Shown: positions 1 through 64,000 of the stretch, one piece after another | Position numbering within the stretch: the first letter of the stretch is position 1 | Layout: every line of letters starts with the position of its first letter | NCBI GenBank assembly: GCA_017539105.1 | Contig: JAFYHQ010000046.1 | Span: forward strand, 1-64,000 | Direction of reading: 5' to 3' | From: Erysipelotrichaceae bacterium | GTDB lineage: Bacteria; Bacillota_I; Bacilli_A; Erysipelotrichales; Erysipelotrichaceae | Length of the DNA: 64,000 nucleotides | Notes under the pieces: model-generated | What the model saw: the letters and a program-made list of their open reading frames with translations, nothing else | What the model was told of the DNA's origin: nothing | The model's database searches: none | Position numbers and translations under genes: made by a program

Positions 1-634
1 AATCATTGGAATGACAGAAGAAGAACCCAACCATGCCGATCAGAAGGATGCACAGGTATATTTTTGTTTTATGGAAATGATCCATGGCATAGGAAAGAAA
101 AGCGCTGACTGCGATTCCCAGAAGCAAGCCTGCGAGCACGTCGGTAGGATAATGTACGCCCAAAACGATACGGGACAGGCAGACCAGAAACACAATGATG
201 GAACCATAGAACAGTATCTTCCGATTCCGATAGAAAAGATACAGCGAAGTCAGAAACGAGCCGCTGTTTGTCGCGTGGCCGCTGGGGAAAGAAAAACCTT
301 GCCCGGCGATATCGTAAATGTCGTACCTGTCATCGACAGCCTTGAGACATTCTATGCTTTCGTTGTCAAAATAAGGGCGTCTGCGCATGACTAGATTCTT
401 GATCATCCCATTCGCTGTCGTGGAACACAGCGCCTGCATCGCCATCGTAATGCCGGACTTCTTGTCGTATCCCCAATATAAAAACCCGATGAAAACAGCC
501 GGAACGGTTGCATCACCGAGGTCGGTAAGTATCGATAGCAGCCTGATCAGAAATGGATAGTTCGACAGAAACTGCTGCAGCCATTTGATCAGCGTGATTT
601 CAAAAGGAAACTGAAAGGTCTGTCCCAGGATCAT
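1..634 (-). CDS. PAP2-family membrane phosphatase (3' end beyond window)
   Basis: An open minus-strand frame of 211 visible residues runs off the left edge. It carries all three PAP2 motifs in order: KNLVMRRRP (K-x6-RP), PSGH in FSFPSGHATN, and SRIVLGVHYPTD (SR-x5-H-x3-D). Hydrophobic segments surround them, as in integral membrane lipid or undecaprenyl-pyrophosphate phosphatases. The ATG (634-632) overlaps the stop of the upstream GatD-like gene by 4 bases (ATGA), so it is translationally coupled and shares the murT operon. That context suggests, as inference, a role in the lipid II/undecaprenyl cycle. The substrate cannot be told from sequence. Confidence 0.9.
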   Translation of the reverse strand, partial: MILGQTFQFPFEITLIKWLQQFLSNYPFLIRLLSILTDLGDATVPAVFIGFLYWGYDKKSGITMAMQALCSTTANGMIKNLVMRRRPYFDNESIECLKAVDDRYDIYDIAGQGFSFPSGHATNSGSFLTSLYLFYRNRKILFYGSIIVFLVCLSRIVLGVHYPTDVLAGLLLGIAVSAFLSYAMDHFHKTKIYLCILLIGMVGFFFCHSND

Positions 635-1317
635 TTCCTTTTCTTTAAAGCATTCAGCGTCACTTCGTAAGCGGCAGCTTCATAAGGATACTCGATGCTT
701 CGATACTGGCTTCTTGCCAGGGAACGGACGATCAGATTCAGGAACGAAGGATTCTTGACCAGGACCGGTCCGATGATATGTGTCCCATAGACGTTCTTGA
801 AGTGATATCCTTCATAGCTGTTGTCTGTGAGATTGCTGTCTTTGAAGACATAGGTGAAAAGCTTCTCTTTTTCTCCGCCATGGATCAAAGAAGACTTGTT
901 GATGAAACCGACGACCTCGCCCAACGTGTCATTACGAACGATTACATCGCCTGTATAACGTTTATCCGTGATCTCCGTATAGAAGTCCACAAGATTCAAC
1001 GCAGGCTCCTCATCGATCCTTTCGCCTAAAAGTTCCATGGCATTGCCCGTCAGCAGCAGGAGCTTGTTGTCATTGATATATTCATTCAGCTGATACTCGT
1101 AGTTCTTTAGTTCCTTCAATGCGACCAGCTGATTCTTTTCCGTACCCGGGCCCATATACACAAGATCATAAGCAGGAAAATCAATCAGATCATCAATATC
1201 TCTCTGATCGACAGTGACCGGAACGCCGAGATCTTTCAGATGTCTGACTAAAATCGTGATATTGCCATAATCACCGTAAAGATTCATCAGATCAGGAAAT
1301 AAATGTAAGATCTTCAT
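631..1317 (-). CDS. gatD: GatD-like class I amidotransferase homologue lacking the catalytic cysteine
   Basis: A 228-residue protein with the GatD family framework: N-terminal LYGDYGNITIL, the GPGTEKNQ loop, and C-terminal YGTHIIGPVLVKNP. GatD is the glutaminase subunit that supplies ammonia to MurT for amidation of lipid II D-glutamate. Here the nucleophile-elbow segment reads LLLLTGNAMELLG where family members read like L-A-I-C-G-G-Y-Q-L-L-G. The whole protein contains no cysteine, and the His expected in G-T-Y-L-H-G-P is replaced (GTHIIGP). The fold looks intact but glutaminase chemistry cannot be. It may be a structural partner of an ammonia-using MurT or have another role. It overlaps murT by 4 bases. 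Confidence 0.85.
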   Translation of the reverse strand: MKILHLFPDLMNLYGDYGNITILVRHLKDLGVPVTVDQRDIDDLIDFPAYDLVYMGPGTEKNQLVALKELKNYEYQLNEYINDNKLLLLTGNAMELLGERIDEEPALNLVDFYTEITDKRYTGDVIVRNDTLGEVVGFINKSSLIHGGEKEKLFTYVFKDSNLTDNSYEGYHFKNVYGTHIIGPVLVKNPSFLNLIVRSLARSQYRSIEYPYEAAAYEVTLNALKKRK

Positions 1318-2645
1318 TCGTAACTCTCCACTTCTTTCAGCAGTTTCGCTTCATCAGAGAAACAAGTCATCGCAAAGGATTCGCCGATCCCTTCATAGCG
1401 CAGATAGGCGATCGCGCTGTCGACATTTTTGCGTAATACGATCTTGCGCATATCCACTCCCGCATTCTCCAGACGGACCGCGAGATCATTGAGATACTGC
1501 CCTGCTACGATGACCATCTTGATATTGTCGGCATTCAGCATTTCAAAGTCGATATCCCATAACCAGGAAGTATCGGAAGTGAAGTATTTCCTGGAGATAT
1601 CTTCCACGATCAGCAGCAATGTGACGTCCTTGCCATAGTTTGTGATATAAGCAAGATTCCGGTTGTAAGAAACGGAATTCTCATGTTTCGAGATCAGCAG
1701 TGTTCCTGTTTTCGAACCGATCTTGAAGCGTTTGATACGGCCGTTATGAATCAGGAATTCATTCAAGGTGTCGATCAGCGAATCCACATGGACATCCAGC
1801 AGTCTGCCGATACTGAAAGCAGCCAGGATATTGTAGGCATTGAAGATCGTATGATACGCCAGATCCAGATGATATTCACCGTTGATCGTCATACGGCCGC
1901 TCTGCAGATCGATATCGCTGATATAGAAATCCGGTTCCGGACGCTCAAAACCGCAGCCCAGACACTTGTATTTGCCGATATGCGCAAACTGGCGGTATTC
2001 ATAGATCATCTTGGACTTGCACAACGGACAGTAGTGGCCGTCATCATAACGTCCTGTCGCTTCCTCTTCGACATACTGGTTTTCATTGACACCGAAATAA
2101 TAGACTTTATTTTCATAAAGACGGCCCAATGAAGCAACCAGCGGATCATCCGCATTCAGGATCAGCGTAGAATCATCTCTGATCGAACGCTTGATCTCTT
2201 CCAGAATGAATTCCGGAGAACCGTTCCTGGTCAGCTGATCACGGAAAAGATTATTGATCACATAGTATTTCGGAACGATATAACGGAAGACATGTTTGGC
2301 ATAACGTTCATCGACTTCCAGAAGCAGGATATCCGCACGGAACCTTCCGCGCAGATTGCAGTGATCGATGATCAGAGTCGTGACGCCTTCGATCTGGTTG
2401 GAACCCTCGCGATTGCTGGCGACACGGTAACCTGCATCCGTCAGGACATGATAGATCATTTCTACGGTCGAAGTCTTGCCATTGGAACCGGTTACGGCAA
2501 TGATATTCTCCGGCAGACGGATACGATTCAGGATATCGGGACAGATCTTTAAAGCGATCTTGCCGGGCAATGAAGATCCGCGATGAAAATATCCACCGAT
2601 CTTTTTGGCTATCTTACATAATGCTATGGCTAACAGTTTTCTCAT
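1314..2645 (-). CDS. murT: MurT-like Mur ligase (lipid II isoglutaminyl synthase catalytic subunit)
   Basis: About 443 residues: Mur ligase central domain with ATP loop TGSNGKTST near residue 55-65, an inserted four-cysteine zinc ribbon (CPLCKSKM ... CLGCGF), and the C-terminal DUF1727 region with SDTSWLWDIDFE, which retains the Asp-rich segment of the family. MurT activates and amidates the D-Glu carboxylate of lipid II. An upstream in-frame TTG would add five residues (MYNRF), but those codons are the -10 box itself, so I place the start at ATG 2645-2643. There is no Shine-Dalgarno sequence. It is first gene of murT-gatD-PAP2, and a cysteine-free GatD partner makes its ammonia source unclear. 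Confidence 0.9.
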   Translation of the reverse strand: MRKLLAIALCKIAKKIGGYFHRGSSLPGKIALKICPDILNRIRLPENIIAVTGSNGKTSTVEMIYHVLTDAGYRVASNREGSNQIEGVTTLIIDHCNLRGRFRADILLLEVDERYAKHVFRYIVPKYYVINNLFRDQLTRNGSPEFILEEIKRSIRDDSTLILNADDPLVASLGRLYENKVYYFGVNENQYVEEEATGRYDDGHYCPLCKSKMIYEYRQFAHIGKYKCLGCGFERPEPDFYISDIDLQSGRMTINGEYHLDLAYHTIFNAYNILAAFSIGRLLDVHVDSLIDTLNEFLIHNGRIKRFKIGSKTGTLLISKHENSVSYNRNLAYITNYGKDVTLLLIVEDISRKYFTSDTSWLWDIDFEMLNADNIKMVIVAGQYLNDLAVRLENAGVDMRKIVLRKNVDSAIAYLRYEGIGESFAMTCFSDEAKLLKEVESYE

Positions 2646-2651
2646 GAATCT

Positions 2652-2657
2652 ATTATA
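2652..2657 (-). promoter_or_regulatory. murT -10 box, predicted leaderless start
   Basis: TATAAT, then AGATTC, then the murT ATG. The 6-base gap puts the expected transcription start on or next to the A of ATG. No good -35 hexamer is seen at the standard distance. Confidence 0.7.
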
Positions 2658-2724
2658 CAATAGGAATATTTATGATGACAGCGAAACTGATGGAATGAAT
2701 CCTGTTTATGAACGATAAAACATA

Positions 2725-2748
2725 AAACGCTATCCGAAGATAGCGTTT
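2725..2748 (-). terminator. Intrinsic terminator downstream of metG
   Basis: Ten-base stem AAACGCTATC/GATAGCGTTT with a CGAA/TTCG tetraloop. On the minus strand it is followed by TATGTTTTATCG. It lies just past the metG stop. Confidence 0.75.
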
Positions 2749-2759
2749 CTAATGAATGA

Positions 2760-4688
2760 TCAGCAGATGACGGAACCGATTTCCATCTCGGATGTCAGCA
2801 GTTCCAGTTTTTCTTTGCCGTTTTCTTCTTTGACTGCTGACAGCAGCATGCCGTTGGAATCCAAGCCCCGGATCTTTCTCGGTTTCAGGTTCATGACGGC
2901 AATGACTTTCTTTCCGACAAGATCCTCCGGCTTGTAGTATTGAGCCACACCGGAAAGGATCTGACGCTTTTCATATCCGAAATCGACCTGGAAAACCAGG
3001 ATCTTGTCCGCATCCGGATGTTTCGTGCATTCCAGCACTTTGCCTACGGCCATTTCGACTTTGTCGAAGTCTTCGAATGCGATCTCCGTTTTGTGTTCGA
3101 CTTTCGGGACATCCCGATCCAGATAGGCATGGACTTCTTCCATGGTCTTGATCGGATCCAGGCGGGCAAACAGTACGGTCGGTTCTTCCGTGACTCTGTT
3201 GCATTCGAATGCATCGAATTCCTGCAAGGTATCATATGATGTCGCTTGCGTATTCAGCTGCGCAAAGACTTTTTCTGCAGTCTCCGGCATGAATGGTGCC
3301 AGCAGGACCGTTCCGATACGGATCCCTTCCAGAAGGTTGTATAAGACGGTATTCAGGCGGGCTTTGCTGTTTTCATCTTTCGCTAAGACCCATGGTTCGG
3401 TTTCGTCGATATACTTGTTGCAGCGGCGATACAGTTCCATGATCACTTCCAGCGAATCTCCGACTCTGAGTTTCTCCATCTTTTCTTCCACGATCCTGAC
3501 AGTATTGAGAACCTGCTGCTTGAATTCCTTGTCGATCTCTTCTTCGACAAATTCTTTCTTCAGCACGCCATCAAAATACTTGTTGGTCATGGCGATCGTC
3601 CGGTTAACCAGGTTGCCGAACACATTGGCCAGATCGGAATTGATCCTCTCGATCATCAGTTCCCAGGTGATCGTGCCATCCTGGGCGAACGGCATCTCAT
3701 GCAGCACATAGTAACGGACCGCATCCACGCCGAAGAAATGAACCAAGTCGTCCGCATAGATCGCATTGCCTCTGGACTTGGAGATCTTGTCTTCCCCTAC
3801 CAGCATCCACGGATGTCCGAAGACCTGTTTCGGCAGCGGCACATCCAGCGCCATCAGCATGATCGGCCAGTAGATGGTATGGAAACGGATGATATCCTTT
3901 CCGATCAGATGCAGATCTGCCGGCCAGTATTTCTGATACAGTTCTCCATGGTTTCCATCCACATCGTAACCCAATCCGGTAATGTAATTGCTTAAAGCAT
4001 CGATCCAGACATAGACGACATGCTTCGGATCGAAATCGACCGGAATGCCCCATGAGAAGGAAGTCCTTGAAACACAGAGATCCTGCAGACCCGGTTTCAG
4101 GAAGTTGTTGATCATCTCGTTCTTTCTTGATTCCGGCTGGATGAATTCATCGTGTTCTTCGATATATTTTTCCAGCTGTTTCTGATATTTGCTCAGTTTA
4201 AAGAAATAAGACTCTTCTTTTTCCTTATGTACGTCTCTTCCGCAGTCCGGACACTTGCCATCGATCAGCTGGGAATCCGTCCAGAAGGATTCGCAAGGCG
4301 TGCAGTACCAGCCTTCGTATTCGCTCTTATAGATATCGCCCTGATCATAAAGCTTCTTGAAGATCTTCTTGACCTGTCTTTCATGATCCTCATCCGTGGT
4401 ACGGATGAAACGGTCATAGGAAGTATTCATCAGATCGAAGATCCTCTTGATTTCCCCTGCCTGCAGATCGACAAACTCTTTCGGGGTCACGCCTGCCGCA
4501 TTGGCTTTCTCTTCGATCTTCAGACCGTGCTCATCGGTACCGGTCTGAAAATAGACGTCATAACCCAGCATCTTCTTGTATCTCGCGATGCTGTCGGCCA
4601 TGATGATCTCATACGTATTGCCGATATGCGGTTTTCCGCTGGCGTAGGCGATCGCCGTCGTGATGTAATACTTGCCTCTGTTTTCCAT
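2760..4688 (-). CDS. metG: Methionyl-tRNA synthetase
   Basis: 642 residues, charging tRNA-Met in the cytoplasm. The class I HIGH motif appears as KPHIGNTY near residue 20, KMSKS as KISKSRGN near residue 300, and a zinc knuckle CTPCESFW...CPDC at about 130-150. The anticodon-binding helical domain follows, and a C-terminal EMAP/Trbp111-like tRNA-binding domain (about 540-642, VEMAVGKVLEC... with GLDSNGMLLSA) ends the protein. The start has a clear AGGAGG six bases upstream. It is transcribed alone behind a T-box leader, so expression should follow uncharged tRNA-Met. Confidence 0.98.
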   Translation of the reverse strand: MENRGKYYITTAIAYASGKPHIGNTYEIIMADSIARYKKMLGYDVYFQTGTDEHGLKIEEKANAAGVTPKEFVDLQAGEIKRIFDLMNTSYDRFIRTTDEDHERQVKKIFKKLYDQGDIYKSEYEGWYCTPCESFWTDSQLIDGKCPDCGRDVHKEKEESYFFKLSKYQKQLEKYIEEHDEFIQPESRKNEMINNFLKPGLQDLCVSRTSFSWGIPVDFDPKHVVYVWIDALSNYITGLGYDVDGNHGELYQKYWPADLHLIGKDIIRFHTIYWPIMLMALDVPLPKQVFGHPWMLVGEDKISKSRGNAIYADDLVHFFGVDAVRYYVLHEMPFAQDGTITWELMIERINSDLANVFGNLVNRTIAMTNKYFDGVLKKEFVEEEIDKEFKQQVLNTVRIVEEKMEKLRVGDSLEVIMELYRRCNKYIDETEPWVLAKDENSKARLNTVLYNLLEGIRIGTVLLAPFMPETAEKVFAQLNTQATSYDTLQEFDAFECNRVTEEPTVLFARLDPIKTMEEVHAYLDRDVPKVEHKTEIAFEDFDKVEMAVGKVLECTKHPDADKILVFQVDFGYEKRQILSGVAQYYKPEDLVGKKVIAVMNLKPRKIRGLDSNGMLLSAVKEENGKEKLELLTSEMEIGSVIC

Positions 4689-4709
4689 AGTATCCTCCTA
4701 AAATAAAAA

Positions 4710-4907
4710 AGGTGATCCAAAGGGCGTCCGAAGACGCGTTACCACCTTTATTTGTAACTTCATTACTTTAACGCAGTCAACGTTCCTGCCTACCTATCGA
4801 CAGGAAGATTCAAGATCCATCCGCAGCAGCATCATTCCTGATTCGCACCAGCCATCAGTTCTCTTTCAATGATCGAAACCGCTCTATCTCTCATCATCGA
4901 TAACAGT
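4710..4907 (-). ncRNA. T-box leader riboswitch of metG
   Basis: The minus-strand leader contains the T-box core AAAGGTGGTAACGCG just before a terminator (GGTG..CACC with inner GCGTC/GACGC stem, then TTTTTTATTTT). Upstream lie a GAGAGA-containing stem I and a distal hairpin CTGAT...ATCAG with GGTGCGAA loop, followed by AATGATGC. That last segment offers an ATG specifier matching methionine. The specifier placement is my reading and was not folded by software. The T-box call itself is firm from the core, terminator and metG context. Confidence 0.88.
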
Positions 4908-4910
4908 TCT

Positions 4911-4938
4911 ATTCTAGCACATCTGTTCCTATTATCAA
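4911..4938 (-). promoter_or_regulatory. metG promoter
   Basis: TTGATA (4938-4933), 16 bases, TAGAAT (4916-4911) on the minus strand. The start would be near 4904, at the beginning of the T-box leader. Confidence 0.55.
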
Positions 4939-4961
4939 AATCATGTTTCTGAAAAAAACTA

Positions 4962-4990
4962 TTTACTTGTGAATTTTTTCACTATATAAT
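4962..4990 (+). promoter_or_regulatory. adhE promoter
   Basis: TTTACT (4962-4967), 17 bases, TATAAT (4985-4990). It is followed by a short leader with GTGAGG before the adhE ATG at 5015. The rest of 4689-5014 is taken up by the divergent metG T-box leader and promoter. Confidence 0.7.
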
Positions 4991-5014
4991 AGTGACATAT
5001 GTGAGGTAACAGTT

Positions 5015-7630
5015 ATGAAAGAAATGAACGAACACGATCAGGTCGTCAGAGAGATCGATCTGCTTGTCCGCAAAGCTGCAATCGCTTTGGAGGAATTTGG
5101 AGATTATGATCAGGAGAAGATCGATTATATCGTAGCGAAATGCTCCGTTGCCGGACTTGACAATCACGGTGTCCTGGCGAAAGCAGCAATCGATGAAACG
5201 GGACGCGGCGTCTTTGAAGATAAGGCAACCAAAAACCTGTTCGCTTGCGAATATGTCGTCAACAATATGCGTCACCTGAAGACCGTAGGCGTCATATCCG
5301 ATGATCCGGTCACAGGAATCACGGAGATTGCGGAACCGGTCGGCGTGATCTGCGGCATCACTCCCGTGACCAATCCGACTTCGACAGTCATCTTTAAGTC
5401 GCTGATCTGTCTGAAGACCAGGAATCCGATCATTTTCGCTTTCCATCCGGGAGCGCAGAATTCTTCGAAACAGGCGGCGATCGTCATGAAGGAAGCGGCA
5501 GAAGCGGCCGGCGCGCCTGCCAACTGCATCCAGTGGATCGAACATCCTTCGATGGATGCGACGACAACGCTGATGAATCATCCGGGTGTCGCGACGATCC
5601 TGGCTACCGGGGGCAACGCGATGGTCAAAGCCGCTTACAGCTGCGGCAAGCCTGCCATGGGCGTCGGCGCAGGCAATGTCCCTGCCTATATGCATAAATC
5701 CTGCGATATCACGCAGGCTGTCAATGATATCGTATTATCCAAATCATTCGATAATGGTATGATCTGTGCCAGCGAGCAGGCGGTCATCATCGATGAGGAG
5801 ATCTATGAAGAAGCGATACGGATGTTTAAAACTTTTAAGGTTCATTTCTTAAATAATGAGGATAAAAAGAAACTTTCCAAATACATGTTCGGTTACAGCG
5901 AGAACGAAGAAGGCGTCGAGAATGCCGTACTGAAGCCGGTCATTGCCGGAAAGTCCGCGAAATGGATCGCGGAACAGGCAGGGATCTCGATTCCGGAAGA
6001 TACAGTGATCCTGGGCGTGAAATGCAGGCAGATCGGTCTGAAAGAACCGATGTCAAGAGAAAAGCTGTCTCCTGTTCTGGCGTTCTATAAGTGTAAAGAT
6101 GAAAACGAAGGCTTTGATCAGGCAGATCGGATCGTCAAGTTCAATGGCCTCGGACATAGCGCTGCCATTCATTGCAAGACCCAGGAACTGGCGGATGCTT
6201 ATGGGGATCGCATCCTGGCGATGCGTATCATCTGGAACTCGCCATCTACTTTTGGCGGTATCGGTAATGTCTACAACTCGTTCCTTCCTTCTCTGACCTT
6301 GGGATGCGGTTCCTATGGCCATAACTCGATCGGAGGAAATGTTTCGGCAGTGAATCTGCTGAATATCAAAAAAGTAGGTAAAAGGAGAAATACGGTGCAG
6401 TGGTTTAAAGTCCCTCAGAAGATCTATTTCGAAAGAAATTCCATTCAATATCTGCAATCCTGCAAGGATCTGAATAAAGTGTTCCTGGTCACGGATACTT
6501 CCATGGTCGAACTGGGTTATCTTTCGAAAATCACCGAACAGTTGAATCTCAGACGGAACAAGGTGCAGATCCAGCTGTTCTGCGATGTCGAACCGGATCC
6601 GGATATCACGACGGTCACCAAGGGTGCGAGAATGATGGATATCTTCAAGCCGGATGCGATCATTGCCTTGGGCGGAGGTTCCGTCATGGATGCGGCCAAG
6701 GGCATGTGGCTCTTTTACGAGCATCCTGAAGTGAATTTCGATGACCTGAAGCAGAAGTTCATGGATATCCGTAAACGTGCCTTCAAATACCCGGAACTTG
6801 GCCGTAAATCAAGGCTGATCTGCATCCCTACCACTTCAGGCACAGGATCGGAAGTCACGCCATTCGCCGTCATCTCCGATAAAGCAAACAACAAGAAATA
6901 TCCTTTGACCGACTATTCCCTGACCCCGACGATCGCCATCATCGACCCGGAATTCACGACCAACCTTCCGGCCAAAGCCACCGCGATGACCGGTCTGGAT
7001 GTCCTGACGCATGCGATCGAAGCCTATGTATCCGTCATGGCCAACGACTATACCGATGGCTTATGCCTGAAAGCGATACAGCTGGTCTTCCAGTATCTTC
7101 CTAGAGCCGTCAAAGACGGAAAGAACGATCTGCTTGCCAGAGAAAAGATGCACAATGCGGCAACCATCGCGGGCATGGCCTTCGCAAACGCTTTCCTGGG
7201 AATGACCCATTCCCTGGCACACAAGATCGGTGCCCAGTTCCATACCGTTCATGGCTACACCTGCGCAGTCATGCTTCCGCATGTGATCCGATACAATGGC
7301 CAGGTTCCAAGCAAATTATCCGTATGGCCGAAATACAACCACTACTGCGCCGATGAAAAGTATCAGGAGATCGCCAATCTCTTGGGATTAAAGGCTGAGA
7401 CCCCGAAACAAGGCGTCGAATCTCTCGCACAGGCTGTGATCGATCTGTGCAAGGAATGCGGACTGGATCCGAATCTGAAAGCTATGGGCATCACAAAAGA
7501 AGAACTGCAGGAACATCTCGATGAGATCGCCGTCGCAGCATATGAAGATCAGTGCTCTCCGGCCAACCCGAGAGTCCCGCTGGTAGAAGATATGAAAGAG
7601 ATCCTTCTCAAAGCATACGAAGGAAACTGA
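5015..7630 (+). CDS. adhE: Bifunctional acetaldehyde-CoA/alcohol dehydrogenase
   Basis: 871 residues, the usual AdhE length. The N-terminal half is a CoA-acylating aldehyde dehydrogenase with the catalytic Cys in DNGMICASEQ (about residue 250). The C-terminal half is an iron-dependent alcohol dehydrogenase with ALGGGSVMDAAK near 550 and PTTSGTGSEVTP near 605, plus metal-binding His in GMTHSLAHK. It converts acetyl-CoA to ethanol in two NADH-dependent steps, a fermentative redox sink, usually as spirosomes. It stands alone with its own promoter and a downstream terminator. Confidence 0.98.
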   Translation: MKEMNEHDQVVREIDLLVRKAAIALEEFGDYDQEKIDYIVAKCSVAGLDNHGVLAKAAIDETGRGVFEDKATKNLFACEYVVNNMRHLKTVGVISDDPVTGITEIAEPVGVICGITPVTNPTSTVIFKSLICLKTRNPIIFAFHPGAQNSSKQAAIVMKEAAEAAGAPANCIQWIEHPSMDATTTLMNHPGVATILATGGNAMVKAAYSCGKPAMGVGAGNVPAYMHKSCDITQAVNDIVLSKSFDNGMICASEQAVIIDEEIYEEAIRMFKTFKVHFLNNEDKKKLSKYMFGYSENEEGVENAVLKPVIAGKSAKWIAEQAGISIPEDTVILGVKCRQIGLKEPMSREKLSPVLAFYKCKDENEGFDQADRIVKFNGLGHSAAIHCKTQELADAYGDRILAMRIIWNSPSTFGGIGNVYNSFLPSLTLGCGSYGHNSIGGNVSAVNLLNIKKVGKRRNTVQWFKVPQKIYFERNSIQYLQSCKDLNKVFLVTDTSMVELGYLSKITEQLNLRRNKVQIQLFCDVEPDPDITTVTKGARMMDIFKPDAIIALGGGSVMDAAKGMWLFYEHPEVNFDDLKQKFMDIRKRAFKYPELGRKSRLICIPTTSGTGSEVTPFAVISDKANNKKYPLTDYSLTPTIAIIDPEFTTNLPAKATAMTGLDVLTHAIEAYVSVMANDYTDGLCLKAIQLVFQYLPRAVKDGKNDLLAREKMHNAATIAGMAFANAFLGMTHSLAHKIGAQFHTVHGYTCAVMLPHVIRYNGQVPSKLSVWPKYNHYCADEKYQEIANLLGLKAETPKQGVESLAQAVIDLCKECGLDPNLKAMGITKEELQEHLDEIAVAAYEDQCSPANPRVPLVEDMKEILLKAYEGN

Positions 7631-7669
7631 AACATTATCGATTCATTCAAACAAATCTGTAGCTTCAAA

Positions 7670-7702
7670 AAACCTCTGAATCACAAGATGAATCAGAGGT
7701 TT
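7670..7702. terminator. Bidirectional terminator between adhE and upp
   Basis: Stem AAACCTCTGA/TCAGAGGTTT. The plus side continues CTGTTTTATAT and the minus side has an uninterrupted T run (GGTTTTTTG). It therefore serves both convergent genes. Confidence 0.85.
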
Positions 7703-7714
7703 CTGTTTTATATA

Positions 7715-8335
7715 TTACTTGGTACCGTAGATCCTGTCTCCCGCATCACCCAGACCGGGAACGATATAGCCGATGTCATTGAGATGATCATCCAGAGCCG
7801 CCAGATACAGATCCACATCCGGATGCGCTTCCGTGAACGCTTTGACGCCCTCGGGAGCTCCAACCAGACAGACCATGCGGATATTCTTGGCCCCTCTTTT
7901 CTTGATCATATCGACAGCTGCGACTGCGCTGCCGCCTGTTGCCAGCATCGGATCCAGCACAAGCACGACGCCATCCTGCAGTTCTTTCGGGAATTTCGCG
8001 AAATATTCCACCGGCTCCAATGTTTCTTCGTCTCTGTACAAGCCGATGAAACCTACCTTTGCCGTAGGAATCAGATCCATGATGCCATCCACCAGACCCA
8101 TGCCTGCACGCAGGATCGGAACCAGGATCACTTCCGTATCCAGTTCTTTCGTGTCGCAAGGTCCCATCGGCGTCGTGATATGCAGATCTCTTAAAGGAAG
8201 ATCCCTGCATACTTCATAGGCCATCAGGGAAGCGATCTCGTTCAGGTTTTCCCTAAAATCTTTGTGCCCTGTTTCTTCATTACGCATGATTGCCAGCTTG
8301 TGGGTGATCAGCGGGTGATCCAATACCGTTACCAT
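7715..8335 (-). CDS. upp: Uracil phosphoribosyltransferase
   Basis: 206 residues, close to the usual 209. Upp makes UMP from uracil and PRPP (pyrimidine salvage). The PRPP-binding loop is seen as [12 protein letters not shown] near residue 130. The N-terminal [17 protein letters not shown] and the C-terminal [13 protein letters not shown] are both typical. A GGAGG-type ribosome site lies upstream. It is transcribed alone, convergent with adhE. Confidence 0.97.
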
Positions 8336-8417
8336 AAAAACAACCTCCTGTTTTCTGTTTCCTATTATACTTGAATATCATGATAATGAAAGAGAAAAAC
8401 AAAGATTCATACAAAAA

Positions 8418-8455
8418 GATCCCCTTATCTGTCTTTATCATCAGATAACGGGATC
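8418..8455 (-). terminator. Terminator after the lgt-HAD fusion
   Basis: Minus-strand stem GATCCC-TTATCTG with its complement, one G/G mismatch, followed by TTTTTG. It closes the long minus-strand operon that begins at 14955. Confidence 0.75.
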
Positions 8456-8461
8456 CTGTAT

Positions 8462-9928
8462 TCATCGCTTATCGTATGTGAAACTGATGTCTTTTTCCAG
8501 AATCGGAATCAGCTCTTCAAGATCCGTGATCGTTTCGTTCGCCAGCGAGGATAGTTCCTGGCTCCGTTCCGGATCGGAAAGATACGCGACCGTGTATGCT
8601 CCGTAATTCAGACCGCAGTTGATATCCATCACGGAATCCCCTACCATGACGCAATCCTTGTTCCAAGAATTGCTGTTGATGAGCTTGAAAATCCCCTCCG
8701 GATCCGGTTTGAGATGCTCCACATCACGCAAACCGCAGATATCATCGATGTACTGTTCCGCATCGAACATCTGCAGCAATTCCCGTATTCCTTCATTGGT
8801 CCGAGTCGAAATGATCCCAACCTTATAGCCATTCTCATGGAGATATTTCAATACATCTTCGGCATGCGGCATCATATGGGTCGTCGTCGGCCGGACTTCC
8901 AGCTGACGTTTCCGGTAATCCGCATACAAAGTATCATAATCGATTCCCGGAAAATACTTCGGGAATACATCTTTTAACGCAGGACCGATGACTTCCTGTT
9001 TCACTTCCGGAGTGAATTTGGACAGATCAGAATATTTCTCAAACAATGCTTTGAACGCTTCAAAGATGCTTTCGCGGGTATCCATCAGCGTGCCATCGAA
9101 GTCAAAAAGGACCGTCGGTTTCTTTTTCTTGAACCATTTGTCCAGTAATCCAAGGTATCCCAGTATGCCGATTATGATGAATGCCAGGGACGTCAGCTGC
9201 GCCATCTTAAGCTTGCCGATATAAAGCGAATCCGTTCTTCTCGCTTCGATAAAGAAACGCCCTACCCCGTACCACATCAGATAGGCATACGCCAGATCTC
9301 CGCGCTTATTCTGGTACTTGCGCAAGATAAAGACGATCAGGATCCAGCCGATGAAACAGAGCATCGATTCATAGAAGAACAGCGGCTCATAGTAATGTCC
9401 GTTGATATACATTCCTTCTTTCAGGAAAGATAGGACCCCATCGAAATAACTCTCTGCAACTTCTCCGCCATGACATTCCTGATTGACGAAATTCCCCCAG
9501 CGTCCGATGGCTTGCCCGATCAGCACATTCGGCAGCAGGATATCCAGGAACTTCATGAAAGGATAATGCTTCCGGGTTATGAACCAGTGCGCAAACAAAG
9601 CGCCGAAGACCAGTCCTCCCTGGATCGCCAGGCCGCCATCCCAGATACGTATCATATCAAGAGGATGCGCCATATAGTAAGAAAAATTATAGAAAACACA
9701 GAACCACAGTCTGGCACCCATGATGCCGACCCATAGCGTATAGATAAACAGATCATCGAAATAAGACATATCGATGTATCTGCTTTCTTTTGCGAAACGT
9801 TTCGAAACGACATATGCGATTGCTGCGCCGATCAGGATCAGAACGGCATACCAGCGTACATCCAAAGCGATCGAACCGATACGGAAAGCGACAAATGTCT
9901 GAGAATCAGGAAAGAAACTAATCATCAT
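8462..9928 (-). CDS. lgt: Prolipoprotein diacylglyceryl transferase fused to a PpaX-like HAD phosphatase
   Basis: 488 residues against about 260-290 for a normal Lgt. Residues 1-265 are Lgt: several membrane helices, the signature GQAIGRWGNFVNQE near 138-151 and YGVGRFFIEARR near 220. A KWFKKKKP linker leads into a complete HAD hydrolase: DFDGTLMD (nucleophile D276, D278), GIISTRTNEG, LKPDPEG and MVGDSVMDINCG. Lgt transfers diacylglycerol to lipoprotein cysteines; PpaX-type HADs hydrolyse pyrophosphate. Separate lgt and ppaX genes follow hprK in Bacillus, so this is that cluster with two genes merged. The HAD domain would face the cytoplasm after the last helix. It overlaps hprK by 11 bases. 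Confidence 0.93.
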   Translation of the reverse strand: MMISFFPDSQTFVAFRIGSIALDVRWYAVLILIGAAIAYVVSKRFAKESRYIDMSYFDDLFIYTLWVGIMGARLWFCVFYNFSYYMAHPLDMIRIWDGGLAIQGGLVFGALFAHWFITRKHYPFMKFLDILLPNVLIGQAIGRWGNFVNQECHGGEVAESYFDGVLSFLKEGMYINGHYYEPLFFYESMLCFIGWILIVFILRKYQNKRGDLAYAYLMWYGVGRFFIEARRTDSLYIGKLKMAQLTSLAFIIIGILGYLGLLDKWFKKKKPTVLFDFDGTLMDTRESIFEAFKALFEKYSDLSKFTPEVKQEVIGPALKDVFPKYFPGIDYDTLYADYRKRQLEVRPTTTHMMPHAEDVLKYLHENGYKVGIISTRTNEGIRELLQMFDAEQYIDDICGLRDVEHLKPDPEGIFKLINSNSWNKDCVMVGDSVMDINCGLNYGAYTVAYLSDPERSQELSSLANETITDLEELIPILEKDISFTYDKR

Positions 9929-10874
9929 TCTCTTCTCCTTTGCGTATCAGCGATTCGCGGTATTCCTGTTTGAATTCTTCATTGGAATCAAAACCAAGTT
10001 TCTTTAAAAGATAATTGGAGACGGCTGCTTCGATAATGACAGACAGAGACTTGCCTTCAGTGATCGGAATCACCAGCATCGGCTTTTCTAATCCCAAGAC
10101 ATCCTGTGTGCGGTTGATCGGATTGAGACGATCCATTTCGATCTTTTCATCCTGCTTGACCAGATTGATCACGAAATCCAGATTGCAGCGGTTCAGGAAA
10201 GCATTCGCGCCAAACATCCGGGTCACATCCACGATGCCAAGGCCTCGGATCTCCAGCATCCTTTTCAGCATCTTCGGTGCCTGACAGATGATGCTGGTAT
10301 GGACTCTGGTCACTTCGATGCAGTCGTCTGCGACCAGCATATGTCCCCGGTTGATCAGATCCAACGCAAGTTCGGATTTACCTATCCCGGACTTCCCTGT
10401 GATCATCACGCCTCTTCCATAGATGTTCATCATGACTCCATGGAGCGTATCCGTGGCAGCCAGCTGTTCCGAAAGATAAGAAACCAGATCGACCATCAGC
10501 TGATAGGTTTTTCCTTCGTAACGGAAGACCGGGAAATTCTTGTCGTTGGCCAGCCAGATCAGAGAATCCAGAGGTTCGAAACCATCCGAAATGATGATAC
10601 ATGGCGTATAGGAATCGGTAATGATCTCGAAACGCTGTTTCTGGGTCTCCGGATCCAGTTTGGTCATGTATTCATATTCTTTCGTTCCCAGGACGACGAC
10701 ACGCTTCAAGTCGTTGGACTCCAGATAGCCGGACAGTTCCAGACCCGGACGGTTGACATCCGGGGCGATGATCCAGCGGTCCAGCGAACTATCGGATCCT
10801 GTCAGCTGTTCAAAATGAAAGTATTCTTCCAGCTGTCTTACATATACCCGTCTGTTCAGTTCTTCATTTGCCAT
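9918..10874 (-). CDS. hprK: HPr kinase/phosphorylase
   Basis: About 318 residues. The P-loop GKSGIGKSELALDL sits near residue 155, then HMLVADD and the HprK signature EIRGLGIVDV with FGA. HprK phosphorylates the regulatory Ser of HPr and reverses this by phosphorolysis, releasing pyrophosphate, and so drives CcpA-dependent catabolite control. ATG 10874 has AGGTGA at good spacing; an in-frame GTG at 10883 is less likely. The start lies within the end of uvrA. Co-transcription with a PpaX-like domain fits removal of the pyrophosphate product. Confidence 0.96.
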   Translation of the reverse strand: MANEELNRRVYVRQLEEYFHFEQLTGSDSSLDRWIIAPDVNRPGLELSGYLESNDLKRVVVLGTKEYEYMTKLDPETQKQRFEIITDSYTPCIIISDGFEPLDSLIWLANDKNFPVFRYEGKTYQLMVDLVSYLSEQLAATDTLHGVMMNIYGRGVMITGKSGIGKSELALDLINRGHMLVADDCIEVTRVHTSIICQAPKMLKRMLEIRGLGIVDVTRMFGANAFLNRCNLDFVINLVKQDEKIEMDRLNPINRTQDVLGLEKPMLVIPITEGKSLSVIIEAAVSNYLLKKLGFDSNEEFKQEYRESLIRKGEENDD

Positions 10875-13695
10875 TTCTATCACCTAACACTTTCTTCAGA
10901 TATTCTCCGGTATAGGAATCATTTACGTTACATATTTCTTCCGGCGTACCGCAGGCGATCAGTTCACCGCCCTTGTCTCCGCCATCCGGTCCCAGATCGA
11001 TGATGTAGTCCGCGCACTTGATCACATCCAGATTGTGTTCGATCACCACTACCGTATCTCCATTATCGACAATGCGGTCGATGATCATGATCAGCTTGTG
11101 CACGTCATCCATATGCAATCCGGTCGTCGGTTCATCCAGCACGAACATCGTCTTGCCGGTTGGCTTCTTCTGCAGTTCGGAAGCAAGTTTGACCCGCTGC
11201 GCTTCTCCGCCGGACAAGGTCGTCGCGGACTGTCCCAGTTCGATATAGCCGAGTCCTACATCATACAAGACCTGCAGCTTGTCTTTGATCTTGCGATGGT
11301 TCTTGAAGAATTCCAGCGCTTCTTTGACCGGCATCTTCAATACATCATAGATATTCTTGCCGCGGTAGCGCACTTCTAGCGTTTCTCTGTTATAGCGTTT
11401 TCCCCTGCATTCTTCGCATTCCACATACACATCCGGAATAAACAGCATCGAGATCCGTTTCACGCCATCGCCCTGGCACGCTTCGCAGCGTCCTCCCGGC
11501 ACATTGAACGAATAGCGCGATTTCGAGTAGCCTCTTTCTTTCGAATCAGGGGTAGAGGCATATAAGTCACGGATATCATCGAATACGCCTGTATAAGTCG
11601 CAGGATTGCTTCGTGGCGTACGTCCGATTGGATCCTGAGTGATGTATACGATCTTATCGATATTGTTCAGACCTTCCACCTTATCGACCTTGCCCGGTTT
11701 GATACGGACACGGTCCAATGATTTCATGACCGCCTTTGTCATGGTTTCGATGACCAGAGATGATTTTCCCGAACCCGAGACTCCGGTCACGCAGATAAAC
11801 TTGCCTAACGGGAAAGATACATCGATATTCTTGAGATTATTCTCTTTGCAGCCGATCAGTTTCAGAGACTTTCCGTTGCCTTTTCTTCTTTCGGAAGGGA
11901 TCGGGATCTGTTTCCGGAATGACAGATACTGTCCGGTAATGGAGTTCTCATCTTTGAGGATCTCTTCCGGAGTGCCTGAAAAGACCACCTCGCCTCCATC
12001 CTTGCCCGCACCGGGACCGATATCCACGATATGATCCGCTGCTATCATCGTTTCTGCATCGTGTTCGACAACGATGACCGTATTGCCCAGATCACGCATT
12101 CTCTTTAAAGTACCGATCAGTTTGGCATTATCCTTCTGATGCAGACTGATGGATGGTTCATCCAGAACATAAAGAACGCCTGTCAGCGCCGAACCGATCT
12201 GGGTCGCAAGCCGTATCCTCTGGGCTTCTCCTCCGGATAAGGAACCTGCCGTTCTGTTTAACGTCAGATAATCCAGTCCCACATCATTGAGAAAACGGAA
12301 ACGGCTTCCCAGTTCATTCAGTAAGGTCGTGGCGATTTCGGCACGCATCGGATCGAGCTTCAGATCTTCCAGATAGTTCTTGGCCTGAAGGATAGACATT
12401 TCCGTGAAATCAGCGATATTCCTGTCCCCTACTCTTACCGAAAGAACCTTTTCATTCAGACGCTTGCCATGGCACTTCTTGCATTCCGATTCCACCATGA
12501 AAGAACCATAGTATTCCTTGCCGAACTTGGACTGCGTTTCCGCAAACCTCCGCTCGATCAGCGTCTTGACTCCTTCGATATAGCCGTACTTGTTGTAGGT
12601 GGTACCGCCAGTAGAGGTAACGGTGTACTTGATTTCTTCATCGGAACCGTAAAGGATGATGTTCATTTCTTTTTCGGTAAAGTCCTTTAACGGCTTATTC
12701 TCGGAAATATGATAATGATCCAGCAGTCTGGAAAAGTTCTGCCATTCCAGATTGTTGGTGCCATAGATATTCTTATAGTAGCGGATCCCGCCTTCCGCGA
12801 TCGATTTGCTCCTATCCGGCATCAGATAATCCAGATCCACCGACATGGTCACGCCCAGGCCTTTGCATTCGTCGCAGGCGCCTAACGGGCTGTTGAACGA
12901 GAACAGCCGAGGCTCCAGGGTTGGAACGGTAAACCCACATTTCGGACAGGCATGATGGGATGAAAACAGATCCTTCTTGCCTCCGTGGGAAATGACGCAG
13001 GTCCCCTCGGTCAATCCTAAAGCGATTTCCAGAGAATCATTCAATCTCGTTTCGATATTCGGTTTCTTCAGGATACGGTCTACCACGACATCGATATTGT
13101 GGCGCTTGTTCTTATCCAGTTCGGGAACGTTTTCGATATCATAGAGTTCATCATCGACATACAAACGGATATAACCATCTTTTTTCAATTTATCAAAGAG
13201 ATCCTTAAAGGTACCCTTCTTGTTTCTGACGACATCCGCCAGGATTTCCAGCCGTTCATTCTCCGGAAAGGTCATGATGCTCCGGACCATGCCTGAGACG
13301 GTCATCGGTTCGATCGGTTCATTGTGGTTCGGACAGTAGGCGATTCCGCATCGCGCATACAACAGTCTGAGATAGTCGTAGATCTCCGTAATCGTCGCAA
13401 CCGTGGAACGTGGGTTGTTGGAGGTGGTCTTCTGGTCGATCGCGATCGCCGGCGAAAGACCTTCGATCAGATCCACATCCGGCTTGTCTACGCCTCCCAG
13501 AAACTGTCTGGCATAGCTGGACAAAGACTCGACATAACGGCGCTGTCCTTCGGCATAGATCGTATCGAATGCCAAAGAAGTCTTTCCTGAACCCGAAAGA
13601 CCGGTCATTACGATCATCTTGTTGCGGGGGAGATCCAGATCGATATTCTTGAGATTGTTGACTCTGGCGCCCCGGATCATGATCTTGTCATTCAT
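10864..13695 (-). CDS. uvrA: UvrABC excinuclease subunit A
   Basis: 943 residues, normal for UvrA, the damage-recognition ATPase of nucleotide excision repair. Both ABC modules are intact: Walker [14 protein letters not shown] near 32 and [10 protein letters not shown] near 640, with signatures [12 protein letters not shown] and [12 protein letters not shown]. The zinc fingers CPKCGF... and CEACQGDG...CEECRGKRY are present. Its start overlaps the preceding membrane-protein gene by 8 bases and its end overlaps hprK, so all sit in one operon. No LexA box was identified. Confidence 0.98.
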
Positions 13696-14491
13696 CTTTG
13701 TTTCTTCCTATCTTTTTCTTGATTTTCCTTAACATGTAATTGAGTTTTGAAGCGTTCTTGCCGCGATAGCCTTTGATCCTGGATAAGGTTTCATGGTAGA
13801 TGCGATTCATGGAATTGACGGTCTTGTCGACACGGTCATTGATGAGCCGTTTCCGTCCTTCATCGATGCGATCCACGGCATTATAGAATTTATTGTTCAA
13901 GCCTTTGGATTCATCCAGATAATTCGCAATCAGGATATCCATGTGTTCATTGATGAAATTATCCATTGCTTCCACCCGGTTCTCGAATCCGCTGATGATC
14001 GAAACAGTCAGTGTCAAGTCGATGCTGAAGACGATCGTAAACAGGATCGACAGAATCTCTACAAGCGTATCAGGCAATGCTTCAATGAATGGCAGCAGTC
14101 TCGGATTGATCACATAGACGATCACCAGTCCGGCCAGACCGAACCCGAGCGATGCAGGCAGGCATATGCGCCCGTTGAGATTCAATGGCGCCTTCGAATA
14201 ATCCCACCAGTAGGCATGGAACATCTTTTCCATGGCATAGTGTACGGTATATTCCAGTACGGCAGAAGATCCTACCGCGATAAGGAATACCTGCGTGGGC
14301 GTGTATTCCGTCATGATATAACGGAAGAACAGCGTACCTGCCAATGCCGCAAACCCATAGATCGGAATGATGGGCCCATAAAGAAAACCCCGGTTATCCC
14401 ATTTGCCGCCCCAGATCGTCATGGCGATGGATTCATAAACGTAACCGATAAAGCTGAGAATAATGAAATAAATGATGCATCTGTCGATCAT
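13688..14491 (-). CDS. PF06541-type membrane protein (putative ABC transporter permease)
   Basis: 267 residues. The N-terminal half holds five or six hydrophobic helices with family-typical segments [29 protein letters not shown] and a WWDYS motif. The last 100 residues are charged and helical ([20 protein letters not shown]) and cytoplasmic. This matches the poorly understood 'ABC-transporter type IV' family; no transport role has been shown for it that I can cite. I place the start at ATG 14491, which overlaps the HD gene's stop as ATGA, rather than an upstream in-frame codon inside that gene. Confidence 0.8.
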
Positions 14492-14955
14492 CGGTTCACC
14501 GTCTCTTTCAAGGCGCAAAGCTTATCCGCCAGACAGACCAGGACCGCTTCCTTGTGCCTGGGCACAGACTTCAGCGTCAAAGGCCACATATGCGACCGGA
14601 TGACTTCCTGGGTACGTTCATCGATCTGGAACGATCTCACCGCATTCTCGCAAGCTTCCTTGGGATGAGTGAAACCATGCATCTTGAAGATATTCCAATG
14701 AAGTTCCTTGTCATGCCAGTCATAGAGATAGAAATCATGCAGGATCGCTCCGCCCAGCAGGATCTCAGGATCCGCATTCACATGGAAACGCTTATCCAAA
14801 GCATATGCCGTTCTTGCCACATCCAGACTATGCTGAAGAACGCTCACTTTGCCATGAGCCTTGTAGTTTTCCATCCGCCGTACCTGAGGATCATTCAGAT
14901 ATCGATCAAGGATCCGATCGAATTCCTGCTGATCTGCTTTTCTTAGTTTCACCAT
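14488..14955 (-). CDS. Small HD-domain phosphohydrolase
   Basis: 155 residues with an HD metal site: [26 protein letters not shown] and RSHMWPLT supply the H...HD...D pattern. Small HD proteins of this type are metal-dependent phosphohydrolases acting on nucleotides or similar substrates; the substrate here is unknown. It is first gene of the operon running to the lgt fusion. Only 19 bases separate its ATG from that of the divergent TraB gene, with no room for a ribosome site, so its mRNA is predicted to be leaderless or nearly so. Confidence 0.82.
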
Positions 14956-14958
14956 TTA

Positions 14959-14969
14959 ATTATATAATA
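14959..14969. promoter_or_regulatory. Overlapping divergent -10 boxes, both genes near-leaderless
   Basis: The near-palindrome ATTATATAAT gives TATAAT at 14963-14968 for the plus gene (6 bases from its ATG). On the minus strand it gives TATTAT (14969-14964, 8 bases from ATG) or TATAAT (14964-14959, 3 bases). Both polymerases would compete for the same bases. Confidence 0.65.
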
Positions 14970-14974
14970 GATTC

Positions 14975-16138
14975 ATGAATGATAATATCGCAAAACTGGA
15001 ATATCAAGACAAAGAGATCTATCTGGTCAAAACGGCACACGTTTCCCGCAATTCCGTAGAAGACGTGAAAGAATGCATTGAAGAGGTACAGCCCGATGCG
15101 ATCTGTGTCGAACTGGATCAGGATCGCTACAATAAGCTCAAAGAACCTGAAAAATGGCGCAATACGGATATTGTTAAGGTTATCAAAGAGAAACAGGTTG
15201 GTTTTCTTCTGGTAAATGTGATCCTTTCTTCGTTCCAGAAGCGGATCGCGAAATCGATGGATTCGACTTCAGGTGCGGAGATGAAAACGGCAATGGAAAT
15301 CGCGGAAGAAAAAAATATCCCTCTGGTCATGGCCGACCGTTCCGTCAAAACGACTTTCTCGAGGATCTGGAATGAACTGACATCGAAAGAGAAGATGAAA
15401 CTTCTGACAGGGCTGATCGAATCGGTTTTCGAGAATGAAGATATCAGCGAGGATGATATCAGCAAGCTGAAGGAAGCGGATGCTTTGGAAGCGGCACTGA
15501 TGGAAGTGGGAAAAGCTTTCCCGAATGTCAAGCGGGTACTGGTCGATGAACGGGACCAGTATCTCTGCCAGAAGATTAAGAATGCTCCGGGAAACAAGAT
15601 CGTTGCGGTCATCGGAGCTGCGCACGCAAAAGGCATCGAACAGAATCTGGGCAACGAAATCGATGTACAGGCTCTGGATACGGTCGTCAAGAAAAAAGGA
15701 TTCTCTTCTTATCTGAAGTATCTGATCCCTCTGTTTTTTCTTGCTGTCATCTTATGGACCATCTATCAGAACCAGGATCTCGGATTAAGCCAGATCAAGT
15801 CCTGGTTCCTCTGGCATGGCACCCTTTCTGCTTTGGGTGTGCTGCTGGCATTGGGCCATCCGTTATCGATCGTCACCGCTTTCCTGCTGGCGCCATTGAC
15901 TTCCTTGAATCCGTTACTGGCCTCCGGCTGGTTTGCCGGCATCGTGGAAGCGACCATTAGAAAACCCAAAGTCAAAGACTTCGAAGATATCGCCGAAGAT
16001 ACCGCGACCCTGAAAGGCTTCTGGAAGAACCGGGTCACCAGGACCTTGCTGGTGGTGATCTTCGCAAATCTGTTCTCTTCCTTGGGAACGCTGATTTCCG
16101 GAATCGATATCGTCAGGAAGTTTATCGAAAGCTTCTGA
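14975..16138 (+). CDS. TraB/PrgY-family membrane protein
   Basis: 387 residues. The N-terminal TraB domain shows VKTAHVSRNSVEDV, DAICVELDQDRYNKL and VAVIGAAHAKGIEQNL. The C-terminal third (from about 250) contains four or five hydrophobic segments with HPLSIVTAFLLAPLTSLNP. The family is named from PrgY/TraB, which shut down peptide pheromone in enterococci; chromosomal members of this form are widespread and their role is unsettled. No Shine-Dalgarno sequence precedes the ATG; the -10 box lies 6 bases upstream. A strong terminator follows. Confidence 0.88.
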   Translation: MNDNIAKLEYQDKEIYLVKTAHVSRNSVEDVKECIEEVQPDAICVELDQDRYNKLKEPEKWRNTDIVKVIKEKQVGFLLVNVILSSFQKRIAKSMDSTSGAEMKTAMEIAEEKNIPLVMADRSVKTTFSRIWNELTSKEKMKLLTGLIESVFENEDISEDDISKLKEADALEAALMEVGKAFPNVKRVLVDERDQYLCQKIKNAPGNKIVAVIGAAHAKGIEQNLGNEIDVQALDTVVKKKGFSSYLKYLIPLFFLAVILWTIYQNQDLGLSQIKSWFLWHGTLSALGVLLALGHPLSIVTAFLLAPLTSLNPLLASGWFAGIVEATIRKPKVKDFEDIAEDTATLKGFWKNRVTRTLLVVIFANLFSSLGTLISGIDIVRKFIESF

Positions 16139-16146
16139 TCATCAAA

Positions 16147-16169
16147 AAAATGCTTATGATAAGCATTTT
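16147..16169. terminator. Bidirectional terminator between the TraB gene and alr
   Basis: Stem AAAATGCTTA/TAAGCATTTT with a 3-base loop and T runs on both strands. It abuts the alr stop at 16170. Confidence 0.88.
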
Positions 16170-17252
16170 TTATTCATGGAATCTAGGATCGATCTTTTTT
16201 ACGATCTGCCCGTTTTCGACATAGACTCTGCTGACCCGATCCGTGATGCCTGTCAGCAGTTCATAGGTGATCGTGTTCAGTTCCTTGGCTCTATCAACGA
16301 TCGAAACATGTTCCCCAAAAAATTCTACGACCGTACCCGGGAGATGTTCATGTTCGGTCAGGATCATCAGCTGATCCATGCAGATGCTGCCGACGATCGT
16401 TCCATATTCATTCTCTACATAGACCTGTTTCCCGGTATTGCTGCGATAGAAGCCGTCAGCGTAACCAAGCGGAACCGTCAGGATATATCCCTTGCCATCG
16501 CTGGTGTAGTGTCTTCCATAGGATACGGTATCTCCTTCGGGAAGCCGCTTTGACATGACCACTTCGCTGTACAGTCCCATGCATGGTTTGAGTTCCGTTT
16601 CATAGGAACTGTAACCCAACAGACCGATGCCGATCCTCTCATAGTTGCAGATGTCGTCATGAACCAGGAAGGAGCCGTCGGTTGCGGACATATGGATATA
16701 TCTGAAATCATAATTCAGATCAAGGACACAGTTACGGAAACGTTCATACTGTTTCACGGAATATTCCTCATCAAAATCAGCGCTGGAGAAATGCGACATC
16801 ACGCCTTCGACGATGCTTCCTTTTTCTAGCAGGATCGCCAGGATATCTTTCGCTTCTTCCGGTCGGATGCCCAGACGGTTCATGCCGGTATTGAGCTTCA
16901 AATGGACTTTCATATCCTTCAGATCCGCCTCTTTCACGAATTCCGGACTGTATGTAACGATACTGATATCATTCTCTCTGATGATAGGAAATGCCTCTTC
17001 CGGCACATAGCCCAGGATCAGGATCTGCCCCTTGATGCCATGCTTCTTGAGCCGCAGCGCTTCATCCAGGCTCGAAACCGCAAAGAAATCGACGCCCTTC
17101 TCTTCCAGGACTTTCGCTTCCATGTAGTCGATGCTTCCATAGCCGTCCGCTTTGACCACACCCATCATTTTTTTATTCGATTTATGCAAAAAGTAATCGA
17201 TATTGAATCTCAGTTTATCCAGATCGATCTGCAGGTAAGTGTTTCTGAACAT
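16170..17252 (-). CDS. alr: Alanine racemase
   Basis: 360 residues. PLP lysine lies in VVKADGYGS (near residue 33) and the second catalytic tyrosine in the LGYADGF/SICMDQLM region of the C-terminal beta domain. Alr interconverts L- and D-alanine for peptidoglycan. I start at ATG 17252 (MFRNTYLQIDLDKL) because TACAAT lies exactly 6 bases upstream and no ribosome site is seen; six extra upstream codons would translate the promoter. Divergent or shared transcription with tyrA is unlikely, since both read the same way with 48 bases between. Confidence 0.96.
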   Translation of the reverse strand: MFRNTYLQIDLDKLRFNIDYFLHKSNKKMMGVVKADGYGSIDYMEAKVLEEKGVDFFAVSSLDEALRLKKHGIKGQILILGYVPEEAFPIIRENDISIVTYSPEFVKEADLKDMKVHLKLNTGMNRLGIRPEEAKDILAILLEKGSIVEGVMSHFSSADFDEEYSVKQYERFRNCVLDLNYDFRYIHMSATDGSFLVHDDICNYERIGIGLLGYSSYETELKPCMGLYSEVVMSKRLPEGDTVSYGRHYTSDGKGYILTVPLGYADGFYRSNTGKQVYVENEYGTIVGSICMDQLMILTEHEHLPGTVVEFFGEHVSIVDRAKELNTITYELLTGITDRVSRVYVENGQIVKKIDPRFHE

Positions 17253-17258
17253 AGATAT

Positions 17259-17264
17259 ATTGTA
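17259..17264 (-). promoter_or_regulatory. alr -10 box, predicted leaderless start
   Basis: TACAAT, then ATATCT, then ATG: the same 6-base geometry as murT and the TraB gene. Confidence 0.6.
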
Positions 17265-17300
17265 GCGCATAATATGCTTTTTTACGAATCAGGTTGCTTT

Positions 17301-18164
17301 TTACTTATGAAATCTGCGGCGGCGGATCGTAGCCGTAATCATTTTTTCTTTCATGCCCGCGATATCTTCTTCTTCGATGAGACCATGCATCTGCTCCAGC
17401 TGAGAAATCAGCTGATCGATCTCTTTCAGCAGATTGTCTTTATTGTAGATAAACAGTTCAGGCCAGAGGTCTTCATTGATATCGGCGATCCTGGTCAGGT
17501 CGCGGAAGCTGTCTCCCGTATAGTTGACAAGTCTGGGGTCATCGGAAATATTCATCAGGGAGATCGCGATCACATGGCATAACTGAGATACGAAACCGAT
17601 GATCCTGTCGTGTTCCTTCGGATCGATCAGGGAAATCGTTTTGAACTGTAATAGAGTGGCAATTTCTTTTGCGCATCCGATTGCGCGATCGGAATTGTTT
17701 TCGGTAGGAACAATGAGGAAATTGGCTTGTCTGAACTGGGAAGGATCCGCATAAGCGATGCCTTTGTATTCCCGTCCCGCCATCGGATGGCAGGCAATGA
17801 ATTCGACATCGGGACGCAATATCCCATTGATTTCTTCGATCACTTTCCGTTTGACGCCTGTCACATCGCTGAGAATGGCTCCGGATCTGAAGTATTGCTG
17901 GTTCGCGCGGACCCAGTCAATGAATGCCTGCGGATAAAGTGCAGAAATCACGATATCACAGTCTTTAATCAGAGACGGATCATTCCCGCCTTCTTCGATC
18001 CAATGACGTTCCTTGGCATAGCGGATCGCCTCAGGATCGATATCGATACCTGTGACTCTGATTCCCGCATCATACAATCCCTGGGCATAGCTGCCTCCCA
18101 GCATCCCCAGTCCGATGATCGCTATTCTCGTTTCTTTGCTGATCATATCCGTTCCCCGTTTCAT
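17301..18164 (-). CDS. tyrA: Prephenate dehydrogenase
   Basis: 287 residues. The Rossmann loop GLGMLGGSYAQGL is at the N-terminus, DVTGVKRKV and ACHPMAGREYKGI in the middle with the conserved catalytic His, and a helical C-terminal dimerisation domain. It oxidises prephenate to 4-hydroxyphenylpyruvate for tyrosine. No ACT domain is present. Two starts are possible: ATG 18164, or ATG 18146 (MISKETR), which begins nearer the usual family N-terminus. It is the only aromatic-pathway gene in the window and stands apart from any aro cluster. Confidence 0.93.
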   Translation of the reverse strand: MKRGTDMISKETRIAIIGLGMLGGSYAQGLYDAGIRVTGIDIDPEAIRYAKERHWIEEGGNDPSLIKDCDIVISALYPQAFIDWVRANQQYFRSGAILSDVTGVKRKVIEEINGILRPDVEFIACHPMAGREYKGIAYADPSQFRQANFLIVPTENNSDRAIGCAKEIATLLQFKTISLIDPKEHDRIIGFVSQLCHVIAISLMNISDDPRLVNYTGDSFRDLTRIADINEDLWPELFIYNKDNLLKEIDQLISQLEQMHGLIEEEDIAGMKEKMITATIRRRRFHK

Positions 18165-18174
18165 TCATCTATAA

Positions 18175-18203
18175 ATCATAAAGCAGAACGTCATGTTCTG
18201 CTT
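18175..18203 (-). terminator. Terminator of the acidic-protein gene running into the tyrA -10
   Basis: Stem AAGCAGAAC/GTTCTGCTT on the minus strand, directly followed by TATGATTTAT. TATGAT (18180-18175) is also the best -10 candidate for tyrA. Confidence 0.55.
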
Positions 18204-18233
18204 CGTTGCTCTGATGCGATTGCCGAATCGGCG

Positions 18234-18578
18234 CTAATCATCTTCTTCTGTATCTTCATCCGTTAGGATTCCCAGCTCTTCCGGTTCATTCTCTTCCTCC
18301 GGATCGCTTTCCTCGTATTCTTCTTCCTGATAATCATCGATATAGGTCGGAACCTTCGATGTCTTCTCCGCAGGATTCTGACGCTTCGTCTCGATCAAAT
18401 CGTGCAGCTCCTTCAGCGATTCATCATCCAGAACCAGAAAATCTTCCGCCTTCTGCAAAGGCACGGTAATCTCCTGCATCTTCGTAAAAGTGATCCTCAG
18501 ATCATCTCCCTCGATTCCGGTGATATAGCCCGACATCTTGCTGGCACGTGATACGATCGGTTTTCCTATCAGACTCAT
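18234..18578 (-). CDS. Small acidic protein of unknown function
   Basis: 114 residues with no family I recognise. The first 60 residues look like a small beta-rich domain (GKPIVSRASKMSGYITGIEG, then TFTKMQEITVPL). The last 40 are extremely acidic, with runs such as YQEEEYEESDPEEENEPEE. AGTAGGAG precedes the ATG at good spacing. It has its own terminator. The acidic tail suggests a partner-binding or disordered segment, which is inference. Confidence 0.7.
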   Translation of the reverse strand: MSLIGKPIVSRASKMSGYITGIEGDDLRITFTKMQEITVPLQKAEDFLVLDDESLKELHDLIETKRQNPAEKTSKVPTYIDDYQEEEYEESDPEEENEPEELGILTDEDTEEDD

Positions 18579-18665
18579 ACAAATCTCCTACTTGTAATGA
18601 TAGAAAGATGAACGGACATAGTCAATAGCTGAAACATGTTTTTGCTTGCAAGCATAAAAAAGTCA

Positions 18666-18671
18666 TATAAT
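18666..18671 (+). promoter_or_regulatory. -10 box of the 18702 gene
   Basis: TATAAT, with TTGCTT 18 bases upstream (18642-18647). It leaves a conventional leader with AAGGAG before ATG 18702, in contrast to the leaderless genes nearby. Confidence 0.6.
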
Positions 18672-18701
18672 AGATGTAAATATATGATTAAGGAGTAAAT
18701 T

Positions 18702-19427
18702 ATGGCAACGAAAAAAGAGAAAAAATATGTAGCCGCTTCTCCGGAAGTCGAAGAAGCCGTTACAAGAACAGGCAAAGTCAAAGAAGCGAAACCTGTGGGC
18801 AATCCGAAACCATTGCGTATCGACGCTTTCCTGCTTTGGATCCTGGCTTTGGCATTTGAAGTATGCGCTTTGTTTGTTTTCTTAGGCAAGCTTGATCTCA
18901 AGTTCATCCCTCAGCTCTATCAGCTGATCGGTTTCCTTGTGCTGGATCTGATTGCTGTCATCATTGGCGCACAGCTCTGGAAGAAAGCGAACCACATCGA
19001 TCCTGTTTCCGAAGAAAACAGCCTGAAATTCTGGTTATGGAACAATATGGGTCTGATTGCTTGCGCAGTCTGTTTCTTCCCATTCATCATTCTTGTTTTA
19101 ACGAATAAGGACGCAGATAAGAAGACCAAGACGATCGCAACGGTCGCAGCAGTGATCTGCCTGCTGATCGGCGGTCTGTTCTCTTATGACTGGAATCCGG
19201 TTTCCATCGAACAGAAAGATGCAGCAATGGATACCCTGGGATCGACGACAGTTTACTGGTCGACATTCGGCAAAGTCTATCACACGCATGACGACTGCCA
19301 GCACCTGAACCGCAGCGAGACATTGACTTATGGCACGGTAGAACAGGCAATCGCAGCCAACCGTGTCCGTCTGTGCAAGACCTGCGCATCCCGCGACAAC
19401 ATTACCGGTCTGGCGACCGACGACTGA
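18702..19427 (+). CDS. Membrane protein of unknown function with C-terminal His/Cys segment
   Basis: 241 residues. A charged Lys-rich N-terminus (about 45 residues) is followed by four hydrophobic helices with small loops. A soluble C-terminal tail carries KVYHTHDDCQHLNRSETL and RVRLCKTCASRDN; its spaced His and Cys residues could bind a metal. This tail resembles short extracytoplasmic Cys-pair domains in other Bacillota proteins, but I do not recognise the family. AAGGAG precedes the ATG. It is monocistronic, with a strong terminator. Confidence 0.75.
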   Translation: MATKKEKKYVAASPEVEEAVTRTGKVKEAKPVGNPKPLRIDAFLLWILALAFEVCALFVFLGKLDLKFIPQLYQLIGFLVLDLIAVIIGAQLWKKANHIDPVSEENSLKFWLWNNMGLIACAVCFFPFIILVLTNKDADKKTKTIATVAAVICLLIGGLFSYDWNPVSIEQKDAAMDTLGSTTVYWSTFGKVYHTHDDCQHLNRSETLTYGTVEQAIAANRVRLCKTCASRDNITGLATDD

Positions 19428-19452
19428 TTCACAGTCCAGAACATCAGTTCAT

Positions 19453-19478
19453 AAAACCGCTTCATAAGAAGCGGTTTT
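19453..19478 (+). terminator. Terminator of the 18702 gene
   Basis: Perfect stem AAAACCGCTT/AAGCGGTTTT, 6-base loop, continuing into a T run and TTATTG. Confidence 0.9.
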
Positions 19479-19500
19479 TTTATTGTTTTACATATATTGT

Positions 19501-20055
19501 CTACTGATTGCCCATCAGTTCGAGGCAATACTGTTCGAAGTCTTTTTCTTCTTCCCAGGAAGCAAAGGAGAATTCCTGCAGCTTGCCACGGTCGTTCTTC
19601 CAATACAGATACAGCCATGGTCCCGCATCGCCATCAACGACATCGTCGTCTCTGTTCTGAACGATCCCGCCGCAAAGAGATTCAAAGAAATGATTCCATT
19701 CTTCCTGCGTCAGTTCTTTCGTACCGGAGACAGTGATATCCTCTTCCCGCAATGGCCAGTGATCGCCTTCCCTTTTCTCATGATAGAAATAATATCTGCC
19801 ATCTTCGGCATAGAAACGGTAGCGCTGATAATCAGGCGGATACGTCGAAGCGTCATAGGTATAATAGAACTCTGTGATATCATCGGACAGGATATCCTTT
19901 CCGACGATCTTCTTTCCTGACACAAGATCCGTAAGACTCATATTTCTACCTCCGAGAATCACCAGCAGAACGGCAACGACAAACAGAATGCATCCTGCCA
20001 ACAGGAAGATGCCTCGGGTTTTCTTGTTACCTGTCGTATCGTTGGATTTTTTCAT
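19501..20055 (-). CDS. Membrane-anchored protein of unknown function
   Basis: 184 residues. A basic N-terminus (KKSNDTTGNKKTR) and one hydrophobic helix (GIFLLAGCILFVVAVLLVIL) are followed by a soluble domain of about 140 residues, probably outside the cell. The domain is rich in Tyr, Glu and Asp (ITEFYYTYDASTYPPDYQRY). No known domain is recognised. TATAAT lies 9 bases before the ATG and no ribosome site is visible, so it is another near-leaderless gene. It follows the kinase-like gene in the same direction. Confidence 0.7.
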   Translation of the reverse strand: MKKSNDTTGNKKTRGIFLLAGCILFVVAVLLVILGGRNMSLTDLVSGKKIVGKDILSDDITEFYYTYDASTYPPDYQRYRFYAEDGRYYFYHEKREGDHWPLREEDITVSGTKELTQEEWNHFFESLCGGIVQNRDDDVVDGDAGPWLYLYWKNDRGKLQEFSFASWEEEKDFEQYCLELMGNQ

Positions 20056-20065
20056 GATATCTCAA

Positions 20066-20626
20066 TTATAACATCCCGGGATGCTGATGAAGATAATCCC
20101 TGAATTCCGGGGTATCGCTCCAGTATCTGCTTCCCCAGTTCTCAAAGTTCCATTCTTCCATATAGGTATTGCATTCATAGTCTACATACCAGAGCAGATC
20201 ATCATGAATGATGAAGTTGGTTGGGAAATAATCGATATTCAGGCCATACGAACGCGCCAGCTGCGCCATTTCTTTTACCTGCATGAGATAAGAGTCTATG
20301 TTCTTTCCATCGCGTACGTACGTAAAAACGGTCTCTCCGGGGATGTATTGTTTGATGATGATTTCCTGATCGGGATCGATTTCCAGCATCTCGGGGATCC
20401 GGATGCCTGCTTGAAGCAGTCTCTCATAATCACAGGATTCCGCTTCGAACTTGTTTCCGAACTGATAATAATCGCAAGGCTCATGATGGATCTGTTTCAG
20501 GACGATTTCCTTTCCATCGCATTCCGCCAGAAAAGAATAGCCTCCCTTTCCATGACCGAGCAGCTTCATCAGAAGATAATCCTTGCCAAGGACATGTACC
20601 GTTTCACTGACATTCAATGGTCTCAT
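20066..20626 (-). CDS. Miniature protein-kinase-like protein
   Basis: 186 residues. LLGHGKGGYSFLAE resembles a glycine-rich loop, IVLKQI the ATP-binding Lys strand, and NIDYFPTN has the D-x4-N spacing of the kinase catalytic loop (H-R-D-L-K-P-E-N). VDYE follows as the likely DFG equivalent. This is about two thirds of a normal kinase domain, closest in layout to Bud32/RIO or lipopolysaccharide-kinase-like folds. HRD is replaced by NID. Function unknown. The start codon lies 3 bases past the stop of the DUF4298 gene, so translation is probably coupled. Confidence 0.65.
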   Translation of the reverse strand: MRPLNVSETVHVLGKDYLLMKLLGHGKGGYSFLAECDGKEIVLKQIHHEPCDYYQFGNKFEAESCDYERLLQAGIRIPEMLEIDPDQEIIIKQYIPGETVFTYVRDGKNIDSYLMQVKEMAQLARSYGLNIDYFPTNFIIHDDLLWYVDYECNTYMEEWNFENWGSRYWSDTPEFRDYLHQHPGML

Positions 20627-20629
20627 ATG

Positions 20630-20929
20630 TTAAATGCGATTCTTCAGAATATCCGTTGCTGCCTCCAGCATCCTGATCGCTTCCTCTCTCAGTGCAATGA
20701 TCGCATCATAGACAAGATCTTCCGACAGCACGCCCGCAGGCATGCCTTCCGGCAGTTTTCTGTCCCGGTCTTCATACCATTCTTCGCTTCCGTAGTATCT
20801 GAATAAGGCAGTCATGTCTTCCTTCGATTCTTCGATCTTATCCAAAGCATACGCCATGCTGGCAATGATTTCGTTCGTTTCATTCAGGCACTTTTCCATT
20901 TCGCTGATCCTTTCGATCGCTTTCTCCAT
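20630..20929 (-). CDS. DUF4298-family protein
   Basis: 99 residues, largely helical. It matches the DUF4298 pattern: an N-terminal helix around RISEMEKCLNETNEII, then LFRYYGSEEWYEDRD, then AGVLSEDLVYDAI. The role is unknown. It has a strong AGGAGG, which begins right after a small terminator-like hairpin at 20944-20960. Its expression may therefore depend on read-through from upstream. It is followed immediately by the kinase-like gene. Confidence 0.8.
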   Translation of the reverse strand: MEKAIERISEMEKCLNETNEIIASMAYALDKIEESKEDMTALFRYYGSEEWYEDRDRKLPEGMPAGVLSEDLVYDAIIALREEAIRMLEAATDILKNRI

Positions 20930-20943
20930 ATCTTCCTCCTAAA

Positions 20944-20960
20944 AAGGGCATAATGCCCTT
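20944..20960 (-). terminator. Small terminator or attenuator between two minus-strand genes
   Basis: Stem AAGGGCA/TGCCCTT with a 3-base loop, then TTTAGGAGG: the U-tract runs straight into the ribosome site of the DUF4298 gene. Confidence 0.6.
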
Positions 20961-21584
20961 CTATGCTTTATTGTTTCCTTTCAGTTCCGCCTCATGCTTA
21001 TCTGCCAGAGAATTATATTTCTTTGCTTCGGCATTGATGCCCTTGTTCGCATACATCTTTGCGACCAGCCTTTCTTTGGCCGGAAGCTCAAGTCTTGTCG
21101 CTTTCTTAAGATCCTTCAATGCTTCCTCGAGATACATATGCGATCCTCTGACATAAGCATCATAAGTCATCTCGATATCCCGCTTGTTGCGATAGACATC
21201 GAACTGAGAAAGCTTCTCATAATAACGGGTCGCGTCTTCTTTCCTGCGGCGATCGATATAGTAATAGAAGATCTGCGGATAGACCTTCTTCTTCTGGGAA
21301 TCCTTGAGATCCATTTCCTCGAATTTTTCGATCTGTTTCTCGATCAAGGCATCGTCACGCTGCAGTTCCGCCACATTGAAACGGATCAGTTCCTGATCGA
21401 ACTTGCTTAAGGTTTTAGCTGCCAGTGTCTTTGAGACCGCTTCAAATTCCGCTTCATTGTTCTCAAAAGCCGCACGGATCAGCTTGTTTGAAACGCTCCT
21501 GCGAACGATGAAGTACAGGATCTCGAGAACCAGCACAAGATCCGCTATGATCATACCGATCACTATCAGCAAATCAAAACTCAT
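20961..21584 (-). CDS. Membrane-anchored helical-repeat protein
   Basis: 207 residues from ATG 21584, which has GGGGGTC upstream. One N-terminal helix (LLIVIGMIIADLVLVLEILYF) is followed by about 180 residues of amphipathic helices with TPR-like spacing (YYYIDRRRKEDATRYYEKL, MYANKGINAEAKKYNSLAD). It is likely a cytoplasmic scaffold on the membrane. No exact family is recognised. It lies in one operon with the zinc-ribbon membrane gene just upstream (1-base gap between stop and start). Confidence 0.7.
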   Translation of the reverse strand: MSFDLLIVIGMIIADLVLVLEILYFIVRRSVSNKLIRAAFENNEAEFEAVSKTLAAKTLSKFDQELIRFNVAELQRDDALIEKQIEKFEEMDLKDSQKKKVYPQIFYYYIDRRRKEDATRYYEKLSQFDVYRNKRDIEMTYDAYVRGSHMYLEEALKDLKKATRLELPAKERLVAKMYANKGINAEAKKYNSLADKHEAELKGNNKA

Positions 21585-21585
21585 A

Positions 21586-21990
21586 TCAGACCCCCATGAA
21601 TGATGCAACAAGGAAGAACAAGGCAACGACGATCACGGCTGTTCCGATGATCCTTGAAAGCAAAGTCGCTTTCCGGATCGGAATACGCGTGAATGTGATG
21701 AAACTGGAATAGATGTAAGGATATACGATCAGCGCCAGACCCATAATGATCATTCCCAGATACATCGGTACGAGCTTATAAGTTCCTGAGAATAAGAAAG
21801 TCGACAGGATGAAACCGATGCTTCCGCAGAAGATCATGATATAAGAGCGATTCTTGTACTGCATATCTTTGTTCAGATAGTCCCGGACCAGTTTCTTGCA
21901 TTCATTGGAACACACATCGAAAGTACCATTCGATACGTTGATGGTCGTTCCTCCTTCGCTGTATTCTTTACCGCAATAGACGCATTTCAT
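21586..21990 (-). CDS. Zinc-ribbon membrane protein
   Basis: 134 residues from ATG 21990 (AGGAAG upstream). The first 40 residues hold a probable zinc site, MKCVYCGKEY ... FDVCSNECKK (CxxC plus CxxxC). Three or four hydrophobic helices follow. The function is unknown. It sits between a class II aldolase gene upstream and the helical-repeat protein gene downstream, all minus strand, so it may be read from the sugar operon although nothing ties it to sugar metabolism. Confidence 0.72.
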   Translation of the reverse strand: MKCVYCGKEYSEGGTTINVSNGTFDVCSNECKKLVRDYLNKDMQYKNRSYIMIFCGSIGFILSTFLFSGTYKLVPMYLGMIIMGLALIVYPYIYSSFITFTRIPIRKATLLSRIIGTAVIVVALFFLVASFMGV

Positions 21991-21991
21991 A

Positions 21992-22636
21992 CTATTTCTT
22001 CCTGTAATCGCCGAAACCGCTTCTGACGACAGCCATCTGTTCATCCGTCAGAAGGATCGGCTCCTTGCCTGCGACACGGCAGTTGTAGTACAGCTGGCAG
22101 CAGAATTCGATCTGTTCCGCCACGTCCATCGCATAAGGCAGATTCTTGCCTGTCGAAAGCAAGCCGTGATTGCCTAAGATGCAGGCACGGTTATCGCCCA
22201 TCGCATCATAGGCGGCTTCTGCCAGATCATAAGTCCCGAACTGCACGTATGGGATATAAGGAACTTCGCTTCCGGAATAAGCGACCAGATAATGCAGCTG
22301 CGGTACGCTCCAGCCCAGGCAGGATAATGTCGTCGCATAGACGGAATGCGTATGTACGACAGCATTGATATTCGGATTTCTCTGATAGAAGATCCTGTGC
22401 ATATCCACTTCGCTGGAAGGCTTTCTCTCTCCTTCGACGATCGTTCCATCCGGTCTCAAAATGACACAATCTTCCGGTGAAGTCTTATAGTAATCGAAAC
22501 CGGAAGGTGTGATAGCAAACAGATCCAGTTCACGGTTGTATACCGAAATATTGCCGAACGTTCCTACCGTCAGATGACGGTCGACCATGATCTTGCCATA
22601 TTTGACGATCTCTTCTCTTTCTTCTCTCAGTAACAT
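21992..22636 (-). CDS. Class II aldolase (L-fuculose-phosphate aldolase type)
   Basis: 214 residues. The zinc ligands are visible as VHTHSVYA and GNHGLLSTG, and the acid/base Glu lies in KPSSEVDMHR. The fold and motifs match FucA-type aldolases, which cleave ketose-1-phosphates to DHAP and a lactaldehyde or glycolaldehyde. The substrate here is unknown. GGAGAAAG precedes the ATG. The gene follows a 2-hydroxyacid dehydrogenase by 13 bases and belongs with the galactitol-type PTS operon upstream, presumably as its cleavage step. Confidence 0.9.
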   Translation of the reverse strand: MLLREEREEIVKYGKIMVDRHLTVGTFGNISVYNRELDLFAITPSGFDYYKTSPEDCVILRPDGTIVEGERKPSSEVDMHRIFYQRNPNINAVVHTHSVYATTLSCLGWSVPQLHYLVAYSGSEVPYIPYVQFGTYDLAEAAYDAMGDNRACILGNHGLLSTGKNLPYAMDVAEQIEFCCQLYYNCRVAGKEPILLTDEQMAVVRSGFGDYRKK

Positions 22637-22649
22637 GTTTCTTTCTCCT

Positions 22650-23738
22650 TTACTCTATGGTGATCTTCTTGAAATTGACGATCCTATCGGTCACGCCTTT
22701 TTCAATGATCTCATCGATATCTCTTGCCAGAATATACGGAGACAAAGCGATCGAATCCAGTGTTGTTCCTGCCAGATGGGATGTCAGCAGGACATTCTCT
22801 CTATGCAAAAGAGGATAGTCTTCACCTAAAGGTTCCTTATCGAAGACATCGAGTGCCGCGCCTTTGATCAGACCCATATCAAGCGCTTTGACCAGAGCGT
22901 CATAATCAAGAATGCCGCCTCTGGCAGAATTAATGAAATACGCATCTTTTCTCATCTTTTGGAAATGTTCCAGTTTGAACCATTTTTCGGTCGCAGGCAC
23001 ATATCTAAGGTGCAGGGAAACGATATCCGCCGTGCCCAGAAGATAATCCAGATCTGTGGTATATTCAAGATCACCTAGTCCCTTCTTGACCAGGGACTCA
23101 TAGGTCACGAATTCATCATAGACCATCGTATGGACACCTAAAGCCAACAGTTTCTTCGCAACCACGCAGCCGATATTGCCCATACCGATCAGCCCGACTT
23201 TGGAATTGCCCAAAGTCTTCTGTATCGAAGAGTTGTAGTATTCCCTCTTCCATTTTCCTGCCTGTAGCAGGTTGTTCGATAATGTAATATCTCTTGTCAG
23301 ATCTATCATCAGTCCGATCAGGAACTCTCCGACGGAATCGGCGTTACGGATACAGTTGACGACCGGAATGTTTCTTGAAGTGGCAGCCTCGACATCGATA
23401 TGTTCGACCCCGCCACGGTTTGTCATAATCAGTTTCAGATGTTCTGCCTTCTCGATCAGTTTTGCAGGAACCGGGCAGAAGTGTACCATCAGTACATCGG
23501 TATCCTTGATCAGTTCATAAGCTTCTTCGGGAATTTCGACATCCTCGGGATGTCCGGTTTCTATTTTCAGCTGCAGCTCGGGAAAATCTTCCTTGCTGGC
23601 AGGACCAAAAAACAGCGTATTGATTTCTCCGCAGTTGATCTTGCTCTTCACGACGGCATCTTTCATGACTTCGATGTCGACGTTGGCATCGGTGATCAGC
23701 AACACGTTCTGCGGATTTAATGCTAATTCATTCAACAT
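22650..23738 (-). CDS. D-2-hydroxyacid dehydrogenase (phosphoglycerate dehydrogenase-like)
   Basis: 362 residues. NAD site GMGNIGCVVAKKL, catalytic Arg in NSARGGILD, Glu in DKEPLGEDYP and His in TSHLAGTT give the complete triad of the family. It lacks the ACT domain of SerA, and lies in a sugar locus rather than a serine operon. It more likely acts on a sugar-acid or phospho-acid intermediate (inference). It is separated from the PTS IIC gene by a hairpin terminator, so its level may be reduced relative to the transporter genes. Confidence 0.88.
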   Translation of the reverse strand: MLNELALNPQNVLLITDANVDIEVMKDAVVKSKINCGEINTLFFGPASKEDFPELQLKIETGHPEDVEIPEEAYELIKDTDVLMVHFCPVPAKLIEKAEHLKLIMTNRGGVEHIDVEAATSRNIPVVNCIRNADSVGEFLIGLMIDLTRDITLSNNLLQAGKWKREYYNSSIQKTLGNSKVGLIGMGNIGCVVAKKLLALGVHTMVYDEFVTYESLVKKGLGDLEYTTDLDYLLGTADIVSLHLRYVPATEKWFKLEHFQKMRKDAYFINSARGGILDYDALVKALDMGLIKGAALDVFDKEPLGEDYPLLHRENVLLTSHLAGTTLDSIALSPYILARDIDEIIEKGVTDRIVNFKKITIE

Positions 23739-23761
23739 GTCTTTATCCCTTTCTTAAACGA

Positions 23762-23795
23762 AAGGGCTATCGCTATTTTCATAGCAATAGCCCTT
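23762..23795 (-). terminator. Intra-operon terminator between PTS IIC and downstream dehydrogenase
   Basis: Long stem AAGGGCTAT-GCTAT with its complement and one mismatch, tetraloop, then TTTCGTTTAAG on the minus strand. It may be partial, since no promoter is evident between it and the next gene. Confidence 0.7.
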
Positions 23796-23829
23796 ATATC
23801 ACTCTTGTGTTTACCCTTAGAATGAAATG

Positions 23830-25248
23830 CTATGCCTTGTAGGCAGCAGCGTTATTCTCCAGATAGTCGTAGACCTTCTGCTTGTTCTTTCTGAACCAGA
23901 CATACAGAACAACATAGAGAACAACCAATACAGCGATAGCGACGACACCGCCTTTCCAGAACGCATAGAACAAAGCGATCATGAACGGGTGGCATACGAT
24001 ACCGAATGAGCAAACGTTCAAAGCGCCTTCAGGAACGGTGAACTGACCTGTACCGACAGCAACCTGCGTGAACGTAGGAGCCAGCTGAGAGAACAGGATC
24101 AGACCAAGACCGAACCAGATCGCACCCATGACGACTGACTTCGCGATGTTACCATTGGATACACAGACGAATACTTCGACCATGTAAGGCAGAGCGCAGA
24201 GGTCGGCCATCGGCAGGACGTTGTTGCCTAAAGGCTGCATGATGAATGCCAATACCAGCATGATCGGGATCAGCAGGACACCGGTAACCAGTGTGTTCGT
24301 TTCACCGTAACCGCAGGCATCGTTGACTGACAGGAACCAGCGGCGTTCTTTTGCAGAAGCGGCAGCTCTTGACTTGTAGGCATCAGACATTGAAGTGAAA
24401 GCAGATGCGAAGATCGCAGCGACTTTCGGGAAGACAGCCATGATAGCGGCAGTGTTGATCGCAACACCTAAAGCCGTACCCCAGGCAGTCAAAGCGTTTT
24501 CACCAAACAGGAATGGAGCTTCACCGATTAAACCGATCAGCAAGCCAACGAAGAGACCGATCATCATAGGTTCGCCTAAGAGACCTAATTTCTTCTGTAA
24601 GTCAGAAGCATTGATCTTGATCTTGTTGAAGCCTAACTTGGTCAGGATCCAGTCCATCAGAACAGTGAACGGGAATGACTCGAGGTGGTGAGGAGCCGTC
24701 ATACAGCATCCGTCATACTCATAGTATGTGCCCCATCTTAATGCGCACATTTCAGAGAAGAGCAGGATGTAGAACAGCTGGCAGACCATCAGAGCCATCG
24801 CCAGAAGCATGTTGCCTGTCAAAGCATATAACATGGAACCCCAAACCATGAAGGAATAGTTGTTCCAGAGGTCGGATGCCATGAAGACATCTGTGAAGCC
24901 TACGAAGAACAGAATCAGCTGTAACGCGATCGCAACACCGATGAACAGGACGCCTACGGTCGTAGAGTAAGCGATGATCGAGGTTGACTGCCAGCCGGTA
25001 TCGATCGTGGACAGCTTGATGCCGGTATTGTCGACCATCGACTGAACGACTGGAGCGATAACGCCGGAATATGAGTTGATGACCAGGTTGAAACCGGTCA
25101 AGCCAACACCGCAAAGCAATGCAGAGTTGAATGCTTTCTTGGTATCGACACCCATCGCCTTAGACAGAACGAATAAGATGATAGGGATGATGATACCGGA
25201 ACCGAAAGCTCCAAAAATGTTAGATAATGTGTTTAAAAAAGCCTCCAA
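23830..25248 (-). CDS. PTS galactitol-family IIC permease
   Basis: 472 residues with about 10-12 hydrophobic helices. The N-terminus LSNIFGAFGSGIIIPIILF and the segments GFTDVFMASDLWNNYSF and YEYDGCCMTAPHH are typical of GatC-type IIC proteins. It carries the sugar or polyol across the membrane while IIB phosphorylates it. The start is TTG (25248-25246) with GAGGGGG about nine bases upstream; no nearby ATG fits. Order IIA, IIB, IIC downstream of an HPr gene makes a self-contained PTS unit. Confidence 0.93.
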   Translation of the reverse strand: MEAFLNTLSNIFGAFGSGIIIPIILFVLSKAMGVDTKKAFNSALLCGVGLTGFNLVINSYSGVIAPVVQSMVDNTGIKLSTIDTGWQSTSIIAYSTTVGVLFIGVAIALQLILFFVGFTDVFMASDLWNNYSFMVWGSMLYALTGNMLLAMALMVCQLFYILLFSEMCALRWGTYYEYDGCCMTAPHHLESFPFTVLMDWILTKLGFNKIKINASDLQKKLGLLGEPMMIGLFVGLLIGLIGEAPFLFGENALTAWGTALGVAINTAAIMAVFPKVAAIFASAFTSMSDAYKSRAAASAKERRWFLSVNDACGYGETNTLVTGVLLIPIMLVLAFIMQPLGNNVLPMADLCALPYMVEVFVCVSNGNIAKSVVMGAIWFGLGLILFSQLAPTFTQVAVGTGQFTVPEGALNVCSFGIVCHPFMIALFYAFWKGGVVAIAVLVVLYVVLYVWFRKNKQKVYDYLENNAAAYKA

Positions 25249-25327
25249 AATAATTTCCCCCTCTTAATTTCAATGGTTAATCTTCTTTAAAATGCTTTTT
25301 TCGGTAAACGACAAGAACAATAGCTAC

Positions 25328-25627
25328 TTATTTGTATTTCTCTTCGAGGACTTCACAGATGGCATCCATGACTTTTTCCTCGCCCATACCAGTAACCATA
25401 CCCATTCCTTTTACTTTAGGAATGCCTACATCTTCGGTAACCGGAGATGCACATACGATGACGTCGACGTCTTTACCGGTAATGACAGAGTTCAGGCTGA
25501 CAGGACTAGCTTCCAGCATCGTCGCATCCCAGCCTCTTTCTCTGAGCTGTTCCTTGATCTTCAATGCGATCATGGAAGAGGTAACAACGCCAGATCCGCA
25601 TACAGTTACAACTGTGCATGTTTTCAT
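25328..25627 (-). CDS. PTS galactitol-family IIB
   Basis: 99 residues from ATG 25627 (AAGGAGG upstream). The N-terminal CTVVTVCGSGVVTSS holds the phospho-accepting Cys in the P-loop-like CGSG. The length and pattern fit GatB. It accepts phosphate from IIA and passes it to the incoming substrate. A 9-residue upstream extension is possible but would place the ribosome site inside the coding region. Confidence 0.92.
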   Translation of the reverse strand: MKTCTVVTVCGSGVVTSSMIALKIKEQLRERGWDATMLEASPVSLNSVITGKDVDVIVCASPVTEDVGIPKVKGMGMVTGMGEEKVMDAICEVLEEKYK

Positions 25628-25670
25628 AAGATTTCCTCCTTTTTTTATTAACACCTTATATTATAAGGTA

Positions 25671-26129
25671 CTAACCGATATATTGCATAGCGGCAGCATA
25701 GATTTCATCTTCTGTTTCCGCTTTTTTGAATGCTTCCATCGCATCCTTGTTCTGGAACGCACCCAACACTCTCATGATGGTACCGATCTGATCTTCCGGA
25801 TTGGTGATCGCCATCATAAACAGCATTTCTGCCTGAACCTTTCTTCCCGGTTCACCCATATGTTCGAATTCTACCGGATGCGACAGCTTCGCCACGGTCA
25901 CGCCCGGCTTGTTCACATGGATGATATCGGTATGCGGCATGGCGATGCTGATGCCATTCAGCTCCAGACCGGTCGCGAATACTTTCTCTCTTGCTACAAC
26001 GGCATCGATGTAAGTATCCTTCACGAAACCGTTCTTCAGAAACAACTGACCGACCTGCCGGATGGCGTCTTCGCTGTCTTTGGCATCGACGCCTGTCATG
26101 ATCAATTCACGATAAATTGCCTGTTCCAT
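25671..26129 (-). CDS. PTS fructose/galactitol-type IIA
   Basis: 152 residues, EIIA-Fru/Gat fold. The phosphorylated His is in SIAMPHTDIIHVN near residue 62, followed by VTVAKLSHPVEFEHMG. It takes phosphate from HPr, whose gene is immediately upstream. The ribosome site AAGGAG is within the 9-base gap. It is the second gene of the operon. Confidence 0.93.
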   Translation of the reverse strand: MEQAIYRELIMTGVDAKDSEDAIRQVGQLFLKNGFVKDTYIDAVVAREKVFATGLELNGISIAMPHTDIIHVNKPGVTVAKLSHPVEFEHMGEPGRKVQAEMLFMMAITNPEDQIGTIMRVLGAFQNKDAMEAFKKAETEDEIYAAAMQYIG

Positions 26130-26138
26130 AAGATCTCC

Positions 26139-26402
26139 TTATTCGGTAAAACTATCCAGCAGTTCGATGATCTGCTTCAAAGATTCTTCCTCGTTCTCGC
26201 CTTCGACATTGACCGTGATCTTCATTCCCTTGGCCATTCCGCCCATCAGAACGGAAAGAATGCTCTTGGGATTGACCGTCTTTTGGTCTTGGGTAACGAT
26301 CGAAATCTCGTCATTGATCTTGCTGCATAACTGAACCAGCATCGATGCGGGTCTCGCATGGATACCGGTTGGATTTTTCACTGTAAATTCCTGACTGACC
26401 AT
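26139..26402 (-). CDS. HPr-like phosphocarrier protein of the sugar locus
   Basis: 87 residues from ATG 26402 (AAAGGAG upstream). NPTGIHARPAS places the active His at position 15, exactly as in HPr, and PKSILSVLMGG preserves the regulatory Ser (47 here, equal to Ser46). It can thus in principle both feed the PTS and be an HprK target. It is first gene of the galactitol-type PTS operon, so it may be a dedicated paralogue; no general ptsH-ptsI pair is in the window. Confidence 0.92.
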   Translation of the reverse strand: MVSQEFTVKNPTGIHARPASMLVQLCSKINDEISIVTQDQKTVNPKSILSVLMGGMAKGMKITVNVEGENEEESLKQIIELLDSFTE

Positions 26403-26423
26403 ATCTACTCCTTTGCTTTGATA

Positions 26424-26444
26424 TATAATGTTGTTATGAACAGA
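26424..26444. promoter_or_regulatory. Regulator -10 box with possible autoregulatory operator
   Basis: TATAAT at 26424-26429 is 6 bases before the regulator's ATG (26436), again with no Shine-Dalgarno. Bases 26430-26444 (GTTGTTATGAACAGA) match 11 of 15 positions of the palindrome at 28465-28479. Only 33 bases separate this start from the divergent HPr start. Confidence 0.5.
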
Positions 26445-27380
26445 AACGATAATATACTGGAATATGTTGCTGAACTCTACTATGAGCGCGGTCTGTCTCA
26501 GCAGGAGATCGGTTCGATCATTGGCGCATCGCGCCCGACCGTTTCCCGACTGATCGAAGATGCCAAGAAACAGGGTGTCGTCAAGATCGTCATCGAGACG
26601 TCTGTCAGCAAGAACAATAAACTTTCCAATAAACTGCGTAAGGCGTTCAACCTCAGAGATGCGGTCGTAGTCGGATCGGATTTCGATTTCGACAAGTCGA
26701 TCGATATCTGCGGCAAGGCAGCTGCCATACTGATTTCTGCCTTTCTTGAACCCGGTATGACCATCGGGATCTCCTGGGGCCGTTCGGTCAACAGTTTTGT
26801 CGACGCAATCGATGACGGCGTATTTGACGGAATCAATGTCGCCCAGATGGTCGGCTGTATGACAATGGGGAATCCGGCCATCGATGGATTCTCGGTCGCC
26901 CAGCGTTTGGCCAGGAAGATGCATGGCACTTATTCCTCGATCAATTCGCCGTTATTCGTCAAAGGCAACGAAGTATACAATTACCTGATCAACGAGCCTA
27001 TGATCCATGATGCTTTGCTGAAAGCTAGCAAGGTCGATGTCTGTATCAACGGCATCGGTTCGATGGACGATGTGCGTAATGCGGTCCATCAGTCGGGATA
27101 CTTTGACAGCTATAACCTTGACCGTTTCAAGGACAAAGGCGCAGTCGCTTCCTTTTCGGGAAGATACATAGGTATGAATGGCGAAGAAATCGAGGTTGAG
27201 AATATCCATTCGATTTCGGTTCCTCTCGAGGATGTCAGGAAGGTACCGCTATCCATCGTCCTCAACGCTACAGCCGAGAAAGCCGAAGCGACACTGGCAG
27301 TCCTCAACGGCAAGTATGCCGATATCCTGATCGTGGATGAGGCATTAGCCGAGAAACTGCTCGAATCAGCGAAGAAGTGA
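26436..27380 (+). CDS. SorC/DeoR-type sugar-binding transcriptional regulator
   Basis: 314 residues from ATG 26436. The N-terminal helix-turn-helix covers YYERGLSQQEIGSIIGASRPTVSRLIEDAK, and the rest is the SorC effector domain, with GISWGRSVNSF, VAQMVGCM and INGIGSMDD typical of that family. These regulators bind phosphorylated sugars. It is divergent from the PTS operon and thus its probable regulator. A longer reading frame begins upstream, but its extra codons (…YNVV) are the promoter and the antisense of HPr. A terminator overlaps the stop. Confidence 0.92.
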   Translation: MNRNDNILEYVAELYYERGLSQQEIGSIIGASRPTVSRLIEDAKKQGVVKIVIETSVSKNNKLSNKLRKAFNLRDAVVVGSDFDFDKSIDICGKAAAILISAFLEPGMTIGISWGRSVNSFVDAIDDGVFDGINVAQMVGCMTMGNPAIDGFSVAQRLARKMHGTYSSINSPLFVKGNEVYNYLINEPMIHDALLKASKVDVCINGIGSMDDVRNAVHQSGYFDSYNLDRFKDKGAVASFSGRYIGMNGEEIEVENIHSISVPLEDVRKVPLSIVLNATAEKAEATLAVLNGKYADILIVDEALAEKLLESAKK

Positions 27381-27390
27381 ATCCACTTCT
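27373..27390 (+). terminator. Terminator overlapping the regulator's stop codon
   Basis: AGAAGTG/CACTTCT stem, then TTTTTTATTTT. The stop TGA at 27378-27380 lies in the stem and loop. Confidence 0.85.
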
Positions 27391-27394
27391 TTTT

Positions 27395-28441
27395 TTATTT
27401 TAAGGTATCATCCAGTACGATAATTCCTTTCGTCACTTCACCGGAAATCATCTTATCGAAGCCGTCACGCCAGTTTTCCAGCGGACAGAGGTAAGTAGCG
27501 ATCTTTTCCGGTACGACGGTTCCTTCTTTCATCAGTTCCAAAGCTTTGACCCAGGAAGAAGGCTTCTGGGAACGGGAGCCGACATAGACGATCTCGCGAT
27601 GCAGGATCAGATCGGTCCAGATCGTTTCATGCGTATTCGCAAACACACCCATCTGAACGACCGTTCCTTTGCGTCGGACGATCTCCAACGCTTTATTCAA
27701 GGCCGGTACTGCACCTGAACATTCGAAACATTTATCTGCGCCGACATTGTCCGTCATCTCCATGACGACTTCCTTGAGGTCTTCCACCTGCTGGTCGACG
27801 CAACGATCCGCCCCGGCTTCCATTGCCAGTTTGAACCGTTCTTCATCACGGGTCAAACCTGCAACGATGACAGTAGCGCCCTGCGATTTGGCGACCTGGG
27901 AAACCATCTGACCGATGGCGCCTGCGCCGAAGACGACACAGACATCGCCAGGCTGTACATTGCCCTTTTCGATCACGGAATGCACGCCGCAAGCCAACGG
28001 TTCCGTCAGGCTCGCGCTAAGCAGCGATACGTTCTCCGGCAAAACATGGACGGATTCTTCACGGGATACCAGATATTCGGCCATTGATCCGTTGATCTGC
28101 GTGCCGATGCCCTGACGGTTTCCGCAAAGGTTGTAGTCCTTGCTCTTGCACATCGGACAGACGCCACAAGTCTTGAACGTGGTTTCAGAAGTGACGCGGT
28201 CACCGACTTTGATCTTCTTGACCTCAGGGCCTACCGCGGTAACGATACCGGAAAATTCATGCCCCAGGACCACCGGAGGCTTGGTGCTTCCGTAGCTTCC
28301 CTTGAACGCATGAAGGTCCGTTCCGCAGATTCCCGAATAAGCGATCTTGATCTTGACAAGATCCCCGGTCGCTTCCGGTTCGGGAATATCCATATATTCC
28401 ATATGGTCATATCCGACTTCTGTTTTTACTACAGCTTTCAT
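27395..28441 (-). CDS. Zinc-dependent medium-chain polyol dehydrogenase
   Basis: 348 residues. Catalytic zinc ligands lie in GICGTDLHAF and GHEFSG, the structural zinc site in CGVCPMCKSKDYNLC, and the NAD loop in VFGAGAIGQMV. It belongs to the sorbitol/threonine/butanediol dehydrogenase group. In this locus it probably oxidises a polyol or polyol phosphate to a ketose (inference). It is divergent from the transketolase operon, with its own consensus promoter and a palindrome just downstream of the start site. Confidence 0.93.
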   Translation of the reverse strand: MKAVVKTEVGYDHMEYMDIPEPEATGDLVKIKIAYSGICGTDLHAFKGSYGSTKPPVVLGHEFSGIVTAVGPEVKKIKVGDRVTSETTFKTCGVCPMCKSKDYNLCGNRQGIGTQINGSMAEYLVSREESVHVLPENVSLLSASLTEPLACGVHSVIEKGNVQPGDVCVVFGAGAIGQMVSQVAKSQGATVIVAGLTRDEERFKLAMEAGADRCVDQQVEDLKEVVMEMTDNVGADKCFECSGAVPALNKALEIVRRKGTVVQMGVFANTHETIWTDLILHREIVYVGSRSQKPSSWVKALELMKEGTVVPEKIATYLCPLENWRDGFDKMISGEVTKGIIVLDDTLK

Positions 28442-28464
28442 ATCTTTGCCTTCTTTTCTTTACA

Positions 28465-28479
28465 ATTGTTCTGAACAAT
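28465..28479. promoter_or_regulatory. Perfect 15-bp palindrome, candidate operator
   Basis: ATTGTTC-T-GAACAAT, centred about 20 bases after the predicted start of the minus-strand dehydrogenase transcript. A degenerate copy lies at the SorC regulator's own start. It is a plausible binding site for that regulator, unproven. Confidence 0.55.
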
Positions 28480-28497
28480 GAAAAATCGCTCAATATC

Positions 28498-28527
28498 ATT
28501 ATAGAAGTTATGTTTTTTTAATGTCAA
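28498..28527 (-). promoter_or_regulatory. Promoter of the zinc dehydrogenase gene
   Basis: TTGACA (28527-28522), 18 bases, TATAAT (28503-28498): consensus hexamers on the minus strand. Confidence 0.8.
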
Positions 28528-28536
28528 TAAAAATAA

Positions 28537-28550
28537 TGTAAGCACTTTCT
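28537..28550. promoter_or_regulatory. cre-like site
   Basis: TGTAAGCACTTTCT matches 13 of 14 positions of the Bacillus cre consensus TGWAARCGYTWNCW (A for the central G). It lies between two divergent sugar promoters, and hprK is in the window, consistent with CcpA control. Confidence 0.55.
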
Positions 28551-28572
28551 TTTTACTTTTGTAAAAGACTAT

Positions 28573-28601
28573 TTGACATTTGTTCAAGATTTCACAATAA
28601 T
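28573..28601 (+). promoter_or_regulatory. Promoter of the transketolase operon
   Basis: TTGACA (28573-28578), 17 bases, AATAAT (28596-28601). It precedes ATG 28650 with AAAAGGAGG in the leader. Confidence 0.65.
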
Positions 28602-28649
28602 AAAAATATAAAATATCTTTATAAACCAATCATAGAAAAGGAGGTCTTG

Positions 28650-29555
28650 ATGGATAAAAAAATCTATTCTGAAGAAGAGATCCAGGCAATAGCCAATTCG
28701 ATCCGTAAGCAGATCCTGGGTATTGCTTTAAAATCGGGCGGCTGCTACCTCGCCCAGGCTTGCTCTTCGGCTGAAATCGTAGCTTCTCTGTACACGAACG
28801 TCATGAATCTCGGTCCTTCCGAGGGACTCTGGGAGCCGATTCCGTTCCCAGGCGTTCCGGGACCCGACAACATGGATTACCCGAAAGGCATGATGTACAA
28901 TGGCGCTCCGGCACCGGACAAAGACCGTTTCTTTGTTTCCTGCTGCCACTATGCTTCCGTCATCTACTGCGCACTGGCTGCTACAGGCAGAATCTCTCCT
29001 GACTGCATGGACAAATTCAATGTCGATGGCTGGAACATGGAGATGATCGGCGCGGAACACTCTCCGGGTTTTGAAAACACAGCCGGTTCTTTGGGCCAGA
29101 CGATCTCGATCGCCGGCGGAACCTGCCATGCCCGTAAGAGAAGAGGCGATACCGGAAAATGCTTCGTCATGTTGGGAGATGGCGAACTGGCAGAAGGCCA
29201 GACCTGGGAATGCATCCAGGCTGCCAGCTACTACAAGCTTGACAATATGATCATCGTCATCGACGCCAATGGTCAGCAGGTCGAAGGCCAGATCGAGAAT
29301 CAGATGGGTCTGGAACCGCTGATCCAGCGTTTCGAATCGTTCGGCGCAAAAGCTGTCGAAGTCGATGGACATAATATTTCCGAGTTCTGCAAGGCATTCG
29401 AAACACCGCATGAAGACAAACCGCTAGTCGTCATCGCACGTACCAAGGGTTATACCGGCATCAAGCCTCTGGAAAAACGTTGGCCGTTCCTGCACTTTGT
29501 AAGGATTTCCGCAGCGGAAAAAGAGGAATACCAGAAGATCTACGACGAGATGTAG
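28650..29555 (+). CDS. Transketolase, N-terminal (thiamine-diphosphate-binding) subunit
   Basis: 301 residues from ATG 28650 (AAAGGAGG upstream). The thiamine-diphosphate motif is GDGELAEGQTWE...IIVIDANGQQ (GDG-x-N type). HSPGFENTAGSLGQ and CHYASVIYCAL are transketolase-like. It forms a transketolase only with the downstream C-terminal gene. Such split enzymes are common in Bacillota sugar clusters, where they often serve a dedicated pathway rather than the main pentose-phosphate cycle. It is the first of four genes in the operon. Confidence 0.93.
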   Translation: MDKKIYSEEEIQAIANSIRKQILGIALKSGGCYLAQACSSAEIVASLYTNVMNLGPSEGLWEPIPFPGVPGPDNMDYPKGMMYNGAPAPDKDRFFVSCCHYASVIYCALAATGRISPDCMDKFNVDGWNMEMIGAEHSPGFENTAGSLGQTISIAGGTCHARKRRGDTGKCFVMLGDGELAEGQTWECIQAASYYKLDNMIIVIDANGQQVEGQIENQMGLEPLIQRFESFGAKAVEVDGHNISEFCKAFETPHEDKPLVVIARTKGYTGIKPLEKRWPFLHFVRISAAEKEEYQKIYDEM

Positions 29556-29567
29556 GAGGAAAGAAAA

Positions 29568-30554
29568 ATGAAAATCGAAGTCAATACACATGAAAAGAAT
29601 ATCCTTCGTCTTGCTGAGGAACATCCTGAGCTGGTCGTGCTTTCTGCCGATCTGGGAACTTCCTGCGAAGTAAAGAAATTCAGAGCCGATTATCCTGACC
29701 GTTATTTCACGATGGGTATCGCGGAACAGAATATGGTCTCCTGGGCAGCAGGTCTGGCCAGAGAGGGCTACAGGCCATTCATTCATACTTTTGCGGTATT
29801 CGAGTATCGTAGAGTACTGGATCAGGTTGAAATGTCCGTGGCTTATCCGAACCTGCCGGTCGTATTCGTCGGTTTCGTTCCGGGTATCACCACACCGGGC
29901 GGCGTTTCCCATCAGTCCATCAATGATGTCGCAGTCATGCGCTCCGTTCCGAATATGGCAATCTTCGATGTCGGCGATGCGACCGATATCGACTATGTCC
30001 TGGATCTGGCTTACGACTACAACGGTCCTGTATACATCAGGCAGCTGCGTAAAGAAGTTCCGCGTCTGTTCCCTGCAGATGAACCGGTCATCTTCAATCG
30101 CGCGAGAGTCCTGTCCGAAGGCGATGATGTCGTGATCCTGTCTTCTTCCATCTGCACCGAGGAAGCCATGAGAGCGACCGCTGTCCTGAAGGAAAGAGGC
30201 ATTTCCGTCACCCATATGCATGTGACGACCCTGAAACCATTCACGGATCCGACCATCGTCGAAGCCATCAACAAGGCGAAATACGGTGTCGTAACGATCG
30301 AGAACCATCTCGATATCGGCGGTCTGGGTTCTGCTACCGCGGACCTTATCGCGGAGCACGGCTTAGGCAAGCGCCTGATCAAGATCGGCCTCAAAGGCTA
30401 TGCCCATGGTGCATCCAAGATGTATCTGATGGAAAAATACGGCATCAATGCGATGAACCTGGTCAAAGCCGTCGAAGACCTGACCGGCAAAGACCTGCAG
30501 ATCAAACAGAGCGACCTGGAAGAAGTACGTTTCGTCGACTTCCTGGAAGTCTGA
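29568..30554 (+). CDS. Transketolase, C-terminal subunit
   Basis: 328 residues. The pyrimidine-binding domain shows FTMGIAEQNMVSWAAGLA with the catalytic Glu, followed by PGITTPGGVSHQSINDVAVMR and a C-terminal transketolase domain (HVTTLKPFTD, VTIENHLDIGGLGSA). It pairs with the N-terminal subunit encoded 12 bases upstream, transferring two-carbon units. AGGAGGAAAG precedes the ATG. Confidence 0.94.
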   Translation: MKIEVNTHEKNILRLAEEHPELVVLSADLGTSCEVKKFRADYPDRYFTMGIAEQNMVSWAAGLAREGYRPFIHTFAVFEYRRVLDQVEMSVAYPNLPVVFVGFVPGITTPGGVSHQSINDVAVMRSVPNMAIFDVGDATDIDYVLDLAYDYNGPVYIRQLRKEVPRLFPADEPVIFNRARVLSEGDDVVILSSSICTEEAMRATAVLKERGISVTHMHVTTLKPFTDPTIVEAINKAKYGVVTIENHLDIGGLGSATADLIAEHGLGKRLIKIGLKGYAHGASKMYLMEKYGINAMNLVKAVEDLTGKDLQIKQSDLEEVRFVDFLEV

Positions 30555-30555
30555 T

Positions 30556-31233
30556 ATGAGTTATAAAATGTGCGCGTGGGATCTGGATGGGACACTGTTC
30601 CATACCCTTCCCACCCTGCACTATTACGATAATCTGGCTCTGGAACATTTCGGTTTTCAGCCGATCAGTTACGAACAAGGCGTCACGCTGATCAAGTTTT
30701 CCATCCACGACTATTACCGGGAACTGCTTAAAATGGGCGGCTGCCCTCAGGAACGGGTCGATGAACTGGCCGAGGAATTCATGCAATACGATTATCAGCT
30801 CTACATGGAAGATCCGACCTTGCATCTGGACCCATTCCCGGGTATCGGCGAAACGCTGCAGGCGTTACATGACATGGGTATCCGGAATGTCGTGCTTTCC
30901 AACAAGTTCGAAGATGTTTCCGCCAAAATCGTTTCCCATTATTTTGAAAATCTTATCGAAGCAGTTTACGGTCAGATCACTTCTTCCGTTCCTAAACCGA
31001 AAGTCGGTTCGACGGATCGGATGCTGGAAGCGTCGGGCCTCATACGGGATGAGATCCTGATTATCGGCGATACGGAAGTCGATATGCTGACAGCGAAAAA
31101 CAATCGCTTCCCTGTCTGTGCCGTGACCTGGGGCTATCAGGACACGGATGTCCTGAAACGGTATGAGCCCGATCATCTGATCGATGAACCTTCACAGCTG
31201 CTTACCATCATCAAGGAGATAAATCATGTTTGA
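30556..31233 (+). CDS. HAD-family phosphatase (phosphoglycolate phosphatase-like)
   Basis: 225 residues. Motif I WDLDGTLFHT, motif II NVVLSNK, conserved Lys in PKPKVGS, and motif IV IIGDTEVDMLTAKN. These Gph/PpaX-like enzymes dephosphorylate small phospho-sugars or phosphoglycolate. The ATG is one base past the transketolase stop, and the end overlaps the next gene by 8 bases. It therefore acts in the same pathway, perhaps removing a by-product phosphate (inference). Confidence 0.88.
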   Translation: MSYKMCAWDLDGTLFHTLPTLHYYDNLALEHFGFQPISYEQGVTLIKFSIHDYYRELLKMGGCPQERVDELAEEFMQYDYQLYMEDPTLHLDPFPGIGETLQALHDMGIRNVVLSNKFEDVSAKIVSHYFENLIEAVYGQITSSVPKPKVGSTDRMLEASGLIRDEILIIGDTEVDMLTAKNNRFPVCAVTWGYQDTDVLKRYEPDHLIDEPSQLLTIIKEINHV

Positions 31234-31918
31234 AGAACAAAAAAGAGAAATTATTGAAGACGGTATCCTTTTGGATAAATATGAACTCGTATCGCTGACC
31301 TGCGGCAACCTGGCGATCCGCATGCCTACGGGCGAGATCCTGATCACGCCATCCGGCTTGGCCTATGACAAGATGGTCGAGGACGATATCATCGTTTGCG
31401 ATATCGATGGCAATATCATCGAAGGCGACAAGAAACCGTCTTCCGATACGCCTGCCATCCTTTACATTTTCAAGAACCGTCCGGACATCAATGGTGTCAT
31501 CCATACCCATCAGCCTTATGCGACAGCGATCTCGCTGATTCCTGGCTTGACGGAATTCAGGGTATGTTACACCGGCATGGCAAATGCCTGCTGCGGAAAC
31601 GTACCGATCGCTCCGCCATCCCCAGCCGGATCGGTCGAAATGGGCTATGATGTCATCAACTACTGCAAGACTGCCCGTGCCGTCATTCTGGGCAACCATG
31701 GCGTCATGACCATCGGTCCGACATTGAAAGACGCCCTGTATGCTGCTGTCTATCTGGAAGAAACAGCGAAAGGCTACCTGGCTGCCAGAGCCTGCTGCCC
31801 GGACGGCAAGACCAATGAACTGACCGATGAACAGATCGATCAGATGGTCGAAGTCTTCAAGTATTACGGTCAGGGAACTCCGACCATTCCGACCGACCTG
31901 GTCAAGAAGATCCGCTAA
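31226..31918 (+). CDS. Class II aldolase/epimerase family enzyme, AraD-like signature
   Basis: 230 residues. Zinc ligands are visible in IHTHQPYA and GNHGVMTIG. At the position where FucA aldolases have the catalytic Glu (SSE), this protein has KKPSSDTPAIL. The SSDT form is that of L-ribulose-5-phosphate 4-epimerase (AraD). It could thus be a pentulose-phosphate 4-epimerase feeding the transketolase, or an aldolase with Asp in place of Glu. It is last of the operon, with AAGGAGAT upstream and a terminator downstream. Confidence 0.85.
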   Translation: MFEEQKREIIEDGILLDKYELVSLTCGNLAIRMPTGEILITPSGLAYDKMVEDDIIVCDIDGNIIEGDKKPSSDTPAILYIFKNRPDINGVIHTHQPYATAISLIPGLTEFRVCYTGMANACCGNVPIAPPSPAGSVEMGYDVINYCKTARAVILGNHGVMTIGPTLKDALYAAVYLEETAKGYLAARACCPDGKTNELTDEQIDQMVEVFKYYGQGTPTIPTDLVKKIR

Positions 31919-31939
31919 TATCATTCCCCTTTTCTATAG

Positions 31940-31965
31940 AAAGCGCCGTCTTGTGACAGCGCTTT
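31940..31965 (+). terminator. Terminator of the transketolase operon
   Basis: AAAGCGC-GTC stem with its complement and T7 tail. Confidence 0.85.
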
Positions 31966-31967
31966 TT

Positions 31968-32468
31968 TTATAACTTCTTTTCGGCATAGAGGATCGTCCA
32001 TCTGTTACGTTCCACTTCTCTGATGATAGAAAACCCGTTCTTTTTCCAGAAATGGTTCGATTGCGGGTTTTCTTTATCGATGCCCAGATGGATCGACACG
32101 AATCCGGCTTCTTTCAGATACTCTGCCGTTTCATCGATGATCCGACTGCCGATCTCCTGACCCTGATACTCCTTTTTCATCATGAAGAAACCGATAAAAG
32201 CAATTCTTCCTTCCGGATAGCCGTCGATCAGGTCCATAACCGCGATCAGTTCATTCTCTTTATAGAAACCAAGATAATATTTCTTGGAATTATCGATCCC
32301 CGGAGGAGCAATATGCATATCGTTCAGGATCTGTTCCCTGGTCGCTTTTGCTTCGCAATACCGATAGAACTGGCTGTTCCCCTGGCAGATCCGAAAGATG
32401 TTTTCCAGGTCGTTTTCATCCAGACGCCGTACGTCATAGCTTGGGCTGAGTTTTAGGATATCGATCAT
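31968..32468 (-). CDS. GNAT-family N-acetyltransferase
   Basis: 166 residues. The acetyl-CoA loop region reads EYQGQEIGSRIIDETAEYL (Q/R-x-x-G-x-G/A type), preceded by the beta-strand GRIAFIGFFMM and followed by LGIDKENPQSNHFWKKNGF. The acceptor substrate is unknown. AGGAGG precedes the ATG. A -10 box sits directly behind the Hsp20 terminator, giving it its own promoter. Confidence 0.87.
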   Translation of the reverse strand: MIDILKLSPSYDVRRLDENDLENIFRICQGNSQFYRYCEAKATREQILNDMHIAPPGIDNSKKYYLGFYKENELIAVMDLIDGYPEGRIAFIGFFMMKKEYQGQEIGSRIIDETAEYLKEAGFVSIHLGIDKENPQSNHFWKKNGFSIIREVERNRWTILYAEKKL

Positions 32469-32488
32469 ACATCCTCCTGACTATTCTC

Positions 32489-32520
32489 ATTATACAAAAA
32501 CAGAGCCGTTTCCGGCTCTG
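32489..32520 (-). terminator. Hsp20 terminator merging into the GNAT -10 box
   Basis: Stem CAGAGCCG/CGGCTCTG (32501-32520), U-tract TTTTTG, then TATAAT (32494-32489), all on the minus strand. Terminator and promoter are contiguous. Confidence 0.75.
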
Positions 32521-32547
32521 CCTTCGTCGTTTCTTGAATAATGCGGA

Positions 32548-33012
32548 TCATCCTTCGATCATGATACGGTTGTTATGTCCGGTTTCTTTCTGTTCCTCTT
32601 TCTTGGGAACACTCAAAGTCAGGACGCCGCCTTCGTATTTGCCATGGATCTCCTCGACGCCGACTTGATCGCCGACATAGAACGACCTTGACATCATGCC
32701 GGAATATCTCTCCTGACGGATCAGCTTACCGGCCTTGTTCTTTTCTTCTTCGTCATGGCCTTTCTGGGCGCTGATCGTCAGATAGCCGTCATTCAGCTCG
32801 ACATTGATCTCATCCTTCTTGAAACCCGGAAGATCGATCACGACATCGTAATGATCTTCGTGTTCCTTGACATCCGTAAGCATTTCCCGGTTGGAATGCT
32901 TGCCATAGAGCTTGCGATTCAATTGTTCCATTTCCCGATCCATCAGATCGAAATGATCGAACCAGTCATCAAACAGATTCTCTTCTCTTCTAAATACTTT
33001 AGGCATCAACAT
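32548..33012 (-). CDS. Small heat-shock protein (Hsp20/alpha-crystallin)
   Basis: 154 residues from ATG 33012 (MLMPKVFRREENLFDDWFD); AAAGGAGG lies about ten bases upstream. The alpha-crystallin domain spans about 45-140, with DVVIDLPGFKKDEINVEL and GVLTLSVPKKEE (the A-x-x-x-n-G-v-L-t-i pattern). It is an ATP-independent chaperone holding unfolded proteins. Upstream are a consensus promoter and a CIRCE operator, which put it under HrcA control. It is transcribed alone. Confidence 0.95.
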   Translation of the reverse strand: MLMPKVFRREENLFDDWFDHFDLMDREMEQLNRKLYGKHSNREMLTDVKEHEDHYDVVIDLPGFKKDEINVELNDGYLTISAQKGHDEEEKNKAGKLIRQERYSGMMSRSFYVGDQVGVEEIHGKYEGGVLTLSVPKKEEQKETGHNNRIMIEG

Positions 33013-33142
33013 AGTACATTTACCTCCTTTACTTTTAATCACTGTTCATCTGTAATGAACTATGTTTATCAGTAAGGGGAATGGAGGGTTTGGATCCTAG
33101 GTATTGCCTTCAGGAATCTTCTCTGATTTCCTTTACATCTTC

Positions 33143-33171
33143 GTTATAGTCCTTCTTTTTAGCACTGTCAA
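33143..33171 (-). promoter_or_regulatory. Hsp20 gene promoter
   Basis: TTGACA (33171-33166), 17 bases, TATAAC (33148-33143). The -35 lies within the CIRCE element. The leader to ATG 33012 is about 125 bases. Confidence 0.8.
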
Positions 33172-33185
33172 TAGTTGAGTGCTAA
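33159..33185. promoter_or_regulatory. CIRCE element (HrcA operator)
   Basis: TTAGCACTG - 9 bases - GAGTGCTAA: the 9-9-9 inverted repeat of CIRCE with one departure from consensus (last base of the left arm). A further half-site TTAGCACTG lies at 33188-33196. No hrcA, groE or dnaK gene is in the window. Confidence 0.9.
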
Positions 33186-33217
33186 CTTTAGCACTGATTC
33201 AGCAGTCTTCTGCTTAT

Positions 33218-33691
33218 TTACAGATCTGCCAGCATGAGGTATTCGTTTTCTCTTTCGCGATAGATCCGAAAGCCAGATTTCCGATACAGTTTCACGGCAT
33301 AGTTGTCTTTCTGAACGGACAGTGATACCTGGGAATATCCTTTTTCTTTCAGCAATGCAAGCATTTCTTTCATCAGCGCTGTTCCGATCCCCTTGTTCCG
33401 GTATTCCGGCAGCAGGGAAACCGCCAGAGAAGGGATCCCGTCGCTGATATGTCCGTAATCGTTCATGATCCTAGACCAGACGGCACCGACCGTTTTCCCA
33501 TCCGCTTCTGCCAGAAGACAGAAATCTGCCTGCCCTTCGCCGAAACGATCGACATAGACCTGCAATTCAGGTTTTCTGATGATTTCCCGATCCGGCTTTT
33601 CTGCTCCTTCCATAGCAAAGACCGCCTGATACAGAAATTCATCCAAGCATCCGTATTCTTCTTCCCTGATCGGGCGGATCGAATAGTTCAT
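33218..33691 (-). CDS. GNAT-family N-acetyltransferase
   Basis: 157 residues. The acetyl-CoA loop is LPEYRNKGIGTALMKEML, followed by VSLSVQKDNYAVKLYRKSGF, typical of GNATs. The substrate is unknown. Its ATG overlaps the stop of the upstream PNPOx-like gene (ATGA), so the two are co-translated. The 33013-33217 gap upstream of Hsp20 begins at its 3' end. Confidence 0.87.
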   Translation of the reverse strand: MNYSIRPIREEEYGCLDEFLYQAVFAMEGAEKPDREIIRKPELQVYVDRFGEGQADFCLLAEADGKTVGAVWSRIMNDYGHISDGIPSLAVSLLPEYRNKGIGTALMKEMLALLKEKGYSQVSLSVQKDNYAVKLYRKSGFRIYRERENEYLMLADL

Positions 33692-34170
33692 GAGCGGCCC
33701 TTTCCCGACAGCTTTACATATCCGTTTTCAAATTCCCTGCTTCGATCGAACATTTCCATTTCTTCAATAGACAAATCACCTTTCCCATCAAGGCGATAGT
33801 ACCTGCCGCTTTCTGCGACGAATTCTAGAATGCAGTAGTCCTCATCATCGATCCCTTTGGGATAATACTTCTCATCCCCATCATTCCAGAGCAGTTCTTT
33901 GTATTCTCTGTCGGTATGGATCACTGCCTTTCCATAGAAACAGATTCCTTCGAAAGAACTGTCATCATTGAAATACAGGCACATCTTCGGATCCTTTTGA
34001 AGACTTTGGATATGGGCGGAACCGGTATTGGTCGAGATCAGATGCCTTCCCAGGCCCTTGTGCCAGACGCAGAAGACTCTGCGGACATTCTGTCTTCCTA
34101 TTTCATCGGTATAGCCGATCGATGCGAACAAAGACCGGTCGATCAGGTTCATCATTTCATCAAGCGTCAT
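33688..34170 (-). CDS. Pyridoxamine 5'-phosphate oxidase-like flavin-binding protein
   Basis: 160 residues. MNLIDRSLFASIGYTDEIGRQNVR and RHLISTNTGSAHIQSLQKDPKMCLYF fit the split-barrel PNPOx-like family, which binds FMN, F420 or heme. The actual substrate is unknown, and it is not the vitamin B6 enzyme itself. AGAGGAT lies upstream. The -10 TATCAT follows the tRNA gene's terminator immediately. It is coupled to the GNAT downstream. Confidence 0.8.
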   Translation of the reverse strand: MTLDEMMNLIDRSLFASIGYTDEIGRQNVRRVFCVWHKGLGRHLISTNTGSAHIQSLQKDPKMCLYFNDDSSFEGICFYGKAVIHTDREYKELLWNDGDEKYYPKGIDDEDYCILEFVAESGRYYRLDGKGDLSIEEMEMFDRSREFENGYVKLSGKGRS

Positions 34171-34192
34171 ATGTTTATCCTCTGTTACTCTT

Positions 34193-34224
34193 ATGATACA
34201 AAAACAGGACCTGTTCTGTCCTGT
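34193..34224 (-). terminator. tRNA-Ala terminator merging into the next -10 box
   Basis: Stem ACAGGAC/GTCCTGT (34224-34204), TTTTG, then TATCAT (34198-34193) on the minus strand. Confidence 0.7.
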
Positions 34225-34234
34225 CTGTCATCTT

Positions 34235-34310
34235 TGGTGGAGCGTACGGGACTCGAACCCGTGACCTCATCGCTGCCAGCGATACGCGCTCCCAGCTGCG
34301 CTAACGCCCC
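34235..34310 (-). tRNA. tRNA-Ala (anticodon GGC)
   Basis: 76 bases including an encoded CCA. The acceptor GGGGCGT pairs with ACGCTCC and has the G3:U70 wobble that identifies alanine tRNAs. D stem GCGC/GCGC, anticodon stem TATCG/CGATG around loop CTGGCAG, variable loop AGGTC, T stem ACGGG/CCCGT with TTCGAGT. The anticodon GGC reads GCC and GCU. Confidence 0.97.
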
Positions 34311-34354
34311 TTCTCTATATACTAAAATAAAACAAAATCCTAAAAAAGTATAGT

Positions 34355-37300
34355 CTATTCGACCGACTTCAATGATTCGACCATCTCGATATTGTTCAGT
34401 CTTCTCTTCATAAACATGAATACCAGCAATGTGAATAAAATGGTAATGACAAAAGAAATCGCAAAACTGAAGATAGAAATATTCATGCCGAACATCATCA
34501 TATCCATATTGATGACATTCATGATGAAATGATGCTCAAGCACACCCAGAGGCAATCCGATGAGCCCGCCGATGACGCTTAAAAGCAGGATCTCTTTGAA
34601 GATATAGTTATTGACTTCCAGATCATGGAAACCCAGTACCTTCAAGGTGGCGATCTCCCTGATCCGTTCCGCGACGTTGACCTGGATCAGATTCAGCAGA
34701 ACGACCAGGGCCAGAGAGCCTGCCGCAACGATAATGACCGCAATGATGAAATTCAATGCCTGCAGCATCGTATTGAACTGATCGATGAAACCGGTGAAAT
34801 CGGTCAGTGATACGAAATCTTCCAGTCTCTTGGTGTCCTTGATCAGCTCTTCCCGATTATCGGAAGATACCGCAATCGTATTGCAGTGTACGTTTTCACC
34901 GAACGTATCCTCATAATAGGATTCCGAAATAAACATGTAGTGCTGGAAATAGAATTCGCAGATTTTGGCGATCTTGACTTCTCTCTTGAGCCCGCTCATC
35001 GATTCGATCGTGACATAGTCCCCTTCTTTGAGATGATGGTTGATCGCGAACTTCTCTGAAAGAATGACCCCGCTGTTATCCAGTTCGATCGGTGTCTTGC
35101 GGTCCCTGTCATTCAGTCCGAGAACCGACTTGCTTTCACGGGCATCGAAGACTTCCACGGTCAGAGTATCGTCTTCTCCTTCCCTCAGGTATGCCTTGGA
35201 CGTATAAGTCATGAAAGCGACGACTTCCTTGTTGTTAAGATTCTCTTTCAGGATCTCGATGTTTTCGTCGAGATGATGATCGCTGTCCAGCGTAATGTGA
35301 TAGTCATAGGCAAAGATCTTTCCATACTGGATGGCGACCACATCGGAAATGGAATCCCGGATGCCAAAGCCTACGACCAGAAGACCCGTACAGCCTGCCA
35401 CGCCGATGATAGTCATCAGAAAACGGGCTTTGTAGCGGAAGATATTCCTTGCGGTGATCTTCGAGGTGAATGGCAGTCTCTTCCACAGGAAAGTGATCTT
35501 TTCCAGCAGCACACGTTTCGAGCTCTTCGGAGCTTTCGGTCGCAGAAGCGAAGAAGGCATCTCTTTCATCGCGCTGCGTGCGACCAGATAGGTCACGACG
35601 CTCATCAGAAGAGCGAATGCCGCAATGCAGATCAGGACATACTGCCAGGGATAATACAGATCGATCGGTGGCAGGTCATACATCAGACGCCAGGTCACAT
35701 AGATGACAGTAGGAAAAATAAGCTGGCCGAATATGACGCCTAAAACACTCCCGGTCAATGTCGCGATCAGCGCATAGACCACGTACTTGCCGATGATACG
35801 GACAGAAGAAAAACCCAGAGCCATGAAAATGCCGATCTGCGAACGCTGCTCATCGATGAGCCTGGTCATGGTCGTCATGCATACAAGTGCCGCGACCAGA
35901 TAGAACAGGAACGGCATCGCATATCCGATGGCAGACATCTGTCTGATCGTGTTCTTAAACATATAGGAAGAATAATGGGAATCCCGATCCAGTATGATCC
36001 AGGAAGCGTTAGGCAACGCTTCCAGTTCTTCCCCGGCGATATTCAGTTCATTCTGTGCCTTTTCGATCTCGTCATTGAAATCCATCAGGGCTTCATTGTA
36101 TTCCTTTAAACCCTTCTCATATTCCCTCTTGCCCGCTTCCAGCTGCGCCTTGGCATCTTCCAGCGCTTTCTTTCCCGCTTCTGCCTGTTCCTTCCCCGCT
36201 TCCAGCTGTTTCCTAGCGGACTGTATCTGCGATCTTGCTTCATATAAGGTTCTCAGCTGAACGAATGTCGTTTCCACGGAACCATTGAATTCCTCATCGA
36301 TCGCTTTCATCATTTCCTCCCTGGATTGCTCAGCGATCTCGCCGGAAGATCCCGTAAAGTTCTCCAAAGTCTGATCAATGACGGCATTGCGTACTTCGAG
36401 GCTCTGACGTTCTATCTCCAAAGAGGCAGCTTTTTCGATATAGTCTTCCGCCGTCTTGTCCAAAGCAGCCAGTTCCGCATCGATCTCCGCGATCCTGGCC
36501 AGATTCTCTTTTTTCTCCCTGTTCAGTTCTTCCGTAAACCGTTCATTATAGTTTCCCGTATCAAAACTGTTTTCTTTCAGAATGACGTAAGACGTATAGG
36601 CAGCCGATACCTCCGTATACAAAGAATCGAAATCCATCCCCGCAGCCTGTTCCGCCTGAGCGATTCCGGATTTCACGGATGCTTCATTCTGATCCAAAAC
36701 CCGTTCGTTGGCTTCGATTTCCGCCAGAGAAGTCTCCAAAGAGATGCGATTCGAATTCAGCAGGCTTTCGTTGACGATCAGTTCGATATTCGCATCCTCA
36801 AGCTTCTGCTTCGCTTCCTGCAGTTTGGCTTCCCCTTCGTTCTTCTGCGTTTCAAATTCCGTCTTCGCATCATTGAGTTTCAGCAGATTTTCATTATAGA
36901 TCCTGTCTCTTAAGTAAGACTGCTGATGATTCTTCGTCGATTCGATCGAACCCGTCAGGGTCTCCACGTAATCCTCATATTCCGAAGTATAAGAAATATA
37001 TTTCTCCGTTCCCTTCAGTTTCAGATAGATCGAAGTATAGTAATCAAAAATAAAATTGCTGTTGGGTATAAACACAACGCCATCCAGTTCCTGATTCTCA
37101 CAGTTGGAAGAACCCATCAGCTTGGAAATGTAAGCCGGCGATTTGCAGGTACCGACGATCGTAAAAGTATCATTCTTCAGATGATCGCCGATCTCTTCGT
37201 TATTCAGAAATGCCGTGACCTTCTTGCCGATCAGACGCGAAGCGCTTTCCACGCCATCCCCCAGGATCAAAGCTTCTTTTTCATTCTCAGGCATCCTGCC

Positions 37301-37654
37301 TTCCACCAGTTCGATCAGATTGACCGTACGATCGATCTCCTCGAAACGGTAGACATGGACATCGCCTTGAGCGATCTTCCCATAGGCATCGACCATCTTC
37401 GTGCCAAACGCATACTCGACATCCTGGTTCTTTCTTAACGCTGCAAGATCTTCATCGCAGAACCCGTAGCTGGAATACAGCTGCAGATCCTGCAGGCGAT
37501 CGCTGTCATTATAGAGATCGACGCTTTCCCTCAAGATCGTGCCATTGGAAAAAAGCCCCATCATGAAAGATGAAGATACCAGAACGATCATAAACAATGA
37601 AAAGAAACGATTGAAAGTGTTTCTGATCAGACGGAAAGTATCTTTGCTAAACAT
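34355..37654 (-). CDS. FtsX-like ABC transporter permease with large coiled-coil ectodomain
   Basis: 1099 residues from ATG 37654, which shares one base with the ATPase stop (TGATG). One N-terminal helix is followed by an extracellular region whose part at about 255-545 is heptad-rich coiled coil (KLQEAKQKLEDA, KQLEAGKEQAEAGKKALE). A first FtsX domain with three or four helices (about 575-700) and a second at the C-terminus (about 980-1099, SLALVVLLNLIQVNVAERIREI) follow. This layout fits MacB/LolC-like mechanotransmission or lipid and peptide exporters. The substrate is unknown. Confidence 0.88.
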   Translation of the reverse strand: MFSKDTFRLIRNTFNRFFSLFMIVLVSSSFMMGLFSNGTILRESVDLYNDSDRLQDLQLYSSYGFCDEDLAALRKNQDVEYAFGTKMVDAYGKIAQGDVHVYRFEEIDRTVNLIELVEGRMPENEKEALILGDGVESASRLIGKKVTAFLNNEEIGDHLKNDTFTIVGTCKSPAYISKLMGSSNCENQELDGVVFIPNSNFIFDYYTSIYLKLKGTEKYISYTSEYEDYVETLTGSIESTKNHQQSYLRDRIYNENLLKLNDAKTEFETQKNEGEAKLQEAKQKLEDANIELIVNESLLNSNRISLETSLAEIEANERVLDQNEASVKSGIAQAEQAAGMDFDSLYTEVSAAYTSYVILKENSFDTGNYNERFTEELNREKKENLARIAEIDAELAALDKTAEDYIEKAASLEIERQSLEVRNAVIDQTLENFTGSSGEIAEQSREEMMKAIDEEFNGSVETTFVQLRTLYEARSQIQSARKQLEAGKEQAEAGKKALEDAKAQLEAGKREYEKGLKEYNEALMDFNDEIEKAQNELNIAGEELEALPNASWIILDRDSHYSSYMFKNTIRQMSAIGYAMPFLFYLVAALVCMTTMTRLIDEQRSQIGIFMALGFSSVRIIGKYVVYALIATLTGSVLGVIFGQLIFPTVIYVTWRLMYDLPPIDLYYPWQYVLICIAAFALLMSVVTYLVARSAMKEMPSSLLRPKAPKSSKRVLLEKITFLWKRLPFTSKITARNIFRYKARFLMTIIGVAGCTGLLVVGFGIRDSISDVVAIQYGKIFAYDYHITLDSDHHLDENIEILKENLNNKEVVAFMTYTSKAYLREGEDDTLTVEVFDARESKSVLGLNDRDRKTPIELDNSGVILSEKFAINHHLKEGDYVTIESMSGLKREVKIAKICEFYFQHYMFISESYYEDTFGENVHCNTIAVSSDNREELIKDTKRLEDFVSLTDFTGFIDQFNTMLQALNFIIAVIIVAAGSLALVVLLNLIQVNVAERIREIATLKVLGFHDLEVNNYIFKEILLLSVIGGLIGLPLGVLEHHFIMNVINMDMMMFGMNISIFSFAISFVITILFTLLVFMFMKRRLNNIEMVESLKSVE

Positions 37655-38352
37655 CAGTATTCGATTTCCTCTATGCTGACCGGAACATTCCTCAGGATGT
37701 CGACGATCCTGCCTGATTTGACCCGGATGATCTTCTGGGCCATTCTCGCAAGCGCCTGATTGTGCGTGATCATGACCACGGTGATGCCATTCTTGTAGCA
37801 CATATCCTGCAATACTTTCAGGACCTGTTTCCCTGTCACATAGTCCAAGGCACCGGTCGGTTCATCGCACAGCAGCAGTTTCGGATTCTTTGCCACCGCT
37901 CTGGCGATCGCCACTCTCTGCTGCTCGCCTCCGGACAGCTGCGAAGGAAAGTTGTTCATCCGCTCTTCCAGACCTACCATCTTCAGAACGAAAACCGGAT
38001 CCAAAGGATTCTTGCAGATCTGCAGAGCCAGTTCAACATTTTCTTTGGCAGTCAGATTCTGTACCAGATTATAGAACTGAAACACGAAACCGATATCATA
38101 ACGCCTATAATCGCATAGTTCTTTCCGATTGAAACCGGTCACATTCTTACCATCGAAATATACGGATCCGTTGGAAGCCGTATCCATTCCTCCCAGGATA
38201 TTCAGGATCGTCGTCTTTCCTGCGCCGCTATCGCCTAAGATGACGACGAATTCTCCTTTTTCAATATCAAAAGAAACGCTATCCAGCGCTTTGATCTGTA
38301 CTTCTCCCATCTGATAGATCTTTGATACGTCTCTGAATGAAATAAAACTCAT
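37654..38352 (-). CDS. ABC transporter ATP-binding protein (MacB/LolD family)
   Basis: 232 residues with Walker [12 protein letters not shown], signature [14 protein letters not shown], Walker [13 protein letters not shown] and H-loop MITHN. It powers the FtsX-like permease encoded immediately downstream. TATAAT lies 10 bases before the ATG with no ribosome site visible, so the leader is at most a few bases. The family's usual length (about 225-235) supports this start. Confidence 0.95.
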
Positions 38353-38411
38353 AGGTACTATTATTATATAATGAAACAGGGAACCGGAAAGGTTCTTTTT
38401 TGCATATAAAA

Positions 38412-38430
38412 AAGAAGGATTCTCCTTCTT
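38412..38430 (-). terminator. Terminator of the PHP gene
   Basis: AAGAAGGA/TCCTTCTT stem with 3-base loop and T6 tail on the minus strand. Confidence 0.8.
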
Positions 38431-38443
38431 CAGACAGATCTGT

Positions 38444-39289
38444 CTATCGCAGACACTTCAACAGTTCTTCATAGAAAGAATAAGGCACGAACAGATTGCC
38501 CCGTCCCGTTCCCAGTTCGATACCCGGTTTGGTGGTGCCATGGAAATCGGATCCGCCGCTTTCTTTCAGATCGAAGCGTTTTGCCAGCATTTTTACGGTT
38601 TCAGACATATCGCTTGTGAACTCGGTATAGCAGGTCTCAATCGCGTCAAGTCCCGCTTCTTTGGCCTGAGGCAAAAATTCAAGAAGCTCGCCTTCCGTAA
38701 GATTCAGCAAAGGATGCGCCAGGATCGCCACCGCACCGCAGACTTTGATGAAATTGATCGCCGCTGCCGAGGTGATCCGTTTCGCCGGCTCATAGAAGCC
38801 GTTCCCTTTTTTTAGTATCGTATCAAAACCTTCCGCAACCGTCTTGATATAGCCTTTCTCCATCAGTACGCGGGCGACATGCGTACGGTTGAATTCTTCG
38901 GCATCCGTTAATGCGGCGGCTTCTTCATAAGTGATCTCGTAGCCTGCTTTCTGCAGATTCTCAATCAGCCTGAAATTGCTGTTACGCTTGGCAATGACTG
39001 TCAGTTCCATGAAATCTTCGATTTCCTGCCAGTCCTTTTCTTCAAAAAACAAGCCGACGATATGCACTTCTTTTTCTCTCCATTCGGTCGTAAACTCGCA
39101 GCCCGGAACCGTGATCACGCTGCTGTTCTTACCGGCTTCCATGAATTCCCTCAAACCCCGGGAACTGTTGTGATCCGTCAGAGCCAATGCCGAAAGACCT
39201 TGCTTTTCCGCAAGACTGACCAGTTCTGTCGGTGTAAGTGTTCCATCCGAGAAATTCGAATGGGAATGCAGATCACAGCGTTTTTCCAT
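38444..39289 (-). CDS. PHP-domain metal-dependent phosphoesterase
   Basis: 281 residues. The PHP metal motifs are CDLHSHSNFSDG (HxH), ALTDHNSSRG, VPGCEFTTE, AILAHPLLNL and SGGSDFHG. Stand-alone proteins of this form include RNase AM/TrpH-like 5'-3' exonucleases and 3',5'-nucleotide phosphatases, so a role in nucleotide or RNA end processing is likely. The -10 TATCAT lies 8 bases before the ATG and no ribosome site is seen. Confidence 0.9.
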   Translation of the reverse strand: MEKRCDLHSHSNFSDGTLTPTELVSLAEKQGLSALALTDHNSSRGLREFMEAGKNSSVITVPGCEFTTEWREKEVHIVGLFFEEKDWQEIEDFMELTVIAKRNSNFRLIENLQKAGYEITYEEAAALTDAEEFNRTHVARVLMEKGYIKTVAEGFDTILKKGNGFYEPAKRITSAAAINFIKVCGAVAILAHPLLNLTEGELLEFLPQAKEAGLDAIETCYTEFTSDMSETVKMLAKRFDLKESGGSDFHGTTKPGIELGTGRGNLFVPYSFYEELLKCLR

Positions 39290-39338
39290 ATGATTTAATG
39301 ATACTATTATTTATTTATTTTAAAAATATTACTATCCC

Positions 39339-40733
39339 TCATTCCATAAAGAGAACATCGAAATCGCAGTACCAGTCGATCCCATCGATCTGACCCCAGT
39401 CCAGGACCTGCCAGATCTGATAGTCTTTGTCATAGCTCGGCCAGTCCGTATACTGGGCCAGCCAGATCGGATGATTCCCGGCGTTCGGCCAGACGACATT
39501 GAGGAAATACTTGCTTCCATACAGCATGCTTTCATAGCCTCTGGCAGCGACTTCTCTTTCAAAGACATTGTAAAGATACTCCAGATCGCGGAAACTCACA
39601 TGATAACGCTGGAAATGATCGAAATTCTCCCAGTCGAAAACGATCGGCAGTTCCAGCTCGGTATCGCCTAAAGCTTCGAACATCTGTTCCATGGTCCGAA
39701 GCAGGTCTGCTTCGTTGCTGTCATAGCAGAACAGATAGATCCCTACAGGCAGTCCCGCTTCTTTGCAGCCTCTGATATTCCGCTCAAACTGCTTGTCTAT
39801 CGTCAGTTTCCCTTCATGCGAGAAACCGATACGCATGATCACGAATTCACATCCCGCTTTTTTGATTGCATCGAAATCGATCTCATCCTGCCATTCCGAG
39901 ACATCGATCCCAAGCATCCTTCTTTCTCCTGCGTACTCTTTCTTGAACTGTTCGAACGGATAGGAATAATCATCCGGTTCTTCCCAAGGGATCTCGCTGA
40001 CGACCTGAACGGTCAGGTCCCAGTCGGTCGTATTTCCCGAGGCGTCCGTGACTGCCACATGGAGAGGATAATGACCAAGCCTGTTCGTATCGACAGTACC
40101 TTCGACCGTCAGGATCGGATCAGGATCCGCGTTGTCTCCGTAGCTGATGATATCCATGATATTGAAGTCGTCTCCCTTCAGGATCTTCGTACCGTTCCCT
40201 GTCCGGAAAATAAGAGGCGCTTCCGGATCCCGGATCACGACTTCATAGGAAGCCTCCGATACATTCCTGTAATCATCTTCCGCCCTGATGCTGACCGTAT
40301 AGGTTCCCGGAAAAGACGGATCATAATCGCTTTCGCAGATAAAAGAACCTTCATTGACTCGAATATTCCGTTTCATGTCCTCAAAAGAATAATACTCTCC
40401 TAATTCTTTATGAACCGTATCGTTTTCAATAGCGATCACCGGAGGTGTCGTATCGACGACTTCATAAGAGAATACGACATCCCTGCTGAAGATACCTTTC
40501 TTGACGGTATAATGAAACGACTGTATGCCTATCTCGTTGGTATACAGTGTATTCCGTTCCGGAGTGACAGTACCATTGCTTCGTTCGATGAAGTCTTCCG
40601 CCCGATAGATCACGCCCCGTTCCAGGACCTGAGCCTTCGTAAAACGGATGGATGGCAGAAACAGAAAGATCCCGGCGATCAGCAATATCGCGGGAACGAT
40701 GATAAACAAGACTTTTTTCAGATGCCTGTTCAT
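39339..40733 (-). CDS. Secreted or anchored GH25 lysozyme with Ig-like domains
   Basis: 464 residues from ATG 40733. An uncleaved signal or anchor helix (VLFIIVPAILLIAGIFLFL) is followed by two or three Ig-like/DUF5011-type repeats (VVDTTPPVIAIEND, VVIRDPEAPLIF, DASGNTTDWDLTV). From about residue 285 comes a GH25 domain with GIDVSEWQDEIDFDAI, FVIMRIGF, GIYLFCYD and FDWENF. GH25 muramidases cut peptidoglycan. TACAAT lies 7 bases before the ATG with no ribosome site. An upstream in-frame extension would translate that promoter. Confidence 0.9.
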   Translation of the reverse strand: MNRHLKKVLFIIVPAILLIAGIFLFLPSIRFTKAQVLERGVIYRAEDFIERSNGTVTPERNTLYTNEIGIQSFHYTVKKGIFSRDVVFSYEVVDTTPPVIAIENDTVHKELGEYYSFEDMKRNIRVNEGSFICESDYDPSFPGTYTVSIRAEDDYRNVSEASYEVVIRDPEAPLIFRTGNGTKILKGDDFNIMDIISYGDNADPDPILTVEGTVDTNRLGHYPLHVAVTDASGNTTDWDLTVQVVSEIPWEEPDDYSYPFEQFKKEYAGERRMLGIDVSEWQDEIDFDAIKKAGCEFVIMRIGFSHEGKLTIDKQFERNIRGCKEAGLPVGIYLFCYDSNEADLLRTMEQMFEALGDTELELPIVFDWENFDHFQRYHVSFRDLEYLYNVFEREVAARGYESMLYGSKYFLNVVWPNAGNHPIWLAQYTDWPSYDKDYQIWQVLDWGQIDGIDWYCDFDVLFME

Positions 40734-40740
40734 ATATCTT

Positions 40741-40746
40741 ATTGTA
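40741..40746 (-). promoter_or_regulatory. GH25 gene -10 box, predicted leaderless start
   Basis: TACAAT followed by AAGATAT and the ATG (7 bases). Confidence 0.55.
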
Positions 40747-40866
40747 CTATGCCGGTAATGATAATGTGCGATCAACCTTTTTTGATTCCTCTTTCTAAAG
40801 ATAGGACAATGATGATAGTATGAAGATAGAAATCATATCGATCCATTTCATCAGGAGGGCAAAGAA

Positions 40867-41580
40867 ATGTCTAACTTCTATCGTGAATATCTGGAGCCGA
40901 TGCTCAGAAAAACAGCCAGCGTCATGGAGAATACGCCGCATATGCAGGATATCGTCAACGGAACCATGCCTATGGAAAAATTCCGTTTCCAGATCATGCA
41001 GAACTATCAGTATCTGATGGATTATCTGCGTACCTGGTCGACCGCGCTTGCCAAATGCGAAGACTATGAACAGATGAGCGATCTGCTGGTGATCATCAAT
41101 GACATCTATGTGGGAATCAATCATCATCGCCATTACTGGAGCCGGTTTATCGGCGTCACTCCGGAAGAGATGGATGCAACGATCGAAGCCGAAGGAAAAC
41201 GAAGTTATACGGCATTCCAGTCGATGGTCGCCCATACCGGAACCCTGGCGGAACTGGTCTGTGCCGTCTTCCCTTGCGGAATCATGTATACCTATTTCGG
41301 CGAAGATCTGCTGCCGTTATGCAAGCTTCCGGAAGACAATGTCTTCTACCAGTGGATCGCCTACTACGCGACCGACAAATACAAGCAGGAAGCCGCCAAC
41401 AAGGAAGCGATGATCAACAAGTACTGCGCCAACAAAACGGAAAGAGAGATCGCCAAACTGCTGGAGATCACTGCGGATGCCTGCAACTATGAGATCCTGC
41501 AATGGACCGAACTCTATGGCAAGATGAAGACCTGGCCTTTGGAAGAGATCTTCCCTAAGAAATTCACCACGATCAGATAA
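40867..41580 (+). CDS. tenA: TenA-family thiaminase II-like protein
   Basis: 237 residues, all-helical. FRFQIMQNYQYLMDYLRTWS, LVCAVFPCGIMYTYFGEDL with the catalytic Cys in the PC motif, and a C-terminal TADACNYEILQWTELY fit TenA. TenA hydrolyses degraded thiamine pyrimidines for salvage. AGGAGGG precedes the ATG. No other thiamine gene and no TPP riboswitch are seen nearby, so it is an isolated salvage gene. Confidence 0.88.
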   Translation: MSNFYREYLEPMLRKTASVMENTPHMQDIVNGTMPMEKFRFQIMQNYQYLMDYLRTWSTALAKCEDYEQMSDLLVIINDIYVGINHHRHYWSRFIGVTPEEMDATIEAEGKRSYTAFQSMVAHTGTLAELVCAVFPCGIMYTYFGEDLLPLCKLPEDNVFYQWIAYYATDKYKQEAANKEAMINKYCANKTEREIAKLLEITADACNYEILQWTELYGKMKTWPLEEIFPKKFTTIR

Positions 41581-41599
41581 TCATCACAGAATATCATAA

Positions 41600-41624
41600 A
41601 AAACACAGGATCATCCTGTGTTTT
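41600..41624 (+). terminator. Terminator of tenA
   Basis: Near-perfect palindrome AAAACACAGGAT/ATCCTGTGTTTT. A second hairpin (41653-41673, ACAGGACT/AGTCCTGT, TTTTG tail) lies between it and the plsY stop. Confidence 0.8.
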
Positions 41625-41680
41625 ATGAAACGTTTCTTTCAGTTATCGATAGACAGGACTGTTTCAGTCCTGTTTTGATT

Positions 41681-42286
41681 CTATTCTCTGACTTTTTTCT
41701 TTCTTTCGATGGCAGTGATCTCTGTACCGTTCAGGATCCGTTTGATGTTGACGCGGTGCTTATATGCGATCAGTGCGGCAATCGCAACAAGGATCGCAAT
41801 GACACCGATGCTGGCTTTGTTATAGATGTAGTAAAGCGGCACGATCGTGATCGCCGTCAGCGTTCCGACAACGATATAATTGGTCACATAAGTGATGATC
41901 GCAACGATTGCCATGACGATCAGCGCAAACTTCCAGTTCAGTCCCAGAAGCATACCGATGTAGCACGCAAAACCTTTGCCTCCATGAAAGCCCAGATAGA
42001 ACGGATAGATATGTCCTACGATCGACATTGCTCCTGCCAGGAACGGAATGATCTCATCGCCCAGGAACAGATAGCTTGTCAGTTTCATGGCAAGGATCGT
42101 TTTCAGGAAATCGCACAGGCATGTGAATATGGCATATCCCCATCCGAGATTGACCTTGATATTGCTGGCGCCGGCATTCATGCTTCCCCTTTCACGTATA
42201 TCGAAACCCTTTGCCTTCGCAATAAAATACGCTGTATTGAAACTGCCAAACAAATAAGAAATAAGTGCGGTATACAAATAATTCAT
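41681..42286 (-). CDS. plsY: Glycerol-3-phosphate acyltransferase PlsY
   Basis: 201 residues from ATG 42286. PlsY loops are visible: GSFNTAYFIAK with ERGSMNAGASN (family GSGNpGaTN), and HIYPFYLGFHGGKGFA (family HxfPvflkFkGGKG). Five or so helices. It transfers acyl groups from acyl-phosphate to glycerol-3-phosphate, the first step of phospholipid synthesis. The first motif is somewhat divergent (SMNAGAS). The -10 TATAAT is 6 bases from the ATG; upstream in-frame codons (…LYNRF) are the promoter. Confidence 0.9.
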   Translation of the reverse strand: MNYLYTALISYLFGSFNTAYFIAKAKGFDIRERGSMNAGASNIKVNLGWGYAIFTCLCDFLKTILAMKLTSYLFLGDEIIPFLAGAMSIVGHIYPFYLGFHGGKGFACYIGMLLGLNWKFALIVMAIVAIITYVTNYIVVGTLTAITIVPLYYIYNKASIGVIAILVAIAALIAYKHRVNIKRILNGTEITAIERKKKVRE

Positions 42287-42292
42287 AAATCT

Positions 42293-42298
42293 ATTATA
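42293..42298 (-). promoter_or_regulatory. plsY -10 box, predicted leaderless start
   Basis: TATAAT, AGATTT, ATG: 6-base spacing, nearly the same as murT. Confidence 0.65.
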
Positions 42299-42362
42299 TA
42301 AAACTTTCCTTTCCATAATAAAGTCATATCTATGACTGCAGACAGAAGAAACAGCCTTGTTT

Positions 42363-42368
42363 TATAAT
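42363..42368 (+). promoter_or_regulatory. GDPD gene -10 box, predicted leaderless start
   Basis: TATAAT, GAAATC, ATG 42375. No purine-rich ribosome site is present. Confidence 0.65.
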
Positions 42369-42374
42369 GAAATC

Positions 42375-43208
42375 ATGAAAATGCTTATAGCGATCCTGTT
42401 GATTCTGATGATTTATCTCTATCTGATCAAACCTGCCGGAAAGAAGAGAAAAGATAAGATGAAACCTTTCGAGGAAGTCTATCTGACTCATCGCGGTTTC
42501 TTCAACAACATCGATATTCCGGAGAACAGTCTTCCGGCTTTTGCCAAAACGGTCAGAAACGGTCTGGGTACGGAACTGGATGTGCAGCTTACGACAGACA
42601 ACAGGCTGGTCGTTTTCCATGACCAGAATCTGAAACGGATGTGCGGTGTCGATAAGAAACTGACGGATTGTTCGTACGAAGAACTGCAGCAGTACAGGCT
42701 TCTGGATACGGAAGAGAAGATCCCGCTGCTGGAAGAGGTACTGAAGCTTCTGAAACCGGACACGCCGCTGATCATCGAAATCAAACCTGAAGGAGATGCC
42801 ATCCGTACCTGTGAAGAGACCGTGAAGATGATGAAAGACCGCAGCAATCTTTATGTCATGGAATCATTCCATCCCGGAGTCGTTTATTATCTGAAGAAAC
42901 ATCATCCCGAGATCATCCGCGGACAGCTTGCCTACGACATGTTTGCGGATAAAGAAAACACGGACACGTTCCTGACCCGTTTCATCTGTACGAATCTTTT
43001 AGGAAACTGCATGACCAGGCCTGATTTCGTTGCTTATGATGTCAACAGCAAACATAATCTTTCTTTCCTGTTATGTTCGAAACTGTTCAAAGCTGAATGC
43101 GTCGCATGGACAGTAAAAAACGAAGATGATCTGGCTTACGCACGCAAATACTATCAGCAAGTCATCTTCGATACTTTTGTTCCATCAGATATCAGCGAGC
43201 GTGATTAA
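42375..43208 (+). CDS. Glycerophosphodiester phosphodiesterase, membrane-anchored
   Basis: 277 residues from ATG 42375. One N-terminal helix (MLIAILLILMIYLYLI) precedes the catalytic TIM barrel with THRGFFNNIDIPENS (HR and E-N-S), GTELDVQLTTDNRLVVFHD and IIEIKPEG. It hydrolyses glycerophosphodiesters to glycerol-3-phosphate and an alcohol. It is divergent from plsY, which uses glycerol-3-phosphate; this may reflect a shared lipid theme. Confidence 0.92.
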   Translation: MKMLIAILLILMIYLYLIKPAGKKRKDKMKPFEEVYLTHRGFFNNIDIPENSLPAFAKTVRNGLGTELDVQLTTDNRLVVFHDQNLKRMCGVDKKLTDCSYEELQQYRLLDTEEKIPLLEEVLKLLKPDTPLIIEIKPEGDAIRTCEETVKMMKDRSNLYVMESFHPGVVYYLKKHHPEIIRGQLAYDMFADKENTDTFLTRFICTNLLGNCMTRPDFVAYDVNSKHNLSFLLCSKLFKAECVAWTVKNEDDLAYARKYYQQVIFDTFVPSDISERD

Positions 43209-43233
43209 GTATATTGTCTAATCGTTTTTCATC

Positions 43234-43256
43234 ATCGGATCTGTTTATGATCCGAT
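43234..43256 (+). terminator. Terminator of the GDPD gene
   Basis: ATCGGATC/GATCCGAT stem, then a T7 tail. Confidence 0.85.
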
Positions 43257-43282
43257 TTTTTTATCTTTCAAAAACAGCTGAT

Positions 43283-43912
43283 TCATCCCCAATACGGGAC
43301 GACCAGCTGCCAAAGTACCGCTACAATAAGCGACAGAACGATTTCGATCGTAAATTCTTTTTTCTTTCTTCTCAATATCCACAGAGACAGGAACCAGAGG
43401 ACCAGCTCAAGGAAATGTGCCACCCGGATTCCCTGAAACAACAGGACTGCCTGAGAAAACAGAACGCCGAGAATGACGGCTGAAACGAGGATGCCAAACC
43501 TGTTGCCATCAAACGCGTGCCAGCAGGCATACGCAAGCAACGGAGATATGGCAGTGATCCCGAACCAGATCAATGCGTAACCCAAAGGAAAGAATCCTGC
43601 GACAAAAGCCGAATACAGGTAGTAGCTTGAAACCATGCAAAGGAAAAATACGAATACATTCAATGCCGCCCGTTTGGCGGAATAGCTGTAAACAGAGATA
43701 CATACCGCAATAAAGATCCATATCCCGAATCTGCCAAGGAAGTTCGTGATATCCAGCAACTGCATCACATATGGCAGTTCATTGAACGCGGTTTCATCCA
43801 GCATCTTGGAACAAAGTCCCATCGCAATGCCAAATATAGCGATCAGTATCGTTTTTCCTATTTTCTGTATCGTTATTTCTTTTTCCTGAATCGTTCTTCT
43901 TTCGTTCATCAT
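43283..43912 (-). CDS. Integral membrane protein of unknown function
   Basis: 209 residues with six or seven hydrophobic helices and short loops (TILIAIFGIAMGLC, IWIFIAVCISVYSYS, LYSAFVAGFFPLGYALIWFG). The C-terminal ILRRKKKEF is basic and cytoplasmic. I do not recognise the family. It begins 11 bases past the stop of the D-2-hydroxyacid dehydrogenase gene, so the two are probably co-transcribed. Confidence 0.7.
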   Translation of the reverse strand: MMNERRTIQEKEITIQKIGKTILIAIFGIAMGLCSKMLDETAFNELPYVMQLLDITNFLGRFGIWIFIAVCISVYSYSAKRAALNVFVFFLCMVSSYYLYSAFVAGFFPLGYALIWFGITAISPLLAYACWHAFDGNRFGILVSAVILGVLFSQAVLLFQGIRVAHFLELVLWFLSLWILRRKKKEFTIEIVLSLIVAVLWQLVVPYWG

Positions 43913-43923
43913 GTCTCTGTTTC

Positions 43924-44871
43924 TTAAATCACTTTATTCAGCTGACCGCCATCCAGCCATGCCCGCAGGTTGTCGAAAACGATTTCTGCACGCAACGACA
44001 TGGATTCCTTGGTGGCGAATGCGATGTGAGGCGTAAGCAACGTATTTGGCGCTTTCAGCATCTGCGTATCTGCAGGAAGAGGCGGCTCTTTCGTATAGAC
44101 GTCGATGGCTGCCCCGGCAATGATTCCTTCCGACAATGCGCAAGCCAGATCATTCTCATTCGTGACCGGACCTCTGGCCAGATTGATCAGGATCGCCGTT
44201 TTCTTCATCAGACAGAGTTTCTCATAATCGATCAATCCTCTGGTGGAATCGTTCAAAGGACAGTGCAGTATGACGATATCGCTCTCTTTCAGCAAGTCAT
44301 CCAAGGATACCTGTTTCACGTAATTGGGATATTCCGGATGCATCGTTCTGCTGCAGGCAAGGATCTTGCAGCCAAAGGCATGAAACAGTTCTCCGCTGCG
44401 GCTGCCGATCTTTCCATAACCCACAATACCCACGGTCTTATTCCTTAATTCCGAACCGACCAGACCATCTTTCGTTCCTCCTGAACGCACACGTTCCTGT
44501 ACCTGAGGAATGTTCCTGAGCATGCCGATCGCCATGCCTACTGCCAGTTCAGCGACTGCCTCATTGGAATAGCCGGAAGCGTTCGATACTTTGATGCCCT
44601 TTTCTTTTGCTGCTTTCAGACCGACATGATCCACGCCGGTAAATGCCACATTGATGAACTGCAGCCTGTCGCATGCTTCGATCACTTCGTCAGGCATCGG
44701 CATATTCGCAATGATCATGGCATCCGCATCTTTTGTTTCTTCTTTCAGAATATCGACATCTGTCGTTTTTTCGTATTCAGCAAATTCGACTTCGTTTTCA
44801 AATGCTTTCTCATATTTCTCTAATTCTTCCTCAGGGATTCCCAGAGATTCCAGAATAACAACTTTCTTCAT
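43924..44871 (-). CDS. D-2-hydroxyacid dehydrogenase
   Basis: 315 residues. NAD site GIVGYGKIGSRSGEL, catalytic Arg in NLARGPVTN, Glu in YTKEPPLP and His in TPHIAFATKE. It probably interconverts a 2-oxoacid and a D-2-hydroxyacid, such as pyruvate or a branched or aromatic oxoacid. It is distinct in length and sequence from the family member at 22650. AAGGAG precedes the ATG. Confidence 0.92.
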   Translation of the reverse strand: MKKVVILESLGIPEEELEKYEKAFENEVEFAEYEKTTDVDILKEETKDADAMIIANMPMPDEVIEACDRLQFINVAFTGVDHVGLKAAKEKGIKVSNASGYSNEAVAELAVGMAIGMLRNIPQVQERVRSGGTKDGLVGSELRNKTVGIVGYGKIGSRSGELFHAFGCKILACSRTMHPEYPNYVKQVSLDDLLKESDIVILHCPLNDSTRGLIDYEKLCLMKKTAILINLARGPVTNENDLACALSEGIIAGAAIDVYTKEPPLPADTQMLKAPNTLLTPHIAFATKESMSLRAEIVFDNLRAWLDGGQLNKVI

Positions 44872-44899
44872 GATGTTTCTCCTTGCCAGCCTTGATTCT

Positions 44900-44930
44900 A
44901 TTATACAGAAACAGGACTATACAGTCCTGT
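44900..44930 (-). terminator. PepF terminator merging into the dehydrogenase -10 box
   Basis: Stem ACAGGACT/AGTCCTGT (44930-44911), TTCTG, then TATAAT (44905-44900) on the minus strand. Confidence 0.75.
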
Positions 44931-44950
44931 TTCTTGTTTACTGTTTCTTC

Positions 44951-46762
44951 TTACAGCTTGATTCCATCGATCTCTTCAGTCAGTTCGCAGATCTCATCGA
45001 TGATGGAACCGATATAGTCGATCGTCGCATTCAATGGCCCATCCGTGGTGATATCGAAACCGGCGATCCTGGCCAGTCCTACCGGATCTTCGCTAGCTCC
45101 GGCAGCGAGGAATCTCTTCCAATCCTGTACGGCAGTTTCGCCTTCGTTTTCGATACGAAGCATTGCCTGTGTCGCAACCGTGAGTCCTGCGCTGTAGGTA
45201 TAAGGATACAGACCCATGTAATAGTGCGGCTGACGCATCCAGGTAAGTTCCGCTCCTTCCGGAATCTCTACGGTATCGCCCCAGAACAGTTCCAGATTCT
45301 TGCGGAAGATATCGCTTAATATTTCCGCGTTCACGCTGCCGCCTTCTTCAATGATCTTATAGACCTCTCTCTGATACCATGCTTCCCTTAAGTGAGTCAC
45401 GAAATTATGATAGTAAGTATTGCTGATCTGGCTGGAAAGGACCCAGCGACGGAAGCGTTTGTCTTCTTTCGTGTGTGTCAGATAATGTGCCAGCAGCAGC
45501 TCGTTCATGGTCGAAGGAGCTTCGACCAGATACATGGAAGGGCTCTGATCGTAGTAGGATTGCGCCTTGTCGCCATACATGGACTGTCCCGCATGGCCAA
45601 GCTCATGGGCAATGGTAAAAACATCCGACATACGGTCGTTCCAGTTCAGCAGGATAAAGGAATTTTGCTGATAGACGCCGGAACAGAAACCTCCTGTGCT
45701 CTTTCCGATGTTTCTGGCAAAATCGATCCAGCGTTCCTTATAAGCCCGATCGACCATGTCCACATAATCCTCGCCAAGGATCGCCAAAGCATCCCGCACA
45801 TACTGATGGGATTCCTCGATCGTGACTTTCGGATCATATTCCGGATCGACAGCGATCTTTAGATCCGCAAAGGTCATTTTCTCAAGATTATACTTTTTCT
45901 GTAGAAGTTTCGCATATTTACGCATATGCGGAGCAAGACGTTCCGTGATCACATCGATCTGCCTGTCATACATTTCCCGTGTCACTTTCTGATTGAACAG
46001 AAGGCTGTCGAACACGTTATCGAATTTACGTAATTCCGACATCGTCTTTTCCTGGCTGACACAGGCATTATAGGCAGCGGCTGTCGTGTTTTCGTATTTC
46101 TTCAGCGTATCATAAAAAGCGCGGAAAGCGGCACGGCGTATTTTGGTATCGGCTTCCAGTTCATAGTTGTCTTCGAACAGGGAATAGCCTAACGGATATT
46201 CTTTGCCATCGACCGTAAACGGATCGAACGAAATATCCGCAAGTTTTGCCGTGTTATAGATGGTATAAGGAAGATCAAACGATCTGCTTAGCGCAGCCAG
46301 CGTCTTTTCCGTTTCCGGCGAAAGCATATGCGCCTTTTTCTTGATCAGATCCTGCAGGTAGATCTTGCATCCTTTTGCCAGTTCTACGGCTTTTTCCAGT
46401 TCCTCATCCGCAGCCAGCAAAATCTCGCTGTCGACAAAGGCCATCTGGCTTTCCATCTTGATGATCTCATCGCTTACTTTTTCATTCCGTTCACGAAGCT
46501 TGTTGTCGGTATAGTCCGCTTCGACTGCCAGTCCCGTATAGGACCAGATCCTGTAAATGACAGGGAGCATTTTCTCCATCTCATCGAGACATTCCACGAT
46601 CGTCTCTGCCTTGTCCAGATGCCCGGCATATTTTTCAACGAAATGTTTTGTTTCTTCTTTGATCTTTTCCAATGCTTCCCACATCAGTTTTTCATCGGAA
46701 TAAAGCAGGGACAGATCCCAGGTCTCCTGTACAGGTACATCTTTACGGTTCAACAGTTCCAT
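44951..46762 (-). CDS. pepF: Oligoendopeptidase F
   Basis: 603 residues from ATG 46762, which has GAAAGGAAG upstream; a longer frame would include the -10 box (SYNKK). M3 metallopeptidase with zinc motif TIAHELGHAGQS near 370. The N-terminal VPVQETWDLSLLY and the C-terminal MGLYPYTYSAGL with catalytic Tyr/His are typical of PepF. It degrades short cytoplasmic peptides. Confidence 0.96.
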   Translation of the reverse strand: MELLNRKDVPVQETWDLSLLYSDEKLMWEALEKIKEETKHFVEKYAGHLDKAETIVECLDEMEKMLPVIYRIWSYTGLAVEADYTDNKLRERNEKVSDEIIKMESQMAFVDSEILLAADEELEKAVELAKGCKIYLQDLIKKKAHMLSPETEKTLAALSRSFDLPYTIYNTAKLADISFDPFTVDGKEYPLGYSLFEDNYELEADTKIRRAAFRAFYDTLKKYENTTAAAYNACVSQEKTMSELRKFDNVFDSLLFNQKVTREMYDRQIDVITERLAPHMRKYAKLLQKKYNLEKMTFADLKIAVDPEYDPKVTIEESHQYVRDALAILGEDYVDMVDRAYKERWIDFARNIGKSTGGFCSGVYQQNSFILLNWNDRMSDVFTIAHELGHAGQSMYGDKAQSYYDQSPSMYLVEAPSTMNELLLAHYLTHTKEDKRFRRWVLSSQISNTYYHNFVTHLREAWYQREVYKIIEEGGSVNAEILSDIFRKNLELFWGDTVEIPEGAELTWMRQPHYYMGLYPYTYSAGLTVATQAMLRIENEGETAVQDWKRFLAAGASEDPVGLARIAGFDITTDGPLNATIDYIGSIIDEICELTEEIDGIKL

Positions 46763-46813
46763 ATATATCTTCCTTTCTGCCTTTTCAGGCTCTGTTTCGA
46801 TTCTTTCTTTTTT

Positions 46814-46819
46814 ATTATA
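46814..46819 (-). promoter_or_regulatory. pepF -10 box
   Basis: TATAAT about 50 bases before the chosen ATG. It decides against the upstream ATG at 46825, which would lie before this box. Confidence 0.55.
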
Positions 46820-46881
46820 AGACATGACGGTTCGAAATTAAGCGATACACCCATGAAAAAAGACTATAATAGTATTTAACT

Positions 46882-47976
46882 ATGGATACACTCAAGAAAA
46901 CAGGCTTCAAGGTTTCGATCATCGGAATCATCGTGAATACGATCCTTTGCGTCATCAAGCTGATCATAGGCCACTACAGCAAGTCGATCGCTATCGTGAC
47001 CGATGGTTTTGATAATCTGTCCGATGTCGGCAATTCCCTGATGATCCTGGTTGCTTACCGTCTGGCATCCAAGCCCGCGGACAAAGACCACCCATACGGT
47101 CACGGACGCATCGAAAACATGCTTTCCCAGGCGATTTCGCTGATGATCATGTCGGTAGGCGTAACGCTTCTGATTTCTTCCGTAAAACGGATCCTGGACC
47201 CGCAGACGCTGATTCAGGATGACAGGATCATTCTGATGATCATTGTATCGATCCTGATCAAGCTGGGGCTGGCTTATTATTACTATCGGATTTACGCTTC
47301 AACGAAACTGAACAGCATCAAGGCGCAGGTTTCCGATTCCCTTTCGGATACTGCCAGAAATCTTGTCATCATCGTAAGCTATGCTATTACGCTATTTACC
47401 GGATGGAATCTGGATGGCTACATCGGTGTCATCGTATCGGTCATGATCATATTCAACGGGTTCAGGCTGTTCAGCGAGACAAGTTCCATTCTTGTGGGCA
47501 AAACAGGCGATGATTCCCTGATCGATGAAATCAGCAATATCCTTTCCGGCCAGAAACAGATCCTTGGCGTCCATGATCTGCGTATCCATTCCTACGGTCC
47601 CATGATTAACTATGCCAGTGCCGATGTAGAGATCGATGGCGACTTGAATTTCATGAAAGTCCATGATCTTCTGGATACCCTGGAGGAACAGATCAGGAAC
47701 GAGACCGGCGTGATCATTACGCTTCATGGCGATCCCGTCAGCAACGATCAGCGAACCAGGCGGTTAAGAGAGATCATCAAAGAAACGATCAGTCTTTATG
47801 ATGGCGTATCATATCATGATCTGCATTACAATGAGAGCCTCTCCTGCTACCATGTGGATCTTTCCATCCCGTATGCGTATGACTTAAAAAAGAATGACAT
47901 CGTGAAACAGATCAGCGATGCCATTCATGAATATGAGAAGGAGATCGATATACAGATCAATGTGGACAGACATTGA
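46882..47976 (+). CDS. Cation diffusion facilitator (CDF) metal exporter
   Basis: 364 residues. Six helices with metal site motifs TDGFDNLSDVGNS (D-x4-D type) in helix 2, HPYGHGR after it, and SDSLSDTARN in helix 5. A C-terminal cytoplasmic domain of about 150 residues is longer than in minimal CDFs. It exchanges protons for Zn, Mn or Fe. TATAAT lies 11 bases before the ATG without a ribosome site, so the leader is only a few bases. Confidence 0.92.
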   Translation: MDTLKKTGFKVSIIGIIVNTILCVIKLIIGHYSKSIAIVTDGFDNLSDVGNSLMILVAYRLASKPADKDHPYGHGRIENMLSQAISLMIMSVGVTLLISSVKRILDPQTLIQDDRIILMIIVSILIKLGLAYYYYRIYASTKLNSIKAQVSDSLSDTARNLVIIVSYAITLFTGWNLDGYIGVIVSVMIIFNGFRLFSETSSILVGKTGDDSLIDEISNILSGQKQILGVHDLRIHSYGPMINYASADVEIDGDLNFMKVHDLLDTLEEQIRNETGVIITLHGDPVSNDQRTRRLREIIKETISLYDGVSYHDLHYNESLSCYHVDLSIPYAYDLKKNDIVKQISDAIHEYEKEIDIQINVDRH

Positions 47977-47981
47977 TCTGT
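47952..47981 (+). terminator. Terminator overlapping the CDF gene's end
   Basis: ACAGATCAATGT/ACATTGATCTGT, 12-base stem, TTTTTCT tail. The stop codon lies inside the 3' arm. Confidence 0.88.
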
Positions 47982-47985
47982 TTTT

Positions 47986-48909
47986 CTATAAGGTCATTTC
48001 TTTTATCTGAAGCTGTTTTTCATATTCCCGTATTTCTTCATCCGTCGGATAAGTATCGTCTCTGGCATGAAGCGTCGCGGCAGAAACCGCATATGTGAAT
48101 GCTTCAGGATAAACGTTTGTTCCGATGTATTCTCCCAGGAAAGAAGCCAGCAGCACATCCCCTGCGCCTACGCTGTTTCTGACAGCGATTTCAGGCGATT
48201 TTGCGTGGAAGCAGCATTTATTCTCATCCAGCAGAATCGCGCCCTGAGGCCCCAAAGAAACGATCACATTCAAAGCTCCGGCAGACTGCGCTTTCAGTGC
48301 GCAACAAGCTGCTTCCTCCAGGCTGCTGATTTTACACTGGAACAGTTCTTCCAGTTCAACAAGATTCGGCTTGATCAGAAATGGTTTCTGCTCCAGAGAC
48401 TTCTTCAGTTTCTCTCCGCTTGTATCCACGACCAGTCTCGCTTTTCTCTCGTTGATCCTGCCTAACAGGCTTTCATAGGTTTCAATATCGATGGATGCAG
48501 GAATATTGCCGGAAACAATGACAGCATCATTTTCAGTCACATGATCGATCTTGTCGAATAAGGCATTGATTTCGTTCGTGCCGATCATCGGCCCGATCCC
48601 ATTGATCTCTGTCAGATCGCCATTCATCAGTTTGACATTGATCCTGCTGAAGCCGGAATCTGTCCGGATGAAATCATGTTCGATTCCTGCTTCCTCCAGT
48701 CTTTTCAGGATCTCTTCTCCGGTAAAACCTGCCACGAATCCGATGGATCTGTTTCTGATGCCGATCTGATTCAGCATCATCGAGATATTGATACCCTTCC
48801 CTCCGACAAGCAGTCTCTCTTTCACCGCCCGGTTTGTTTTCCCGACTTCAAAAGAATCACAGGTCATGTAATGGTCTAAAGATGGATTCAAGGTGATGGA
48901 ATAGATCAT
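47986..48909 (-). CDS. PfkB-family sugar kinase (1-phosphofructokinase type)
   Basis: 307 residues. N-terminal MIYSITLNPSLDHYM and LLVGGKGINISMMLNQ are typical of FruK/LacC; the PfkB signature 2 is NSVGAGDVLLASFLGEY with the catalytic Asp. It probably phosphorylates fructose-1-phosphate or tagatose-6-phosphate. No fructose PTS is adjacent. Its ATG follows the stop of the alpha/beta hydrolase by 3 bases with no separate ribosome site, so it is translated by coupling. Confidence 0.9.
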   Translation of the reverse strand: MIYSITLNPSLDHYMTCDSFEVGKTNRAVKERLLVGGKGINISMMLNQIGIRNRSIGFVAGFTGEEILKRLEEAGIEHDFIRTDSGFSRINVKLMNGDLTEINGIGPMIGTNEINALFDKIDHVTENDAVIVSGNIPASIDIETYESLLGRINERKARLVVDTSGEKLKKSLEQKPFLIKPNLVELEELFQCKISSLEEAACCALKAQSAGALNVIVSLGPQGAILLDENKCCFHAKSPEIAVRNSVGAGDVLLASFLGEYIGTNVYPEAFTYAVSAATLHARDDTYPTDEEIREYEKQLQIKEMTL

Positions 48910-48912
48910 GTT

Positions 48913-49662
48913 TTATTGTTCTAGCAATTCTTTCATGTAGCTGCGCAGTATCGTTCTTAATTCGTCGACCTGTCCCACATAGCAATGATCTGCGTCTTTG
49001 ATGATTTCCAGCCTTCCCTGTTCATATCTATCGGCACATGCTTTGCCATAAGAGATTGGAACGGCTTCATCCTGATCTCCATGGATGATCAAAACAGGCT
49101 TGTGATACCTGTCGATATAGTCATCCGCATCGATCATGCGGGCAACACGCATATAATCCGCATTCAGCGTATTTCCAAAGAAGTCAAAAGAATCCTTCAG
49201 ATCATTGAAATCGATGATCTGCCCAAAGAAATTGCCCTCTCTTACCGCTACAGGAATATTCACGGCAGGAGACATCGGAATGATTGCCTTAAAGATATCA
49301 GGCATCAATCCTCCCGCCATGATCGTCAGCAGTCCGCCTTGCGAGTGCCCGCACAGATAAAGGTCTGTCACATCATCAAGCGTCTTCGCATATTTCACGA
49401 CGTCCAGGATGTTGTTTGCCCATTTGAATAAAGTATGATCCTCGAACGGACCTTCGCTCTTGCCATGGCCATACATCTCGACCCTTAATGCCGCACATCC
49501 CATCTCGCAGAACGTTTCTGCCGCAGCTACGATGTGTTCCTCTTCCATGTTGCCGGTCAAGCCATGTACGATAATGACCATAGGATACTTGCCAAGCCCT
49601 TCCGGTTTCTGCAGTTTTGCATGAAGTTTGATGCCGTCGCTGCTGATATAGAATTCTTCCAT
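48913..49662 (-). CDS. Alpha/beta hydrolase (cinnamoyl/feruloyl esterase-like)
   Basis: 249 residues from ATG 49662, which has GGAGGAG upstream. Nucleophile elbow LCGHSQGGLLT, oxyanion region IIVHGLTGNMEEEH, acid in VLIIHGDQDEAVPI and catalytic His in DADHCYVGQ. The inserted lid and length resemble lactobacillus cinnamoyl esterases acting on hydroxycinnamate or bile-like esters; the substrate is inference. A longer frame upstream would translate the promoter (YNRIE). Confidence 0.88.
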   Translation of the reverse strand: MEEFYISSDGIKLHAKLQKPEGLGKYPMVIIVHGLTGNMEEEHIVAAAETFCEMGCAALRVEMYGHGKSEGPFEDHTLFKWANNILDVVKYAKTLDDVTDLYLCGHSQGGLLTIMAGGLMPDIFKAIIPMSPAVNIPVAVREGNFFGQIIDFNDLKDSFDFFGNTLNADYMRVARMIDADDYIDRYHKPVLIIHGDQDEAVPISYGKACADRYEQGRLEIIKDADHCYVGQVDELRTILRSYMKELLEQ

Positions 49663-49701
49663 AGTCTCCTCCATCCGATTTCTCCAATAGATTTCAATTC
49701 T

Positions 49702-49751
49702 ATTATACAAAAAGCGAAGCCCTAAACTGTTTCGACAGAGACTTCGCTTTT
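49702..49751 (-). terminator. rocD terminator merging into the hydrolase -10 box
   Basis: AAAAGCGAAG...CTTCGCTTTT stem with inner pairing (49751-49710), TTTTTG, then TATAAT (49707-49702) on the minus strand. Confidence 0.78.
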
Positions 49752-49769
49752 AAATTATGTATTAAAACA

Positions 49770-50963
49770 TTATTTGCTGAGCGCTCTTGTGATGCGTTCC
49801 AGCGCTTCATCCAGTTCTTCATACGAAACAGGAATCGGCGGCGCGAAACGGATCGTGTGATCATGCGTCTCTTTGCAGAGTACGCCTTCATGGATGCAGG
49901 CTTTGACATAATCGAAAGCATTGCCGTAGAATTCCACGCCGATCAGCAAGCCTCTTCCGCGGATCTCTTTGATTTCCGGGTTATGGATCTTCTTCAAGCC
50001 GTTCATGAAGTATTCGCCCTTTACACGAGCCATCTTCGGATAATCGTCACGCTGCAGGATTTCAAGCGCTTTGACACCGCAGGCACAAGCTAACGGGTTT
50101 CCGCCAAAAGTCGAACCATGCGAACCAGGCGTATAGAGACCGAGGATATCTTCGTTTGCGGCAATCGCCGACAGCGGCATGACGCCTCCGCCAAGAGCCT
50201 TGCCCATGATATAGATATCCGGTTCCACATCTTCATGCCAGCATGCAAACATATCTCCGGTACGGGCAAATCCGGTCTGGACTTCATCCGCCAGGAACAG
50301 GATATTGTTTTCCGTACAGATCTCGCGGACTTCCTTGAGCCATCCATCCGGCGGAATGATGATGCCTGCTTCTCCCTGTATCGGTTCTGCCAGGAAAGCG
50401 ACCGTGTTTTCTGTGATTGCTTCTCTTAATGCCTGGGCATTTCCGTAAGGAATCGTCTTGAATCCCGGCGTATATGGGCCATAGCCGTCTTTTGCCAAAG
50501 GATCCGTCGAGAAACTGATGATCGTGATCGTACGTCCATGGAAATTGTTTTCACAGGTAATGATCTCCTGTTTGCCGTTTTCCACACCCTTGACACGGGT
50601 ACCCCAGAGCCGGGCCGTCTTCAATGCGGTCTCGACCGCTTCCGCACCGGTATTCATCGGCAGGACCATGTCTTTGCCCGTGAGTTTCGACAGGCTTTCA
50701 TAGAAGTCTCCCAGATTCTCGCAATGGAACGCACGGCTGGTAAGCGTACACTTGTTCAGCTGTTCCTGGGCAGCCGCTACGATTTCCGGATGACGGTGAC
50801 CGAAATTGTGAGCCGAGTATGCCGACAGCATATCGAAGTACTGGCGTCCTTCCGGATCCGTGACGACGGCGCCTTCGGCTTTTACGATAACGACAGGTTT
50901 CGGTGCATAGTTGTGTGCGCCGTATTTATTAGTCTTTTCAATGATTTCTTGTGAACTGTGCAT
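49770..50963 (-). CDS. rocD: Ornithine aminotransferase
   Basis: 397 residues, class III PLP aminotransferase. TGAEAVETALKTARLWG, FLADEVQTGFARTG and the PLP Lys in IMGKALGGGVMPLSA are all present. It converts ornithine plus 2-oxoglutarate to glutamate semialdehyde and glutamate. It sits 12 bases after pruA in the same operon, which completes ornithine to glutamate. Confidence 0.95.
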   Translation of the reverse strand: MHSSQEIIEKTNKYGAHNYAPKPVVIVKAEGAVVTDPEGRQYFDMLSAYSAHNFGHRHPEIVAAAQEQLNKCTLTSRAFHCENLGDFYESLSKLTGKDMVLPMNTGAEAVETALKTARLWGTRVKGVENGKQEIITCENNFHGRTITIISFSTDPLAKDGYGPYTPGFKTIPYGNAQALREAITENTVAFLAEPIQGEAGIIIPPDGWLKEVREICTENNILFLADEVQTGFARTGDMFACWHEDVEPDIYIMGKALGGGVMPLSAIAANEDILGLYTPGSHGSTFGGNPLACACGVKALEILQRDDYPKMARVKGEYFMNGLKKIHNPEIKEIRGRGLLIGVEFYGNAFDYVKACIHEGVLCKETHDHTIRFAPPIPVSYEELDEALERITRALSK

Positions 50964-50975
50964 GTTTTTCTCCTC

Positions 50976-52604
50976 TTATTTTTCAGACATATATGGATAG
51001 ACGATTGCATCCGAAGGATTGAACGTCTCCTTTACGGAATGCGGACTCATCCAACGGATCATATTCAGTGCCGTACCGGCTTTGTCGTTTGTTCCGGACT
51101 GGCGCGCACCGCCGAATGGCTGCTGACCGACCACGGCACCGGTACATTTGTCATTGATATAGAAGTTGCCTTCTGAATGCAAGAGCGCTTTCTCCATCAA
51201 AACGATCGCTTCACGATCCTGAGCGAATATGGCTCCGGTCAAAGCATAAGGAGAAGCCTCGTCACAGATCTTCAGCGTTTCTTCCAGCTTATCATCATCA
51301 TAGATATATACCGAAAGGATCGGCCCAAAGATCTCCTTGACCATGGATTCGTAATCCGGTTTCTTGCATACGATAACTGTCGGCTCGATGAACCAGCCTT
51401 TCGAATCATCATAGTTTCCTCCGATCACGATCTCGCAATCCGGACTTTCCTTTGCACGATCCAGATACGCTTTACAGCGCTCGAAGGAAGCCTGATCGAT
51501 GACGGCAGCCAGGAAGGTATCGAAATCTTTCACATCGCCCATCTTGACTTCTTTCATCATTTCTTTCATGGTTGAAAGAACCTTCGGCCAGATGCTTGCA
51601 GGAATGAACGCTCTTGAACAAGCCGAGCATTTCTGTCCCTGATATTCAAAGGAACCGCGAACCAAAGCAGCCGCCAACGGACGGATATCGGCGCTCTTGT
51701 GCGCAAAGATGAAGTCCTTGCCGCCGGTCTCTCCCACGATACGCGGATAATTGCGATAGGAAGCGATATTCTCGCCGATCTGTTTCCAGACACCCTGGAA
51801 GACTTCGGTAGATCCGGTGAAATGGAAACCCGCAAGTTCCTTACGGGAAATGACATATTTTGCCACATCGGTACCATTGGATGGCACGAAATTGATGACG
51901 CCTGCAGGCAATCCGCAGTTCATCAGAAGCTTCATATAGTAGTAATTCGATAATACCGCCGTACGGGATGGTTTCCATACCGCAACATTTCCTACGATAG
52001 CCGGAGCAGTCGGAAGGTTTCCGCCGATCGAAGTAAAATTGAATGGCGTAATGGCACAGATGAATCCATCAAGCGCACGATAATCCTGACGGTCCCAGAT
52101 GCCAGGGATGGAAGCAGGCTGATCCTTGAAGATCTCCTGCGCGGACCAGACACCGAAACGAAGGAAATCAGCGAGTTCCGCAATATCGATCTCCGCCTGG
52201 AATACGGTCTTGGATTGGCCAAGCATCGTTGCCGCATTCAGTACCTTGCGGTAAGGGCCGGTGATCATATCGGCTGCTTTGAGGAAAATCGCGGAACGAT
52301 GTTCCCAAGACATTTCTTCCCAGTCTTTCTTGGCAGCCAGTGCGGCATCGACCGCCATAGCCAGTTCTTTCTCTGTCGCGATCGAACATTCCGCGATCAC
52401 ATGTTCATGATCATGCGGCATCGTCACTTTGAAAGTGTTATCCGTAAAAATCTCTTTGCCTCCGATGATCAGCGGGATCTTCACGACTTTCGCAGACTGG
52501 CTTTCAAGTTCTTCCTTCAGTTCCGCGCGCTCTTTTGTTCCAGGCAAATAGCCACGGAACGCGTCGTTTTCAGGACGGTCAATAGTGAAATAGGCGTTTG
52601 ACAT
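50976..52604 (-). CDS. pruA: 1-pyrroline-5-carboxylate (glutamate semialdehyde) dehydrogenase
   Basis: 542 residues, P5CDH subfamily of aldehyde dehydrogenases. FTGSTEVFQGVWK, the Glu of RIVGETGGKDF and the nucleophile in FEYQGQKCSACSRAFI are visible, and the C-terminal QQPFGGARQSGTNDKAG is typical. It oxidises glutamate semialdehyde (from rocD next door) to glutamate. AAAGGAGG precedes the ATG. Confidence 0.96.
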   Translation of the reverse strand: MSNAYFTIDRPENDAFRGYLPGTKERAELKEELESQSAKVVKIPLIIGGKEIFTDNTFKVTMPHDHEHVIAECSIATEKELAMAVDAALAAKKDWEEMSWEHRSAIFLKAADMITGPYRKVLNAATMLGQSKTVFQAEIDIAELADFLRFGVWSAQEIFKDQPASIPGIWDRQDYRALDGFICAITPFNFTSIGGNLPTAPAIVGNVAVWKPSRTAVLSNYYYMKLLMNCGLPAGVINFVPSNGTDVAKYVISRKELAGFHFTGSTEVFQGVWKQIGENIASYRNYPRIVGETGGKDFIFAHKSADIRPLAAALVRGSFEYQGQKCSACSRAFIPASIWPKVLSTMKEMMKEVKMGDVKDFDTFLAAVIDQASFERCKAYLDRAKESPDCEIVIGGNYDDSKGWFIEPTVIVCKKPDYESMVKEIFGPILSVYIYDDDKLEETLKICDEASPYALTGAIFAQDREAIVLMEKALLHSEGNFYINDKCTGAVVGQQPFGGARQSGTNDKAGTALNMIRWMSPHSVKETFNPSDAIVYPYMSEK

Positions 52605-52710
52605 AATTCCTCCTTTTATGATTGCAATAAAAAAGAGCCAAGCGTATCTTTTATCTTCAGTTTCATTGCGTTTTGATAGATCTTTTTCTCAATAACGTTT
52701 TTCCAAATCC

Positions 52711-52716
52711 ATTATA
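52711..52716 (-). promoter_or_regulatory. Candidate -10 box of pruA-rocD
   Basis: TATAAT inside the degenerate tail of the truncated ZIP frame, about 105 bases before the pruA ATG. No clear -35. Confidence 0.45.
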
Positions 52717-52755
52717 TCAAATGCAAGATCATTTGAATCACTGCACAAGAAAAAA

Positions 52756-52769
52756 GCCTTATAAAAGGC
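52756..52769 (-). terminator. Terminator inside the truncated ZIP frame
   Basis: GCCTT-TTAT-AAGGC, then TTTTTTC on the minus strand. Confidence 0.75.
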
Positions 52770-52975
52770 CCATCTTTCCTTATCGGCACATTGCTCGATT
52801 GCCGGTACGATCAGGCTCCAGATCGATGCCGCCACCATAACGCCTGCCGCAAAACCGGTCAATGCTTTCTGTACGGTGATTTTCAGATCCTTTTTCAGAA
52901 AGAAGACACAGGCTGCGCCTGCAGATGTTCCGATCAAAGGAATCAATAATCCTGTTATGACTTCTTTATTCAGGA

Positions 52976-53227
52976 TCATCTTCCAAAGAGTCCTTTCTTC
53001 TGATACGGTTCTACGGCAATGCCAATACATTCATAACCGGTTTCTTTGATTGCGTTAATCAGTTTTTCCTGATCGAAATCTCCTTCATAAAGAAATTCCG
53101 TTTCCCCTTTCTTATAAGAGGATCTGACCTTGCCTGCTTCAGGAAGAACCTTTCTTACCGTATCATTCATATGCGCTTCGCACATGCCGCAAGCCATTCC
53201 ATCTATCTTTAATACGACTTTGTTCAT
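52976..53227 (-). CDS. Heavy-metal-associated domain protein (CopZ-like)
   Basis: 83 residues from ATG 53227 (GGAGG upstream). The metal loop is DGMACGMCEAHM (MxCxxC type), and FDQEKLINAIKETGY completes the ferredoxin-like HMA fold. Such proteins bind Cu(I) or Zn and deliver it to a transporter. Its partner here is only a broken ZIP gene, so zinc or iron handling is as likely as copper. A C-terminal QKKGLFGR tail is unusual. An inverted repeat overlaps the start site. Confidence 0.87.
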   Translation of the reverse strand: MNKVVLKIDGMACGMCEAHMNDTVRKVLPEAGKVRSSYKKGETEFLYEGDFDQEKLINAIKETGYECIGIAVEPYQKKGLFGR

Positions 53228-53261
53228 AATACCTCCAATCATGAATCATCTGATTCCTGTA

Positions 53262-53290
53262 GTTAGCAATAACTAACCAACAATATTATA
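53262..53290 (-). promoter_or_regulatory. Metal-operon promoter with inverted repeat
   Basis: TATAAT (53290-53285) is followed, at about the transcription start, by GTTAG-CAATAA-CTAAC (53262-53277). The position and TTAG/CTAA half-sites recall DtxR/MntR-type operators; the regulator is not in the window. Confidence 0.5.
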
Positions 53291-53316
53291 TAACAAAGTG
53301 CTTGAAACGATACAAA

Positions 53317-53340
53317 AAACCTGTTGTTTAAAACAGGTTT
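53317..53340 (-). terminator. Terminator after the membrane-anchored pyrophosphatase
   Basis: AAACCTGTT/AACAGGTTT stem with the T run TTTTTTG on the minus strand. Confidence 0.8.
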
Positions 53341-53367
53341 CAGACATTATCCTGAATCGTTATCACA

Positions 53368-54492
53368 CTATTCGTGCGGATGAGCCGCCAGATAATCTGT
53401 CAAACCGGGAACTAATTTCGTTTTTCTTCCCAGCCCTGTCCTAAAGATATATGCAGTTCCATCATATTCATCGTAATCAGGGAAAGCGTTCCTGAATACC
53501 GCTTCTGATAACTCATCAGCAGATACGATGTAATCGATCTTTTTTCCGTTTTCTCTGATGCCTACCGAAGCATACATCAGATCGACATCTCTGGTCTTAA
53601 AACTTTCCGGAAGAACTTCCTTCATTCTCTTTGCCAGCTGTGCGGCTGTTTCTTCATCGATTGCGTTGATCAGACCGATACCGAATTTTACTCCGGATGC
53701 TTCATATTCCTTGTAGTCGGAAAAAAGAATCTCTTCATCGCTCATGCCTGCATAGGACAGTTTCTCGATATGAAGCTGCCTGTACAATTCTCCGACATCC
53801 GTCACACCCGCTTCTTCAGAGAGAGTCCTGACAGCTTCCCTGTCCGCTTCCGTGGTTGTCGAACCTGTAAGATTATCCGTATCTGATAATACCGCGCAAA
53901 GCAATAGATAGGCAGTCGTCCGATCAGTCTCCAGGCCATAGTTGAGATAATCCAGCCAGACGATGGTTGCCGTCGAACCGATGGGTCTTCCTTCGTAAAC
54001 TACCTGATTGCCGGTACTGACGGTCCCAATCCCGTGGTGATCGAGAACGCCTATGATATGGGCATCTGTCAGTCCTTCCACTGCCTGGGCATATTCGCTA
54101 TGATCCACCAGAAAAATGTTTTCTCCTGAAGCATCATAAAGGACTTCAGGCGTTTCCACTCCTGCTTCTTTCAGCACATAGGCCGTCTCATTATTTACAG
54201 GTTCGCTGATAACCGCCTCCGCCTCATAACCCAGCAGATTCAAAAGGCGGGCATAAGCGATCGCGCTGCAGACAGTATCGGAATCCGGACTCTTGTGTCC
54301 GATGACATAGATGGTTCCGTCTTCCAGAACCATGTTTTCGATGCTGCTGCGATTGAGCATCTGCAGCTCTTCCTGCTTCTGTACGATATCCTGCAGTTCA
54401 TTCAAACCTTTTCTCTTTCCAAGATCATAGGCTGCGAAAACAAGACATGCAGCTATCAGTAACGTGAGTAATCTTTTTAACTTATCGTTCAT
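53368..54492 (-). CDS. Membrane-anchored class II (DHH-family) inorganic pyrophosphatase
   Basis: 374 residues. Residues 8-24 form a hydrophobic anchor after a basic KLKR start, which predicts the rest lies outside the cytoplasm. A complete DHH/DHHA2 pyrophosphatase follows: GHKSPDSDT (H66, D70, D72), VDHSEY (D130), DHH (151-153), SDTDN, and the C-terminal substrate motif RKTKLVP in place of the usual SRKKQ-x-x-P. Family members (PpaC) are normally cytoplasmic and about 310 residues. It precedes no PPi-producing gene. It follows a lipoprotein gene by 29 bases, which supports a cell-surface setting. Confidence 0.85.
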   Translation of the reverse strand: MNDKLKRLLTLLIAACLVFAAYDLGKRKGLNELQDIVQKQEELQMLNRSSIENMVLEDGTIYVIGHKSPDSDTVCSAIAYARLLNLLGYEAEAVISEPVNNETAYVLKEAGVETPEVLYDASGENIFLVDHSEYAQAVEGLTDAHIIGVLDHHGIGTVSTGNQVVYEGRPIGSTATIVWLDYLNYGLETDRTTAYLLLCAVLSDTDNLTGSTTTEADREAVRTLSEEAGVTDVGELYRQLHIEKLSYAGMSDEEILFSDYKEYEASGVKFGIGLINAIDEETAAQLAKRMKEVLPESFKTRDVDLMYASVGIRENGKKIDYIVSADELSEAVFRNAFPDYDEYDGTAYIFRTGLGRKTKLVPGLTDYLAAHPHE

Positions 54493-54521
54493 ATTTTTAC
54501 AGAATCCTTATCCAATCATAT

Positions 54522-55754
54522 TTACGATCCGCAAGAGATCCACATTGCCGGTCGGATAAACATCGGAGCATAGGTATAGTAATTAAACACTTGTCCCTCA
54601 CTGGTGATATAGGTTACCAGAGGTCCGTCTTCATTCAGCGCAGTCGAAAGCGTCCTGGTCATCCATGCGCCATAACGTGTATCAGATTCGAAATAACCGA
54701 TCGCGTTTTCATCAACCGTCTTGGTGACCATGGCTTTCCATTTGGAATTCGCTTCCATTTCCGTGAAAGGATAATCGCCATTGCCCTGATACGTTTCCGT
54801 CGGTTTTCCGAAATACTTCAATATTTCCTGATACGACAGCAGGAACACTTTGTCTTCCGTATCAGAATCATCCTCTTTGAACTGATAAGTCTGTTCCGAA
54901 TAATGGATGCCATCCCTGTCTTCCCAGTCTCCCCACTGTTCCAGAAGTTCTTCATTCGCTGCCTTATTTTCGTTTACCGTCGTCTGAACCAGAGCTCTTT
55001 CTTCTTCCGTAAACATCATTTCCAGAAATTCATTGTTCAGGAATTCACGGAGCGAACAGTTTTCCCAAGTGACTTTATCAAGGTCTTTCAGTTCCGGATT
55101 GTAGTTGAAAGAAAAGGAATCGATCAGCTTATCACAAAGGATCAGCAGTTTTCCATCCTGCTTGCTTATGACACGCCAGTACAATGGTTCTGTTTCCTCG
55201 TTATACGGATAGGTATCGTAATTACCCAGGCATACCAGATCGCCGATCTCTGCCTTGCCGATCGCAACGGATCCGCCTTTTCCGGCAAATACATCATCCA
55301 GTTCTTCTCGGGTGCATCTTCTCATGCGATACCAGAAATCATCTGCTCCATACCAGAAAGCATCGTTCTCAGGATCGTAGCGAAAATCGTAGGACATATA
55401 GTCATCATATTCGAACTGATTCTCTTTGAAATTGAGAACGAGATCCATCTCTTCATCACCCTGGAACGGCGTGTGATATTTCCCTGTGCCATCTTCCGAG
55501 ATCTCGCACCAGTAAGTCTTCTTATCGATATACAGACGTTCCAGTTCGGTCGTAGGATATCCGTCATAGTCGGGTTCTTCATTGAATTCCGGCACATATT
55601 CGCCGTTGGCATCGCAGAAGTATTCCAGCATATAAAGCCCCACAGGCTGCTTCTGCTTGCTTGCGGAAGCGCCTGAATCACCGGAACCGCCACATGCCGA
55701 TAAGCCAAGCATCAGCATTCCGATCAGCAAAAATGATAATAATCTTCTTTTCAT
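54522..55754 (-). CDS. Lipoprotein with DUF6273 domain
   Basis: About 410 residues from ATG 55754 (GAGG nine bases upstream). A type II signal ends in GLSACGG, with the lipobox Cys near residue 21, processed by Lgt and Lsp. The C-terminal 230 residues fit DUF6273: LVCLGNYDTYPYNEETEPLYWRV, TWENCSLREFLNNEFLE and MTRTLSTALN. The family is often found on the surface of gut Bacillota; its ligand is unknown. It is upstream of, and probably co-transcribed with, the anchored pyrophosphatase. Confidence 0.85.
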   Translation of the reverse strand: MKRRLLSFLLIGMLMLGLSACGGSGDSGASASKQKQPVGLYMLEYFCDANGEYVPEFNEEPDYDGYPTTELERLYIDKKTYWCEISEDGTGKYHTPFQGDEEMDLVLNFKENQFEYDDYMSYDFRYDPENDAFWYGADDFWYRMRRCTREELDDVFAGKGGSVAIGKAEIGDLVCLGNYDTYPYNEETEPLYWRVISKQDGKLLILCDKLIDSFSFNYNPELKDLDKVTWENCSLREFLNNEFLEMMFTEEERALVQTTVNENKAANEELLEQWGDWEDRDGIHYSEQTYQFKEDDSDTEDKVFLLSYQEILKYFGKPTETYQGNGDYPFTEMEANSKWKAMVTKTVDENAIGYFESDTRYGAWMTRTLSTALNEDGPLVTYITSEGQVFNYYTYAPMFIRPAMWISCGS

Positions 55755-55839
55755 AATCATATCCTCATATTATGCAACCTTATTTTAACAAATATGAAAT
55801 CGGATACTGCAACAATTTTATGCCTTCCACTTATAAGAA

Positions 55840-55859
55840 AAGGAGCTTTTCAGCTCCTT
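55840..55859 (-). terminator. Terminator of the mannose-type PTS operon
   Basis: AAGGAGCT/AGCTCCTT stem with a tetraloop, then TTCTTAT on the minus strand. Confidence 0.75.
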
Positions 55860-55867
55860 GCTTTGTT

Positions 55868-57028
55868 TTACAGACAGCTGCGTATCAGCTCTTTCAGTTC
55901 CTCTTCGTTTGGAACCCGCGGACTGCGCGACAGATCGCCATGATAGCTGGTAAACGCCATTTTGACGACGTCATCGATTTTATCTTCCGTCAGCCCATAG
56001 CTGGCCATCGTGATCTTTTCACCGATGATCCTGGAAAAGAGTTCTTCCAGAATATCCGGCAAGGCATAAGCCTGTTCCTCTTCCGATAAATCCTTCAGTT
56101 CCGGTTTGAAGATGCAGGCGGTTTCCGCAAACCTCTTCATTCCCTGCGGCAGAGTCCAACGTACGACCTGAGGCATGCAGACAGCGATGCTGCCCCCATG
56201 CGGAGCATCCGTGACGCCGCTCAATGCCTGACCGATGCCATGAGGCAGATTCGTTGCGGAATGCGTAATGGACAGACCGCCGATCGTTGAACATAAAGCC
56301 ATGTTTTCTCTGGCTTGTACATCGTTTCCATCGGCACAGACTTTCTCGATGTTTTCCGCAAAAAGTTTCATGCCTTTCAAAGAGAAGAGATCCGAGAAAT
56401 CATTGGCTTTGCTGCCGATATAAGATTCAAAACAATGCGCAAAGGCATCGATTCCGGTCAGAGCCGTGGTCTTACGCGGAACGGTCATTGTCAGCATCGG
56501 ATCGCATAACGCTCTGTTTGGAAAGATCAGATCGGATTTGATCGTAGCCTTGGCATGTGTCAGATGATTGGTGATTACGGAATAACGGGTCGCTTCTGAG
56601 CCTGTCCCCGAGGTCGTTGGGATCGCAATCAGCGGAAGCAGCGGCTTTTCGATCTGGCGTTTCGTTCCTTCCGTGCTTCTGACAAAGTCCCAGGCCTCGC
56701 CGCCATTGGTCGCTACGACATTGATCGCCTTTGCGGTATCGATGGCGGAACCTCCGCCCATGCCGATAATGACATCGGCATTTTGTTCGTGGCACAATGC
56801 GGCACCTTCGTTGATATCGTTATCCCGGGGATTGGGCTGAACCTTGGCATAGAATACGATATCCATGCCATTCAGAAGATCAGCGATCTTATCCTGCAAC
56901 GGACTGTCCTGAAAGAAAGGATCCATCACAACAAACACTTTGCTGCCATATGCGCGAACGATATCGGGAAGCGTTTCCAGTACATCCTTCCCGCAATCGA
57001 CCATAGTCGGACAGAAAAACGTTTTCAT
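55868..57028 (-). CDS. Iron-containing alcohol dehydrogenase
   Basis: 386 residues. NAD region GMGGGSAIDTAKAI, PTTSGTGSEATRYSV, and iron His in ALTGIDAFAHCFE and THSATNLPHGIGQAL. Related to 1,3-propanediol and lactaldehyde reductases. It is last gene of the operon and follows deoC by 2 bases, so it most simply reduces the aldehyde that DeoC releases (inference), regenerating NAD. Confidence 0.93.
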   Translation of the reverse strand: MKTFFCPTMVDCGKDVLETLPDIVRAYGSKVFVVMDPFFQDSPLQDKIADLLNGMDIVFYAKVQPNPRDNDINEGAALCHEQNADVIIGMGGGSAIDTAKAINVVATNGGEAWDFVRSTEGTKRQIEKPLLPLIAIPTTSGTGSEATRYSVITNHLTHAKATIKSDLIFPNRALCDPMLTMTVPRKTTALTGIDAFAHCFESYIGSKANDFSDLFSLKGMKLFAENIEKVCADGNDVQARENMALCSTIGGLSITHSATNLPHGIGQALSGVTDAPHGGSIAVCMPQVVRWTLPQGMKRFAETACIFKPELKDLSEEEQAYALPDILEELFSRIIGEKITMASYGLTEDKIDDVVKMAFTSYHGDLSRSPRVPNEEELKELIRSCL

Positions 57029-57030
57029 AA

Positions 57031-57699
57031 CTATTCCGGAAGTTCGTCCTTGACGATATAGATCCCTTTGGAAGTACCCATACGGACAGCGCCGGCTTCA
57101 ATCATTTCATCGCAGATCACTCTGTTGTTGATGCCGGTCGAAGCTTTGACTTTCATATCGGGACCGACGGTTTCTTTCATCAGCCTGACATCATGAACGG
57201 TCGCTCCGCCTTTTCCGAATCCGGTCGAAGTCTTGACGAAATCCGCGCCTGCTTCCTTGGCCAGTTCGCAAGCCTTGACTTTCTCTTCATCCGTCAGTTC
57301 GCAAGTCTCAATGATCACTTTCAGTAATACATTCGGATGACAGACATCTACGACAGCCTTGATTTCATTCCGGACATAGTCATAATCCTTATCCTTCAGT
57401 CTTCCGACATTGATGACCATGTCGATCTCTTCTGCGCCGTTTTCAATGGCCTCTGTCGCTTCATATGCTTTCATCTTCGTCGTATTCTGACCCAAAGGGA
57501 AACCGATGGTACAGCAAGTCTTGACACCGGATCCTTTCAGTTCATTCGCGACAAAAGCGATATTGCACGGATTGACACAGACGCTGGCAAAATGATATTC
57601 TTTCGCTTCATCGCAGAAACGTTTGACCGTTTCCAGGGAAGTACCGATCTTTAATACGGTATGATCGATATACTTGGCATAATTCTCATCGTATGGCAT
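57031..57699 (-). CDS. deoC: Deoxyribose-phosphate aldolase
   Basis: 222 residues, class I aldolase with Schiff-base Lys in MKVKASTGI and the assisting Lys in DFVKTSTGFGKGGAT; the N-terminal IDHTVLKIG is typical. It cleaves 2-deoxyribose-5-phosphate to acetaldehyde and glyceraldehyde-3-phosphate. It is not in a nucleoside operon but between a PTS IIA and Fe-ADH gene, so its substrate here may be another deoxy-sugar phosphate produced from the PTS substrate. Confidence 0.94.
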   Translation of the reverse strand: MPYDENYAKYIDHTVLKIGTSLETVKRFCDEAKEYHFASVCVNPCNIAFVANELKGSGVKTCCTIGFPLGQNTTKMKAYEATEAIENGAEEIDMVINVGRLKDKDYDYVRNEIKAVVDVCHPNVLLKVIIETCELTDEEKVKACELAKEAGADFVKTSTGFGKGGATVHDVRLMKETVGPDMKVKASTGINNRVICDEMIEAGAVRMGTSKGIYIVKDELPE

Positions 57700-57702
57700 A
57701 GT

Positions 57703-58119
57703 TTAGAACCCCATCATCTTTCTTACATTCACAAATGATTCATGACAGACGTTTTCTACCGTTTCCGTCATTTCATCCAAAGTCATATATTCCGTACCGG
57801 CCATGACTTCCATCAGAACAGGCATATTGATGCCGGTAAAGCACTGCAGCTTGAATCCTTCTTCCGTCAGTTTACGCATCGCCAGCGTCGCCATATTGAA
57901 TGGCGATCCCATCAGCATGTCGACAAAGATCATCATGCCATCATCCGTATATTTCTCCCTGATGGCAGTTTCGATCTTATCCTGCAGCGTTTCGATGGTA
58001 TCACCCGGATACAGGCCGAGCGCTGTTATCTTTTCGGCATCTTCGCCAAAAAACATTTCTGCGCTGTTCTTGAAACCTTCGGCTAAAGCTCCATGTGTCA
58101 CAATCAGCATGTTGATCAT
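57703..58119 (-). CDS. PTS mannose-family IIA
   Basis: 138 residues. MLIVTHGALAEGFKNSAEM holds the phosphorylated His (position 9), and VDMLMGSPFNMA is typical of EIIA-Man. It relays phosphate from HPr to the separate IIB encoded further up the operon. It is 3 bases past a gene of unknown function (58126) and followed by deoC. Confidence 0.92.
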   Translation of the reverse strand: MINMLIVTHGALAEGFKNSAEMFFGEDAEKITALGLYPGDTIETLQDKIETAIREKYTDDGMMIFVDMLMGSPFNMATLAMRKLTEEGFKLQCFTGINMPVLMEVMAGTEYMTLDEMTETVENVCHESFVNVRKMMGF

Positions 58120-58125
58120 ATTTCT

Positions 58126-58716
58126 TTATCCTTTCACATAAAATCTGTAACGTTTGAATATCAGACTGTTTGCGTCGATCGTTGAATTGGAAGCGAGCTG
58201 CGAGAAAACAGCCCTGGCCTTCAGCAAAGCGATGCCCGCTTTCTCAATAATCTCTTTATTCTTTTCTTCCTTTTCACCGGTCACTTTGGAAACGAAATAA
58301 CGGGTCTGAGAGATGGTATCATTCTGCAAAGCTTCTACCTTTTCTTCAGAAACCATGTTTTTCTTATAAGTTCCATTTTCCTTGAAGAAATCCATCAGGC
58401 TGTGATAGTACTCCTTGCTGGAAATAAGAGCTTCCATATCCGAACCGGTGATGCCGACATAAAACTTGTCGACGATCGCGTTTTCTACGTTTTCCTGGAC
58501 CTTCGAAGAGATGACAGATCCTTTGAAGGCTTGCATGGCTATGACAAGAAGTATCGTTTTCAGTTCAAAAGAGATCTTGTAAGGTTCCGCTTTCTTGGAA
58601 AGAGGCAGATAGATCTCATCGTCGCTGATAATCTGATCATGCAAAGTCGTTATGATATCGATCCAAGTCTCGACGTATTCATCCAAATCCAACTGTAAAG
58701 TCAATCTTTTGGTCAT
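58126..58716 (-). CDS. Unknown protein within the mannose-type PTS operon
   Basis: 196 residues, soluble and mainly helical, with no family I recognise and no signal or membrane helix. Notable segments are ISFELKTILLVIAMQAFKGS, ENAIVDKFYVGITGSDMEAL and IIEKAGIALLKARAVFSQLAS. Its conserved position between a polyol-phosphate dehydrogenase and IIA suggests a regulatory or enzymatic part in the pathway. It is a clear candidate for a new function. Confidence 0.72.
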   Translation of the reverse strand: MTKRLTLQLDLDEYVETWIDIITTLHDQIISDDEIYLPLSKKAEPYKISFELKTILLVIAMQAFKGSVISSKVQENVENAIVDKFYVGITGSDMEALISSKEYYHSLMDFFKENGTYKKNMVSEEKVEALQNDTISQTRYFVSKVTGEKEEKNKEIIEKAGIALLKARAVFSQLASNSTIDANSLIFKRYRFYVKG

Positions 58717-58762
58717 ATATCCCCTTTTTGAAACCGGCGAGCCTTAAGCTCGTCGGTATGTT

Positions 58763-59830
58763 TTATTGCTTGCAGGAAGCGGAATACATCGCTTTGCAGA
58801 TGACGACCTTTCGTTCATAGATGTCTTTGCAAAGCTGCGGCAATCCTTCCACATCCGTACGATGGGTGATCAGATCCAATGCCTGCATCCTTCCATCATC
58901 CATGCACTCCATGGTGAAATGCCATTCATTGATCGGCGTTTCCGCATAATGAGAATTCCAGATACCCTGCAATGTGATCTCCTTACGCAGGATAGTGCTG
59001 TGTTCCTTCAAGGTAATGACCGTATCCTTATGCGGATTTCCCATCAGAACGATGGTACCCTTGGTTCTGGTAACCTTGATGCTGTTGCACAGACCCGGAC
59101 TGGTTCCTGTTCCTTCGATGACGACATCAGCCATGTGGCCATTTGTCAGTTTTTTGACTTCCTCGACCACATCCGTTGTCATGCTGTTGATGACCGTTTC
59201 GCCTCTATCGATACCGAACTGAACCTTCTCATCCACGACATCGACCAGAATCGGCTTTGCCCCGAAGATCCTGACCCAGCGGGCCGCCATGATGCCGATC
59301 GGACCGGCACCGAAAATGACGACATGATGACCGGCAACGACATTGCCTTTTCTCACAGCGTGCTGGGCAACGGTACATGGTTCGACCAGACCGAACATGT
59401 CATCGTCCAGATCCGGATTCTTCGCTTCCACGAAGTACCAGGCAGACGGAACCAGACAGTATTCAGCCATGCCGCCATCGCTGCGTGAACCCAGATAGTC
59501 ATAGTGTTCGCACATGACATAGTCCGCAGTCAGGCAGGCATCGCAATGTCCGCAAGGGATGCAAGGGAAGATCGCACCTTTCTTGCCGATGAGGGCAGGA
59601 TCGGCTTTCTCGCCGACAGCCACGACTTCGCCGCCGAATTCATGTCCCAAAGTCAACGGGTAAGTTTTCAGACTCGTACCTAATTCAAAGATACGCGGAA
59701 TATCGCTGCCACAGATACCGCATGCACCGACCTTGACCAGGATCTGCTCCCCAGTCGGTACAGGGATCTCGACTTCGTCACAACGGAAATCGCCGATTGC
59801 ATGCAGCCTCGCTGCTTTCATCGTTGCCAT
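58763..59830 (-). CDS. Zinc-dependent polyol-phosphate dehydrogenase (galactitol-1-phosphate dehydrogenase-like)
   Basis: 355 residues. Catalytic zinc GACGICGSD and GHEFGG, structural zinc site CGHCDACLTADYVMC, NAD loop IFGAGPIGIMAA. The N-terminus MKAARLHAIGDFRCDEVE resembles GatD of galactitol catabolism. It probably oxidises the phosphorylated polyol delivered by the PTS. It starts 2 bases after the IIB stop and is followed by a 46-base gap with a small hairpin. Confidence 0.92.
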   Translation of the reverse strand: MATMKAARLHAIGDFRCDEVEIPVPTGEQILVKVGACGICGSDIPRIFELGTSLKTYPLTLGHEFGGEVVAVGEKADPALIGKKGAIFPCIPCGHCDACLTADYVMCEHYDYLGSRSDGGMAEYCLVPSAWYFVEAKNPDLDDDMFGLVEPCTVAQHAVRKGNVVAGHHVVIFGAGPIGIMAARWVRIFGAKPILVDVVDEKVQFGIDRGETVINSMTTDVVEEVKKLTNGHMADVVIEGTGTSPGLCNSIKVTRTKGTIVLMGNPHKDTVITLKEHSTILRKEITLQGIWNSHYAETPINEWHFTMECMDDGRMQALDLITHRTDVEGLPQLCKDIYERKVVICKAMYSASCKQ

Positions 59831-59832
59831 TC

Positions 59833-60321
59833 TTACTTTTCCTTAGCCAGCAGATCCGCTACGTTGTAGCAACCCTGTGCCGGAATGATCTGAATCTCGA
59901 CTTTGACGCCTTCATCGATCATGCCTCTGATGACTTCCTTCTCATGTTCGGACATGGAAATATTCTGGAAGAATTTCTTTCTGTCCCCGGACATGCCCAT
60001 ACCGCCGATATTGAAGTAGTCGATCTCGCAGCCCTTGTCACGTAATGCTTTGATCGTGTCAGGAACCTTGGCGATCATCATCGTCGGCTTCGGTAGTCCT
60101 GCTTTCAGCAGTTCCGCTGCATCATCGATCGATTTGTTTTCAATGGTGATGCCGCTTGGTACCAGGTAAGAGAACATCTGCTGCATGAACGGGTCTGCAG
60201 CCGTCTTGTCATCGACGCACAGAATGTGCTGAACCTTGTTGTACTGTTTGATCCATTGCGTTACGACCTGACCATGAATCAGTCTGTCATCGATACGCGT
60301 AAATTCCAGATTATTAATCAT
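59833..60321 (-). CDS. PTS mannose/sorbose-family IIB
   Basis: 162 residues. RIDDRLIHGQVVTQWIK holds the phospho-His (16), followed by ILCVDDKTAADPFMQQM and the C-terminal VEIQIIPAQG. It phosphorylates the substrate during transport by IIC/IID. GAAGGAATAAT precedes the ATG. A -10 box in the end of the epimerase gene may give it an extra promoter. Confidence 0.95.
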   Translation of the reverse strand: MINNLEFTRIDDRLIHGQVVTQWIKQYNKVQHILCVDDKTAADPFMQQMFSYLVPSGITIENKSIDDAAELLKAGLPKPTMMIAKVPDTIKALRDKGCEIDYFNIGGMGMSGDRKKFFQNISMSEHEKEVIRGMIDEGVKVEIQIIPAQGCYNVADLLAKEK

Positions 60322-60346
60322 ATTATTCCTTCTTTCTATTAACTTT

Positions 60347-60352
60347 ATTATA
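60347..60352 (-). promoter_or_regulatory. Internal -10 box containing the epimerase stop codon
   Basis: TATAAT with the epimerase's TAA stop (60350-60348) inside it, about 26 bases before the IIB ATG. Confidence 0.45.
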
Positions 60353-61016
60353 CAATGGAGGCCATGTAATTACGATAACACTCGGCAAAATATTCAGGCC
60401 CATTCTTCAGCATGGAAGAGGTCCCCGTCACCAGACCATCCGCTCCATATTCCAGCATCTTTCTGGCATTCTCCACTGTTGTATTCCCATCTACGACAAT
60501 CTCGATCTTGTGATCCGCCTTATCCAGGATTTCCCGGATACGGGCAATCTTTTCAAAGCCGTTCGGAATGAACTTCTGACCGGCAAAACCGGGATTGACA
60601 CCCATGAATATCACGAAATCCAGTACCGGCAAAGCTTCTTCCAGATAACCCAGCGGTATGCCCGGACTCATCGCATAGCCTGCTTTCAGTCCATGTTCCC
60701 TGATGTTCATGAGAAAACGATACGGCTGTTTGCAGACTTCCGGATGGAAGGAAACGCGGTCGTTTTCTTTCCAATTGAACCAAGGGAAGAAATTCTCCGG
60801 TTCCACGCACATGAAGTGAACATCGATCGGTATGTCCGTGATACTGCGGATGGCATCGAAATCATCTTTTCCCAGCATGATATTCGGTACGTAATGGCCA
60901 TCCATGACATCAAAGTGAATCCCATCGATGCCATTGTTTTCAAACTCCTTGATATAATCCTTCATTTCCCATGGCTTGCAGCACATGATCGAAGGATAAA
61001 TCGTCACTTTTTCCAT
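60348..61016 (-). CDS. Ribulose-phosphate 3-epimerase-family enzyme
   Basis: 222 residues from ATG 61016 (AAAGGAG upstream). Metal and catalytic motifs HFDVMDGHYVPN, DVHFMCVEPE, FIFMGVNPGFAGQKF and VVDGNTTVENA are those of Rpe and allulose-6-phosphate 3-epimerase (AlsE). The FMGVNPG in place of the usual MTVNPG and its place in a sugar PTS operon favour a hexulose- or pentulose-phosphate specific role over housekeeping Rpe. Confidence 0.9.
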   Translation of the reverse strand: MEKVTIYPSIMCCKPWEMKDYIKEFENNGIDGIHFDVMDGHYVPNIMLGKDDFDAIRSITDIPIDVHFMCVEPENFFPWFNWKENDRVSFHPEVCKQPYRFLMNIREHGLKAGYAMSPGIPLGYLEEALPVLDFVIFMGVNPGFAGQKFIPNGFEKIARIREILDKADHKIEIVVDGNTTVENARKMLEYGADGLVTGTSSMLKNGPEYFAECYRNYMASIV

Positions 61017-61080
61017 GAGTAACTCCTTTAAAAAAGCTATACGGGACAAAAGTATCCCGTATAGCTTGACATACTGAATC

Positions 61081-61920
61081 TTAGTATGCGCCGGTTAAAG
61101 CTTTCAGACCGACTAAAGCAAACGCAACTACGAAGATGATAAGAATGATCGTGGTTGGTTTTGCTTTCTTTCTCAGCAAGCCCCAGACACCTAAGACGGC
61201 AGCCAATTCAAGAATACCAGGCAGCAAGGTATCTAAGACATCATGCTGAACGTTGAAGACAACGGAACCTAATGCGTTCGGGAATTCCCACTCTAAGAAT
61301 GACAGGTCGATATTGACGTTACCGCAAGCGATAGCACCGATGACCATCAGACCGACGATTGAAACAGCATCCAGGATCTTGTTCAGCAAGCCTGTAGAAA
61401 GCATGTCAAGGATCGCTTCCTTACCTTTGTTGTAGCCCAACATGTACATGTTGTAACCTAAGGTAAGCATCAGAACCTTGTAAACGACTTCGAAGAGGAT
61501 TGGACCAGCGAAGTTTCCGCTTAATGCTAAGGAAATACATACACCAGCCAGGATCGGATAGCAGATAGACTGTGAAACGACGTCACCAATACCAGCCAAA
61601 GGACCCATCAAAGCAGAACGGACGGAAATGATATCATCAGCAGAAACATTTTCGCCATTTGCTCTCTGCTCTTCCATAGCAGCAGTAATGCCATGTACGA
61701 CAGTACCCATCCAAGAAGGCTCAGTATTGAAGAAAATCAGATATTTCTTTAATTCTTCAGCCTGTTTCTCTTCCGGATACAGAGCACGGATGATAGGCAT
61801 GAAAGCATTCGTGTTACCTAAGCCCTGCAAGCGCTCATAGTTGTAGCAGGTCTCTGAGGAGTAACCTAATAACCAGTTCTTTACGAGATCTTTCTTTTCA
61901 AGTTTTGGCATATTATTCAC
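61081..61920 (-). CDS. PTS mannose-family IID
   Basis: 279 residues. The soluble N-terminal SSETCYNYERLQGLGNTNAFMPI and GITAAMEEQRANGENVS, then ALMGPLAGIGDVVSQSICYPI, are EIID signatures. Three or four C-terminal helices follow. It forms the membrane complex with IIC. It overlaps the IIC gene by 8 bases. Confidence 0.95.
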   Translation of the reverse strand: MNNMPKLEKKDLVKNWLLGYSSETCYNYERLQGLGNTNAFMPIIRALYPEEKQAEELKKYLIFFNTEPSWMGTVVHGITAAMEEQRANGENVSADDIISVRSALMGPLAGIGDVVSQSICYPILAGVCISLALSGNFAGPILFEVVYKVLMLTLGYNMYMLGYNKGKEAILDMLSTGLLNKILDAVSIVGLMVIGAIACGNVNIDLSFLEWEFPNALGSVVFNVQHDVLDTLLPGILELAAVLGVWGLLRKKAKPTTIILIIFVVAFALVGLKALTGAY

Positions 61921-62650
61921 CTACCTTTTCATTCTGGAAGTAGTAGATCAACACAGCAATGAGCGCGCCGACGACTGTAACCATCATCGTTGTCAGACCT
62001 ACGAATTTCGCCAAAGCGAAGCCCAAGAAGAAGAATGGAATGAGTTTCTTCTTGCCTAAGAAGTTGAGCAACATACCTACACCAAGAGCTGGTAAGATAC
62101 CACCGGCAATAGCGAAACCGTCCATGATCCACTGTGGGAATGTCTGCAGCCAGTTACCAAATGTTTCACCATTCATAACGATCAGGAATGCAGGAAGACC
62201 GTTTAATAACAATGAAACAAAGAAGGAAGGAACATAGTTGCACAGACGGACCATCTTCAGATTACCCTGTTCCAGGTATTTGTCTGCGAGGTGTACCCAG
62301 TTGGCGTTGATCGTCATGTAAGCGTTCCATGCGAAGACAGCAACAGAACCCAGGATGACACCGACGACACTGGCCTGCGTGTAATCCAAACCGGCAGCGA
62401 GGCCGAGAGCGGTACCGACAGGACCTGCAAACATTGCGTTACCAGGCATTGAACCACCGGCTGTGATGAAGCCAATGTAAGGCAGGTTGATAGCAGCTGC
62501 GATCATCATACCTTTTAATGGCTGGCCCATGACAAGTGCTACAAGGAAGCCTGACCAAATCGGATATAACCATGTTCTGGTAATCGTATGGCTAAACCAC
62601 CAAGTAGAAATCGTTGCAATCAATGCAACCAATATTGCTTGCAAAACCAT
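61913..62650 (-). CDS. PTS mannose/sorbose-family IIC
   Basis: 245 residues from ATG 62650 (AAAGGGG upstream). About eight helices, with LYPIWSGFLVALVMGQPLKG and ITAGGSMPGNAMFAGPVGTA typical of EIIC-Man/Sor. It is first gene of a nine-gene operon (IIC, IID, epimerase, IIB, dehydrogenase, unknown, IIA, deoC, Fe-ADH) divergent from the RpiR-type regulator. Confidence 0.94.
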   Translation of the reverse strand: MVLQAILVALIATISTWWFSHTITRTWLYPIWSGFLVALVMGQPLKGMMIAAAINLPYIGFITAGGSMPGNAMFAGPVGTALGLAAGLDYTQASVVGVILGSVAVFAWNAYMTINANWVHLADKYLEQGNLKMVRLCNYVPSFFVSLLLNGLPAFLIVMNGETFGNWLQTFPQWIMDGFAIAGGILPALGVGMLLNFLGKKKLIPFFFLGFALAKFVGLTTMMVTVVGALIAVLIYYFQNEKVGE

Positions 62651-62984
62651 ATAATTTTGTCCCCTTTCATTTTGCAATATATTTTAATCTTCTTCATTCC
62701 CTTCGCGGTTGCTCATACGCAAAAGAAATCAGTGAAGATCAAACTGTCATAGTACTGCCTTATCTGATAAAAAACTCGGAATATTCCATCGTTACTTTCA
62801 TTTTACCTGTTATTTCTGAAGAAATGAAGAAAATTGTCATAAAAATCTTTTCCACATTTTATGGAAAAGCCTGTTTCATTTTCATAAGAAAACACAAAAA
62901 CGCTTAAAACAAGCGGTTTTTTGATAAGAAAATATTTTCATGATATATTGAAATAATGGGAAACCGATGGGAAAGGAGCCCTTT
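62651..62984. promoter_or_regulatory. Divergent regulatory region of the mannose-type PTS operon and its regulator
   Basis: This 334-base AT-rich stretch has no gene. It holds a plus promoter TTGATA-17-TATATT (62921-62949), a hairpin with T runs on both sides (62896-62921), and two AATATT-centred palindromes: GGAATATTCC (62778-62787) and GAAAATATTTTC (62928-62939, in the spacer of the plus promoter). A possible minus -10 TATATT is at 62681-62676, without a clear -35. Confidence 0.6.
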
Positions 62985-63722
62985 ATGCCGATCAGAATCA
63001 GTGAAAACGACTATCTGCATCTGTCAGAATCCGAAAAACACGTCATCGACTATATCAATGAGCACGAAAAACAGCTCTCCGAGCTGTCGATCACGACGAT
63101 TGCCCAGAAGTCTTTCACTTCTCTGGCTACCGTTTCCCGGGCGATACGCAAATGCGGCTACGGAGGAATCGCCGAACTGCGATACTCCCTGAACAAGAAA
63201 AGCGAAGAACGGGATGATACCTACGTCATAAACAATATCCTGAATCAGTCCTACCGCGAATGCATCAAGACGATCGATAACGTTTCCATTCCTTCCATTC
63301 TGACGGTAACGGGTTATATCCGCAATGCCAAGCGTATCCTGATCTATTCCCGCGGACTGACGGCACTGGTGGCGGAAGAGTTTGCCCACTACCTGCTGCT
63401 GTCAGGCTACAACGCCTTCGTGATGAAAGATGCCGTCATCATGCGACGGACGGATAAGCTGCTGACCAAAGATGATGTCATGATCATCGTCACCGTCGAG
63501 AATACGACACCCGAACTGGCCGAGAGCGCTGCCATGGCAAAGAAACTGGGAGCCAAGGTCATTTCTCTTGTCTGTAAGGCAGGCACGAATCTGGAAAAAT
63601 ACTCCGATGTCACGATCGTCGGCCATGCCGAAAGCGTCGTCGACAACGATGTCGCCCGCAGCGCTTCCCGCATCCCTTTGTCCATCATCTGTCATATTAT
63701 CACCGAGTACCTCGCCAAATGA
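62985..63722 (+). CDS. RpiR/MurR-family transcriptional regulator
   Basis: 245 residues from ATG 62985 (AAAGGAG upstream). The N-terminal RpiR helix-turn-helix covers SITTIAQKSFTSLATVSRAI; the C-terminal SIS sugar-isomerase domain spans about 110-240, with ILIYSRGLTALVAEEFAHYL and TVENTTPELAESAAMA. RpiR regulators sense sugar phosphates. It is divergent from the PTS operon and upstream of another dehydrogenase, and so probably controls both. Confidence 0.93.
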   Translation: MPIRISENDYLHLSESEKHVIDYINEHEKQLSELSITTIAQKSFTSLATVSRAIRKCGYGGIAELRYSLNKKSEERDDTYVINNILNQSYRECIKTIDNVSIPSILTVTGYIRNAKRILIYSRGLTALVAEEFAHYLLLSGYNAFVMKDAVIMRRTDKLLTKDDVMIIVTVENTTPELAESAAMAKKLGAKVISLVCKAGTNLEKYSDVTIVGHAESVVDNDVARSASRIPLSIICHIITEYLAK

Positions 63723-63728
63723 GGTACT
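63706..63728 (+). terminator. Terminator overlapping the end of the regulator gene
   Basis: AGTACCTC/GAGGTACT stem with a 7-base loop and TTT tail. The stop codon lies in the loop/stem junction. Confidence 0.75.
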
Positions 63729-63773
63729 TTTTGGAAGGATTTTCTTTTTGCCGATCATCTTCCGGATCATATG

Positions 63774-63804
63774 GAAATATTTCTTATCAATCAGTGTTTA
63801 TAAT
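63774..63804 (+). promoter_or_regulatory. Promoter and candidate operator of the last gene
   Basis: TATAAT at 63799-63804; the palindrome GAAATATTTC (63774-63783) covers the expected -35 position and resembles the sites at 62778 and 62928. Confidence 0.5.
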
Positions 63805-63822
63805 CAAAGAGAGGAAACAGTT

Positions 63823-64000
63823 ATGAAATCTATCGTATTACATCAACCTGGCAATGTCTCGGTCTGTGATTTTCCGGAGCCTGTTCTGGCGGAAGACGGC
63901 GTCAGAATCGCTGTCTATTACGGCGGACTCTGCGGTACGGATTTTCATAAATACCATGGACGAAACGGTTCCAGGAAAGTGACATATCCGGTCATCCTTG
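63823..64000 (+). CDS. Zinc-dependent alcohol dehydrogenase (N-terminal part, cut by window end)
   Basis: 59 residues are visible. MKSIVLHQPGNVSVCDFPEP and YYGGLCGTDFHKYHG, with the catalytic zinc Cys, match medium-chain polyol dehydrogenases. GAGAGGAAAC lies upstream at good spacing. It continues beyond the window. Position after the RpiR regulator, with a similar palindrome at its promoter, suggests membership in the same regulon. Confidence 0.85.
   Translation, partial: MKSIVLHQPGNVSVCDFPEPVLAEDGVRIAVYYGGLCGTDFHKYHGRNGSRKVTYPVIL

Follow-up and report, generated by a model that had tools for sequence, protein, structure and literature searches.

The window, a 64,000-nucleotide stretch of a gut Erysipelotrichaceae genome (2.09 Mb assembly, 48 contigs, 89% complete), contains six genes whose ATG follows a -10-like box at the same distance. 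On the reverse strand these are murT, coding for a lipid II isoglutaminyl synthase subunit (1314..2645; candidate leaderless promoter and start at 2643..2657, with TATAAT 2657-2652, six bases and ATG 2645), alr, coding for alanine racemase (16170..17264 including its box; TACAAT 17264-17259, ATG 17252), and a plsY-like gene (41681..42298 including its box; TATAAT 42298-42293, ATG 42286). The forward strand carries a TraB-family gene (14975..16138; TATAAT 14963-14968, with ATG 14975 at the predicted +1), a SorC/DeoR-type regulator gene (26424..27380 including its box; TATAAT 26424-26429, ATG 26436) and a GDPD gene (42363..43208 including its box; TATAAT 42363-42368, ATG 42375). A pattern scan of both strands bore out the six TANAAT-N6-ATG sites of the original prediction and found them to be the sole matches in the window, where about 0.8 would be expected from the mean at other spacings. 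They open reading frames of 201 to 443 codons. The absence of a Shine-Dalgarno (SD) sequence, also predicted, extends to one longer in-frame start each, checked for murT, alr, the SorC gene, plsY and GDPD. Profile searches supported the names MurT (one match, from residue 1), TraB, alanine racemase, SorC/DeoR-type regulator, PlsY and GDPD; with respect to curated NCBIfam cut-offs, PlsY was slightly under one and MurT and the regulator were far under theirs, and all three passed Pfam thresholds. The plsY and GDPD genes (42286-42375) are divergent, with leaderless-type starts at separate boxes and start codons 88 bp apart. Similar separate-box pairs also occur in L093, L097 and L108.

Five further genes had been proposed as leaderless with boxes lying 7, 8, 9, 10 and 11 bases before the ATG. 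These distances are correct, but the box of the PHP gene reads TATCAT rather than TANAAT. Counts of TANAAT at 7 to 11 bases were 14, 9, 5, 5 and 3, against means of 4.8-5.5 in shuffled sequence. Thus, only the distance of 7, and perhaps that of 8, exceeds chance, and the cases at 9-11 bases were dropped. The GH25 gene start (40731..40746, reverse strand; TACAAT 40746-40741, 7 bases before ATG 40733) is accordingly listed as a weak, near-leaderless candidate. A 1148-residue permease ORF (34355-38352) is listed from a GTG that makes it overlap, in a different frame, with the ABC ATPase gene (37654-38352); its true start probably lies further downstream.

Spacing was analyzed in an 864-kb sample of this genome, made up of the window and 40 other stretches, with every ATG counted that opens an ORF of 80 codons or more. 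In this sample TANAAT occurred 72 times at exactly six bases, against a mean of 10.5 (range 3-24) at 30 other distances. For TATAAT alone the count was 46 at six bases, 1 at five and 5 at seven, with a mean of 4.9 (range 0-13) at the other 30 spacings. In a comparison with shuffled upstream regions, set beforehand (770 called genes, 2915 candidate ATGs, 100 dinucleotide shuffles), the sharp peak at six bases was recovered, with 65 observed cases against a shuffled mean of 5.25 and a maximum of 15. Over the whole genome, TATAAT-N6-ATG was found 92 times, the N5 spacing 24 times and the reversed pattern 10 times. The observation of recurrent TANAAT-N6-ATG starts is thus confirmed.

Among 769 classified genes of the sample, 65 were leaderless-type, 428 had a strong SD, 157 a weak SD and 119 neither. 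The sampled contigs were drawn from those with matches in the whole-genome TATAAT-N6-ATG scan and hold 51 of the 92 sites in 41% of the genome; therefore, the raw rate of 65/769 (8.5%) overstates the genome rate, which we estimate at about 6% of genes after scaling by whole-genome sites. An SD match at the same ATG was rare in the leaderless-type class (five or more bases in 2/65, four bases in 1/65). Strong SD leaders do coexist with these starts, as predicted: at each distance from 4 to 8 bases, AGGAGG precedes 12-24 ATGs that open an ORF. A divergent neighbor was present for 36/65 leaderless-type genes versus 75/410 strong-SD genes. Eighteen of the 65 lie less than 50 bp behind a same-strand gene, which makes an internal promoter less certain for them. 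Folding around the start was no different in leaderless-type and SD genes (p=0.16), so that less structured mRNA starts were rejected as a feature of the class.

The 72 N6 sites share further features. The base at -1 is T or C in 71/72 (264/428 strong-SD genes have a pyrimidine there), C amounts to only 1-4% at -6 to -3, T-purine-T occupies -17 to -15, and a weak -35 element, TTGAnA, is present. Similar features were found at 57 leadered promoters, i.e. intergenic TATAAT boxes upstream of SD genes, which we used as an internal calibration of the start site. In these, a pyrimidine-purine step at bases 6/7 past the box occurred in 61%, as compared with 7-28% at eleven other offsets. The seventh base past the box therefore seems to be the transcription start of these leadered promoters too, and in the six window genes this base is the A of the ATG. 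The predicted placement of +1 on the ATG is supported by this calibration.

The box upstream of TraB has an additional property, unexpected and absent from the original prediction. It is part of a palindromic -10 box (14959-14968) at the center of a dyad-symmetric element, CAC-N6-ATTATATAAT-N6-ATG (14950..14977, without strand), which carries two divergent leaderless-type starts. The partner of TraB is the gene of an HD-domain protein of 154 residues (14488..14952, reverse strand), for which the box reads TATAAT-N6-GTG on the other strand. Box spacing and relatives both favor GTG 14952, six bases past the TATAAT, which is probably the start of this gene, rather than ATG 14955. Expressed as CAY-N6-ATTATATAAT-N6-RTG, the module lets both predicted +1s coincide with a start codon; 22 bp separate the two start codons, and 23 bp the predicted 5' ends. 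By this geometry the first codons of each gene would double as upstream promoter DNA of the other.

Of the 36 genus genomes, 30 carry the module, at 53 sites including the one in the window; among 236 further genomes of the family (a count that includes the apparently unreadable G016 and G055), 1 does. The reversed control gave no match in 272 genomes. In a draw across the phylum, 5 of 390 non-genus genomes contained a match, with long ORFs on both sides in two (L271 and L274). These two isolated modules, in other families of the class, suggest rare independent origins, and the other three matches look like chance. We fetched 53 sites, 52 from the genus and the one from elsewhere in the family. 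In 51 of them both flanks carry an ORF of 60 residues or more; the two others are cut off at contig edges. Several gene pairs recur: a YceD-like gene (match under the Pfam threshold) with a HIGH nucleotidyltransferase gene at 26 sites, UDG/FolC at 12, GH25/GNAT at 4, 1-PFK/MurE at 3 and TraB/HD at 3 plus the window, and four pairs occur once. The 52 genus sites comprise 41 distinct 28-mers, and 61 of their 104 N6 stretches are distinct. Among the 104 starts (80 ATG and 24 GTG), the base at -1 is a pyrimidine in 101, and an SD-like core occurs in only 2. Unlike the 72 sites, the palindromic modules are not depleted in C at -3 (31/104) and are less depleted at -4 (10/104).

We then compared the N6 starts in relatives. 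The nearest by UvrA (L009-L023, 83-97% identity) are MAGs, many of which originate from goat, sheep or buffalo gut. Among the loci around UvrA, TATAAT-N6-ATG upstream of TraB was conserved in 18/18 relatives, with protein identities of 63-93% and varying flanks; in one of them (L059) the aligned start fits and an upstream ATG was set aside. TANAAT-N6-ATG upstream of alr was kept in 5/5. The comparison gene metG had the N6 box in 0/7 and an SD in 7/7. In G002, another member of the genus, the TraB and murT orthologs are leaderless-type; the same-genus murT ortholog (L182) has TATAAT-N6-ATG.

Conservation of the arrangement beyond the genus was mostly not found: across family loci TANNAT-N6-ATG precedes murT in 2/30, plsY in 3/30 and TraB in 5/29, the own genome being counted in each. 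In the remaining family loci, an SD-like core lies within 20 bases of the start in 24/28 for MurT, 22/27 for PlsY and under half (11/24) for TraB, and a TANAAT box lies 13-34 bases before the start in 14, 16 and 13 of them, respectively. Since these distant homologs are mostly not leaderless-type and often have an SD core or a box further upstream, leaderless starts may have been gained at the level of the genus, through loss of a short leader. At the genome scale, enrichment of N6 over N5 was observed in some other genera and not in others. It was significant after correction in 12/58 genomes, with a ratio of at least 2 in 19/58 and under 1.2 in 20/58; the ratios may be somewhat high, because the own genome has few N5 cases (7 in the 864-kb sample, below most distances). 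This comparison covered 58 of 115 rows, with four from the genus and roughly one for each of the other genera, and omitted the remaining rows and two empty genomes, G016 and G055, which gave zero matches or one control match, protein searches included, and may be unreadable or masked. Two genomes of other genera, G018 and G045, display a very sharp TATAAT-N6-ATG signal (65 versus 2 and 79 versus 9 at N5) and are without the palindromic module.

Loss of ribosomal protein bS1 was considered as a cause of leaderless starts. The own genome has four S1-domain matches, all short, in four ORFs; bS21 is present, and no full-length S1 was found in own-genome or family searches. The rpsA cut-off was reached by none of 57 genomes (55 weak matches, the best at 75.7 bits of 577, and none in G016 and G055), in a test that is itself weak, as only 2 of 14 control genomes pass. 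Thus, bS1 loss fails to separate leaderless-rich from leaderless-poor genera and is unsupported as a cause within the family.

In our view these genes very probably have ordinary housekeeping-sigma promoters positioned so that +1 would fall on the first letter of the start codon. The resulting leaderless mRNAs would be translated from a 5'-terminal AUG or, in some cases, GUG, presumably through the 70S/initiator-tRNA pathway described for such messages, with most other genes being served by strong or weak SD starts. At TraB and at the recurrent pairs, the self-complementary -10 would be read both ways, yielding two leaderless mRNAs from a 22-bp gap. Some leaderless-type genes may have additional upstream promoters. 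The sites might be TATAAT-like words standing by chance before ATG in AT-rich DNA and picked out by a pattern-seeking reader, and the boxes at 9-11 bases do occur at chance frequency; for spacing 6, chance is refuted by the 65 cases against a shuffled maximum of 15, and the genome-wide excess over the reversed pattern and the conservation at TraB despite changing flanks make it extremely improbable as a general account. The promoters could also be real and the ATG at +1 incidental, the proteins starting elsewhere, at a downstream ATG with its own leader. Profile matches leave room for this in FolC (from residues 21-23) and MurE (from 8-14), whose starts are not fixed by the profile. In murT, alr and plsY, however, the match starts at residue 1 or close to it, and in the nucleotidyltransferase, UDG, 1-PFK, IspD and TruB the match to curated profiles starts within the first four residues (1-4) of the protein. 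Residue 1 of the nucleotidyltransferase aligns to position 1 of its family profile (331.7 bits, cut-off 360), which favors the predicted start. Moreover, the module ORFs are homologous at both ends, independently of the pattern (an RTG at +1 is there by construction). Starts elsewhere are therefore very unlikely.

A closer competitor is transcription beginning 1-5 bases before the ATG, leaving a tiny leader without SD. The slight excess at distances 7 and 8 over about 5.3 points in this direction, and start-site choice by RNA polymerase can shift by one base; the pyrimidine-purine step of the leadered promoters and the -1 pyrimidine nevertheless place +1 on the A, and we regard such tiny leaders as unlikely. 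At the palindromic sites, only one direction might be used, the symmetry being incidental. RNA polymerase binding once does block the other direction, according to passages of PMC12825309, but the fetched genus sites have homologous ORFs starting at both predicted +1s, and the diversity of the 28-mers and the near-absence of the module outside the genus speak further against incidental symmetry, which is quite improbable. Altogether, the leaderless interpretation is well supported by the sequence data. As the module stands at unrelated gene pairs, it would represent an architecture that can be used repeatedly rather than a single promoter passed on by descent. We consider it likely that this self-complementary 28-bp element is a genus-wide initiation module, in which a single palindromic -10 would be the core of the entire intergenic region between two divergent leaderless genes.

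A gut family of Bacillota thus joins the lineages with frequent leaderless-type genes, and the mode is conserved gene by gene within the genus and seldom outside it. To our knowledge, a two-gene promoter this compact is unusual. The choice between 14952 and 14955 in the HD gene suggests that gene callers centered mainly on SD sequences may set such starts wrongly. Evolution from leadered to leaderless genes becomes testable by comparing genera of one family.

The original statement that leaderless starts are rare in Bacillota proved too strong. Excerpts of the literature give 8.6-9% of mRNAs in streptococci by dRNA-seq (PMC6431027) and predictions in Lactobacillales and Mycoplasma (PMC3160421). 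Passages of PMC4342826 report no leaderless genes in B. methanolicus and cite 2.1% in B. licheniformis and a predicted 2.4-16.6% in about a quarter of Firmicutes. Thus, leaderless genes here are a known phenomenon in a new lineage. A full-text search, with subscription papers mostly outside its reach, returned no title on leaderless genes in Erysipelotrichia or Erysipelotrichaceae; the class occurs in the anti-SD table of one paper, as far as its excerpts show. The same kind of search, of similar reach, returned no title describing such a module for leaderless genes with bidirectional or divergent overlapping promoters. Within this scope, the predicted genus-wide symmetric leaderless pair would be new.

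The starts described here resemble the TA-led genes of Zheng et al. 2011 (PMC3160421), which likewise lack an SD and have a -10-like box about 12 bp before the start codon, the distance at which the first T of the box lies here. The TA-led Firmicutes cases are mainly from Lactobacillales and Mycoplasma, whereas Erysipelotrichaceae are unnamed in the excerpted passages of that paper. In streptococci, leaderless mRNAs are largely conserved between species and exist beside leadered ones, as in this genus (passages of PMC6431027); they were shown there by dRNA-seq, whereas our case comes from sequence, concerns another family and includes paired divergent starts. The shared -10 with dyad symmetry, found at 14959-14968 and at 52 other genus sites, is that of the bidirectional promoters of Warman, Grainger and colleagues (PMC12825309, PMC10268837), which have divergent start sites of the kind predicted here. 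The 23 bp between predicted +1s, given by the geometry, would correspond to a common start spacing in E. coli, where 18 and 10 bp are also preferred (PMC12825309, in part). Here, each predicted RNA would have a protein gene's start codon at its very 5' end, and neither paper contains the word leaderless. The nearest case found is M. tuberculosis lysG/lysE (PMC5648196, in excerpt), where two genes diverge from overlapping promoters and one of the transcripts is leaderless. It differs in having a 108-bp intergenic region and a leaderless start that arises from a second, separate promoter.
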